DNA of 37,441 nt from the IMG/VR virus record IMGVR_UViG_3300025108_000157, positions 1-37,441 of that record; one strand, 5' to 3'. The first letter of the stretch is position 1, and each line of letters begins with the position of its first letter. The notes beneath the pieces are model-generated. The model saw nothing but the letters and a program-made list of their open reading frames with translations. It was not told where the DNA came from and searched no databases. The stretch comes from a virus. Shown piece after piece: positions 1 to 37,441 of the stretch. The translations under genes and the position numbers were made by a program.

Positions 1-68
1 AAGATAAAAACTGTAATGGCAGAGACGATTTTAGTGAATTTATAGATAGAATATACAAAAGAATATAG
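1..68 (+). CDS. C-terminal end of ParB-like protein (5'-truncated by window edge)
   Basis: Reading from base 3, 21 codons run to a TAG at 66-68 and encode a tail identical to the last residues of the complete ParB-like protein at 30192-30953. The start lies outside the window. This is the left-hand image of that gene and shows that the window begins inside it; it forms the first half of the 127-bp repeat. Confidence 0.9.
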   Translation, partial: DKNCNGRDDFSEFIDRIYKRI

Positions 69-87
69 TTCCTGTCTTAATAGTTTA

Positions 88-116
88 TTAAAATAAGTTA
101 AAAATTACGTTATATA
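88..116 (+). promoter_or_regulatory. Candidate phage late promoter P1 (YAAAAT-N12-ACGTTATATA)
   Basis: ACGTTATATA at 107-116 with TAAAAT ending 12 nt before it. The same bipartite arrangement recurs at six other places in the window, each before a structural or packaging module. Here it lies 32 nt upstream of the small terminase start. Confidence 0.6.
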
Positions 117-148
117 ATAAAGATTGATTAAACAATAAAATATCAATT

Positions 149-415
149 ATGGATAATAGAAAAAACAATGGTGGCGTAAGACAAGGTGCAGGGAGACCTA
201 AAAAAGCAGACGAACTAAAGCTGATTGAAAAACTTGATGCCTTAATAGATAATGATGAAGTAATTAAAACTTTAGGTAAACAAATATTAAAAGGGGACAG
301 CAGGGCTATGAATCTATATTTCGGTTATAGATATGGCAAACCTAAAGAATCTGTAGATATATCTTCAAGTGACGGCTTTAATGTAAACTTTAGAGACCTA
401 ATCAAATTTAAGTGA
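149..415 (+). CDS. terS: Terminase small subunit
   Basis: An 88-residue protein with a basic, glycine-rich N-terminus (RQGAGRPKK, residues 11-19) followed by a helical region, the pattern of small terminase DNA-binding subunits in phages of Bacteroidetes. Small terminase binds phage DNA at the packaging site and hands it to TerL. It sits directly upstream of terL, with the stop overlapping the terL start. The second copy at 31172-31438 has the same length and 80 of 88 residues identical by hand count, while many synonymous sites differ. Function is inferred from position and the N-terminal pattern; the pac or cos site cannot be read directly. Confidence 0.8.
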   Translation: MDNRKNNGGVRQGAGRPKKADELKLIEKLDALIDNDEVIKTLGKQILKGDSRAMNLYFGYRYGKPKESVDISSSDGFNVNFRDLIKFK

Positions 416-1617
416 TTGAAATAAATAAAAAGTATGCTCCTATTGCTGAATCAGATGGGAGGTACTTTATTGTAACTGGAGGACGTGGGTCTGGCAAATC
501 ATTCTCCATAAACCTCTTATTAGTTCTTTTAACTTATGAAGCTGGGCATACTATACTGTTTACTCGTTACACTTTATCTTCTACTTATATTTCTATTATC
601 CCTGAATTTATTGAAAAACTTGAACTGCTTAAAATATTTGATGACTTTCATATCACAAAAGATGAAATAAGAAATAAGCGTTCTGGAAGCAAGATAATTT
701 TTAAAGGTATCAAAACATCAAGTGGAGATCAAACAGCTAATCTAAAGTCATTACAAGGCGTTACAACGTTTGTATTAGATGAAGCAGAAGAACTTACTAA
801 TGAAGATACATTTGACAAGATAGATTTGTCAGTAAGACAACAAGGCAAACATAATAGAGTGATACTAATACTAAACCCTACAACTAAAGAACATTGGATA
901 TATAAAAGATTCTTTGAAGATAAAGGAATCCAAGAAGGCACAAATGAATCAAAAGATAATATCACTTACATACACACTACCTATTTAGACAACTTAAAGA
1001 ACCTATCAGAAAGTTATATAAACCAAATAGAGAACATTAAACAACGCAGACCAGAAAAATATAAACATCAAATGCTCGGAGGGTGGCTTAATAAAGCAGA
1101 GGGTGTTATATTAACTAACTGGTCAATAGGAGAATTTAAAAAAGTAGGCGTTAGTGTATTTGGTCAAGACTTTGGATTTAATGACCCTAACACATTAGTA
1201 GAAACTAATATAGATACAACAAGAAAGATTATTTATCTAAAAGAATGTTTTTACTTGAATGGTTTAACAACAACAGAAATAGCACGTTTAAATATGAAAC
1301 ACGCTACAGACAATTTAATAATTGGAGATGCAGCAGAAAAAAGATTGATCTATGAATTAAAACAAAAAGGATGTAATATAGTTTCTTCAATAAAAGGAGC
1401 TGGTTCTATAACTTATGGAATATCATTATTACAAGATTATGATTTAATAGTAGACGAACAAAGCATAAATTTAATCAAAGAACTAAACAACTACAGTTGG
1501 CTTGAGAAGAAATCTAACACACCAATAGATAAACATAATCATCTTATTGATGCAATTAGATATGCAGTAAGTTATCAGCTTCAAAATCCTAATAGGGGTA
1601 AATATTACATACAATAA
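412..1617 (+). CDS. terL: Terminase large subunit (packaging ATPase-nuclease)
   Basis: A 401-residue terminase of usual length. Walker A is GGRGSGKS at residues 23-30 and Walker B is VLDEAEE at 121-127. The C-terminal RNase H-like nuclease shows acidic residues D253 (GQDFGF), D306 (IIGDAAE) and D380 (HLIDAIRYA). It cuts concatemeric DNA and pumps it into the prohead through the portal. Translation starts at GTG 412, which overlaps the terS stop as GTGA; the same GTG overlap is kept in the diverged copy at 31435, which supports this start. Of 15 arginine codons counted, 5 are CGN and 10 AGR, against 11 CGN of 15 in the second copy. Confidence 0.95.
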   Translation: MIEINKKYAPIAESDGRYFIVTGGRGSGKSFSINLLLVLLTYEAGHTILFTRYTLSSTYISIIPEFIEKLELLKIFDDFHITKDEIRNKRSGSKIIFKGIKTSSGDQTANLKSLQGVTTFVLDEAEELTNEDTFDKIDLSVRQQGKHNRVILILNPTTKEHWIYKRFFEDKGIQEGTNESKDNITYIHTTYLDNLKNLSESYINQIENIKQRRPEKYKHQMLGGWLNKAEGVILTNWSIGEFKKVGVSVFGQDFGFNDPNTLVETNIDTTRKIIYLKECFYLNGLTTTEIARLNMKHATDNLIIGDAAEKRLIYELKQKGCNIVSSIKGAGSITYGISLLQDYDLIVDEQSINLIKELNNYSWLEKKSNTPIDKHNHLIDAIRYAVSYQLQNPNRGKYYIQ

Positions 1618-1631
1618 CTAAACAAGGGTAA

Positions 1632-1733
1632 ATGGAATGTAAAAAATGTAAACAGACAATGACAATATATTCAGGTAAAGACAACAAGGACTACTACTAC
1701 TGTAGGGAGTGTGATATTATAGAGTTTGAATAA
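1632..1733 (+). CDS. Small zinc-ribbon protein
   Basis: A 33-residue ORF with CKKC near its start and CREC near its end, 18 residues apart, the spacing of a minimal zinc ribbon. It starts 14 nt after terL. A clear relative, with the same CxxC-YYY-CxxC layout, lies at 23760-23882 in the same genome unit. The second copy of the packaging region has no equivalent here but has other CxxC proteins nearby. The target is unknown; zinc ribbons of this size usually bind nucleic acid or protein. Confidence 0.6.
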   Translation: MECKKCKQTMTIYSGKDNKDYYYCRECDIIEFE

Positions 1734-1746
1734 ACTTTATTAAATA

Positions 1747-1778
1747 TTTTGTTAATTAAATAAATAGTTGTATATTGC
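1747..1778 (+). promoter_or_regulatory. Bacteroidetes-type promoter, cassette 1
   Basis: TTTTG at 1747-1751, a 19-nt spacer, then TATATTGC at 1771-1778, close to the Bacteroidetes consensus TTTG / TAnnTTTG. The 19-nt spacer is the same in all five promoters of this class seen in the window. Confidence 0.6.
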
Positions 1779-1781
1779 AGT

Positions 1782-1803
1782 ATAATTGCAATGAAGCAGT
1801 TAT
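1782..1803 (+). promoter_or_regulatory. Leader hairpin, cassette 1
   Basis: ATAATTGC-AATGAA-GCAGTTAT forms an 8-bp stem with one U-G pair and a six-base loop just after the promoter. Related stems at 28153, 32693 and 33424 replace the G-C pair next to the loop-closing pair by A-U, a compensatory change. The loop holds an ATG (1791) that is in frame with the downstream gene but is ACG in two of the four relatives, so I do not take it as the start. Confidence 0.6.
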
Positions 1804-1817
1804 ATAAACAAAACAAA

Positions 1818-2123
1818 ATGAATAAATTAAAACTTAACGAAATTAAAAATTTAAGTAGTAGTAGTGTAAAAATAGCACACTTAACTTTAACAATGGAATC
1901 AATCCATTTTGAACACGATTTAACTTTTAAGTTGTCGACTGCAGGTACTAACATAAGAATTGAGAGTAGTCATTTAACAAGAGAATTAAATCATTTAATA
2001 GAATGGTTAAATCAGTCATCAGAAAATGAAGATAATTTAAGAAGTAATGAATCTGAAATTATATTATTTGCAAGAGATATGATTAAATGTAACGAACAGT
2101 TAAAAGAAATTAAAACTTTATAA
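1818..2123 (+). CDS. Cassette 1 small protein, unknown function
   Basis: A 101-residue protein that I do not recognise. It is rich in Ser, Asn and Lys, with a predicted beta-rich first half and a helical, acidic second half (about residues 50-100). The start at 1818 follows an A/C-rich spacer after the leader hairpin, the same place as the starts of the other three cassette genes; an in-frame ATG at 1791 lies in the hairpin loop. It has its own promoter, leader and terminator, so it is a self-contained transcription unit inserted between terL and the tail genes. Confidence 0.6.
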   Translation: MNKLKLNEIKNLSSSSVKIAHLTLTMESIHFEHDLTFKLSTAGTNIRIESSHLTRELNHLIEWLNQSSENEDNLRSNESEIILFARDMIKCNEQLKEIKTL

Positions 2124-2130
2124 TAACAAC

Positions 2131-2155
2131 AGGGAGTGTAAAAGCTCCCTTTTTA
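2131..2155 (+). terminator. Intrinsic terminator, cassette 1
   Basis: AGGGAG (2131-2136) pairs with CTCCCT (2145-2150) around an 8-nt loop and is followed by a short T run. The same GGGAG/CTCCC terminator ends the other three cassettes. Confidence 0.75.
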
Positions 2156-2166
2156 ATACTTAACAA

Positions 2167-2334
2167 ATGGCAGTAAATAAAATAAAATTAGAAGATAAAT
2201 TTAAAATTATAGATGTTGAAACAACTTTAAAAATGTTAATACAACACGCAGATTTAAAACCTCATCACAAAGACTGGGCATTAACATCTTATAAAAACAT
2301 TTTAGACTTTAAACATCAAAACGATATACTATGA
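2167..2334 (+). CDS. Small helical protein, unknown
   Basis: A 55-residue ORF, predicted mostly helical, with an HHKDW motif near residue 33-37. The second copy carries a relative at 33670-33834 (54 residues) with LHKQW at the matching place and a similar C-terminal DKNIL/QNDIL ending. The stop overlaps the next start as ATGA, so it is translated with the small membrane genes that follow. No function is recognised. Confidence 0.55.
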   Translation: MAVNKIKLEDKFKIIDVETTLKMLIQHADLKPHHKDWALTSYKNILDFKHQNDIL

Positions 2335-2459
2335 AAAAAAGACAGTATAGATCAAATCAAGGGCGTAATCCTAAAAGGGAAGAAGCTATGTTTAACACAA
2401 TCAAAGTAGCATTTGTATTATTAGTTATTGCTACTATTGTAAATTTAATTTTATCATAA
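2331..2459 (+). CDS. Small single-pass membrane protein
   Basis: A 42-residue ORF with a basic N-terminus (RQYRSNQGRNPKR, residues 4-16) and one hydrophobic segment at about residues 24-42. The equivalent gene in the second copy (33831-34118) carries the same RQYRSNQGR sequence and membrane segment but has an extra zinc-ribbon domain in front. This version is therefore either a truncated form or the unfused ancestor. It overlaps both neighbours by 1-4 nt, indicating coupled translation. Confidence 0.6.
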   Translation: MKKRQYRSNQGRNPKREEAMFNTIKVAFVLLVIATIVNLILS

Positions 2460-2632
2460 TGAAATACTATTACGAAGATAACGGAAACAGAAGATATTAC
2501 ATTGCAAAGAAAATATCTAAAAAACAAAACAAAGAAACATTTTTAAAGGTTGCAGGTTATGCAGCTATTGGCTGGGCAGTATTTTATATTGCATTGTTTT
2601 TTTTCTTACATTTGTTAGAAATGGCAGTATGA
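2459..2632 (+). CDS. Small membrane protein
   Basis: A 57-residue protein with a polar, tyrosine-rich N-terminus (YYYEDNGNRRYYIAKK) and one membrane segment at about residues 31-53. The second copy has a relative of identical length at 34115-34288. The start overlaps the previous stop as TAATG and the stop overlaps the next start as ATGA. Conservation of length and overlaps in both copies argues that it is real. Role unknown; it probably sits in the inner membrane. Confidence 0.65.
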   Translation: MKYYYEDNGNRRYYIAKKISKKQNKETFLKVAGYAAIGWAVFYIALFFFLHLLEMAV

Positions 2633-2904
2633 GAAACAAAATACAGAACATACAAGATTTAGAATACAGTAACAATCAAATATTAATTGGAGAACTAATT
2701 AAAAAATGGTTAAAGGCAAAACCTAAAAACAAAGAGGTTCTAAAATTAAGAGATGCGTTTATTGATAATTCAATTTACGTTGCAGGTTTACAAAATGATC
2801 TTACAGCTTCTAAAATGGCTAATAGTGAATATAGAGAAAGAATGAATGAAGCCTTGTATGATTTAGAATTAATAAAAGAAGAAAATAAATATTATAGTGA
2901 GTGA
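2629..2904 (+). CDS. Helical protein, unknown
   Basis: A 91-residue protein predicted to be nearly all helix, with heptad-like charge patterning in the second half. A relative of 84 residues lies at 34285-34539 in the second copy (shared features include the KWLKAKP/QWQKAKP segment and the SEYRE/SQYRE segment). It is the last gene before a strong terminator and so ends the tiny-gene operon. No function is recognised. Confidence 0.65.
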   Translation: MRNKIQNIQDLEYSNNQILIGELIKKWLKAKPKNKEVLKLRDAFIDNSIYVAGLQNDLTASKMANSEYRERMNEALYDLELIKEENKYYSE

Positions 2905-2935
2905 CTATATAATTGAGTTGTTTTGTTTGGAAAAA

Positions 2936-2963
2936 GGGTGTTAGAAATAGCACCTTTTTTTTT
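2936..2963 (+). terminator. Intrinsic terminator with GAAA tetraloop
   Basis: GGGTGTTA (2936-2943), GAAA loop, TAGCACCT (2948-2955), then a run of T. The hairpin is identical at 34702-34729 in the second copy although the sequence around it has diverged. Confidence 0.85.
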
Positions 2964-2966
2964 ATA

Positions 2967-2995
2967 CTAAAATCCTACTTTAATTACGTTATATA
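2967..2995 (+). promoter_or_regulatory. Candidate phage late promoter P2
   Basis: TAAAAT (2968-2973), 12 nt, ACGTTATATA (2986-2995), directly after a terminator and only 3 nt before the ATG of the tail chaperone. If this is a -10/-35 pair the mRNA would be leaderless or nearly so. Confidence 0.65.
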
Positions 2996-2998
2996 AGT

Positions 2999-3649
2999 AT
3001 GAAAGCTAATATAAACGTTCCTAACGAACTTAATGAGATTACACTAAAGCAATATCAAAGGTTCTTAAAAGCTCAAGACAAAGCAAAGGATAATAACTTC
3101 ATACAGACTAAAATGATAGAGATATTTTGTAGGGTAAAACCTCAAGATGCTCTTAACATAAGATTGTCAGATGCAGAACGTATTACAAGAATAATATCAG
3201 ATATGTTTGAACAGAAGCCTGATTTAGTACAGTCCTTCTGGCTTAACAATGTAGAGTATGGTTTTGTTCCTGATCTTGATGAAATTACATTAGGAGAATA
3301 TATTGACCTTGATACTTATATGGGAGACTGGGATAATATAGAAATAGCAATGAATGTACTATACCGACCTATCAAACAAAAACTGGGAAACAAGTATTTA
3401 ATAGAGGACTATGACCCTGATAAAAAAGACAGAATTACTACAATGCCTATGGATGCTGTATTCGGTTCTATACTTTTTTTTTATCGTTTAGGGATAGAAT
3501 TATCGAAAACTATGATGAATTATTTGGAGAACAAGGAGGAGAAACAACTTCTGGACGTGCTGGATTTGCAAAAAAGTGGGGATGGTATTCGAGCCTTTAC
3601 GGACTCGCTGGAGGAGATATTACAAGATTTGAAGATATCACAAAATTAG
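2999..3649 (+). CDS. Tail assembly chaperone, zero-frame product (gpG-like)
   Basis: A 216-residue acidic protein. Together with the frameshifted product below it has the layout of phage tail assembly chaperones (lambda gpG/gpGT type), which coat the tape measure protein while the tail tube polymerises. The second copy at 34784-35434 also makes exactly 216 residues in this frame, and the two are similar up to about residue 170 (for example EYGFVPDL-TLGEYIDLDTY). It follows candidate promoter P2 and a terminator, so it opens the tail operon. The chaperone call rests on the frameshift and the nearby tape measure gene, not on a recognised domain. Confidence 0.7.
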   Translation: MKANINVPNELNEITLKQYQRFLKAQDKAKDNNFIQTKMIEIFCRVKPQDALNIRLSDAERITRIISDMFEQKPDLVQSFWLNNVEYGFVPDLDEITLGEYIDLDTYMGDWDNIEIAMNVLYRPIKQKLGNKYLIEDYDPDKKDRITTMPMDAVFGSILFFYRLGIELSKTMMNYLENKEEKQLLDVLDLQKSGDGIRAFTDSLEEILQDLKISQN

Positions 3650-3735
3650 AAATGCATAAATGTTTAATGATGTTAGCATTTATGAAAGACAAAAACGAAT
3701 TAGAATCGAAACAAATAAAAAGTAAGTTTAAATGA
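2999..3735 (+). CDS. Tail assembly chaperone, -1 frameshift product (gpGT-like)
   Basis: Ribosomes slipping back one base on the T run 3474-3482 would join codons 2999-3481 to the -1 frame 3481-3735, giving 245 residues. In zero-frame phasing the heptamer T_TTT_TTT lies at 3475-3481. The extension contains a WGWYSSLYGLAGGD segment and ends FKDKNELES-like, and has no start codon of its own that would explain its conservation. The diverged second copy keeps the slip site, a 245-residue product and the same GWY-SL-L-GD/GN, ITEL, MMLAFMKDKNELE residues. The -1 stop overlaps the next start as ATGA. This matches the gpGT logic of lambda-like tails. Confidence 0.8.
3475..3481 (+). promoter_or_regulatory. 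Slippery heptamer for -1 frameshift
   Basis: T_TTT_TTT in zero-frame phasing within a nine-T run. The run is also nine T at the same codon in the second copy (35258-35266). I did not identify a clear stimulatory hairpin or pseudoknot just downstream. Confidence 0.75.
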
Positions 3736-4202
3736 GCCAACAAGGAATAAGGGGATTTTACCAATTAACTGAAACAATAAAAGACCAGCTTTTAGCTGAC
3801 ATAAATTGTAATACAGTAACTACAGGAGACCTATATGATGTTAACCTTAACAAGCAAGACATATTCCCTCTTGCTCACATTATAGTCAACAACGTAACAC
3901 AAGAAGAACAAACGCTTACGTTTAACATAAGCATTCTTGCAATGGATATTGTAGATCAATCTAAATTACCAACAGAAGATAGGTTTATAGGAAACAATAA
4001 TGAACAAGATATACTTAACACACAATTAGCAGTATTAAATAAAGTAATACAAGTTTTAAGAATGGGTACTTTATACAAAGACCAATATCAATTAGATAGT
4101 CCTGTAAATTGTGAACCATTTTATGATAGGTTTGAAAACCAATTAGCAGGATGGACTGCAACAATGGATATTGTAATTTATAACGATATAAGAATCTGTT
4201 AA
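3732..4202 (+). CDS. Putative tail terminator / tail completion protein
   Basis: A 156-residue protein placed between the tail chaperone and an HK97 gp10-like protein. The N-terminal helical part plus a C-terminal beta region ending FENQLAGWTATMDI resembles tail terminator and completion proteins that cap the tube and join tail to head. This is a positional and by-eye fold guess. The second copy (35517-35987) has the same length and high identity. The start overlaps the frameshift product stop (ATGA), and the stop overlaps the next start (TAATG). Confidence 0.5.
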   Translation: MSQQGIRGFYQLTETIKDQLLADINCNTVTTGDLYDVNLNKQDIFPLAHIIVNNVTQEEQTLTFNISILAMDIVDQSKLPTEDRFIGNNNEQDILNTQLAVLNKVIQVLRMGTLYKDQYQLDSPVNCEPFYDRFENQLAGWTATMDIVIYNDIRIC

Positions 4203-4735
4203 TGAACTTTGAAAATATAAATAAGGCTCTTAATGATTTTGGAAGGTATGTTGTGCAACAAGCCAGAACAAGACTGACTAAAAACAAACAAGGAGGAGGA
4301 GCATTATATGAATCAATAAGATACACATTAGATGAAGAACAAAAAGGATTTATACTTGACTTCTATATGGAAGATTACGGTATATTTCAAGATCAAGGTG
4401 TTAAGGGTGCTAATCCTGCATTAATAAAAGGAGGCAGACAAAAAGCTCCTAACAGTAAGTTTAGTTATAAACAAAAGATGCCACCAATGCAACCTTTAAG
4501 AGACTGGGCACAAAGAAAGAATATAAGATTTAGAGATAAAGAAGGTAAATTTAAAAAAGGAAGTTATAAGAGTATGGCATTTGTATTACAGAGAAGTATA
4601 TACGCACAAGGATTTAAACCTACATACTTTTTTACTAAACCATTTGAAGCAGCTTTTAAAAGACTGCCAGAAGAATTAGTAAACGACTTTATATTAGATA
4701 TAGAAAAAGGAATAATATTAGGAACAAAAAAATAA
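4202..4735 (+). CDS. Putative HK97 gp10-like neck / head-tail protein
   Basis: A 177-residue protein. It shows the pattern of gp10-like neck proteins: an ALYESIRY segment near residue 37, YGIFQDQGVKG near residues 60-70, and a C-terminal FTKPFEAAF segment like the F-x-P-A-x-x-x-A ending of that family. Such proteins sit at the head-tail junction. The second copy has a 177-residue relative at 35987-36520. Located directly after the putative tail terminator, which fits a neck role. Confidence 0.55.
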   Translation: MNFENINKALNDFGRYVVQQARTRLTKNKQGGGALYESIRYTLDEEQKGFILDFYMEDYGIFQDQGVKGANPALIKGGRQKAPNSKFSYKQKMPPMQPLRDWAQRKNIRFRDKEGKFKKGSYKSMAFVLQRSIYAQGFKPTYFFTKPFEAAFKRLPEELVNDFILDIEKGIILGTKK

Positions 4736-4738
4736 ACA

Positions 4739-5719
4739 ATGGCAGCAATAGCATTAAGAAGTCCACAATATAAATATATAACTGCAGGAGCTAATTCAGC
4801 TTATGCAATATGTACAATTACAATAGGAGGTTCACTAAAGTATACGTTAAGGAAAGAAGTTGCACCAAATGAAGTAGCTCTTTTTGAAATAGCAGAATTA
4901 TGCAGAGATTTTTTAGATATAACTTTTGACGGAACATATACTGCTCAAACATTAACAATAGTTACAGCTATAAACGCTTATACTGGAAGTGATAGTCTAG
5001 TTAATGGCACACAATGGACTGACATAGGATATGATGCTTATGGAACATTTATGGAGGGGGATAATCCTACCGTGCCTTTTACAAGTTTACCAAACACTTT
5101 ATTTGAAAGAGAACCATATCCAGCAGCAGATGCAGAAATATATGTACCTGTTGGTTACGCAGGTGTTGTTGCTGGTATTACAACGGCAGGTGTTATGAAT
5201 TATTATTCTTATACTTCTAATCAATCAGAAATTATAGGAACTACAATGGGGGTTAGAGTTAATATAAATAGAATAGATTGTACTAAATATGGGGATGGTC
5301 ATAAAATTACATTTGTAAATAAATTTGGAGCATTACAAGATATTTGGTTTTTTTTAAAAACAGTTTATACTACTTCTAAAAAACAACAGCAATTTCAAAG
5401 AAATATAATTTCATCAACAGGAACTTATAGTGTTAATCAACATACTAAACAAGTTTTTAATACAACAGCAAGTCAAAAATTTACATTAAGTTCTGGATAT
5501 TATCCTGAATGGTGCAATCAATGGTTTGAACAATTAATGTTATCAGAAAAAGTTTGGCTTACAAGAAATAAATTATATAACAGAATAGACCAAACTGAAG
5601 TAGTTCCTGTTAATGTTACAAAAAGCAGTATGGTGCAAAAGACATCATTAAATGATAAATTAATAGAATACACATTTGACTTTGAATTATCAGCAGATTA
5701 TATAAATAACATTAGATAA
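4739..5719 (+). CDS. Virion structural protein, tail-associated
   Basis: A 326-residue protein, predicted mostly beta, with a conserved-looking core (KITFVNKFGALQDIWFF, about residues 189-205) and a C-terminal region ending in a YTFDFELSADYINNIR stretch. I recognise the type from phages of Bacteroidetes, where it sits in the tail/baseplate cluster, but cannot give a precise role; distal tail or baseplate protein is the best guess. The second copy is the truncated gene at 36524-37441. The stop overlaps the next start (TAATG). Confidence 0.5.
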   Translation: MAAIALRSPQYKYITAGANSAYAICTITIGGSLKYTLRKEVAPNEVALFEIAELCRDFLDITFDGTYTAQTLTIVTAINAYTGSDSLVNGTQWTDIGYDAYGTFMEGDNPTVPFTSLPNTLFEREPYPAADAEIYVPVGYAGVVAGITTAGVMNYYSYTSNQSEIIGTTMGVRVNINRIDCTKYGDGHKITFVNKFGALQDIWFFLKTVYTTSKKQQQFQRNIISSTGTYSVNQHTKQVFNTTASQKFTLSSGYYPEWCNQWFEQLMLSEKVWLTRNKLYNRIDQTEVVPVNVTKSSMVQKTSLNDKLIEYTFDFELSADYINNIR

Positions 5720-8130
5720 TGCAAAAACTACAACTATATATTAATAATCAAAGAGTAGATTTGTTTAAAGATGAACAGGTTTCATTTAATCAATCTATTC
5801 AAAACATAAAAGACCCTGCAAAAATATTTACAGAATTTAGTCAAACGTTTACCATACCAGCTTCTAAAATTAACAATCAAATTTTTCAACATTATTACAA
5901 CTATGATATTGTAGATGGATTTGATGCAAGAAACAAAGTAGATGCTTTAATCGAATTAAATAACATTACGTTTCAAAGAGGTTATGTAAAATTAACTGGA
6001 ACAGAATTAAAAAACAACAGAATATATTCATACAAAATTACATTCTTTGGTAAAACTGTTAATTTAAAAGATGTTTTAGGAGATGACAAACTTGGTGTTT
6101 TAGATGATTTAGACCAATACAAATTAGATTATAGTGCAGGTTTAATAAAATCAAGATTACAAAGTCCTTCTGGAGCAATATTATGTCCTTTAATTACTTC
6201 AGGTGCAAGTGGAGTTGAGTCAAGATTATTTTATAATTCTGATAATTCAAAACATTTAGACGATACAGGAAACTTATATTATCATACAGGAAGCTCTCAC
6301 GATCACGGTGTTTTATGGTCAGACTTAAAATATGCTATAAGAGTTTATGAAATTATAGAAGCAATAGAAAACCAACCTAACTACGATATAACTTTTACTC
6401 GTGATTTTTTCAGTACAACAAATACAGAATTTTATAATCTTTATTTATGGTTACATAGAAAAAAAGGAAGTGTAGAACCTGCTGTACAAGTTACTACATA
6501 TCCAACTTTAATTGATGCTTTCCCTTTGTCAGGATTAAACAATAGAACAACTAATGTTACTGGTTCTGCTATAATAATAAACGAAGGACTTTTGCCTACT
6601 ATACAACAAGATTTAACTTTAACTACAGGTTCAAGCACACCTTATGATGTGACAATAAATCGTAATAATACTTTATTTGCACAATTTACAGGAAACGTAG
6701 GAACAAAAACTTTTAATAAATCTCAAATAGGAACTATGGATGCTGCTGTTTATACAGTAATAGTTAGTATTTCAGACCCTTTAGGTTTAACTTTTTCAAG
6801 TATAAAATGGGAATTTTCAGGTTATGATGGTCAGACTTGGACAGATACTTACGATACAAGTACATTCCAATTATACGCTACATTTGAATTTATAATTACA
6901 GAACAAATACCTGATATTAAAATAATAGATTTTCTTACGGGTTTATTTAAGATGTTTAATCTAACTGCTTACTATGTTAGTAATGCGCAGGATGCAGATT
7001 ATGGTAAAATAAGAGTTGAAAAATTAGACAACTTTTATGCAACAGGAACAAGTTATGATATTAGTGAATATGTAGATACGCAAACAGGTCAAGTTAATGT
7101 GGCTTTACCATATAAAGAAATAGAGTTTGGTTATGAAGGTACTGGAACTTTCCTTGCATTACAATACGAACAACTACAAAATAAAAGCTGGGGTGCAGAA
7201 CAATTTAAAGGAAATTCAACAGTAGGAAATAATTTTGATGCTCCTAACCCTGTTTATAAAATAACACTTCCTTTTGAACATATGCAATTTGAAAGATTAG
7301 TAGATGCTAACGCTTCTGGAATCGGAACTACTGATGTACAATGGGGATATTTTGTAGATGATAATCAAGAGGCATATATTGGAAAACCATTATTATTTTA
7401 TCCAATACAAATAACAAGTGGAACTGAAATATCATTTAGGACAGATTCAACTAATCATTCTCCTATAACTAATTATATTATACCAAGTAATAGTTTATCA
7501 TTAAGTTCTTCAACAAGTACAAAAAACATAAATTTTTATTTAGAAATAAATGAATATACATTAGATACAACATTTACAGGAACTTTATTTGAAGAAAATT
7601 ATTTAAGATATATACAAAACATTTTTAATGGTAAAAGAAGATTAACTAATATAAAAGCAGATTTACCTTTAAATATTATTAAAAACCTAAAAATGAATGA
7701 TAAGGTTACTATTAATAATCAAGATTATATCATTAATACTTTACAAACCAATTTAATTACAGGCAAAAGTAATCTTGAAATAATAAACGAACTTGAATCA
7801 GATAGTTTTGCTATAAGTATGTATTATAATGCAACAGGAACTTCTTGTTCAAGCGATTCAGGTAGAACTTTAGTTACTGTTTATTCAGATACTTCAAGCA
7901 TAGTATTTGGAACTCAAAACGTTATACAAACTATAGGTAAAATATACGCTAATAAAGAACTAACTGTTTTTGCAGATAGTGGGAATTATAGTAATGTTGG
8001 AGGTAGTAAATATGACAGGTGGAACAAAATAGCTTACACACCTACTGCTCCGTCTTTGTTGTTAGAAGGTTGGTGGCAGTCAGAATTTGAAAATGCTACA
8101 GGAGAATATCCTAAAGGATGTGGTTCTTAA
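5719..8130 (+). CDS. Putative tail hub / baseplate protein
   Basis: An 803-residue protein. The N-terminus (residues 1-130) has a segment about DPAKIFTEFSQTFTIPAS, followed by a region describing offsets and a middle beta-rich part; near residues 650-690 a small beta domain with DKVTINNQDYIINTLQTN resembles the hub domain of gp27-like and prophage tail proteins. Such hubs close the tube tip and bind the fibres. The C-terminal 110 residues are Cys/Ser/Gly-rich and not recognised. It sits immediately before the tape measure region. No second copy is present because the window ends earlier. Confidence 0.5.
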   Translation: MQKLQLYINNQRVDLFKDEQVSFNQSIQNIKDPAKIFTEFSQTFTIPASKINNQIFQHYYNYDIVDGFDARNKVDALIELNNITFQRGYVKLTGTELKNNRIYSYKITFFGKTVNLKDVLGDDKLGVLDDLDQYKLDYSAGLIKSRLQSPSGAILCPLITSGASGVESRLFYNSDNSKHLDDTGNLYYHTGSSHDHGVLWSDLKYAIRVYEIIEAIENQPNYDITFTRDFFSTTNTEFYNLYLWLHRKKGSVEPAVQVTTYPTLIDAFPLSGLNNRTTNVTGSAIIINEGLLPTIQQDLTLTTGSSTPYDVTINRNNTLFAQFTGNVGTKTFNKSQIGTMDAAVYTVIVSISDPLGLTFSSIKWEFSGYDGQTWTDTYDTSTFQLYATFEFIITEQIPDIKIIDFLTGLFKMFNLTAYYVSNAQDADYGKIRVEKLDNFYATGTSYDISEYVDTQTGQVNVALPYKEIEFGYEGTGTFLALQYEQLQNKSWGAEQFKGNSTVGNNFDAPNPVYKITLPFEHMQFERLVDANASGIGTTDVQWGYFVDDNQEAYIGKPLLFYPIQITSGTEISFRTDSTNHSPITNYIIPSNSLSLSSSTSTKNINFYLEINEYTLDTTFTGTLFEENYLRYIQNIFNGKRRLTNIKADLPLNIIKNLKMNDKVTINNQDYIINTLQTNLITGKSNLEIINELESDSFAISMYYNATGTSCSSDSGRTLVTVYSDTSSIVFGTQNVIQTIGKIYANKELTVFADSGNYSNVGGSKYDRWNKIAYTPTAPSLLLEGWWQSEFENATGEYPKGCGS

Positions 8131-8139
8131 AATAAAATT

Positions 8140-8283
8140 ATGATAAAAAATATATTAGAGTTACTAAAGATCGTAGACGGAGAAACAGAAACAATTAGAA
8201 TTGCACAAGGCAAATATAAATTAGCTGAAACCTTTAAAGAAGGATTTAAACAAATTAAAAAAGAAATAAAATGGCAGAAGTAA
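8140..8283 (+). CDS. Small helical protein, unknown
   Basis: A 47-residue ORF starting after the AAATTATG context typical of starts in this window and overlapping the tape measure start by 13 nt. It is Lys/Glu rich and predicted helical. It could be a small tail protein or a translation-coupling leader for the tape measure gene. No relative is visible in the window. Confidence 0.4.
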   Translation: MIKNILELLKIVDGETETIRIAQGKYKLAETFKEGFKQIKKEIKWQK

Positions 8284-10022
8284 TACAAGTCCAATTAGAT
8301 ATAGAAACTAAAAAAGCAGAAAAAGGTGTTGATAACCTAACTGATGAAATAGTTAATCTTAATAAAGAAGTCAAAAAAGGAAATGAAGAAACTGCTAAAG
8401 GTTTAAAAGGTGTTGAAAAAGCATCTGATAAAACGGCTGGAGGTGTTAAGAAAATAGGAAGTGCATTAAAAGCTGTAGGTATAGGGCTTGTAGTTGCTGC
8501 TTTTGCAAAGTTTACAGAAGTTCTAAACGAAAACCAAAAAGTAGCTGACTTTTTTTCTATTACGTTTGAAACATTGTCATTAGCTTTTAACGACTTGTTT
8601 AATTTTATATTTGACAATACTGCTGGTATTACAAATTTCTTTAAAGCAGCGTTTGATGACCCTATACAAAATATGATTGATTTTGGTGTTGCTATTAAAA
8701 ACAATATAATTGAAAGAATACAATCTTCTATAGATACATTAGGGTTTTTAGCAGAAGCAGTAATGAAAGTATTCAAAGGAGATTTTGCAGGTGCATTAGA
8801 TTCAGCTAAAAATGCAGGTAAAGAATTAGTAGATGTTGTTACAGGTGTTGATGATTCATTTGACAAAACAGTAGAAGCAGTAGATAAAGTTGTTACTGCT
8901 ACTACAAATTATGTAAAAGAAACTGTCGAAGCTGCAACTGCAAATGTTAATCTTGCTAAAACAGCAGAATTGGCAGCAGTACAAAATCAAGGATTAATCG
9001 AGAAGTATGACCTACAAGCAGAAACATTAAGACAAGTAAGGGATGAAGAAAGAAATACTATAGCTGAAAGAAAGAAAGCAAATGATGAATTGAATGCTGT
9101 ATTAGATGAACAAGAAAAAGCAATGTTAGCTAATGCAAATGCTATACTTGCTGCAGCTCAAGCACAATTTGACAAAAACGATAGTGACCAAAATCAAATA
9201 GCATTAATAGAAGCACAAAACGAATTGTTAGCAGTACAGGCTACTGTTGCAGGTTTTAGATCAGAACAGAAAGCAAATGATTTAGCATTAGACAGAGAAC
9301 AGAAAGAATTAAATCAATCTATAAGTGATGCAGAAGCAGAAAGAAATAAAGCACAATCTGAATTTACAGCAGAACAAATAGAAAACGATTATTTAAGATT
9401 ACAGGCTCAATTAGATATTGCACAAAAAGAAGGGGAAATAGAATCACAAAGATTAACAGAAAAAAGAGATCAATACAAAGAAGGAACACAAGCGTATGTA
9501 GATGCTAACAACGAACTATTAGCATATCAACAAGAAAATGCAAATCAACAAGTAGCTATAGAGAAAGATTTAAATAAATCTAAAAAAGAATTAACCACAC
9601 AAGCCTTAACAGATATTGCAAGTATTGTAGGTAAAAATTCAAAGTTTGGTAAAGCTATAGCAATAGTACAGGCTATTAGAGATACTTATGCAGGTGCTAC
9701 AAAGGCATTGGCTCAAGGAGGTATATTTGGATTTATTGGTGCAGCAGCAGTTACTGCAGCAGGTATTGCAAACATAAAAACAATAACATCAACACCAGAC
9801 CCAACACCTCCAGCAGGAGCATCAGTAGGTGGTGGTTCTCCTGTTCCTCCAACACCAGCAACACCTCCTGCATTTAATGTAGTAGGTCAAGGAGCAACAA
9901 GTCAGTTGGCAGATGCATTAGGAACACAAGCACAAGAACCAGTCAGAGCATACGTTGTAAGTAATGATGTAACAACTGCACAAGGGCTTGAAAGAAATAT
10001 TGTTGAAGGAGCTACTATATAA
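8271..10022 (+). CDS. Tape measure protein
   Basis: A 583-residue protein that sets tail length. It begins with a short charged region, a hydrophobic segment at about 63-79, then a long coiled coil rich in Ala, Gln, Glu and Lys (roughly 220-450), a Gly/Ala-rich hydrophobic stretch near 480-505, and a Pro-rich linker (about 507-535). At the usual 0.15 nm per residue it would span near 85-90 nm; this is a rule of thumb. The length and domain order fit tape measures of flavobacterial siphoviruses. Confidence 0.8.
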   Translation: MAEVIQVQLDIETKKAEKGVDNLTDEIVNLNKEVKKGNEETAKGLKGVEKASDKTAGGVKKIGSALKAVGIGLVVAAFAKFTEVLNENQKVADFFSITFETLSLAFNDLFNFIFDNTAGITNFFKAAFDDPIQNMIDFGVAIKNNIIERIQSSIDTLGFLAEAVMKVFKGDFAGALDSAKNAGKELVDVVTGVDDSFDKTVEAVDKVVTATTNYVKETVEAATANVNLAKTAELAAVQNQGLIEKYDLQAETLRQVRDEERNTIAERKKANDELNAVLDEQEKAMLANANAILAAAQAQFDKNDSDQNQIALIEAQNELLAVQATVAGFRSEQKANDLALDREQKELNQSISDAEAERNKAQSEFTAEQIENDYLRLQAQLDIAQKEGEIESQRLTEKRDQYKEGTQAYVDANNELLAYQQENANQQVAIEKDLNKSKKELTTQALTDIASIVGKNSKFGKAIAIVQAIRDTYAGATKALAQGGIFGFIGAAAVTAAGIANIKTITSTPDPTPPAGASVGGGSPVPPTPATPPAFNVVGQGATSQLADALGTQAQEPVRAYVVSNDVTTAQGLERNIVEGATI

Positions 10023-10024
10023 AT

Positions 10025-10053
10025 GCAAAATTTTTAATCAATAACGTTATATA
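10025..10053 (+). promoter_or_regulatory. Candidate phage late promoter P3
   Basis: CAAAAT (10026-10031), 12 nt, ACGTTATATA (10044-10053), 4 nt before the protease ATG. It lies in the 35-nt gap between tail and head modules. Confidence 0.65.
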
Positions 10054-10057
10054 AAAT

Positions 10058-10957
10058 ATGAAGATAGTCGAATTAATACTTGACGAAAATCAAGATGCTT
10101 CTGGAATTGAAGCAATATCCATAGTTGAAAATCCTGCCATAGAAGAAGATTTTGTTGCTTTAAAAAGTAATGAAGTGAAACTTGCAGAAATAGATAAAGA
10201 AAAAAAGATATTAATGGGAGCTTTGTTAATACCAAACAAGCCTATATATCGAAATAATGGAGAAGATGAATATTATATATACTTCTCTAAAGATACGGTA
10301 TTGAAAGCATCCCAAATGTATTTGACAAAAGGTAATCAAAACAATTCAACATTAGAACACCAACATTCATTAAGTGGTTTAAGTTTAGTAGAATCTTGGC
10401 TTGTTGAAGATGAAGTACACGACAAGTCCAGAAAGTATGGTATGAATGTACCTGTAGGTACTTGGATGGGAGCTGTAAAAGTTAACAATGATGAAGTCTG
10501 GAATGACTATGTTAAAACAGGTAAAGTCAAAGGGTTTTCTATAGAAGGCTACTTTGCAGATAAAATGGAACGTCCAAAAGAATCAATAAAAGAAGATATG
10601 TCAGAAAAACAAGCAGACTTACTATTAAGTCAAATAGAAAAAATCGTTAAAGGCGAAAAAGTTGAATTAGCTGAAAGCGTAATACAATTACTTAAATATC
10701 ATAAAGGCGTAGAAATATTTTCAGAAAACATTAATATAGATATAAAGGAAATTGATTCAGCAAAAAATAGTTTAGAAGTAGATTTAAAAGATTTAATGTC
10801 AGATATGGAAAAACTTGCTAAAGGTATAAATTCTGCTGATACTGCTGCTAAATTATTAGGTATGTCAGTTAGTGAAATACCAAATTATAATAAAGCTATA
10901 CAAGCAGCAAAATTAGGATTTAAACAAGAAGCAAAAGCAAAAAGATATTTAAAATAA
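10058..10957 (+). CDS. Prohead maturation protease, XkdF-type
   Basis: A 299-residue protein. Residues 95-165 carry the signature of XkdF-like serine proteases: LEHQHSLSGLSLVESWLVED with candidate catalytic H101 or H103, then GTWMGAVKV and KGFSIEGYF with Ser161. These proteases cleave the scaffold and capsid during head maturation. Residues 170-299 are helical and may act as a scaffold-like tail. It opens the head module behind promoter P3 and precedes scaffold and capsid genes, as expected. Confidence 0.85.
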   Translation: MKIVELILDENQDASGIEAISIVENPAIEEDFVALKSNEVKLAEIDKEKKILMGALLIPNKPIYRNNGEDEYYIYFSKDTVLKASQMYLTKGNQNNSTLEHQHSLSGLSLVESWLVEDEVHDKSRKYGMNVPVGTWMGAVKVNNDEVWNDYVKTGKVKGFSIEGYFADKMERPKESIKEDMSEKQADLLLSQIEKIVKGEKVELAESVIQLLKYHKGVEIFSENINIDIKEIDSAKNSLEVDLKDLMSDMEKLAKGINSADTAAKLLGMSVSEIPNYNKAIQAAKLGFKQEAKAKRYLK

Positions 10958-10961
10958 AATT

Positions 10962-11345
10962 ATGAGTAAGCATATAAACAAAATATTCAGTATGATTCAA
11001 ACTGAATTAAAATCAGAAAAAGTTGAATTAGGTGTAGACGATTATAATAAATTTTTAAAAGAATTATTAACTATTGATAAAGATTTAAGAAATGAAGTTG
11101 GAAATTATGTTTCACTAAAAAATAAAATTATAGCTATAAGAAAAAATGTGAGCAAATTAAGTTTTAAAGCATCAGGAATATTAAAAGAAAGTGAAAAACT
11201 TGCTACACAAGATTTAAAAAAAGCTAAAGAATTAGGAGTTAATGCAAATATAATTACAAAACCATTTCAGCAAATTAAAAAAGATGTTAATGATATTGAG
11301 AAAAAAGCTGAAAGAGTTATCCAACAAACTGGAAAAATTAGATAA
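10962..11345 (+). CDS. Helical coiled-coil protein of head module, unknown
   Basis: A 127-residue, Lys-rich, nearly all-helical protein with heptad patterning. It starts 4 nt after the protease gene and is followed by a Cys-rich small protein and the scaffold. A role in capsid assembly is suggested by place only; I do not recognise the family. Confidence 0.6.
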   Translation: MSKHINKIFSMIQTELKSEKVELGVDDYNKFLKELLTIDKDLRNEVGNYVSLKNKIIAIRKNVSKLSFKASGILKESEKLATQDLKKAKELGVNANIITKPFQQIKKDVNDIEKKAERVIQQTGKIR

Positions 11346-11349
11346 TTAA

Positions 11350-11499
11350 ATGCCTAAAAAAACATTTTTTCCAAGTCATTCAAGTCCTAAAGGTTCAAGA
11401 CGTGCTTGTTTATGTAAAGACAAAAATACTTATTCAAGAAAGTGTTGTGATGGCTCTTTATGGGCGCAAGGCATAGGAGTTATATCAAGAACAATATGA
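11350..11499 (+). CDS. Small cysteine-rich head-module protein
   Basis: A 49-residue protein with the compact motif CLCKDKNTYSRKCCDGSLWAQ (residues 20-40, four Cys). I recognise this as a short conserved protein common beside capsid genes of phages of Bacteroidetes, with no known function; the cysteines may bind zinc. It lies between the helical protein and the scaffold and ends just before candidate promoter P4. Confidence 0.65.
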   Translation: MPKKTFFPSHSSPKGSRRACLCKDKNTYSRKCCDGSLWAQGIGVISRTI

Positions 11500-11503
11500 A
11501 AAT

Positions 11504-11532
11504 GCAAAAAAATTAATTAACCACGTTATATA
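11504..11532 (+). promoter_or_regulatory. Candidate phage late promoter P4
   Basis: CAAAAA (11505-11510), 12 nt, ACGTTATATA (11523-11532), 7 nt before the scaffold ATG. It would give extra transcription of scaffold and capsid, the most needed proteins. Confidence 0.65.
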
Positions 11533-11539
11533 TATAATT

Positions 11540-12199
11540 ATGAAATCAACTGAAATGTTAAACCAAATCAAGACGCTTCTAAATATAGAGGTTAAACTTG
11601 AAGAACAAAAACTTGATAACGGTACTCGTGTAGAAGCAGAGTCGTTTGAAAAAGGTAAAGAGATATTTATTCTTACAGATGACGAAAAAGTTGCTATGCC
11701 AGTAGGCGAATACCTACTTGAAGATGGCAGACTTGTAGTTGTTGCAGAAGAAGGAATTATTGATGACGTTAGAGAAGTATCTGACGAAGTTCCACAAAAG
11801 GAAGAAGAATCTAAAGACGAAACAGAAGATTTAGAGTACAAAGACAAAGAAGAAAAAATGGATGAAGAAGCTGATGTACAAGACTGGGAAGGTATGGAAA
11901 AAAGAATTAAAAATCTTGAAGATGCTATTGCTGATCTTAAATCTAAAGTCGGAGAAAAAAATATGGAAAAAGAAGTTGAAATGGAAGAAGAAGTTTCAAG
12001 ACAACCTAAATCCAGAACAGTTAAAGAAGAATTTAACGAAGAAGTAAACGAGCAATTGAAGGAAGAATTATCACAACCTGCTGCTGCTCCAATTAAACAT
12101 AATCCTGAATCAGGAAATACAAAAAAAGAACATTTTAGAATTTCGCCAAATAGAAAGCCTTCTACAATGGACTATATATTAAATCAATTAAATAAATAA
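11540..12199 (+). CDS. Putative capsid scaffolding protein
   Basis: A 219-residue, strongly acidic protein just upstream of the capsid gene. The N-terminal 75 residues form a small beta domain (TLLNIEVKLEEQKL, then VEAESFEKG and MPVGEYLLEDGRLVVV); a Glu/Lys-rich disordered part follows, with a coiled coil at about 118-140 and a basic C-terminal tail. This is the general pattern of scaffolding proteins that are lost or cleaved during maturation. The start sits 7 nt after candidate promoter P4. Confidence 0.7.
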   Translation: MKSTEMLNQIKTLLNIEVKLEEQKLDNGTRVEAESFEKGKEIFILTDDEKVAMPVGEYLLEDGRLVVVAEEGIIDDVREVSDEVPQKEEESKDETEDLEYKDKEEKMDEEADVQDWEGMEKRIKNLEDAIADLKSKVGEKNMEKEVEMEEEVSRQPKSRTVKEEFNEEVNEQLKEELSQPAAAPIKHNPESGNTKKEHFRISPNRKPSTMDYILNQLNK

Positions 12200-12211
12200 A
12201 AATAAATAATT

Positions 12212-13180
12212 ATGCCACAACCAACTATTACTACTACTTATGCTGGAGAATTTGCAGGTAAGTACATTGCTGCTGCTCTTTTGAGTGGTAACACATTAAG
12301 TCAGGGTGCTATCGAAATTAAGCCTAACATTAAGTTTAAAGAAGTTATGAAAAAAGTTGTTACTTCTGGTTTAATTACAGATGACTCGTGTGACTTCACA
12401 TCTGCTGGTTCTGTAACACTTACAGAAAGAATTATCCAGCCAGAACAATTTCAAGTAAATCTTGAATTATGTAAAACACCTTTTGAATCAGACTGGGGAG
12501 CTGTATCTATGGGATATTCTGCTTTTGATAACCTACCTCCTGATTTTTCAAGTTTCTTAATTGCTCACGTTGCAGAACAAGTATCTGCTTCAACAGAAAA
12601 CAATATCTGGCAAGGAAATCTTGGTGGTGCTGTAGCTGGAGAATTTGATGGATTCACAACTTTAGCTACTGCTGATGCTGACGTTATTGATGTTGCTGCT
12701 GTAGGTGGTGGTGTTAATTCTGGAAACGTAATTGCTGAACTTGGAAAAATCGTTGATGCAATTCCATCTACTTTATATGGTAAAGACGATTTACACATTT
12801 ACGTTTCACAAAACATTGCTAAAGCATATGTTAGAGCTTTAGGAGGATATGCTGCTATAACTAACGTTGCAGGAACTGAAAATGTAGGTTCTGTAGGAGC
12901 AAATGGTATTGACAACAGAGGTACACTTTGGTATGCTGGAGGAGAAAATCTTTCTATTGACGGTGTGAAAATCTTTGTTGCTAATGGTTTACCAAACAAT
13001 TATGCAATGGCTGCTCAAAGAAGTAACCTTTACTTTGGAACTGGATTAATGTCTGACTACAATCTTGTAAAATTGATTGATATGGCTGATATTGACGGAA
13101 GTAAAAACGTAAGAGTTATTATGAGATTTACTGCTGGAGTTCAATACGGAATAGGAAGCGAGATCGTTCTTTATTCTTAA
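12212..13180 (+). CDS. Major capsid protein
   Basis: A 322-residue protein placed after protease and scaffold and before a terminator. Residues 85-140 (PFESDWGAVSMGYSAFDNLP and following) and the C-terminal beta part resemble HK97-fold capsid proteins of flavobacterial phages. It forms the icosahedral shell. It uses Gly, Ala and Asn freely and its codons are typical of a highly expressed phage gene. The GC of the codons is a little higher than in the neighbours. The protein has no obvious N-terminal delta domain, consistent with a separate scaffold. Confidence 0.85.
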   Translation: MPQPTITTTYAGEFAGKYIAAALLSGNTLSQGAIEIKPNIKFKEVMKKVVTSGLITDDSCDFTSAGSVTLTERIIQPEQFQVNLELCKTPFESDWGAVSMGYSAFDNLPPDFSSFLIAHVAEQVSASTENNIWQGNLGGAVAGEFDGFTTLATADADVIDVAAVGGGVNSGNVIAELGKIVDAIPSTLYGKDDLHIYVSQNIAKAYVRALGGYAAITNVAGTENVGSVGANGIDNRGTLWYAGGENLSIDGVKIFVANGLPNNYAMAAQRSNLYFGTGLMSDYNLVKLIDMADIDGSKNVRVIMRFTAGVQYGIGSEIVLYS

Positions 13181-13201
13181 TAAATAAAATTAACCAAAAA
13201 T

Positions 13202-13237
13202 AAGGGTAGGTGGGGATAACCTACTTACCCTTTTTTT
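13202..13237 (+). terminator. Intrinsic terminator after major capsid gene
   Basis: AAGGGTAGGT pairs imperfectly with ACCTACTTACCC and is followed by seven T. There is no promoter motif between it and the tail tube gene at 13257, so it is probably leaky and lowers tube relative to capsid expression. Confidence 0.75.
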
Positions 13238-13256
13238 ATAAAATAAAATATAAACT

Positions 13257-13784
13257 ATGGCTTGTACATTAAACACAGGGAGAAAGTTACCTTGTAAAAG
13301 TGCCTTCGGTGGCATAAAAACAGTTTGGTTTGGAGACTTCGGAGGTATTACTGGTGTCACTGTAGATTCTTCTACAAAACAAGTAACAACTATCGCAGGA
13401 ACACAACCTGACTGGTATCAATTTGATGTAAAGGGTAATTCTTCACTTGAAACTACTGTAACAAGTTCAAGAGAAAATGGAACTACTTTTTATACACAAA
13501 CTTTAAATTTAACACTTACATTCCTTGATGCTAAAACTCAAGCAGAATTACAACAGATTGCAGTTGCAAGACCTTACGTTTGTGTTGAAGATTATTACGG
13601 AAATCAATTCTTATGTGGACTTGAAAACGGAATGGAGTTTGTTTCAGGAACAGTAGTTTCTGGAGCTGCAGCAGGAGATTTATCAGGATTCACTTTAGTA
13701 ATGGAAGGACAGGAAGAATTAGCTCCTTACTTTTTAGATTCAGGATTGATTGTTGCAGACGCAACACAAATTGAACCTAACTAA
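13257..13784 (+). CDS. Putative major tail tube protein
   Basis: A 175-residue beta-rich protein. It has the pattern I associate with tail tube proteins of phages of Bacteroidetes: an N-terminal TGRKLPCKSAFGG segment, a SSRENGTTFYTQTLNLTL segment at about 68-85, and a late AGDLSGFTLVMEGQEE segment. Tube proteins stack as hexamers around the tape measure. It lies between two terminators, away from the tail module, which is unusual but fits separate dosage control. The role is inferred from the motif pattern. Confidence 0.65.
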   Translation: MACTLNTGRKLPCKSAFGGIKTVWFGDFGGITGVTVDSSTKQVTTIAGTQPDWYQFDVKGNSSLETTVTSSRENGTTFYTQTLNLTLTFLDAKTQAELQQIAVARPYVCVEDYYGNQFLCGLENGMEFVSGTVVSGAAAGDLSGFTLVMEGQEELAPYFLDSGLIVADATQIEPN

Positions 13785-13806
13785 TATTTATTGATATTAA
13801 AAATTA

Positions 13807-13832
13807 AGCATCCTTCGGGGTGCTTTTTTTTT
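13807..13832 (+). terminator. Intrinsic terminator with TTCG tetraloop
   Basis: AGCATCC-TTCG-GGGTGCT followed by eight or more T. This is a stable UUCG hairpin and a strong terminator. Confidence 0.9.
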
Positions 13833-13846
13833 GCCTTAACATTTTC

Positions 13847-13875
13847 ACAAAATAACTTATTTATTACGTTATATA
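13847..13875 (+). promoter_or_regulatory. Candidate phage late promoter P5
   Basis: CAAAAT (13848-13853), 12 nt, ACGTTATATA (13866-13875), 4 nt before the ATG at 13880 and just after a strong terminator. No further terminator is seen until 24294, so it may drive portal, fibre and lysis genes. Confidence 0.65.
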
Positions 13876-13879
13876 TAAA

Positions 13880-14308
13880 ATGATTGTATTAAAGACTACT
13901 ACTTCGTCTCAAGCGTTTGAAATCATACCAAGAGAGTATGGTTCACAATTTACTTTGTCTATTACAGATGACAGTACTAATGTAACGCAAATTTATGAAG
14001 TTTCTAATGCTATAACATCTGGTAATTATTTGACGTTTAGTCAAGCATTTAGTCCTGTTTTAGTTGAAGGTCATTTTTACGATTTAGAATTATATACAGA
14101 CCCTAATTTTTGGAATACTAATTATTTTTTATGGGAAGTTTATAATGAATTTTGGAATGTAGATACAACAAACATTGTAGATATATTTAAAGACAAGATT
14201 TTCTGTACAGACCAAGAAATAGATCAAATGGATAATTTATACTATAACATCAATCAAGGTCAATACATAACAGACAATTCTTATAATAATGATTACATTG
14301 TAATATGA
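13880..14308 (+). CDS. Virion-associated protein, unknown
   Basis: A 142-residue protein, beta-rich in the first half (residues 1-80) with a conserved-looking segment DIFKDKIFCTDQE near residues 100-115. The stop overlaps the portal start (ATGA), so the two are coupled. I recognise similar proteins before portal or connector genes in phages of Bacteroidetes, but the role is not known. Confidence 0.6.
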   Translation: MIVLKTTTSSQAFEIIPREYGSQFTLSITDDSTNVTQIYEVSNAITSGNYLTFSQAFSPVLVEGHFYDLELYTDPNFWNTNYFLWEVYNEFWNVDTTNIVDIFKDKIFCTDQEIDQMDNLYYNINQGQYITDNSYNNDYIVI

Positions 14309-16344
14309 AAAATAGAAAAAGAAATAGTTTAGGTCAATTTGTTAAAGAATCTAAATCCGAAATTAGTTTTGTTAATTTAAGCACCTATACAAGTCCAGAA
14401 GTGACAGAAGTTCCAAACCAAGAATGGGTAGGTTATGGAGAAGATAACAATTACTTTCAATTTTTAATAGACAGATACAATGGAAGTCCTACAAACAATG
14501 CCTGTATTAATGGTATAAGTCAACAAATCTACGGTAAAGGTTTAGGAGCTACTGATTCTAACAGAAAACCAGAGCAGTATGCAGAAATGATTACATTATT
14601 TAAAAAGGATATTGTAAGAAAACTATGTTATGATCTAAAACTAATGGGTCAATGTGCAATGCAAATAATTTATTCTAAAGACAGAACTAAAATTGCTCAA
14701 ATAGAACATATGCCTATTGAAACATTAAGGGCAGAAAAATGTAATGAAGATGGAGATATACCAGCATACTATTATTTTAAAGATTGGTCTAAATTAAAAC
14801 CAAGTGATAAGCCATTAAGAATACCAGCTTATGGAATGTCAAAAGAAAACATAGAAATATATTACATAAAACCTTATAAATCAGGCTTTTACTACTATGC
14901 ACCAGTAGATTATCAGGGTGGCATACAATATGCAGAGCTTGAGGAGGAGATCAGTAACTATCATTTAAACAATATAATGAATGGTTTAAGTCCTTCAATG
15001 CTTATAAATTTCAATAATGGAACACCCAATCCACAAGAAAGAGAACTAATAGAGCAACGTATTGCACAAAAATTTAGTGGAACAAGTAATGCAGGTAAAT
15101 TTATATTATCATTTAACGACAATAAAGAAGCACAAGCAGAAATAACACCTGTTCAATTATCAGATGCTCACAATCAATACCAATTCTTAAGTGACGAATC
15201 ACAAAGTAAAGTATTAGTAGCTCATAGGGTAGTAAGTCCTATGCTTTTAGGTATAAAAGACAATACAGGTCTTGGAAACAATGCAGATGAAATAAAGACA
15301 GCATCCTTGCTTATGGATAACACCGTTATAAGACCGTTTCAGGAACTTTTAATAGATTGCTTTGACAACATACTCGCTTACAATAATATAGCCTTAAACC
15401 TATACTTTATTACGTTACAGCCATTAGAATTTACTGACGTTGACAGAAGTGTACAGACAGATGAAGAAATAGAAGAAGAAACTGGAATAAAAATGTCTAC
15501 TGATCTTAAAGAAATAGACGGATTTGAGGTTTACGAAACTAAAGAAGAAGCAGAAGAACAAGCAGAAAAAATGGGATGTTCTGGTCATCACGAACACAAA
15601 GAAGGAGATAAGGTTTGGTATATGCCTTGTGAATCACACGATGAAATTGACTTAAAAAAACCTTGTCAAGCTGGATATGAACAATATGGAATGAAAGTTA
15701 AGAACGGTAGGTTAGTGCCTAATTGTATTCCGATTAAAATGTCAAGCGAACTTGGAGAAGTTATTTTAGAAAATTTAAAAGGCGAAGTAATAAATGACGA
15801 ATGGGAACTTGTAGACGAATTACAAGAAGGCTCTGACATAAGCAATGAGGACTGGGCTAATATATGTATTGATGAAAAAAAGAGTTTGTTTCAACAATTA
15901 AAAGATGAAATTACTGCTAAACCTGATGGCTTTAGTTATTTAGATTCTAAAAACTATAAGATTAGATATAAGTATGTAGTAGGTTCTAAAAAACCAAGTA
16001 ATTCAACAAGAGATTTTTGTGAAAATATGATGCGTTTATCTAAATCAGGTATTGTTTATAGATTAGAAGATATTGACAAAGCGTCAAGAGAAGGAGTTAA
16101 CAAAGAATTAGGACATAAAGGCAAAGCATACGATTTGTTCAAATTCAAGGGTGGCATTTATTGTAGACATAAATGGATGCGTCAATTATATAGACTAAAA
16201 GCAAACACTAAACCATCTAAAGATTTAAGTGATTACAAGAAAACAAGAACAATACCTAAAACTTATATTAAGAATCCAAGAGGGACTAAACAATCACAAA
16301 TAGCACCAGTTAATATGCCTAATCAAGGAGCATACCCAAAATAG
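14305..16344 (+). CDS. Portal protein with long C-terminal extension
   Basis: A 679-residue protein. Residues 1-400 read as a portal: DNNYFQFLIDRYNGSPTNNACING near 48-70, then the GLGNNADEIKTASLL segment near 325-340 in the helical hinge. The portal ring is the DNA gate of the head. Residues 400-500 hold short Cys/His-rich and GYEQYGMKVKNGRLVPNC segments often attached to portals or minor head proteins in this phage group. Residues 560-640 (RDFCENMMRLSKSG, GGIYCRHKWMRQLY) resemble the C-terminal part of Mu gpF-like minor head proteins. The gene thus looks like a portal joined to a minor head protein domain. Confidence 0.75.
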   Translation: MKNRKRNSLGQFVKESKSEISFVNLSTYTSPEVTEVPNQEWVGYGEDNNYFQFLIDRYNGSPTNNACINGISQQIYGKGLGATDSNRKPEQYAEMITLFKKDIVRKLCYDLKLMGQCAMQIIYSKDRTKIAQIEHMPIETLRAEKCNEDGDIPAYYYFKDWSKLKPSDKPLRIPAYGMSKENIEIYYIKPYKSGFYYYAPVDYQGGIQYAELEEEISNYHLNNIMNGLSPSMLINFNNGTPNPQERELIEQRIAQKFSGTSNAGKFILSFNDNKEAQAEITPVQLSDAHNQYQFLSDESQSKVLVAHRVVSPMLLGIKDNTGLGNNADEIKTASLLMDNTVIRPFQELLIDCFDNILAYNNIALNLYFITLQPLEFTDVDRSVQTDEEIEEETGIKMSTDLKEIDGFEVYETKEEAEEQAEKMGCSGHHEHKEGDKVWYMPCESHDEIDLKKPCQAGYEQYGMKVKNGRLVPNCIPIKMSSELGEVILENLKGEVINDEWELVDELQEGSDISNEDWANICIDEKKSLFQQLKDEITAKPDGFSYLDSKNYKIRYKYVVGSKKPSNSTRDFCENMMRLSKSGIVYRLEDIDKASREGVNKELGHKGKAYDLFKFKGGIYCRHKWMRQLYRLKANTKPSKDLSDYKKTRTIPKTYIKNPRGTKQSQIAPVNMPNQGAYPK

Positions 16345-16350
16345 AAAATT

Positions 16351-16863
16351 ATGGCAACAGCATTATTTATAAATAGAACCGATTTAGTTAGAAATTCCAT
16401 AATAGATGGCAACGTAGATACTGATAAATTTATACAGTTTATCAAGATAGCTCAAGAAATAGATATACAAAACTATACAGGTACAGACTTATACAATAAA
16501 ATATCTACATTAATTGCTAATGGAGAAATTGATGACGTAGCTAATGCTAAATACAAAACATTACTTAACACATATTTACAGCCAATGTTGATATGGGCAG
16601 CTCAAGTATATTATATTCCATTTGCAAGTTATGCTATAAAAAATGGTGGTGTCTTTAAACATAGATCAGAAACAAGCGAAACAGTAAGTAAAAACGAAGT
16701 AGATTATTTAGTAGACAAAGCTCGTGAATTTATGGAATATTATTCAAGACGTTTTATTGATTTTATGTCGTTTAATCAATCAGACTATCCTGAATACACA
16801 AGTAACACAAATGACGACATTTATCCTGACTATGATGCATTATTTAATGGCTGGGTATTATGA
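16351..16863 (+). CDS. Head-tail connector / adaptor protein
   Basis: A 170-residue, helical protein directly after the portal. The N-terminal half (KFIQFIKIAQEIDIQNYTGTDLYNKI) has the form of gp6-like head-tail adaptors that bind the portal ring. The match is by pattern and by place. Its stop overlaps the next small ORF as ATGA. Confidence 0.6.
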   Translation: MATALFINRTDLVRNSIIDGNVDTDKFIQFIKIAQEIDIQNYTGTDLYNKISTLIANGEIDDVANAKYKTLLNTYLQPMLIWAAQVYYIPFASYAIKNGGVFKHRSETSETVSKNEVDYLVDKAREFMEYYSRRFIDFMSFNQSDYPEYTSNTNDDIYPDYDALFNGWVL

Positions 16864-16955
16864 GATATAAACCAAAACAAAAAAATATAGAAAAACTGAA
16901 AACGTTTTTAAAGAAACAAGAAATAAAAAATAAAAAATATGGCAAGTCTATTTAA
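16860..16955 (+). CDS. Very short basic ORF, uncertain
   Basis: 31 codons between connector and fibre, with ATGA overlap upstream and a 17-nt overlap with the fibre start downstream. It is Lys-rich with no visible relatives. The coupled layout is typical of real small phage genes, but the sequence could equally be the translated leader of the fibre gene. Confidence 0.3.
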   Translation: MRYKPKQKNIEKLKTFLKKQEIKNKKYGKSI

Positions 16956-19900
16956 CACAAGAATATCAGATACTTATTCAGGTTTAATCAAAACTATTGA
17001 TAATGCTGCTTTAACTTCAAGTTTAAAAGAGCTAACAGACGGTTCAGGATTAGCAAGTGGGGTATTTATGAATACAGCAGGAGATTTTAAAGTTACTGCT
17101 ATATTAGAATTTGGCTCTTTAAAAGATACAGGCGAAAATATAATTATAAGCAAGTTTGTAGATGCTGCAGATGGCGTTTTAAACAACGATAACGACACTT
17201 CAATCCCTACAACTGCTGCTATTATAGATTATGTACAAGGACACGTTACATTACAGGATTTAGACTTTGAAGGAGATACTGGAAATGGTTCTGTAGATTT
17301 AGATTCACAATTATTAGACATTGCTGGAACTGCAAATCAAATTACAACAGTAGCATCAAACCAAACATTAACAATTTCTTTTAATTCAAGTGGTGTTGTT
17401 CTGCCTGACGGATCAACTGCAACTACACAAACACAAGGAGATAATTCTACAAAGGTTGCTACAACTGCATATGTAGACATATTAGATGCAGCTTCTGATT
17501 TAGATTTTTCTGGTGATAGTGGAACAGGAGATGTAAACCTTAACACACAAACATTTGCCGTAACAGGAACTGCAAATCAAATAACAACTGCAGCTTTGGG
17601 TCAAGGATTAAGTTTAAGTTTACCTGCAACAGTACATAGAGACTTACAAGGAAACGTAACAGGTAACGTTACAGGAGACTTAACAGGAAATGTAACTGCA
17701 ACATCTGTATTAGCTAATGGTGTTACTGCAACAACACAAGCATCAAGTGACGATTCAACAAAAGTAGCGACAACTGCTTATGTAAAAGGTTTAAACAATG
17801 CAAGTGATTTAGATTTTACAACAGATTCAGGAAGTGGTGCAGTAGTTTTAAATTCAGAAACGTTTAGTGTTTTAGGAACAACTAATGAAATAGAAACATC
17901 AGGTTCTGGTCAGGCAGTAACAATAGGTTTACCAAGTACAGTAAATGTAAATGTAACTGGTAATCTTACAGGAAATGTTACTGGAAACGTGACAGGGAAT
18001 GTTACTGGAAATGTAACTGGAGATTTAACAGGAAACGCAGATACAGCTACAGCTTGGGAAACTGCAAGGGATTTATCTTTAACAGGTCAAGCAACAGGTA
18101 CAATATCAAGTGTAGACGGAACAGGAAATGTAAGTGGTGCAGTAACATTAGACAATAATTCAGTAACAAGTAAAGTATTAACAGGATTAACTTCTCCTTC
18201 TGCAAGTTCTGTTTTAGCAACAGATACAATAGTTGAAGGATTTGGTAAACTACAATCACAAGTAAATGGATTAGCAGGTGGTTTAAGATTTATGGGTTCT
18301 TGGGATGCAGATACTAATTCTCCAGTATTAAGTTCTGGGGGTGGGGAAGCTGCAAACGGAACAACAACTGCAACAACAGCAAATAAATTAGTAGATAGTT
18401 CTGCAAGTTTTACAAGTACAGTAACGGTAGGAGATCAAGTAGTCAATCAAGTAGACGGTCAAACTGCTTTAGTTTCAAACGTAGATAGCGATACAACACT
18501 TTCTTTAAGTGCAGATATAATGTTAACAGGAGAAGCCTATACAATAGATAATAGTCCTTTTATAACGCAAGGTCATTATTATGTTGTAAGCGTTGGGGGG
18601 ACTACTACATTAAATGGTATATCTAACTGGACTGTAGGAGACTGGGTTATAGCTGGTGCAAACAATCAATGGACTAAATTAGATCATTCACAAATAGACG
18701 GAACAGGAACAACAGGAAATTTAACTAAATGGTCAGCAACACAAGTAATAGCAGATTCAATAGTTTCAGAATCAGGAAGTGCAATTACAGTAGATGGCTC
18801 ATTAAGTACAAACACTAATTTAAGTTCAACAGGTAACTTTGCAGTAAATACAGATAAATTTACAGTTGCTGCTTCAAGTGGAAATACTGCTTTTACAGGA
18901 GATTTAGCAATCAACACAAATAAGTTTACAGTAAATGCTACAACAGGAAATACTTTAGTTGCAGGAACTTTAGATGTTACAGGAAAAACAACATTTGCAG
19001 ATGACATAACAATTTCAGACGGAACACCTATACTTGATTTCGAAGACACCAATAATACAGATAACAACTGGAGAATGGAAGCAAGGGGTTCTTTTGGAGG
19101 ATTCTTTTTTCAATCTTTTGATAATAATTTCCAAACTGGAAGTACAGTTTTATTTGCTAAATCTAGTAATGGATATATAGGACTTGGTGGAAATACTAAT
19201 CCTCAAGCAGAATTAGACATTACAGGAGGTTTAATTGCAGAAGATGTCTTTACAACAACTTCGACTGGGTCAAGTATTACAGTTTCAAGAGATGCAGTTC
19301 CAACTTCTGGAAATAGTTTAGGTAAATTCGAATTTAGTGGCGAAGATATAGATACAGGTAACCAATATGTAACTGCTCAAATAAGTGCATCTGCAGAAGC
19401 TAACTGGGCTACAAGTTCAAGAACTACCCAACTTAATTTTAATACTACAACAGGAGGTGTATTATCAAGAGCTTTAACACTAAAAGGTAACAACGATGCT
19501 GAATTTGAAGGAAACGTAGGAATTAATGATACTATTTCAGGCAACTTTACTACAAATTATGATACAAAATTATTAGTAGGTGGTGAAATAGTTGCAAGAA
19601 GTTTAACAGCGAGTGCATCAATGATTTCAATAGGTGGTGATTCTACTTCTGCATTTATTAAAGTAGGTAAACAAGATGGTTCTCAAACAGCAAGACCATT
19701 AAGAATAGAGGTAGGCACAAGTGAAGTAATGAATATAGACAGTTCTGGAAACTTTGGATTAAATGCAGAAGCTGAAAATTCAACAGGTACTTGGAGAAAT
19801 TTCCAATTTGGGAGTTTAAGTATGTTTGCAAGAGCTAATAATGCAAATCCAGATGGCGGTATTGGAACAAACTTTAAGTTTACAACAGCTAGTGAAGAAC

Positions 19901-21159
19901 AAAGAATTTCAGCACACGCAACAAGTAGAATTTGGTTTAATGATGATGTAATTAATTTCCAAAATGCAGGTACAGGAACAGCAAATTCTGCAATTACTTG
20001 GGCACAAAGAATGGTTATAGACAGTTCTGGAAACGTAGGAATTGGAGATACTTTACCCGTAACTACTTTAGATGTTAGAGGAGACGCTACGGGACAACCT
20101 GCTACTTCGGGAACTACTGTAAGCGACGGAACAAGATTAAGACTTGCATCAACAACAAGCTCAACTTTATCTGCAAGTTTAGATTTTGGTTTAGGAACTT
20201 CATCAAGAGCTTGGATACAGTCTACAAGTATAACTGATTTAAGCGACGGTAATACACTTTTATTAAATCCAAACGGAGGAAACGTAGGAATTGGAACTGA
20301 TGACCCTCAAAGAATTTTGCATACATCAGGCGACCTTGTAAGATTTGATAACGCAGGAACTTCTGCTATTCTACTTTTAGATACAACAAATAATGAAGGT
20401 TATAGAATTGTAACAAACAAAGATAATGGAGCTTTTTCTATAGAAGATATGGGAACTGCTACAAGTGGTTCAGGTACAGAAAGATTGCGTATAACATCTG
20501 CGGGGGATATTGGAATAAATGCTACTGCTTCATTCAGATTTAATGGTGCAGGAGATAATACACACGCTGTAGGGTATGATTCAACTATTGATGGCTCTTT
20601 TTTACGAGGACAACTTGGAATGAGGTTTTTAACTGGAACTGGTGGTGGTTCAGAAAAAATGCGCATAACATCTGTGGGGGAATTATTAAAGGGAATACAA
20701 ACTGCAGCAGGTCAAGGAACTTTAGCAGATTTTAATAGTTCTGAAATGGGTAATGGTTATATAAATTTATGTCGTGATGATACTGCTACTATAAAACAAA
20801 TAAGATTTGGTAAAAATGGTAGTGAAGTTGGTTCAATCTCAACAACTGGTTCTACAACCGCATTTAATGAAACATCAGATTATAGATTAAAAGAAGATTT
20901 ACAAGATTTTGCAGGATTAGATATGGTTTCTAAAATACCTGTTTACGACTTTAAATGGAAATTAGATGAAAGTAGAAGCTATGGAGTTATGGCTCACGAA
21001 CTTCAAGAAGTTTTACCTCAAGCAGTTGTAGGAGAAAAAGATGCAGAAGAAATGCAAGGTGTTGATTATTCTAAAATAGTTCCTTTGTTAGTTAAGTCAA
21101 TACAAGAACTAAAAGCAGAAGTAGACAAATTGAAACAAGAATGTAAATGTAAAAATTAG
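16939..21159 (+). CDS. Tail fibre with S74 intramolecular chaperone
   Basis: A 1406-residue receptor-binding fibre. After an N-terminal part of about 100 residues come three related repeats starting near 106, 185 and 289 (DLDF-D-G-G-V-L and STKVATTAYV ends) and two runs of GNVTG-type repeats. The middle is a long beta-rich region. The C-terminus (about 1310-1400) is a Peptidase_S74 chaperone: NETSDYRLKEDL places Ser1313 and Lys1318 five apart, the Ser-Lys dyad spacing known for endosialidase-type autocleavage, then YDFKWK, YGVMAHELQEVLP and a coiled-coil end. The chaperone trimerises the fibre and then cuts itself off. Tail protein; likely the host-range determinant. Confidence 0.88.
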   Translation: MASLFNTRISDTYSGLIKTIDNAALTSSLKELTDGSGLASGVFMNTAGDFKVTAILEFGSLKDTGENIIISKFVDAADGVLNNDNDTSIPTTAAIIDYVQGHVTLQDLDFEGDTGNGSVDLDSQLLDIAGTANQITTVASNQTLTISFNSSGVVLPDGSTATTQTQGDNSTKVATTAYVDILDAASDLDFSGDSGTGDVNLNTQTFAVTGTANQITTAALGQGLSLSLPATVHRDLQGNVTGNVTGDLTGNVTATSVLANGVTATTQASSDDSTKVATTAYVKGLNNASDLDFTTDSGSGAVVLNSETFSVLGTTNEIETSGSGQAVTIGLPSTVNVNVTGNLTGNVTGNVTGNVTGNVTGDLTGNADTATAWETARDLSLTGQATGTISSVDGTGNVSGAVTLDNNSVTSKVLTGLTSPSASSVLATDTIVEGFGKLQSQVNGLAGGLRFMGSWDADTNSPVLSSGGGEAANGTTTATTANKLVDSSASFTSTVTVGDQVVNQVDGQTALVSNVDSDTTLSLSADIMLTGEAYTIDNSPFITQGHYYVVSVGGTTTLNGISNWTVGDWVIAGANNQWTKLDHSQIDGTGTTGNLTKWSATQVIADSIVSESGSAITVDGSLSTNTNLSSTGNFAVNTDKFTVAASSGNTAFTGDLAINTNKFTVNATTGNTLVAGTLDVTGKTTFADDITISDGTPILDFEDTNNTDNNWRMEARGSFGGFFFQSFDNNFQTGSTVLFAKSSNGYIGLGGNTNPQAELDITGGLIAEDVFTTTSTGSSITVSRDAVPTSGNSLGKFEFSGEDIDTGNQYVTAQISASAEANWATSSRTTQLNFNTTTGGVLSRALTLKGNNDAEFEGNVGINDTISGNFTTNYDTKLLVGGEIVARSLTASASMISIGGDSTSAFIKVGKQDGSQTARPLRIEVGTSEVMNIDSSGNFGLNAEAENSTGTWRNFQFGSLSMFARANNANPDGGIGTNFKFTTASEEQRISAHATSRIWFNDDVINFQNAGTGTANSAITWAQRMVIDSSGNVGIGDTLPVTTLDVRGDATGQPATSGTTVSDGTRLRLASTTSSTLSASLDFGLGTSSRAWIQSTSITDLSDGNTLLLNPNGGNVGIGTDDPQRILHTSGDLVRFDNAGTSAILLLDTTNNEGYRIVTNKDNGAFSIEDMGTATSGSGTERLRITSAGDIGINATASFRFNGAGDNTHAVGYDSTIDGSFLRGQLGMRFLTGTGGGSEKMRITSVGELLKGIQTAAGQGTLADFNSSEMGNGYINLCRDDTATIKQIRFGKNGSEVGSISTTGSTTAFNETSDYRLKEDLQDFAGLDMVSKIPVYDFKWKLDESRSYGVMAHELQEVLPQAVVGEKDAEEMQGVDYSKIVPLLVKSIQELKAEVDKLKQECKCKN
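17643..18034 (+). repeat. Two arrays of GNVTG-coding repeats in fibre gene
   Basis: Degenerate 15-nt units of the kind GGAAATGTTACTGGA repeat at about 17643-17695 and 17952-18034, separated by a unique stretch. They encode GNVTG/GDLTG units. Degenerate in-frame arrays like this can change copy number by recombination. Confidence 0.7.
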
Positions 21160-21191
21160 TATATTTATATCTTAATCATAAATTTAATAAA

Positions 21192-21425
21192 ATGTCAAAA
21201 ATTACAAAAGAAGAATTAAAAGATTTACAAGAACAACAAGGTAAGCTAAATGCTATTAAGCACGACATCGGATTGTTAAGTACACAAATCCATAGCTTAA
21301 ACCATATGTATGCAGATGAAATTTCTAAACAAGCAGAATCAAAGAAATCATTAGAAGAAAAATATGGTAAAATTAACATAGACCTAAAAGATGGGTCATA
21401 TGAAGAAATTAAAGAAGAAAAATAA
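21192..21425 (+). CDS. Small coiled-coil protein, unknown
   Basis: A 77-residue, highly charged helical protein (KITKEELKDLQEQQGKLNAI) ending in a short acidic beta segment (YGKINIDLKDGSYEEI). Proteins of this type are common after fibres in marine phages, function unknown. The stop overlaps the holin-like start (TAATG). Confidence 0.65.
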   Translation: MSKITKEELKDLQEQQGKLNAIKHDIGLLSTQIHSLNHMYADEISKQAESKKSLEEKYGKINIDLKDGSYEEIKEEK

Positions 21426-21595
21426 TGAGTTTACAGGATATGAAATTGTATGTATTAAATTTTTCAGCGTTTACGTTAAGCTTTACTAATATAGATATGG
21501 TATTAAAAATAATACTACTTACAGTTACAATCCTGTACACAACTCACAAATGGTATTTAATGTATGAAGAAAATAAGCGAAAACATAAGCTATAA
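21425..21595 (+). CDS. Small one-pass membrane protein, holin-like
   Basis: A 56-residue protein with one hydrophobic segment at about 25-41 (VLKIILLTVTILYTTHKW) and a basic C-terminus. It sits directly before an endolysin and overlaps it by 32 nt, the usual place of a holin or antiholin. A second membrane protein of clearer holin type lies at 23064. Function is inferred from place. Confidence 0.55.
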   Translation: MSLQDMKLYVLNFSAFTLSFTNIDMVLKIILLTVTILYTTHKWYLMYEENKRKHKL

Positions 21596-22037
21596 GGAAG
21601 CAGTACGTTCCGAAACAGCAAAACGTTTAGGTATATCAAACAAACCTAAAAAAGAGCATATTGAAAATATGGAGTTAATTGCAGAAAAAATCTTTCAGCC
21701 ATTAAGAGAATGGGTTAACCACCCTATAAGAATTAATAGTTTTTATAGATCAGAAGAATTAAATTCAAGAATTGGTGGTGCTATTTCATCAGCTCATAAA
21801 GACGGTTTAGCTATTGATTTAGATTCTTTAGGAGGTAAAACTAATTTAGAAATGCTTCATTACATAAAAGACAATTTAGACTTTGATATTTTAATTAATG
21901 AATATCCTAATGAAGAAGGCGAACCTAAATGGATTCACGTAAGTTGGAATAAAAAGAAAAACAGAAAACAAGTTTTAGAAATAAAACGCAAAGGCAGATA
22001 CTACACTTATACAGGCGAATGTAAAAGCTGTAAATGA
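21564..22037 (+). CDS. Endolysin, M15-type peptidase
   Basis: A 157-residue peptidase. The zinc-binding pattern is SAHKDGLAIDL (H78, D85) and WIHVSW (H125), with the substrate-binding region INSFYRSEELNSRIGG just before. M15 enzymes cut the peptide links of peptidoglycan. It is preceded by a holin-like gene and followed by a second membrane protein, so this forms a lysis block. The start at 21564 overlaps the previous gene. Confidence 0.8.
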   Translation: MKKISENISYKEAVRSETAKRLGISNKPKKEHIENMELIAEKIFQPLREWVNHPIRINSFYRSEELNSRIGGAISSAHKDGLAIDLDSLGGKTNLEMLHYIKDNLDFDILINEYPNEEGEPKWIHVSWNKKKNRKQVLEIKRKGRYYTYTGECKSCK

Positions 22038-22195
22038 AAAAAGTAGAATTTGCTATAATTGAAAGGTTCGCTCTTGGCATATTAATTGGTTTTAGTTATT
22101 TGCCAGAAGATGAGCATACTGACTTTACAGAGTTAAACATTTATGTAGTATTTATAGTACTACATTTTAAATTTTATAATAATGCCGATACCTAA
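22034..22195 (+). CDS. Small membrane-like protein, unknown
   Basis: A 53-residue ORF with two short hydrophobic stretches (about 11-23 and 36-45) separated by an acidic loop. It overlaps the endolysin stop (ATGA) and the next gene by 14 nt. Probably part of the lysis block, perhaps spanin- or holin-associated, but the sequence gives no direct evidence. Confidence 0.45.
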   Translation: MKKVEFAIIERFALGILIGFSYLPEDEHTDFTELNIYVVFIVLHFKFYNNADT

Positions 22196-22622
22196 AAAAA
22201 AGCAAGGAGAACAACAAAAGAATTTTATGATGCGTTGTGTTCCAGAACTTATGAAATATCACAAAAAAGACCAAGCAATAGCAATGTGTTATGATGCTTT
22301 TAAAGGTTCAGTAGAATTAGAATCATATAACGATTACCCACAAGGTGCAGTAAACAACGCTAAACGTGCTTTAAAATGGGCAGAAAAAAATGGATGGGGT
22401 TCTTGTGGAGAAGCAACAGGAAAAAAAAGAGCATCACAAATAGCAAAAAAACAAAACATAACAAGAGATACTATAGCAAGAATGGCATCATTTAAAAGAC
22501 ATCAACAACATAAAGATGTTCCTTATTCAGAAGGGTGTGGGGGTCTTATGTGGGATGCTTGGGGAGGTTCTGCTGGTATTAACTGGGCTATAAACAAACT
22601 CAAACAAATAGATAAAAAATGA
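22182..22622 (+). CDS. Conserved phage protein with Cys/Trp-rich domain
   Basis: A 146-residue protein with two parts. Residues 1-42 match the short FMMRCVPELMK-AIAMCYDAF segment found on several structural proteins; residues 50-146 (YPQGAVNNAKRALKWAE, then RHQQHKDVPYSEGCGGLMWDAWGG) are a domain I know from portal- or protease-linked proteins in other phages of Bacteroidetes. Function unknown. Here it stands alone in the lysis region. Confidence 0.6.
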   Translation: MPIPKKKQGEQQKNFMMRCVPELMKYHKKDQAIAMCYDAFKGSVELESYNDYPQGAVNNAKRALKWAEKNGWGSCGEATGKKRASQIAKKQNITRDTIARMASFKRHQQHKDVPYSEGCGGLMWDAWGGSAGINWAINKLKQIDKK

Positions 22623-22963
22623 AAATATTATTATTTTTATTATTAATAGTTAGTTGTGGAACATACGACACAAAACCTAAAATACAAATTACTCACGTGT
22701 TAGCTGTAACAGAACAAGGCGATACGCTACGATTACCTATTAATATGATTAGACCTAATATTTATTACAATGTTATTTCATATCCTAATTATTCAAGATA
22801 TTATGATAATTGGTATAACAATAATTGGAATCGAAATTATAGAAATAATCAACCGATTTATGTAGAAAAAAATAACAATAAAACTATTGATAAACAAAAA
22901 GTAGAAACGAAAGACATATCAAGGCTTGAGGTAAATGATAGTAAAATAAAAATGAAACAATAA
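22619..22963 (+). CDS. Putative lipoprotein
   Basis: A 114-residue protein with a short signal peptide ending LLLIVSC, a lipobox with Cys13 as the likely lipidated residue. The rest is rich in Asn, Tyr and Lys with no known domain. It sits between lysis-region genes. Likely roles are an outer spanin part (Rz1-like) or a superinfection-exclusion lipoprotein; the sequence does not decide. Confidence 0.6.
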   Translation: MKILLFLLLIVSCGTYDTKPKIQITHVLAVTEQGDTLRLPINMIRPNIYYNVISYPNYSRYYDNWYNNNWNRNYRNNQPIYVEKNNNKTIDKQKVETKDISRLEVNDSKIKMKQ

Positions 22964-22966
22964 ATT

Positions 22967-23107
22967 ATGGATATTATAAAACATATATTAGGAATTTGTG
23001 GAGATCATTGGCATCCTAACTTATTTACAATTTTAGCTACATTAATTATATTAAAATTAGTTTATGAAAAAAATATTAGCAAAACTTTTTGGAGGAGCAG
23101 GAGGTAG
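22967..23107 (+). CDS. Small membrane protein before holin
   Basis: A 46-residue ORF with one hydrophobic segment (residues 18-33) and an N-terminal HILGICGDHWHP segment. It overlaps the holin start by 44 nt in another frame. Similar short proteins often precede 3TM holins in phages of Bacteroidetes. It may modify holin timing; not demonstrated. Confidence 0.5.
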   Translation: MDIIKHILGICGDHWHPNLFTILATLIILKLVYEKNISKTFWRSRR

Positions 23108-23471
23108 TATAGCTGAAAAAATATCTAACATTATTGATAAACATACTTTTAGTAAAGTTGAAAAAGCTCAATTTGAAAAAGAGATGGAGGAGATATTTAT
23201 AAAAGCTGAACTTGATCTTGAAAAAGAAATAACAAATCGTCACGCAAACGATATGGTAAGTGATAGTTGGTTAAGTAAAAACATTAGACCAATGCTTACT
23301 ATATTTTCTTTAGTTCTATATACTCTATTTGCTTTAATAGACGGAAATATAGGAGAATTTAACATAGCTAATCAGTATGTAGACTTACTTGGTCAAATAG
23401 TTATAATGAGTTTAGGGTTTTACTTTACATCAAGAGGTATAGAAAAAACAGCAAAGATCATTAAGAAATAA
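23064..23471 (+). CDS. Holin of the three-TM (GTA-holin-like) type
   Basis: A 135-residue protein. The first 70 residues are charged and helical; DSWLSKNIRPMLTIFSLVLYTLFAL begins at about residue 72 and is the hallmark of the 3TM GTA-type holin family, with a further hydrophobic span at 105-122 and a basic C-terminus. Holins open the inner membrane for the endolysin. Fits the lysis block, with the M15 endolysin 1 kb upstream. Confidence 0.7.
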   Translation: MKKILAKLFGGAGGSIAEKISNIIDKHTFSKVEKAQFEKEMEEIFIKAELDLEKEITNRHANDMVSDSWLSKNIRPMLTIFSLVLYTLFALIDGNIGEFNIANQYVDLLGQIVIMSLGFYFTSRGIEKTAKIIKK

Positions 23472-23605
23472 TGGCTAAAGGTATTAATATAAACACATAT
23501 AAGAGCAAATCAAGAAAGCGTAAAGGGATACACGCTAAAAGTAAAATGAGTGCCTTAAAAAGCTCTAAAAACTATTTTAAGAAATATAAAGGTCAAGGTA
23601 AATAA
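23471..23605 (+). CDS. Small basic conserved protein
   Basis: A 44-residue Lys/Arg-rich protein whose first codon overlaps the holin stop. The HAKSKMSALKSSKNYFKKYKGQGK ending, read in parts, is a small conserved basic pattern common in phages of Bacteroidetes. It probably binds nucleic acid or is a minor structural protein; unknown. Confidence 0.6.
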   Translation: MAKGININTYKSKSRKRKGIHAKSKMSALKSSKNYFKKYKGQGK

Positions 23606-23759
23606 TATTTTTATATATTTGTTTGGCTTTAAGCAAAACTTGCACAACCTAATAAAGTTGGACGGTGCTTGGAACAGGTAATTAAATTATTTCTTTTTTG
23701 TAGGCTTTTTTCTTTGTTTTTCTTTTTGTCCTTTTTCTTTTTCTTTCTTTTTAGTTATT
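23606..23759 (+). other. Non-coding junction: possible structured RNA and 60-nt pyrimidine tract
   Basis: No ORF. TATATTTG (23614-23621), a -7-like box without a good -33, is followed by a GC-richer segment in which GCACAAC (23642-23648) can pair with GTT and GTGC (23657-23659, 23665-23668) and an alternative AAGCA (23631-23635)/TGCTT (23666-23670) stem uses the same 3' strand. From about 23690 to 23752 the + strand is almost only T and C, the reverse of the purine-rich coding strand elsewhere. It lies between late and replication modules. Confidence 0.4.
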
Positions 23760-23882
23760 ATGAATTGTAGAAAATGTAAATACAAAATGCTATATTTAGG
23801 TAGTAATCAAAACGGTTATTATTACTTGTGTAAAAAATGCAATAACGTAATACCTACAAATGAAAAAATTAACAAGAAGTAA
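23760..23882 (+). CDS. Small zinc-ribbon protein
   Basis: A 40-residue ORF with CRKC and CKKC about 18 residues apart and a YYYL stretch between. It is a relative of the 33-residue protein at 1632-1733. It overlaps the NinG start by 23 nt, hence likely coupled to it. It may assist nucleic-acid binding; not shown. Confidence 0.6.
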   Translation: MNCRKCKYKMLYLGSNQNGYYYLCKKCNNVIPTNEKINKK

Positions 23883-24249
23883 ACTAATAAAAAAACTTGA
23901 CAAAGTATTTAGTTTATATATTAGACAACGTTATGCTAAAAACGAAATAGCACAATGTTTTACTTGTGGCAAAAAAGATCATTGGAAAAAATTACAATGT
24001 GGTCATTTTCAAAGTCGTAAATATTATTCTACTCGTTGGGATGAAATTAATTGTCAAGTACAATGTGCAGGGTGCAATGTATTTAAGTATGGAGAACAAT
24101 TTGTATTTGGCAAAAATTTAGATTTAGAATACGGAGCTGGATGTGCAGAATCACTTTATTACAAAGCAAAACAATTAACTAAATTTTCAAGAACAGATAT
24201 TGAGGAGTTAATAAATCGTTATAATATGTTAATAAAAGAGTTAAACTAA
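23860..24249 (+). CDS. ninG: NinG/Rap-like recombination protein
   Basis: A 129-residue protein. It has CFTCGKK (C33, C36), QCGHF (C47, H49), RWDEIN, and QCAGCN (C69, C72), the zinc-binding HNH-like pattern of lambda NinG/Rap, then a YGAGCAESLYYK helix. NinG family members act on recombination intermediates. It opens the replication and recombination block and is ended by a terminator at 24294. Confidence 0.75.
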   Translation: MKKLTRSKLIKKLDKVFSLYIRQRYAKNEIAQCFTCGKKDHWKKLQCGHFQSRKYYSTRWDEINCQVQCAGCNVFKYGEQFVFGKNLDLEYGAGCAESLYYKAKQLTKFSRTDIEELINRYNMLIKELN

Positions 24250-24293
24250 TTTTTATATTTATAGTGTTCTGTTACATTTGTCTTGTATAAAAG

Positions 24294-24323
24294 AGGGTTA
24301 ATTTATTTTAGCCCTTTTTTTTT
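24294..24323 (+). terminator. Intrinsic terminator after ninG
   Basis: AGGGTTAA (24294-24301), six-base loop, TTAGCCCT (24308-24315), then a T run. It is the first strong terminator after 13832 and so ends the long late transcript. Confidence 0.85.
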
Positions 24324-24376
24324 GCCTATTTATTAAAAAAATTGTTTATATTTATAATTCATTTAAAATTATATAT

Positions 24377-24565
24377 ATGGCAAATAATAGAACAATACCC
24401 TACGAACAACACTACGTTCAGGTAGGATTTTACCAAAACTTTATCAAAAACAAAGAACAAGAAATTAAAGACTTGAATAAGAAAAATGATTTACTTGAAC
24501 AAGAAAATGAAGTTTTAAAAGCTAAACTCGAAGTTGAACATTCTAATAACTTAATGAGATTATGA
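24377..24565 (+). CDS. Small coiled-coil protein, unknown
   Basis: A 62-residue protein with a short aromatic N-terminus and a heptad coiled coil (residues 25-55). It starts a gene set that ends with an SSB-like protein. A weak -7-like TATATTTA lies upstream at 24347-24354, but the spacing to the nearest TTTG is 22, not 19. The stop overlaps the next start (ATGA). Confidence 0.55.
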   Translation: MANNRTIPYEQHYVQVGFYQNFIKNKEQEIKDLNKKNDLLEQENEVLKAKLEVEHSNNLMRL

Positions 24566-24990
24566 ACAAAGAAAAATTAGCAGAACTTTATCACAAGTAC
24601 GAGTTATCTAAAGATGATTTTTTTAAACATCAACATTACACAATAATTACCAGACAAGGAATTGACAAGATTCAAGCTATAGAACAAATCTCTATAGACT
24701 ATGAAGTAATTAAATGTGAAACTAACTTTGCAGTATTTAAAGCAATAGCAACTAAAAACAATAAAAAGATTATCACGTTTGGTTCTGCTTTAAAAGGTGC
24801 ATCGTATAATGAAGGTAATTGTCAAAGCTGGTATGTCGCTGAAATGGCAGAAAAAAGAGCTATGTCAAGAGCTGTATTAAAACTAACAGGGTTTTATGAA
24901 CTTGGAGTTTTTGGAGAAGATGAATCAGATTCATTTAAAAAGAAAACTACAAAAGAAGAACTAATAAATAAAATTAAAAACAATGGCTGA
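24562..24990 (+). CDS. Conserved protein, possible single-strand annealing or recombination partner
   Basis: A 142-residue protein. A central AEMAEKRAMSRAVLKLTGFYELGVFGEDE segment, read in parts, resembles a motif seen in phage recombination-annealing genes next to SSB in this group. I cannot assign a family with confidence. It is coupled by ATGA to the gene before and by an 8-nt overlap to the next, in the set that includes the SSB-like protein. Confidence 0.4.
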   Translation: MNKEKLAELYHKYELSKDDFFKHQHYTIITRQGIDKIQAIEQISIDYEVIKCETNFAVFKAIATKNNKKIITFGSALKGASYNEGNCQSWYVAEMAEKRAMSRAVLKLTGFYELGVFGEDESDSFKKKTTKEELINKIKNNG

Positions 24991-25207
24991 AAATATCTAC
25001 AAAGAAAAAGATAATCTCAAAAAAGTTTATAAAGAAAAAGATCATCATCCATTCGAGAATCAAATTTTTAATCACTATAGAGAACAAGCAAAAGAAATAA
25101 ATAAAGCTATAGAGTTATTAGTAGAACATAACTACAGAGTTATTGACCTTGAAGGCAAATGGATTACAAAAGAAAATATTAACTTAATTAAAATCAATAA
25201 ATTATGA
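24983..25207 (+). CDS. Small protein of replication set, unknown
   Basis: A 74-residue charged helical protein. It overlaps its neighbours at both ends and is followed by the SSB-like gene with ATGA coupling. No domain recognised. Confidence 0.5.
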   Translation: MAENIYKEKDNLKKVYKEKDHHPFENQIFNHYREQAKEINKAIELLVEHNYRVIDLEGKWITKENINLIKINKL

Positions 25208-25497
25208 GTGCAATTATCAATGCGAGTATTAGGGTCGATAAATTACCTAAAGAAAAATTTATCAAAGGTAAAGATGGTGCGGTTTATTATAACTTAACTA
25301 TTTCAGTAAATGACGATACAAGATACGGAAACAACGTAGCTTTAATGGATTCTCAAACAAAAGAAGAAAGAGAAGCTAAAGTACAAAGAAACTATCTTGG
25401 TAACGGCAAAGTAGTATGGACTAACGACATTATTAAGTTAGCTGAAAGAGAACAAGAGAATACTACAGCTCCAGTATCTAATGATTTACCATTTTAA
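25204..25497 (+). CDS. ssb: Short SSB-like single-strand DNA-binding protein
   Basis: A 97-residue protein. The first 85 residues read as a short beta-rich OB-like domain (NASIRVDKLPKEKF, YYNLTISVNDD, KGKVVW) and the last residues NDLPF match the acidic-hydrophobic tip by which SSBs recruit partners. It is shorter than usual bacterial SSBs. It would coat single-stranded DNA during phage replication. It is followed by a terminator. Confidence 0.65.
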   Translation: MSAIINASIRVDKLPKEKFIKGKDGAVYYNLTISVNDDTRYGNNVALMDSQTKEEREAKVQRNYLGNGKVVWTNDIIKLAEREQENTTAPVSNDLPF

Positions 25498-25525
25498 GAA
25501 AACAAAATAAAATTTATTTTTTTGA

Positions 25526-25553
25526 AGGGGTTTTAAACGACCCCTTTTTTTTA
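25526..25553 (+). terminator. Intrinsic terminator after ssb
   Basis: AGGGGT (25526-25531) pairs with ACCCCT (25540-25545), with an eight-T tail. Confidence 0.85.
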
Positions 25554-25566
25554 TATATTTATATAA

Positions 25567-26412
25567 ATGCAATTAAGACTCGACGAACAACAAACAGTAC
25601 AATATCTTGCAATGCAATCAATAGAAGAAGATTGCACAATAGATGTAAATGAAAAATTAGAATATCCTCCAGTAGCATTGTCTTTTGGAGAAACATTAAT
25701 AAAAGGAAGAAATAAAGATATGCTTTTACCAATACCTTTAGGAACTTATGGAAATTTAAGCTGCGTTACAGCACCACCCAAAACAAAAAAAACATTCTTT
25801 ATATCATTACTTGCTTCTGTTTATTTATCAGACAAGAATCATTTTGGAGGTAATTTGAAAGGGCATAGAAAGGGAAAACAATTAATACATATAGATACAG
25901 AACAGGGCAAATGGCATTGCCAAAGAGTATTTAAAAGAGTTGCAGAAATGGCAGGAACATCTGATGGTTATTTAACTTATGGATTGAGAAGAATAGGACA
26001 TAAAGACAGAATAGAATTTATTGATTATTGTTTAGAAAATAAAGCTGAAAATAAATCTTTATTAATTATAGATGGTATTGCTGATTTAGTAAGTGATGTA
26101 AACAATATAGAAGAATCAAATGCTTGTGTACAAAAACTTATGGAATGGTCAGCTAAATATGATGTACATATAATAAATGTAATTCATCAAAACTTTGGAA
26201 GTACAAAATTAGGAACAGGACATCTTGGAAGTTTTTTAGAAAAAAAAGCAGAAACAGTAATACAATTAGAAGCAAATACAGTTAATAAAGAATGGATAAC
26301 AGTTAAATGCAAAAGAAGCAGAGGTTATGCGTTTGAGACATTTAGTTTTAAGGTAAATGAAATGGAACTACCTGAAATCATTGGGGATTTATATGACCCT
26401 TTGGAAAACTAA
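25567..26412 (+). CDS. RepA/RecA-like ATPase (replicative helicase-type)
   Basis: A 281-residue protein of RecA-fold type. The P-loop, APPKTKKT at 69-76, is degenerate: both usual glycines are replaced. A catalytic-type Glu lies in HIDTEQ (108-113), Walker B is LLIIDG (165-170) and a sensor-like IHQN follows at 206-209. RepA-like ATPases of this form act as hexameric helicases or helicase loaders in phages and plasmids. It is the only candidate helicase in the unit and there is no DNA polymerase, so replication needs host enzymes. The gene stands between a terminator and the sigma-like gene. Confidence 0.65.
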   Translation: MQLRLDEQQTVQYLAMQSIEEDCTIDVNEKLEYPPVALSFGETLIKGRNKDMLLPIPLGTYGNLSCVTAPPKTKKTFFISLLASVYLSDKNHFGGNLKGHRKGKQLIHIDTEQGKWHCQRVFKRVAEMAGTSDGYLTYGLRRIGHKDRIEFIDYCLENKAENKSLLIIDGIADLVSDVNNIEESNACVQKLMEWSAKYDVHIINVIHQNFGSTKLGTGHLGSFLEKKAETVIQLEANTVNKEWITVKCKRSRGYAFETFSFKVNEMELPEIIGDLYDPLEN

Positions 26413-26415
26413 ATT

Positions 26416-26895
26416 ATGAAAAACTACTTATCGGACATCTATAAAAAGCATCAAGTATGGATTGACATTGTTTGCTCCTTTGGCTGCAACAAAGAAACAG
26501 CAGAAGATATTACACAAGAAATGTATATCAAAATTCAAAAAAGAATAAACAAAGGATTAGATATTGATTTTGGAGATGACTATAATTATTACTATATTTT
26601 CAAGACATTAAAATCTTTGTTCCTTGATTTAAAACGCAAAGAAGCTAAAGTCAATACGTTATCTATAGACAATATGAGGGATTTTTTAGCAGACTTTGAT
26701 GCAGCTAATTATGAAGAAGTCTATGCTACAATACAAAATGAACTAAACAATATGTATTGGTATGATAAAAAGATATTTGAGATCATAGAAGGTGGCGAAA
26801 GTATTGCACAACTGTCAAGAAAGTCAGGCATACCTTACTATTCACTTTATAACACATATAAAAAAGTAAAAGAAAAACTAAAAAAATTATTATGA
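26416..26895 (+). CDS. Phage sigma-70-like factor
   Basis: A 159-residue protein, the length of small ECF-type sigma factors. Region 2-like: AEDITQEMYIKIQKRI (29-44) and a helical IFKTLKSLFLDLKRKE (61-76). Region 4-like: KKIFEIIEGGESIAQLSRKSGIPYYS (118-143) with a helix-turn-helix, then a basic end. Sigma factors guide RNA polymerase to promoters. In this window it is the obvious candidate to recognise YAAAAT-N12-ACGTTATATA. It sits just after the helicase-like gene with ATGA coupling to the next gene, i.e. in the replication region expressed before the late genes. Confidence 0.7.
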   Translation: MKNYLSDIYKKHQVWIDIVCSFGCNKETAEDITQEMYIKIQKRINKGLDIDFGDDYNYYYIFKTLKSLFLDLKRKEAKVNTLSIDNMRDFLADFDAANYEEVYATIQNELNNMYWYDKKIFEIIEGGESIAQLSRKSGIPYYSLYNTYKKVKEKLKKLL

Positions 26896-27359
26896 TAAAA
26901 GTTAGACAATCAAGATTAGATTATTGTGCTAATTCTGGTAATTTTTATGAAGAATTATTTTATAAAAAAGTAATTGAAAAAGGTTTTGATTATAGAAAAT
27001 CTACAAATGAACAAGATTGGTATATGCACATAGATTGTTATGTTAATGGTTATGGTATAGACATAAAAGGCAATAGACATTTAGAAACTATTTGGTTAGA
27101 ATATACTAATGTTAACGGGAACAATGGCTGGTTAAGAGGTAAAGCATTTTATATTGCTATGTTTATTGTAGAATTAAATTGTTTTAGTATTTATAAAAGA
27201 ATCGATTTATTAAACTATATAAAAGAAAATACAAAACAAAAAACCAATAATAAAAAAGATTATTTAAAACTTTATACACGACAGAAATGGGGAAAAAAAG
27301 ATGAAATTATAAAAGTTAAATACAATCATATAAAACATTTAGAATTAATAAAATTATGA
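26892..27359 (+). CDS. Putative PD-(D/E)XK nuclease 1
   Basis: A 155-residue protein. Residues 40-60, QDWYMHIDCYVNGYGIDIKGN, show the D-x(n)-D-x-K pattern of restriction-like nucleases (D48, D57, K59). A later Arg/Trp/Gly-rich segment is consistent with that fold. It may act on recombination intermediates or host DNA. It is coupled to the sigma gene by ATGA. Confidence 0.55.
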   Translation: MIKVRQSRLDYCANSGNFYEELFYKKVIEKGFDYRKSTNEQDWYMHIDCYVNGYGIDIKGNRHLETIWLEYTNVNGNNGWLRGKAFYIAMFIVELNCFSIYKRIDLLNYIKENTKQKTNNKKDYLKLYTRQKWGKKDEIIKVKYNHIKHLELIKL

Positions 27360-27502
27360 AATTAGGAGACTTAATATTTTACATTACAAAATATACAGGC
27401 ATTAAATGGCTTGTAGACAAATATCACAACTATATGGGAACTGAATGTAATTGCGACAAAAGACGTAAAGACTGGAATGAAATAAAAATAAAAAGATGGT
27501 AA
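27356..27502 (+). CDS. Small conserved protein, unknown
   Basis: A 48-residue ORF with an ATGA overlap upstream. GDLIFYITKYTGIKWLVDKYHNYMG and CNCDKRRKDWN segments form a pattern I know from small phage proteins of Bacteroidetes. The two Cys may bind metal. Function unknown. Confidence 0.6.
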   Translation: MKLGDLIFYITKYTGIKWLVDKYHNYMGTECNCDKRRKDWNEIKIKRW

Positions 27503-27705
27503 AATTTAATAAATATGATTTCAAAGACTGGGAAAAATTTAGGCTTTCAAAAAAATCAACCATTAGTCGTGAAGAATTTAAAATGGTATGTCAGTTCCAC
27601 GCAACCTATTACGATCATAAATACTTCGAACCTTGTACCTGTAACCCCAAACTAATTAATAAATGGATTAGTGAATTAAATATTGTTTGGAATAATGGGA
27701 ATTGA
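27496..27705 (+). CDS. Small conserved protein with HATYYDHKYFEPCTCNP motif
   Basis: A 69-residue protein with a single-strand start at ATG 27496 overlapping the previous stop. The segment CQFHATYYDHKYFEPCTCNP (about residues 32-51) with C, H and C residues could bind metal. It is a small protein of phage replication clusters of Bacteroidetes; function unknown. Confidence 0.55.
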   Translation: MVKFNKYDFKDWEKFRLSKKSTISREEFKMVCQFHATYYDHKYFEPCTCNPKLINKWISELNIVWNNGN

Positions 27706-28105
27706 AACAATAAAAAAGTTTGAAAAAGTATTAGTTGCTTTCTTAAATATGGATGGCTGGGATTTAGAATGGACTGGAGACGGTTTTAAACATTATGATG
27801 CTTGTGGATTCACGAAAAATGGAAATCCTTGTGTTATAGAAATGAAATTTAGAAACAAATACTATGAAGAAAAAATGTTAGAAAAATATAAATATGATGC
27901 ATTAATGAAAATGGATAAAAAAGTAGTCAAGCTATATTTTGTTAATGACCCTAAAGGTAACTATTTATACTGGTTAAATGCATTAGAACTTCCAGAACCA
28001 GTAGATATGTACTGCCCTGATACTACACTATGGACTAAAAAAAGGTTACTTAAACCTGTTTACTTACTAAAAGAAAACCAAGCCACAAGAATAAATTTAA
28101 ATTAA
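27695..28105 (+). CDS. Putative PD-(D/E)XK nuclease 2
   Basis: A 136-residue protein from ATG 27695 (a TTG at 27683 would add four residues; I prefer ATG). Motif: HYDACGFTKNGNPCVIEMKFRNKYYEEKM, read as D35 followed by E49-M-K51, then a YKYDAL helix. It shares the D-x-ExK core with restriction-like nucleases but is not obviously related to the one at 26892. Followed by the cassette at 28117. Confidence 0.6.
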   Translation: MGIETIKKFEKVLVAFLNMDGWDLEWTGDGFKHYDACGFTKNGNPCVIEMKFRNKYYEEKMLEKYKYDALMKMDKKVVKLYFVNDPKGNYLYWLNALELPEPVDMYCPDTTLWTKKRLLKPVYLLKENQATRINLN

Positions 28106-28116
28106 GTTATTAAATA

Positions 28117-28148
28117 TTTTGTTTATAACTTTAATTGTTATATATTAG
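28117..28148 (+). promoter_or_regulatory. Bacteroidetes-type promoter, cassette 2
   Basis: TTTTG (28117-28121), 19 nt, TATATTAG (28141-28148). Confidence 0.65.
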
Positions 28149-28152
28149 CTAT

Positions 28153-28174
28153 ATAATTACAACGAAGTAATTAT
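28153..28174 (+). promoter_or_regulatory. Leader hairpin, cassette 2
   Basis: ATAATTAC-AACGAA-GTAATTAT, a perfect 8-bp stem with a six-base loop. It has A-U where cassette 1 has G-C in the second stem pair from the loop. Confidence 0.7.
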
Positions 28175-28190
28175 TAAAACAAACAGACAA

Positions 28191-28355
28191 ATGATAAATA
28201 TAATAAAACACCCTAATTCTTATGAAGTTGAATGGACTGTACAAGGAAAAAAATACAAAGAATTAAGAACACAATTTTTTGCAACTCTAAAAGAAGCAAA
28301 ACTATTTAAAAGATGTTTAAAAAACAGATTTAAAATAACAACAACGGGAGTTTAA
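28191..28355 (+). CDS. Cassette 2 small protein, unknown
   Basis: A 54-residue basic protein with a YEVEWTVQGKKYKEL beta-hairpin-like part and a TLKEAKLFKRCLKN helix. The pattern (Y-x-V-x-W then a helix with E-A-x-x-F) also fits the small proteins at 33179 and, less closely, 32733, so the cassette genes may share a beta-beta-alpha fold. The stop codon lies in the loop of the terminator hairpin. No domain recognised. Confidence 0.6.
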   Translation: MINIIKHPNSYEVEWTVQGKKYKELRTQFFATLKEAKLFKRCLKNRFKITTTGV

Positions 28356-28372
28356 CAGCTCCCTTTTTTTTT
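28346..28372 (+). terminator. Intrinsic terminator, cassette 2
   Basis: GGGAG (28346-28350) pairs with CTCCC (28359-28363), then a T run. The cassette gene's stop codon (28353-28355) is in its loop. Confidence 0.8.
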
Positions 28373-28390
28373 GAATAAAATTATTAAACA

Positions 28391-28422
28391 TTTTGTTTAT
28401 AAACCAATTTTCATTACTTTTA
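28391..28422 (+). promoter_or_regulatory. Bacteroidetes-type promoter of exonuclease gene
   Basis: TTTTG (28391-28395), 19 nt, TACTTTTA (28415-28422). The gap to the ATG at 28427 is 4 nt, so the mRNA would be leaderless or nearly so. No leader hairpin here. Confidence 0.55.
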
Positions 28423-28426
28423 TTAA

Positions 28427-29140
28427 ATGATATTACTCATAGACGCAGACAGCTTAATCTTCGCAAGTTGTTACAGAACAAGAGACGAAGAAAACGATGA
28501 CCCTTACTATAGAGACATAGAAGATTCTATTGTAAAGTTTGATGAACAGTTTATGAAGATTGTAAATGATTTAGAAGAACAATACGAAATAGACAAAGTG
28601 ATTACATTTAATGGAAGCAAAGGAAACTTTAGAAAAATACTAACACCAGTATATAAAGCAAACAGAAAAAAACAAGAGTTACCTCCATTACTACACGATA
28701 TGCACCAATACGTTAAAGATACATACGACAGTAAATTTGTGTATGGATTAGAAACTGATGACCTTGTAGCTAAATACTGGCAAACACTATCAAATGAATT
28801 TGGAAGGGATAATGTTATGATTGTAAGCATAGACAAAGACTATAAACAATTCCCCTGCTTAATGTATAACTATCACTATAAACATAGAGTAGTATTAGAC
28901 ATAAGCGAACAGGAAGCATTATACAACTTTTATGAACAAATGATAGTAGGAGATACAGCAGACAACGTAAACTATTTTAAAGGTAAAGGTAAAAAGTTTG
29001 CAGAAAAATATTTTGCAGATTGCAAAAGTAAATATCAATACACTAAAAGACTATACGAATTATTTAAACAAGAATACAAAGGTAAGGCAAGACAGAAATA
29101 CGCAGAATGTTATAACCTATTAAAATTAAGAAATGATTAA
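28427..29140 (+). CDS. 5'-3' exonuclease / flap nuclease
   Basis: A 237-residue protein of the PIN-like 5' nuclease family. Metal-binding acidics: LIDAD at 4-8, ETDDL at 109-113, SIDKDYK at 134-140 and GDTADN at 175-180; YKANRKK (76-82) is the basic helical gateway motif. It would remove RNA primers or resect ends. It follows cassette 2 and the promoter at 28391. The GDTADN motif with the following GKGKK segment is typical of the H3TH part. Confidence 0.8.
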   Translation: MILLIDADSLIFASCYRTRDEENDDPYYRDIEDSIVKFDEQFMKIVNDLEEQYEIDKVITFNGSKGNFRKILTPVYKANRKKQELPPLLHDMHQYVKDTYDSKFVYGLETDDLVAKYWQTLSNEFGRDNVMIVSIDKDYKQFPCLMYNYHYKHRVVLDISEQEALYNFYEQMIVGDTADNVNYFKGKGKKFAEKYFADCKSKYQYTKRLYELFKQEYKGKARQKYAECYNLLKLRND

Positions 29141-29663
29141 AGAAAACAAATGGTTTGTTCAAAACGAGATAGCAGAAAAAGTAATAGAGCTATCAGGTAT
29201 TAATATATTTGAAAGATCAAGAAAAAGAGAAATAGTAGAAATGAGATCGTTATTCTTCTACATATTAAAAAACAAATTAGATATGGGATTGACTGAAATG
29301 TCAAGATACTTTGAAGATAGTGCTTCAAGTATAAACCACGCTACTATTATATGGGCATTAAAAAACTATGAACTATATAAGTCTACAAATAAAAGAATAC
29401 AAGAAATAGAAGAAATGATTATTTTAAAAACTTCTATGAACATAAAAGGAATAAACAGGGAAACTTATTTAGAACTTAAATGTAAAGAACTTGAAGCAGA
29501 AATAGAAAGACTAAATACAAAACCAAATGAATCTAAAATAATAGATTTAATAAATCAAGTTCCAAAAGCAAGAGAAGGAGAATTTATTACAAGAATTGAA
29601 TTAATGATTAAAGGGTGGGAATGGCAATATAGAGATAGCACAACAGCTTATGCAGGGGAATAA
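29133..29663 (+). CDS. DnaA domain IV-like protein without ATPase
   Basis: A 176-residue protein. Residues 29-80 contain SRKREIVEMRSLFFYILK, GLTEMSRYF and NHATIIWALKNYE, which match the DnaA-box-binding helix-turn-helix of DnaA domain IV. There is no AAA+ domain. The C-terminal 80 residues include a coiled coil. Such proteins could bind the phage origin or compete with host DnaA. The start overlaps the previous stop. I saw no perfect DnaA box. Confidence 0.65.
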   Translation: MIKENKWFVQNEIAEKVIELSGINIFERSRKREIVEMRSLFFYILKNKLDMGLTEMSRYFEDSASSINHATIIWALKNYELYKSTNKRIQEIEEMIILKTSMNIKGINRETYLELKCKELEAEIERLNTKPNESKIIDLINQVPKAREGEFITRIELMIKGWEWQYRDSTTAYAGE

Positions 29664-29856
29664 ACTAAAAGAACAAGCCTTATTAAAAATTCAATCTAAA
29701 ATTTGGGAACAAAAAAGATTGATAAAAGAATTAGAAAATGACATTGAAAAAGATAATGACATTGAATTTGAAATAGTAGAATTACAATTTAACAATGCTA
29801 TTAATCAATTAGAGATATACGAATACATAAAAAAAGCAATACAGAATTATGACTAA
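29650..29856 (+). CDS. Small coiled-coil protein, unknown
   Basis: A 68-residue charged helical protein, overlapping the DnaA-like gene by 14 nt and the next gene by 8 nt. No domain recognised. Confidence 0.5.
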   Translation: MQGNKLKEQALLKIQSKIWEQKRLIKELENDIEKDNDIEFEIVELQFNNAINQLEIYEYIKKAIQNYD

Positions 29857-30184
29857 ACAAGAATTTGAAGAAACAAAAAAATATCTATTAGACATTTGTC
29901 AACAAATAATGGATGTTAAACAACCTGAATACACACAAAAGAATTTAGACATACTACACAACTTTAAATGTTCTGCAAAGTTTATAGGCATAGAACCAAT
30001 GGAAGTATGGGCAGTATTTTTTAATAAACACATACAATCAATACTTGCACACGCTGGAGACCCTACTATGCATCAAGCAGAACCATTAGAAACAAGATAT
30101 GCAGATGCTATTAACTATTTATTATTAGGCTTTAGCTTATTACAAGACAGACCAAAAAAAGACATAATATCAGGAACTGAATAA
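29849..30184 (+). CDS. Conserved phage protein, possible MazG/Nmad1-like helical fold
   Basis: A 111-residue all-helical protein. The segments KNLDILHNFK, GIEPMEVWAVFFNKHIQSILAHAG and ETRYADAINYLLLGFSLL resemble small phage proteins of the MazG/Nmad1-like class, some of which are linked to nucleotide metabolism or base modification. The match is weak and no enzyme activity can be claimed. Confidence 0.4.
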   Translation: MTKQEFEETKKYLLDICQQIMDVKQPEYTQKNLDILHNFKCSAKFIGIEPMEVWAVFFNKHIQSILAHAGDPTMHQAEPLETRYADAINYLLLGFSLLQDRPKKDIISGTE

Positions 30185-30191
30185 AATAAAT

Positions 30192-30953
30192 ATGATAAAA
30201 CAATTAAAAATAACAGAATTAAAAGACTTACTTAAAGAAAAAAAATTATTAGAATTTAATAGGGAGATAAGTCAAAGGCATACAAACTCAATAATGGAAA
30301 GTATAAATCAATGTGGTTTATTAAGAGTTCCAGTAATAGGAGACATTTCAAAATTTGACAAAAGAAAATATGTTATAATAGATGGTCAACATTTATGTAA
30401 TGCTCTTACTAAAATGCCAAATATGATTAATAAAAAAATAAACGTAATCATTAAGAAATATAAAAACAAAACAGATGTAATTAGAGACATTGCTAAATTA
30501 AATAATGTTCAAAAAACTTGGAATGATGAAAATTACTTAAATGCTTGGTATAAATTTGGCAGAGATAATATAGATCATTTTACTAATTATGCTTATTTAT
30601 GGAACACATATAATAATATATTTGATGGTTTGCCTTGTGGATTTTTAGTAGATTTATATGCTACAAGCAAAGAATCTTTTAGGGCAGGAGAATTAGAATT
30701 TAGAGATGTACAATTTAGCGACAGGTTAGCACAAATATCTTTTATGCTAAAACAAGATTTTAACAAAGGTGCTTTTACACTTCAAGGATTAAGAAACTGG
30801 GCATTTGAAAGAAAGTTTAAGCAATTTAAAGATTTAGATTTTATAAAATTAGAATCAAGATTGAAATTATCTTTAAAAAATAATGAAGATAAAAACTGTA
30901 ATGGCAGAGACGATTTTAGTGAATTTATAGATAGAATATACAAAAGAATATAG
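30192..30953 (+). CDS. ParB/Srx-like nuclease-fold protein
   Basis: A 253-residue protein. GLLRVPVIGD (42-51) and VIIDGQH (61-67) are the ParB-type core motif; after it come helical segments without a clear partner domain. ParB-like proteins in phages may act as DNA-binding or nuclease proteins. It is the last gene of the unit and its C-terminal 21 residues form the start of the window, so it lies directly upstream of terS in both copies. Confidence 0.7.
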   Translation: MIKQLKITELKDLLKEKKLLEFNREISQRHTNSIMESINQCGLLRVPVIGDISKFDKRKYVIIDGQHLCNALTKMPNMINKKINVIIKKYKNKTDVIRDIAKLNNVQKTWNDENYLNAWYKFGRDNIDHFTNYAYLWNTYNNIFDGLPCGFLVDLYATSKESFRAGELEFRDVQFSDRLAQISFMLKQDFNKGAFTLQGLRNWAFERKFKQFKDLDFIKLESRLKLSLKNNEDKNCNGRDDFSEFIDRIYKRI

Positions 30954-31012
30954 TTCCTGTCTTAATAGTTTATTAAAATAAGTTAAAAATTACGTTATAT
31001 AATAAAGATTGA
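30886..31012 (+). repeat. Exact 127-bp direct repeat, right copy
   Basis: Identical to 1-127. From here the sequence continues into a second, diverged packaging and tail module rather than a copy of the first. The next 20 bases after the mismatch are still similar, so the alleles diverge gradually, not at a sharp edge. Confidence 0.97.
30973..31001 (+). promoter_or_regulatory. Candidate phage late promoter P6
   Basis: Identical to P1 (TAAAAT-N12-ACGTTATATA), lying in the 127-bp repeat before the second terS operon; 33 nt upstream of the small ORF at 31035. Confidence 0.6.
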
Positions 31013-31034
31013 ATAAACAATAAAAAATCAATTA

Positions 31035-31169
31035 ATGGTAAACAAAAATGGCAATGATCAATTAAATGAAATACGTAATACATTTAATTATAAAGTATCA
31101 AAGCTCAATATTTTAGGAGAAAGTAAAAAAATTAAATGGAATAAATCTAGACGATTTAGAACAATATAA
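31035..31169 (+). CDS. Small basic protein inserted before second terS
   Basis: A 44-residue basic ORF present only in the second copy. Its ATG lies where the first copy has the terS ATG (the leader up to ATGG is conserved), and the real terS begins 2 nt after its stop. It ends in a basic WNKSRRFRT stretch. It may be an inserted gene, or a leader peptide for terS. No family recognised. Confidence 0.5.
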   Translation: MVNKNGNDQLNEIRNTFNYKVSKLNILGESKKIKWNKSRRFRTI

Positions 31170-31171
31170 TT

Positions 31172-31438
31172 ATGGATAAACGTAAAAGCAATGGCGGTGC
31201 TAGACAAGGAGCTGGCAGACCTAAAAAAGCAGATGAATTAAAATTAATAGAAAAATTAGATGCGTTAATCGATAATGACGAGGTAATTAAAACATTAGGT
31301 AAACAAGTTTTAAATGGTGATAGTCGTGCAATGAGTTTATATTTTGGTTATCGTTATGGCAAACCAAAAGAATCGGTTGACATATCTTCATCCGATGGTT
31401 TTAATATTAATTTTAAAGACTTAATTAAATTTAAGTGA
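31172..31438 (+). CDS. terS: Terminase small subunit, second copy
   Basis: An 88-residue protein with 80 residues identical to the first copy (by hand count), while many synonymous positions differ. The basic RQGAGRPKK segment and the ending DLIKFK are unchanged. It overlaps its terL by 4 nt as in the first copy. The strong protein conservation with diverged DNA indicates long separation under purifying selection. Confidence 0.85.
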   Translation: MDKRKSNGGARQGAGRPKKADELKLIEKLDALIDNDEVIKTLGKQVLNGDSRAMSLYFGYRYGKPKESVDISSSDGFNINFKDLIKFK

Positions 31439-32643
31439 TTGAAATAAATAAAAAATATTCGCCAATAGCAGAATCAAATGGCAGATATTTTATTGTTACA
31501 GGTGGTCGAGGATCAGGTAAATCATTTTCAGTCAATTTATTATTAGTATTATTAACGTATGAATCTGGACATACTATATTATTTACTCGTTACACTTTAT
31601 CCTCTACATATATTTCTATTATACCTGAGTTCATTGAAAAATTAGAATTATTAAACATATTCAATGATTTTTACATAACAAAAGATGAAATTAGAAATAA
31701 ACGATCAGGTAGTAAAATAATATTTAAAGGTATTAAAACCTCGTCAGGAGATCAAACAGCTAATTTAAAATCATTACAGGGCGTTACTACATTCGTTTTA
31801 GACGAAGCAGAAGAATTAACTAATGAAGATACATTTGATAAAATAGATCTATCGGTTAGACAACAATTCAAACACAATCGAGTTATATTAATTTTAAATC
31901 CAACAACAAAAGAACATTGGATATATAAACGATTTTACGAAGACAAAGGCATACAAGAAGGAACAAACGAAACAAAAGACAACATCACATATATACATAC
32001 AACGTATTTAGACAATATAAACAATTTATCGAAAAGTTATATTAATCAAATAAATACAATCAAACAACGTAGACCAGAAAAATACAAACATCAAATACTT
32101 GGTGGTTGGTTAAACAAAGCCGAAGGTGTTATTTATACACGATGGAAAATAGGTAAATTTAAAAAAGCAAGTGTTAGTGTTTTTGGACAAGATTACGGTT
32201 TCGCTTCAGACGAAAATACATTATGTGAAACAAACATAGATGTTACAAACAAAACAATATATTTAAAAGAATGTTTTTACATCAAAGGTTTAACAACAAC
32301 TGAAATAGCACGTTTAAATTTACAACACGCAAAAGAAAATTTAATTATTGGTGATAGTGCTGAAAAACGTTTGATATATGAATTAAAACAAAAAGGGTGT
32401 AACATAGTTGAATCAATCAAAGGTCAAGGATCAATTACATATGGCATTGCATTATTACAAGATTATGATTTAATAGTTGATGAACAAAGCATTAATTTGA
32501 TCAAAGAATTAAATAATTACAGCTGGTTAGAAAAAAAATCAAATACACCAATCGACAAACACAACCATTTATTAGATGCAATACGCTATGCTGTATCATA
32601 TCAATTACAAAATCCTAATCGAGGAAAATATTACATCAATTAA
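31435..32643 (+). CDS. terL: Terminase large subunit, second copy
   Basis: A 402-residue protein, one residue longer than the first. Walker A GGRGSGKS, Walker B VLDEAEE and the nuclease acidics (GQDYGF, IIGDSAE, HLLDAIRYA) are all kept. The GTG start with GTGA overlap is also kept. Of 15 arginine codons, 11 are CGN, including six CGA, a codon absent from the first copy. This suggests a different recent donor for the second module. Confidence 0.93.
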   Translation: MIEINKKYSPIAESNGRYFIVTGGRGSGKSFSVNLLLVLLTYESGHTILFTRYTLSSTYISIIPEFIEKLELLNIFNDFYITKDEIRNKRSGSKIIFKGIKTSSGDQTANLKSLQGVTTFVLDEAEELTNEDTFDKIDLSVRQQFKHNRVILILNPTTKEHWIYKRFYEDKGIQEGTNETKDNITYIHTTYLDNINNLSKSYINQINTIKQRRPEKYKHQILGGWLNKAEGVIYTRWKIGKFKKASVSVFGQDYGFASDENTLCETNIDVTNKTIYLKECFYIKGLTTTEIARLNLQHAKENLIIGDSAEKRLIYELKQKGCNIVESIKGQGSITYGIALLQDYDLIVDEQSINLIKELNNYSWLEKKSNTPIDKHNHLLDAIRYAVSYQLQNPNRGKYYIN

Positions 32644-32656
32644 AAGTTATTAAATA

Positions 32657-32688
32657 TTTTGTTAATTAAATAAATTGTTTTATATTTG
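32657..32688 (+). promoter_or_regulatory. Bacteroidetes-type promoter, cassette 3
   Basis: TTTTG (32657-32661), 19 nt, TATATTTG (32681-32688), an exact match to the TAnnTTTG consensus. Confidence 0.8.
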
Positions 32689-32692
32689 TAAT

Positions 32693-32714
32693 GTAATTGC
32701 AATGAAGCAGTTAT
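32693..32714 (+). promoter_or_regulatory. Leader hairpin, cassette 3
   Basis: GTAATTGC-AATGAA-GCAGTTAT: 7-8 bp stem including U-G pairs and a six-base loop. The ATG in the loop (32702) is out of frame with the cassette gene and would make a 16-codon upstream ORF that overlaps the gene's start. Confidence 0.6.
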
Positions 32715-32732
32715 ATAAACAAAACAAAACAA

Positions 32733-32957
32733 ATGGAAAATTATTTAGATGAAACTAAAACTTTTAAAAACTGGAGAAACGAAAATATTTCTTTTAAACC
32801 TTTTTATCATACATCAAAAAGATTGTATAGAGTGTCAAGATGTGTTAATGGTGTAATGAATGAAGTTTATGAAAATAAAGGTTATGATACATTGTTAGAA
32901 GCTTGGTATGCTTGTGAAAAACAATATAATTATTGGGTAAATTTTAACAAAAAATAA
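32733..32957 (+). CDS. Cassette 3 small protein, unknown
   Basis: A 74-residue protein rich in aromatic residues (LYRVSRCVNGVMNEVYENKGYDTLLEAWYACEKQYNYW, in parts). A possible beta-beta-alpha layout like other cassette genes. It has its own promoter, leader hairpin and terminator. No domain recognised. Confidence 0.6.
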   Translation: MENYLDETKTFKNWRNENISFKPFYHTSKRLYRVSRCVNGVMNEVYENKGYDTLLEAWYACEKQYNYWVNFNKK

Positions 32958-32968
32958 TCAATAACAAT

Positions 32969-32991
32969 GGGAGTGTAACAGCTCCCTTTTT
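32969..32991 (+). terminator. Intrinsic terminator, cassette 3
   Basis: GGGAG (32969-32973), TGTAACAG loop, CTCCC (32982-32986), T run. Confidence 0.8.
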
Positions 32992-33005
32992 AAAAACAAA
33001 ACAAA

Positions 33006-33167
33006 ATGAAAAATTATACTATTGATTGCACGTATTACAAAAAATCATTTAATAATATTAATGATTTAGTTGATGACATAACTTTATCAGGAATGGATCC
33101 TAATTATAATATTTTATTAAACGGAAAAAAAACAGGAGAACAATTAATTGATTTTATAACTTTTTAA
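33006..33167 (+). CDS. Small protein, unknown
   Basis: A 53-residue protein (DCTYYKKSFNNINDLVDDI, then NYNILLNGKKTGEQLIDFITF, in parts). It lies between two cassettes, after the terminator of cassette 3, without a clear promoter of its own, so readthrough is likely. No homologue in the first copy. Confidence 0.5.
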   Translation: MKNYTIDCTYYKKSFNNINDLVDDITLSGMDPNYNILLNGKKTGEQLIDFITF

Positions 33168-33178
33168 AAATTAAACAA

Positions 33179-33370
33179 ATGAATAAAAATAAAAAATTTT
33201 ACAAGCATAAATTATTTGAACACACAGACGATCAAGATATAACGTGGTACGAAGTTGTATGGTTCGAAAATTACGGCACAAAAGATCAAGAAATAAAATT
33301 TAAAAACTTTGATCATAGACAACAAGCTGAAACGTTTATTAATTTAAAAATGGGTATTGGATTATTATAA
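33179..33370 (+). CDS. Small protein with cassette-like pattern
   Basis: A 63-residue protein with WYEVVWFENYG and HRQQAETFINLKMG, resembling the YEVEW and EAKLF pattern of the cassette 2 gene. It follows 33006-33167 with an 11-nt gap. Unknown function. Confidence 0.5.
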   Translation: MNKNKKFYKHKLFEHTDDQDITWYEVVWFENYGTKDQEIKFKNFDHRQQAETFINLKMGIGLL

Positions 33371-33388
33371 TAAATAAGTTATTAAATA

Positions 33389-33420
33389 TTTTGTTAATTA
33401 AAATATTAGTCTTATATTTG
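33389..33420 (+). promoter_or_regulatory. Bacteroidetes-type promoter, cassette 4
   Basis: TTTTG (33389-33393), 19 nt, TATATTTG (33413-33420), full match to the consensus. Confidence 0.8.
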
Positions 33421-33423
33421 AAT

Positions 33424-33445
33424 ATAATTACAACGAAGTAATTAT
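33424..33445 (+). promoter_or_regulatory. Leader hairpin, cassette 4
   Basis: ATAATTAC-AACGAA-GTAATTAT, identical to the hairpin of cassette 2 although the two lie 5 kb apart. Confidence 0.7.
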
Positions 33446-33459
33446 TAAAACAAAACAAA

Positions 33460-33627
33460 ATGACAAAAAAAAGACAATACAAAATTGCAAAAGCAACAGT
33501 AAACAAATCAGGAAACACATTGTTACAATTAAGAGAAGAAACAACTTATGGATATGCAACATACTTTGTATTTAAACATCAGTTAGAAAAAAAGATGATA
33601 GAAAAAAACTTTGAAATAATTGGCTAA
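33460..33627 (+). CDS. Cassette 4 small protein, unknown
   Basis: A 55-residue basic protein (YKIAKATVNKSGNTLLQLREETTYGYATYFVFKHQLEKKMIE, in parts) with an apparent beta hairpin and C-terminal helix. Same promoter-hairpin-spacer-start and GGGAG/CTCCC terminator as the other cassettes. No domain recognised. Confidence 0.6.
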   Translation: MTKKRQYKIAKATVNKSGNTLLQLREETTYGYATYFVFKHQLEKKMIEKNFEIIG

Positions 33628-33634
33628 CAACAAC

Positions 33635-33657
33635 AGGGAGTGTAAAAGCTCCCTTTT
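33635..33657 (+). terminator. Intrinsic terminator, cassette 4
   Basis: AGGGAG (33635-33640), TGTAAAAG, CTCCCT (33649-33654), then T. Same hairpin sequence as in cassette 1. Confidence 0.75.
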
Positions 33658-33669
33658 AAAATTTAACAA

Positions 33670-33834
33670 ATGACAACAAAACAAATTACAGACAAATCAA
33701 ATGCTCAATTAATTGGCATTGCACTTGGCACGTTATCGTGTTTAAATACATACGCAGATTTATGTCCATTACACAAACAATGGTTACAAGAATTAACAAA
33801 CGTAGTAAAACAATTAGACAAAAACATATTATGA
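33670..33834 (+). CDS. Small helical protein, second copy of 2167-2334
   Basis: A 54-residue protein with a LHKQW motif where the first copy has HHKDW, and a similar C-terminus. Stop and next start overlap as ATGA, as in the first copy. Function unknown. Confidence 0.55.
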   Translation: MTTKQITDKSNAQLIGIALGTLSCLNTYADLCPLHKQWLQELTNVVKQLDKNIL

Positions 33835-34118
33835 AAAACGTAAACAAACATACACGAGCTGGCAAAAACGGAAAAACAATTTATTGTCCTGAATGTAATA
33901 CACCAAATAAAGTTTATCATTTCAATTGGAGTGCTATTACGTGTGAAGGTTGTACACAAATGATCGGCAAATATTTTTTTAGTTTACACCCACGACAATA
34001 CAGATCTAATCAAGGTCGTAGTCCAATAAGAACAGAACAAAATTATAAAGCAATTGGTGTTTTACTTGTCATAGCTTGGACTGCAGGTATAATCCTTTTA
34101 ACAATGAAATTATTATGA
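33831..34118 (+). CDS. Zinc-ribbon membrane protein (fusion form)
   Basis: A 95-residue protein. Residues 19-42 hold CPEC and CEGC about 18 residues apart, a zinc ribbon; the RQYRSNQGR segment follows near residue 56, then a membrane span at about 73-93. The first copy has only the second half as a 42-residue protein (2331-2459). I use the start at 33831, coupled by ATGA to the previous stop; an in-frame ATG at 33738 lies inside the upstream gene. It could anchor a nucleic-acid or protein binding ribbon to the membrane. Confidence 0.6.
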   Translation: MKNVNKHTRAGKNGKTIYCPECNTPNKVYHFNWSAITCEGCTQMIGKYFFSLHPRQYRSNQGRSPIRTEQNYKAIGVLLVIAWTAGIILLTMKLL

Positions 34119-34288
34119 AAAATTATTACGAAGTAAACGGGCAACGTAGATATTATATTGCGAAACGAATTGACAAAAAACAAAACAAAGAAAATATGTT
34201 TAAGGTCGTATTATATTGTTTTATTGGTTGGTTTATATTTTATTTATCTGTATTTTTATTTCTACATTTTTTAGAAACAATTGTATGA
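34115..34288 (+). CDS. Small membrane protein, second copy of 2459-2632
   Basis: 57 residues in both copies, with the same NGQRRYYIAK-like start and one membrane span (about 31-53). Starts at 34115, overlapping the previous stop as ATGA. Function unknown. Confidence 0.65.
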   Translation: MKNYYEVNGQRRYYIAKRIDKKQNKENMFKVVLYCFIGWFIFYLSVFLFLHFLETIV

Positions 34289-34539
34289 ACGCAGTAGAAA
34301 ATATACATAACATTGAATTTTTAGCTAATCAAATGTTTGTGTTAGAAAAATTAAAACAATGGCAAAAAGCTAAACCAGACAATCAAGATTTAAAACAATT
34401 AATTAATAAATATTTAGAAATAACGTTTTACGTAATACGATTAGAACAAGACGCAGTTGCTAAAAATATGTTAATCAGTCAATACAGAGAAGAAAAAAAT
34501 ATATTAAAATTAAAATTGAGAGAATTAAAAGATGAGTGA
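34285..34539 (+). CDS. Helical protein, second copy of 2629-2904
   Basis: An 84-residue helical protein starting at 34285 by ATGA overlap with the gene before. Shares the KQWQKAKP and SQYRE segments with its first-copy relative. Function unknown. Confidence 0.6.
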   Translation: MNAVENIHNIEFLANQMFVLEKLKQWQKAKPDNQDLKQLINKYLEITFYVIRLEQDAVAKNMLISQYREEKNILKLKLRELKDE

Positions 34540-34672
34540 AGCAAGATATTATATTGATCGATTATTAGATCCAGCTGAACAACCACAATACGAATGTAAT
34601 GTGTGTGGTAGACCTTTACACGATGATAAAGAATATTGCAGTGACAATTGTTGGCAAGCAGATATGTTATAA
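34532..34672 (+). CDS. Small Cys-rich zinc-finger-like protein
   Basis: A 46-residue ORF with CNVC (residues 22-25) and CSDNC (residues 36-40), likely metal-binding. It overlaps the previous gene by 8 nt. There is no equivalent in the first copy, where the terminator follows directly. Its function is unknown. Confidence 0.55.
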   Translation: MSEARYYIDRLLDPAEQPQYECNVCGRPLHDDKEYCSDNCWQADML

Positions 34673-34701
34673 AAATAGTTTGTTTTGTTTTAGTGAGAAA
34701 A

Positions 34702-34729
34702 GGGTGTTAGAAATAGCACCTTTTTTTTT
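34702..34729 (+). terminator. Intrinsic terminator with GAAA tetraloop, second copy
   Basis: The hairpin GGGTGTTA-GAAA-TAGCACC and T run are identical to 2936-2963. Confidence 0.85.
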
Positions 34730-34732
34730 GTA

Positions 34733-34761
34733 ATAAATTCTTTGTTTATTTACGTTATATA
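34733..34761 (+). promoter_or_regulatory. Candidate phage late promoter P7
   Basis: TAAATT (34734-34739), 12 nt, ACGTTATATA (34752-34761), 22 nt before the chaperone start. The upstream box is the least perfect of the seven. Confidence 0.55.
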
Positions 34762-34783
34762 AACAGGATCCTTTAAAACATAT

Positions 34784-35434
34784 ATGGAATTTAATATTAA
34801 CATACCAACCAGCTTAAAAGACATAACGTTAAAACAATATAAAAAGTTTTTAAAAATACAAGACGGCATAGAAAACACTACTTTTTTACAATTAAAAATA
34901 ATTGAAATATTTTGTAACGTTGATTTAAAAATAGCAAAAGCTATGCGCTACACAGACGTTGAACAAATCACAGCTGGCATATTAAAATTATTTACACAAC
35001 AACCAACATTAGTAACACATTTCATAATGAATGGAGAAAAATATGGTTTCGTTCCTGATTTAGATAATATGACGCTTGGTGAATATATCGACCTTGACAC
35101 ATACTCAAGCGATTACGAAAACATTGAAATTGCAATGAATGTATTATATAGACCTGTAACAACTAAATTGAAAAATAAATATTTGATCGTGGATTATAAT
35201 CCTGACACAAAAGATAGAATGTTAAATATGCCAATGGATGCTGTAATATCTTCAATGTTTTTTTTTCTCAATTTAAGAATAGAATTATCGAGCATTATCC
35301 TGAACTCTTCGGAGGCGAGGGAAATAGCACAACAAGTCGAATGGGACAATTTTCAATCAAATATGGATGGTATCAGTCGCTTTTTGCCTTATCTCAAGGA
35401 AACGTTGAACGAATTGAACATATCACTGAATTAA
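34784..35434 (+). CDS. Tail assembly chaperone, zero-frame product, second copy
   Basis: 216 residues, exactly as long as the first copy. It shares the KYGFVPDLDNMTLGEYIDLDTY and AMNVLYRP regions, but the last 45 residues, after the slip site, differ strongly, as expected for sequence that is constrained in the other frame. Confidence 0.75.
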   Translation: MEFNINIPTSLKDITLKQYKKFLKIQDGIENTTFLQLKIIEIFCNVDLKIAKAMRYTDVEQITAGILKLFTQQPTLVTHFIMNGEKYGFVPDLDNMTLGEYIDLDTYSSDYENIEIAMNVLYRPVTTKLKNKYLIVDYNPDTKDRMLNMPMDAVISSMFFFLNLRIELSSIILNSSEAREIAQQVEWDNFQSNMDGISRFLPYLKETLNELNISLN

Positions 35435-35520
35435 AATTTCATCAATGTTTTATGATGCTGGCATTTATGAAAGACAAAAACGAATTAGAACAACATCAAA
35501 TAAAAAAACAATTTAAATGA
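34784..35520 (+). CDS. Tail assembly chaperone, -1 frameshift product, second copy
   Basis: A slip on the nine-T run 35258-35266 (heptamer T_TTT_TTT at 35260-35266) would join codons 34784-35266 to the -1 frame 35266-35520, giving 245 residues, the same as in the first copy. The extension keeps YGWYQSLFALSQGN, ITEL and the MMLAFMKDKNELE end. The -1 stop overlaps the next start as ATGA. Confidence 0.82.
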
Positions 35521-35987
35521 GCCAACAAGGAATTAGAGGTTATTATCAATTAACACAAACATTAAAAGATCAATTATTAGCAGACATAAATATAAACACT
35601 GTTACGATTGGTGATATATATGACGTAAATTTAAATAAACAAGATATTTTTCCGTTAGCACATATAATTGTAAATAACGTTTTACAACAAGAACAAACAT
35701 TGACGTTTAACATTAGCATTATTGCTATGGACATTGTTGATCAATCAAAAACACAAACAACAGATATTTTTACAGGTAATAATAACGAACAAGATATTTT
35801 AAATACACAACTCGCTGTATTAAATAAAGCAATACAGGTCCTAAGAATGGGAACATTATACACAGATAAATATCAACTAGACAGCGATGTTAATTGTGAA
35901 CCATTTTATGACAGATTCGAAAATCAATTAGCTGGTTGGACTGCAACGATGGATATTTTAATTTATAACGATATAAAATTGTGTTAA
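35517..35987 (+). CDS. Putative tail terminator, second copy of 3732-4202
   Basis: 156 residues in both copies, nearly identical over QGIRG-YQLT-T-KDQLLADI and FENQLAGWTATMDI. Role as for the first copy: probable tail terminator or completion protein by position. ATGA overlap upstream, TAATG overlap downstream. Confidence 0.5.
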   Translation: MSQQGIRGYYQLTQTLKDQLLADININTVTIGDIYDVNLNKQDIFPLAHIIVNNVLQQEQTLTFNISIIAMDIVDQSKTQTTDIFTGNNNEQDILNTQLAVLNKAIQVLRMGTLYTDKYQLDSDVNCEPFYDRFENQLAGWTATMDILIYNDIKLC

Positions 35988-36520
35988 TGGATTATAAAGA
36001 ATTAAATAAAGCATTAAATCAATTTGGTACATACGTTGTTACACAAGCACAATCTAATTTAAAAAAAGAAAAAATTGGTGATGGACCATTATATAATTCT
36101 ATAAGTTATAATTTAATACAAGAAAAAGACGCTTTTTTGCTTGAATTTTTAATGGAAGTTTACGGACAATTCCAAGACAAAGGAGTCAAAGGAGCTGACC
36201 CTAGTTTAGTTAAAAACGGAAAACAAAAAGCACCAAACAGTCCATATAGCTATAGATCAAAAATGCCACCAATGGAACCATTACGTAATTGGGCAAAAAA
36301 TAAAAACATACGTTTTAGAAACGCTAAAGGTCAATATGCTCGTGGTAGTTATCAAACAATAGGTTATTGGTTGCAAAAAAGAATATTCGCACAAGGATTA
36401 AAGCCTACGATGTTTTTTACAAAACCATTTCAAAAAGCGTTTGCATCGTTGCCAGATAAAATATTAGAACAATTTGCAATCGATGTAGAAAATCAATTAA
36501 CATTAGGAATAAAACAATAA
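35987..36520 (+). CDS. HK97 gp10-like neck protein, second copy of 4202-4735
   Basis: 177 residues from ATG 35987, which overlaps the previous stop as TAATG, the same as in the first copy; a GTG at 35981 lies inside the upstream gene and is not preferred. The QFQDKGVKGADP segment and the FTKPFQKAF ending match the first copy. Confidence 0.55.
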   Translation: MDYKELNKALNQFGTYVVTQAQSNLKKEKIGDGPLYNSISYNLIQEKDAFLLEFLMEVYGQFQDKGVKGADPSLVKNGKQKAPNSPYSYRSKMPPMEPLRNWAKNKNIRFRNAKGQYARGSYQTIGYWLQKRIFAQGLKPTMFFTKPFQKAFASLPDKILEQFAIDVENQLTLGIKQ

Positions 36521-36523
36521 ACA

Positions 36524-37441
36524 ATGGCATTAATAGCGTTAAGAAGTCCACAATATAAATCACTAACAGCAGGAGCAGGTTCAGTATATGCTTTATGTAC
36601 AATTAAAATAGGAGGGGTATTAAAATATACATTAAGAAAAGAAGCAGCACCTTCACAAGTAGTTGTTTTTGAAATAGCAGAATTATGTAGAGATTTTTTA
36701 GATATTGGGTTTGATGGCGATTATTCTCCTGCATCACCTTCACAGACATTAACAATAGAAACTGAAATAAATTCTTATAGTAATACTAATGGCATTACTG
36801 CAAGCACACAAGCTATCAATGATATTGGTTATGATGCTTACGGAACATTTATGGAGGGTGCTAATCCTGAAGTGCCTTTTGGTTCTCGACCTACTTGGGC
36901 AGTTGCTTATAACCCTAATCATACAAATATAACTGATAAATATTATGTTTTTATTCCTAAGAATATTGCAGGATTCATTCCTTATATTCAAACAAATGGT
37001 CTTTTAGGTTATCAAAGTTATGGAGCAACTGCAACGCAATTAAATAATACACCAGCAGGTATTAGAATGAATATAGTAAGAATAGATTGTACTAAATATG
37101 GAGATGGTCATAAAATTACATTTGTAAATAAATTTGGTGCTTTACAAGATTTATGGTTTTTCTTAAAATCAGTAAATACAACAACTAAAAAACAAGAGCA
37201 GTTTCAAAGAAATATTATAAACGGAACTACTTATAATGTCAATCAACATACTAAACAAGTTTTTAATACAATTGCTAATACAAGTATTACCTTAAGTTCT
37301 GGTTACTATCCTGAGTGGGCTAACCAATTTTTTGAGCAATTACTATTATCAGAAAAAGTATGGTTAACAAGACAAGACCCATTTGATATAAGCGATGAAC
37401 AAGTAGTTCCTGTTAATGTTAAAAAAAGCAGTATGGTTCAA
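36524..37441 (+). CDS. Tail structural protein, second copy (3'-truncated by window edge)
   Basis: 306 codons without a stop, starting at the ATG after the neck gene and running off the window. It is related to 4739-5719 (same start MALIALRSPQYK versus MAAIALRSPQYK; KITFVNKFGALQDLWFF kept). Its DNA is visibly closer to the first copy and uses AGA for most arginines, unlike the part of the second copy before it. Confidence 0.6.
   Translation, partial: MALIALRSPQYKSLTAGAGSVYALCTIKIGGVLKYTLRKEAAPSQVVVFEIAELCRDFLDIGFDGDYSPASPSQTLTIETEINSYSNTNGITASTQAINDIGYDAYGTFMEGANPEVPFGSRPTWAVAYNPNHTNITDKYYVFIPKNIAGFIPYIQTNGLLGYQSYGATATQLNNTPAGIRMNIVRIDCTKYGDGHKITFVNKFGALQDLWFFLKSVNTTTKKQEQFQRNIINGTTYNVNQHTKQVFNTIANTSITLSSGYYPEWANQFFEQLLLSEKVWLTRQDPFDISDEQVVPVNVKKSSMVQ

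Follow-up and report, generated by a model that had tools for sequence, protein, structure and literature searches.

In Salmonella phage 7-11 the sigma factor gp47 recognises late promoters of the form GTAAtg-(16)-aCTA, and in phage phiEco32 the sigma factor gp36 recognises the promoter tAATGTAtA (PMC8948821). The phage 7-11 sigma takes host RNA polymerase to bipartite late-gene promoters, the early genes being left to the host sigma, and the phiEco32 sigma serves middle and late genes, with a consensus that varies with the sigma among relatives. Bacterial ECF sigma factors have a two-domain fold, and promoters of the SigW and SigE type combine a CGT-type -10 with an AAC-type -35 element. A literature search (phage sigma, flavophage, late promoter) found no late promoter described for phages of the kind analysed here, whose nearest cultured relatives are the Nonlabens/Persicivirga phages P12024S and P12024L (Inhavirus; terminase identity 59%).

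The window, which is the whole 37,441-nt stretch of IMG/VR record IMGVR_UViG_3300025108_000157, contains a repeated bipartite motif that is in all likelihood a late promoter read by host RNA polymerase together with a phage ECF-like sigma factor. By analogy, such a system would work like the late systems of phages 7-11 and phiEco32 in a new lineage, and the lineage, the consensus, the ECF-like -35/-10 anatomy and the fusion of promoter to start codon are new. The proposed likeness to phage 7-11 is one of mode of action; the consensus and the host phylum are different. The phiEco32 promoter is a single element without a -35, whereas the lineage of the window has a clear -35 box, and gp36 is without region 4 homology, whereas the window protein has a region-4-like helix-turn-helix. 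The CGTT core of the -10 and the two-domain sigma fold are shared with bacterial ECF systems. Unlike these, however, the window sigma is a phage gene with no anti-sigma seen, the -35 YAAAA box lies ∼ 3 nt closer to the -10, and CGTT is followed by an extended conserved TATATA.

The decamer ACGTTATATA is located at window positions 107, 2986, 10044, 11523, 13866, 30992 and 34752, exactly as first predicted, always on the + strand, and no copy was found on the - strand across the whole window. At all seven sites YAAA lies 18 nt 5′ of the C of CGTT (its first A 17 nt before ACGTT), and the counts of six YAAAA and five YAAAAT boxes were confirmed. The bipartite pattern, allowing up to two mismatches, was found nine times against 2.8 expected, with seven matches perfect. 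As the original prediction had proposed, a gapped motif model was also set against shuffled sequence, using a position matrix trained on distant relatives only (the window and its close group were left out). The seven sites were the top seven in the window, at 21.5–29.8 bits; the eighth-ranked match (12.4 bits) is located within a gene, and the best score over 100 shuffles was 20.0 bits. The motif is far beyond chance. The elements of Bacteroidetes housekeeping promoters (TAnnTTTG at -7 and TTTG at -33) are absent from all seven sites; strict TTTG-N19-TAnnTTTG matches occur on the + strand elsewhere in the window, for example at 32658 and 33390.

The coordinates of the sites and associated features are collected in Table 1. 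A hairpin and T run precede the copies at 2986, 13866 and 34752, consistent with the earlier remark that three sites directly follow a terminator. The motif had been said to mark every structural module. This is true of the terminase, tail, protease, scaffold-capsid and portal operons, but no separate copy precedes the tail fibre and lysis genes, which are presumably part of the portal operon.

Table 1. Predicted late promoters, candidate sigma factor gene and terminator-like hairpins in the window.
Feature	Position	Strand	Context or basis
Putative late promoter P1, TAAAAT-N12-ACGTTATATA	89..116	+	5′ of small/large terminase operon 149-1617; TerL by PHROGs
Putative late promoter P2	2968..2995	+	Directly after terminator; 5′ of tail operon
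Putative late promoter P3	10026..10053	+	5′ of head maturation protease gene (10058)
Putative late promoter P4	11505..11532	+	5′ of scaffold-like gene (11540) and major capsid gene (12212)
Putative late promoter P5	13848..13875	+	Directly after terminator; 5′ of 142-aa gene (13880) and portal gene (14305)
Putative terminase late promoter of second phage, P1 orthologue	30974..31001	+	Hybrid join in or adjoining
Putative tail-operon late promoter of second phage, P2 orthologue	34734..34761	+	Sequence, matrix
Predicted ECF-like sigma factor gene, 159 aa, sigma2 + sigma4	26416..26895	+	Proposed promoter reader
Terminator-like hairpin GGTGTTAGAAATAGCACC + T run, just 5′ of P2	2920..2966 (approximate)	+	Sequence
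Terminator-like hairpin GCATCCTTCGGGGTGC + T run, just 5′ of P5	13805..13835 (approximate)	+	Sequence

The record is not one genome but a hybrid of two phages, joined at the terminase promoter. Window positions 1 to ∼ 5640 are repeated at 30886–37441 with only 70–80% identity, rising to 95.7% over the first 164 bases of this terminal repeat. Past ∼ 31048 the window is of a different phage type, matched by contigs L028, L303 (from 30974 on) and L027, and in contig L008, from another record, the phage end runs into its own start at 99–100% identity. Because L008 closes the phage on itself while the window switches phage type, the genome unit is ∼ 30.9 kb, which agrees with the size of relatives (30.4–31.1 kb) carrying five sites each. 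The description of a seven-copy motif consequently applies to the record but not to the genome, which has five sites; the other two are orthologues belonging to the second phage, in which the motif is unchanged despite the 70–80% identity of the surrounding sequence. The join falls around the terminase promoter, where the two phages resemble each other most, and is probably an assembly switch and possibly a natural recombinant. No phage record was matched by the window in a Megablast search, and Rfam and tRNA searches of the window found nothing.

Conservation was examined in ∼ 160 related contigs or loci gathered with terminase or portal queries. These contain 248 copies of ACGTTATATA on the coding strand and none on the other; as forward controls, the reversed decamer occurs seven times and a scrambled decamer eight times. 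Close, near-complete relatives (29.7–32.6 kb) have exactly five copies each, on one strand only. The motif is intergenic and conserved while its flanks diverge. In 50 non-redundant sites, A is present at -18, -17 and -16 in 49, 48 and 49 cases, a result that is not circular because these sites were picked by CGTTATATA alone, and the -35/-10 spacing is constant across the ∼ 50 sites. When 2.9 million viral contigs were scanned with the pattern YAAA-N15-CGTTATATA-N3-ATG alone, at least 100 sites were obtained. Among the matches listed, 94 begin a reading frame that either spans 60 or more codons or leaves the contig, and nearly all stand 5′ of a ParB-like gene or one of four late gene types (the 216-aa tail-operon gene, protease, scaffold and portal-operon gene), as judged from first residues. 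The same pattern did not occur in any of 151 genomes from the flavobacterial family to which a Psychroflexus bin belongs. A Bacteroidetes bin of 2.4 Mb that contains a relative has only two exact CGTTATATA-N3-ATG sites, and one of these lies on the phage contig; in bacterial genomes a relaxed pattern with two mismatches is swamped by chance matches. Host DNA was looked for in an 89-kb contig, which appears to be another phage joined to this one. The consensus is repeated, on the coding strand and 5′ of late genes only, as in late promoters of phage sigma factors. Strand bias, intergenic position, fixed spacing, conservation and absence from the 151 genomes together give strong support to the proposal that these are late promoters of a class separate from the host TTTG/TAnnTTTG type.

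The original prediction named no reader for this promoter class. A candidate is now provided by the product of ORF 26416–26895, which sequence profiles and a structural model identify as a two-domain ECF-like sigma factor. Its match to Pfam Sigma70_r2 is weak (E 0.012, 15.9 bits; curated cut-off 24), and against TIGR02937 it scores 21.8 bits, short of the curated ECF family cut-off of 42.9; with scores below the curated cut-offs the protein is a distant relative, and it is named ‘ECF-like’ for this reason. The TIGR02937 alignment covers profile positions 24–165 of 165 and extends to the C-terminal end of the protein. Among a set of 38 homologues (A1), Sigma70_r2 is recognised in 15 (best 4.6e-05) and ECF sigma families in most. 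The region 2.2–2.4 motifs of sigma2 are represented by the conserved AED-QEMYIKI and LFLDLKRK segments, and a PDB profile search matched sigma2 of the ECF factor SigE (E 0.012). The AlphaFold model has two helical parts (mean pLDDT 86.7), with helices of high pLDDT at residues 115–158; the C-terminal part is a helix-turn-helix, as in sigma4, and the protein, at only 159 aa, is without sigma1.1 or sigma3. The top 34 chains in a Foldseek search of the PDB were nearly all ECF or other sigma-70-family factors (best E 3.8e-4), the alignments to ECF sigmas spanning the full length with low TM-scores and with the two domains placed differently. The phage sigma is very probably the reader of the late promoters. 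ORF 30192–30953, just 5′ of the terminase genes, was also considered as a reader; it shows no sigma similarity and a weak ParB-like match.

The motif and the sigma gene occur together. Among 49 sigma-bearing records, 33 contain YAAA-N15-CGTTATA, with 77 matches, never on both strands of one record, compared with four matches to a control pattern; most of the 16 records in which the strict pattern is missing are short fragments. In the converse test, records were selected by the motif, and among those of 20 kb or longer a sigma homologue was present in all 11 with genuine late-gene sites (ten by profile, the eleventh divergent, E 6e-17). No sigma homologue was found in three motif-selected records with chance-type sites. 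Some sigma-bearing phages have terminases ∼ 30% identical to that of the window and keep the motif at other late genes.

P12024S encodes gp33, annotated as Sigma-70 region 2 and 27% identical to the window sigma. No exact ACGTTATATA was found in its genome. As in the window, CGTTA-type elements stand at its late operons, seven in all, but the consensus is different, with AAAACAAA upstream and CGTTAATATA downstream; the CGTTAATATA variant was located by reading the upstream regions of its late genes, and then by pattern. The resulting AAAAC-N16/17-CGTT spacing is ECF-like. The Psychroflexus-bin phage has a sigma 26% identical to that of the window and promoters of the form GTTACAAA...GTTATATTATA, and in the contig from this bin GTTACAAA...(G/A)TTATATTATA, or a similar AT-rich box, precedes the protease, portal and tail genes. 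A diverged sigma thus appears to be accompanied by a changed promoter at the same operons, a co-variation observed in few independent lineages and reminiscent of phiEco32 relatives. The co-occurrence of sigma and motif could, on the other hand, reflect the shared descent of one phage group and not function.

The distance from the motif to the start codon is short and nearly fixed. Of 121 non-redundant sites, 85 have the ATG 10–16 nt past the C of CGTT, and in 48 the distance is exactly 12 nt. In the window genome the distance is 12–16 nt at four of the five sites, or 3–7 nt past the motif, and at P2 the gene that opens the tail operon (216 aa) has its ATG 12 nt past the C. P12024S has ATG 12 nt past the C at six sites and 11 nt at one, despite an extra A in its -10 box. 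The terminase sites carry the same motif at 33–46 nt, and sometimes ∼ 180 nt, from the ATG. The near-motif ATG is evidently the real start, as the downstream proteins are conserved from it, with third-position changes. The sigma-dependent transcripts of phages 7-11 and phiEco32 begin 6–9 nt from the promoter element (PMC8948821), and if this distance is counted from CGTT, +1 would fall at or a few nucleotides from the ATG. Most late mRNAs are, by this analogy, probably leaderless or nearly so, and among the five only the terminase transcript would have a true leader. A 5′ end 5–8 nt past ACGTTATATA, as originally predicted, would usually fall inside the gene and is untenable at four of the five sites. 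Bacteroidetes have no Shine-Dalgarno signals and their mRNAs are normally leadered. In F. johnsoniae 87% of mapped leaders are longer than 10 nt (PMC6847099), so that late mRNAs without a leader would be out of the ordinary in this phylum. It is a tentative idea, more doubtful than the promoter assignment itself, that the fusion of promoter to ATG at a near-fixed distance couples late transcription to translation, with the virion genes leaderless; leaderless late messages may possibly gain privileged ribosome access.

In the proposed mechanism the early genes would be read from host-type promoters and the ECF-like sigma would be made from the early/middle block. Host RNA polymerase carrying this sigma would then recognise YAAAA as a -35-like and (A)CGTTATATA as a -10-like element, with a fixed 18 nt from the first A of the box to the C of CGTT. 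As the sigma accumulates, five late transcripts would be produced (terminase, tail, protease, scaffold-capsid, and portal onwards), the terminase mRNA with a leader and the other four beginning at or a few nucleotides from the AUG. The same sites might instead be read by a host ECF sigma, possibly aided by an activator from the phage, the phage sigma-like protein being otherwise employed. Bacteroidetes genomes encode many ECF sigmas, and the combination of CGTT and an A-rich box 5′ of it is ECF-like; this reading is nevertheless unlikely, given that none of 151 genomes from one flavobacterial family has the bipartite motif adjoining an ATG, that the 2.4-Mb bin adds only its two exact sites, one of them phage-borne, and that phage sigma and motif diverge together.

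The near-constant distance to ATG at most sites would also suit a translation element, that is, an A/T-rich, Kozak-like upstream region acting with the start codon as in Flavobacterium, where the Kozak-like A positions are -3, -6, -12 and -13. Initiation in F. johnsoniae does depend on upstream A residues (PMC6847099). However, YAAAA is fixed in its spacing to CGTT and not to ATG, the terminase sites carry the motif far from their start codons, CG is invariant although A favours translation, and the motif is confined to a few genes, nearly all first in their operons. As the whole explanation this is very improbable, although a partial double role as promoter and translation element is possible. 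Slightly less probable again is that the motif serves a phage single-subunit RNA polymerase as its promoter, or that it is no promoter but a DNA site for terminase recognition, replication or a regulator. Repeated, conserved and oriented sites can have such roles, and a packaging signal could reside in the copy 5′ of the terminase genes; yet a PHROGs scan of the large ORFs detected no RNA polymerase, and gapped bipartite sites, one per late operon and near start codons, are unlike pac, cos or origin sequences.

Overall, recognition by the phage ECF-like sigma would define a late regulon, together with its probable regulator, for a large group of marine Bacteroidetes phages, most of them uncultured. 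The motif signature is usable for operon calling and for linking contig fragments of these phages, and sigma alleles that appear to change together with their promoters offer a ready test system for ECF promoter specificity. Moreover, the fusion of promoter to start codon predicts leaderless late mRNAs, the translation of which is directly testable.

A short dyad, TTGNNTANNCAA, lies a few nucleotides downstream of CGTTATATA and is confined to the terminase promoters, where the variants TTAGTTAACTAA and CTTGAATAATCAAG also occur. The dyad is found at the homologous positions of related viral contigs as well (e.g. L050, L310 and L333), and is present in 50 of the 61 late promoter copies at which the ATG lies well beyond the usual distance. 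It is possible that this element acts as an operator, a 5' hairpin or a packaging signal. In some relatives (e.g. G011, G018, L386, L412 and L434) a late promoter copy precedes a ParB-like gene, assigned by its first residues; no such copy is found before the ParB-like ORF of the window. Direct repeats lie inside the gene for the 1406-aa tail fibre.

Positions of the features in the window
Feature	Position
Dyad at terminase promoter	~122-135
Early cassette, copy 1	1731-1830
Early cassette, copy 2	28100-28200
Early cassette, copy 3	32641-32745
Early cassette, copy 4	33372-33470
Repeated terminator	2121, 28337, 32960, 33625
Tail fibre gene repeats	17257-18019
ParB-like ORF	30192-30953

Each early cassette comprises a promoter of host type with the form TTTTG...TATATTTG, which two of the four copies match exactly, then a stem whose arms co-vary between copies (TAATTGC...GCAGTTA, TAATTAC...GTAATTA), with small genes following directly. 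Near-identical copies of the terminator GGGAGTGTAAAAGCTCCCTTTTT recur near these cassettes, which suggests that the cassettes can be exchanged; some lie in the interval separating the terminase genes from the tail genes.

The 89305-base contig IMGVR_UViG_3300025645_000048 (L012/L292) is probably another chimera; the window phage fills its last ~33 kb, and the remainder, containing a GroEL-like ORF, resembles a different phage. The record of the window is itself a hybrid: positions 1-~5640 and 30886-37441 come from two phages that are related to each other, and the join between them falls at the late promoter of the terminase genes. Wherever annotation takes IMGVR_UViG_3300025108_000157 as a single genome, the terminase and tail genes are counted twice.
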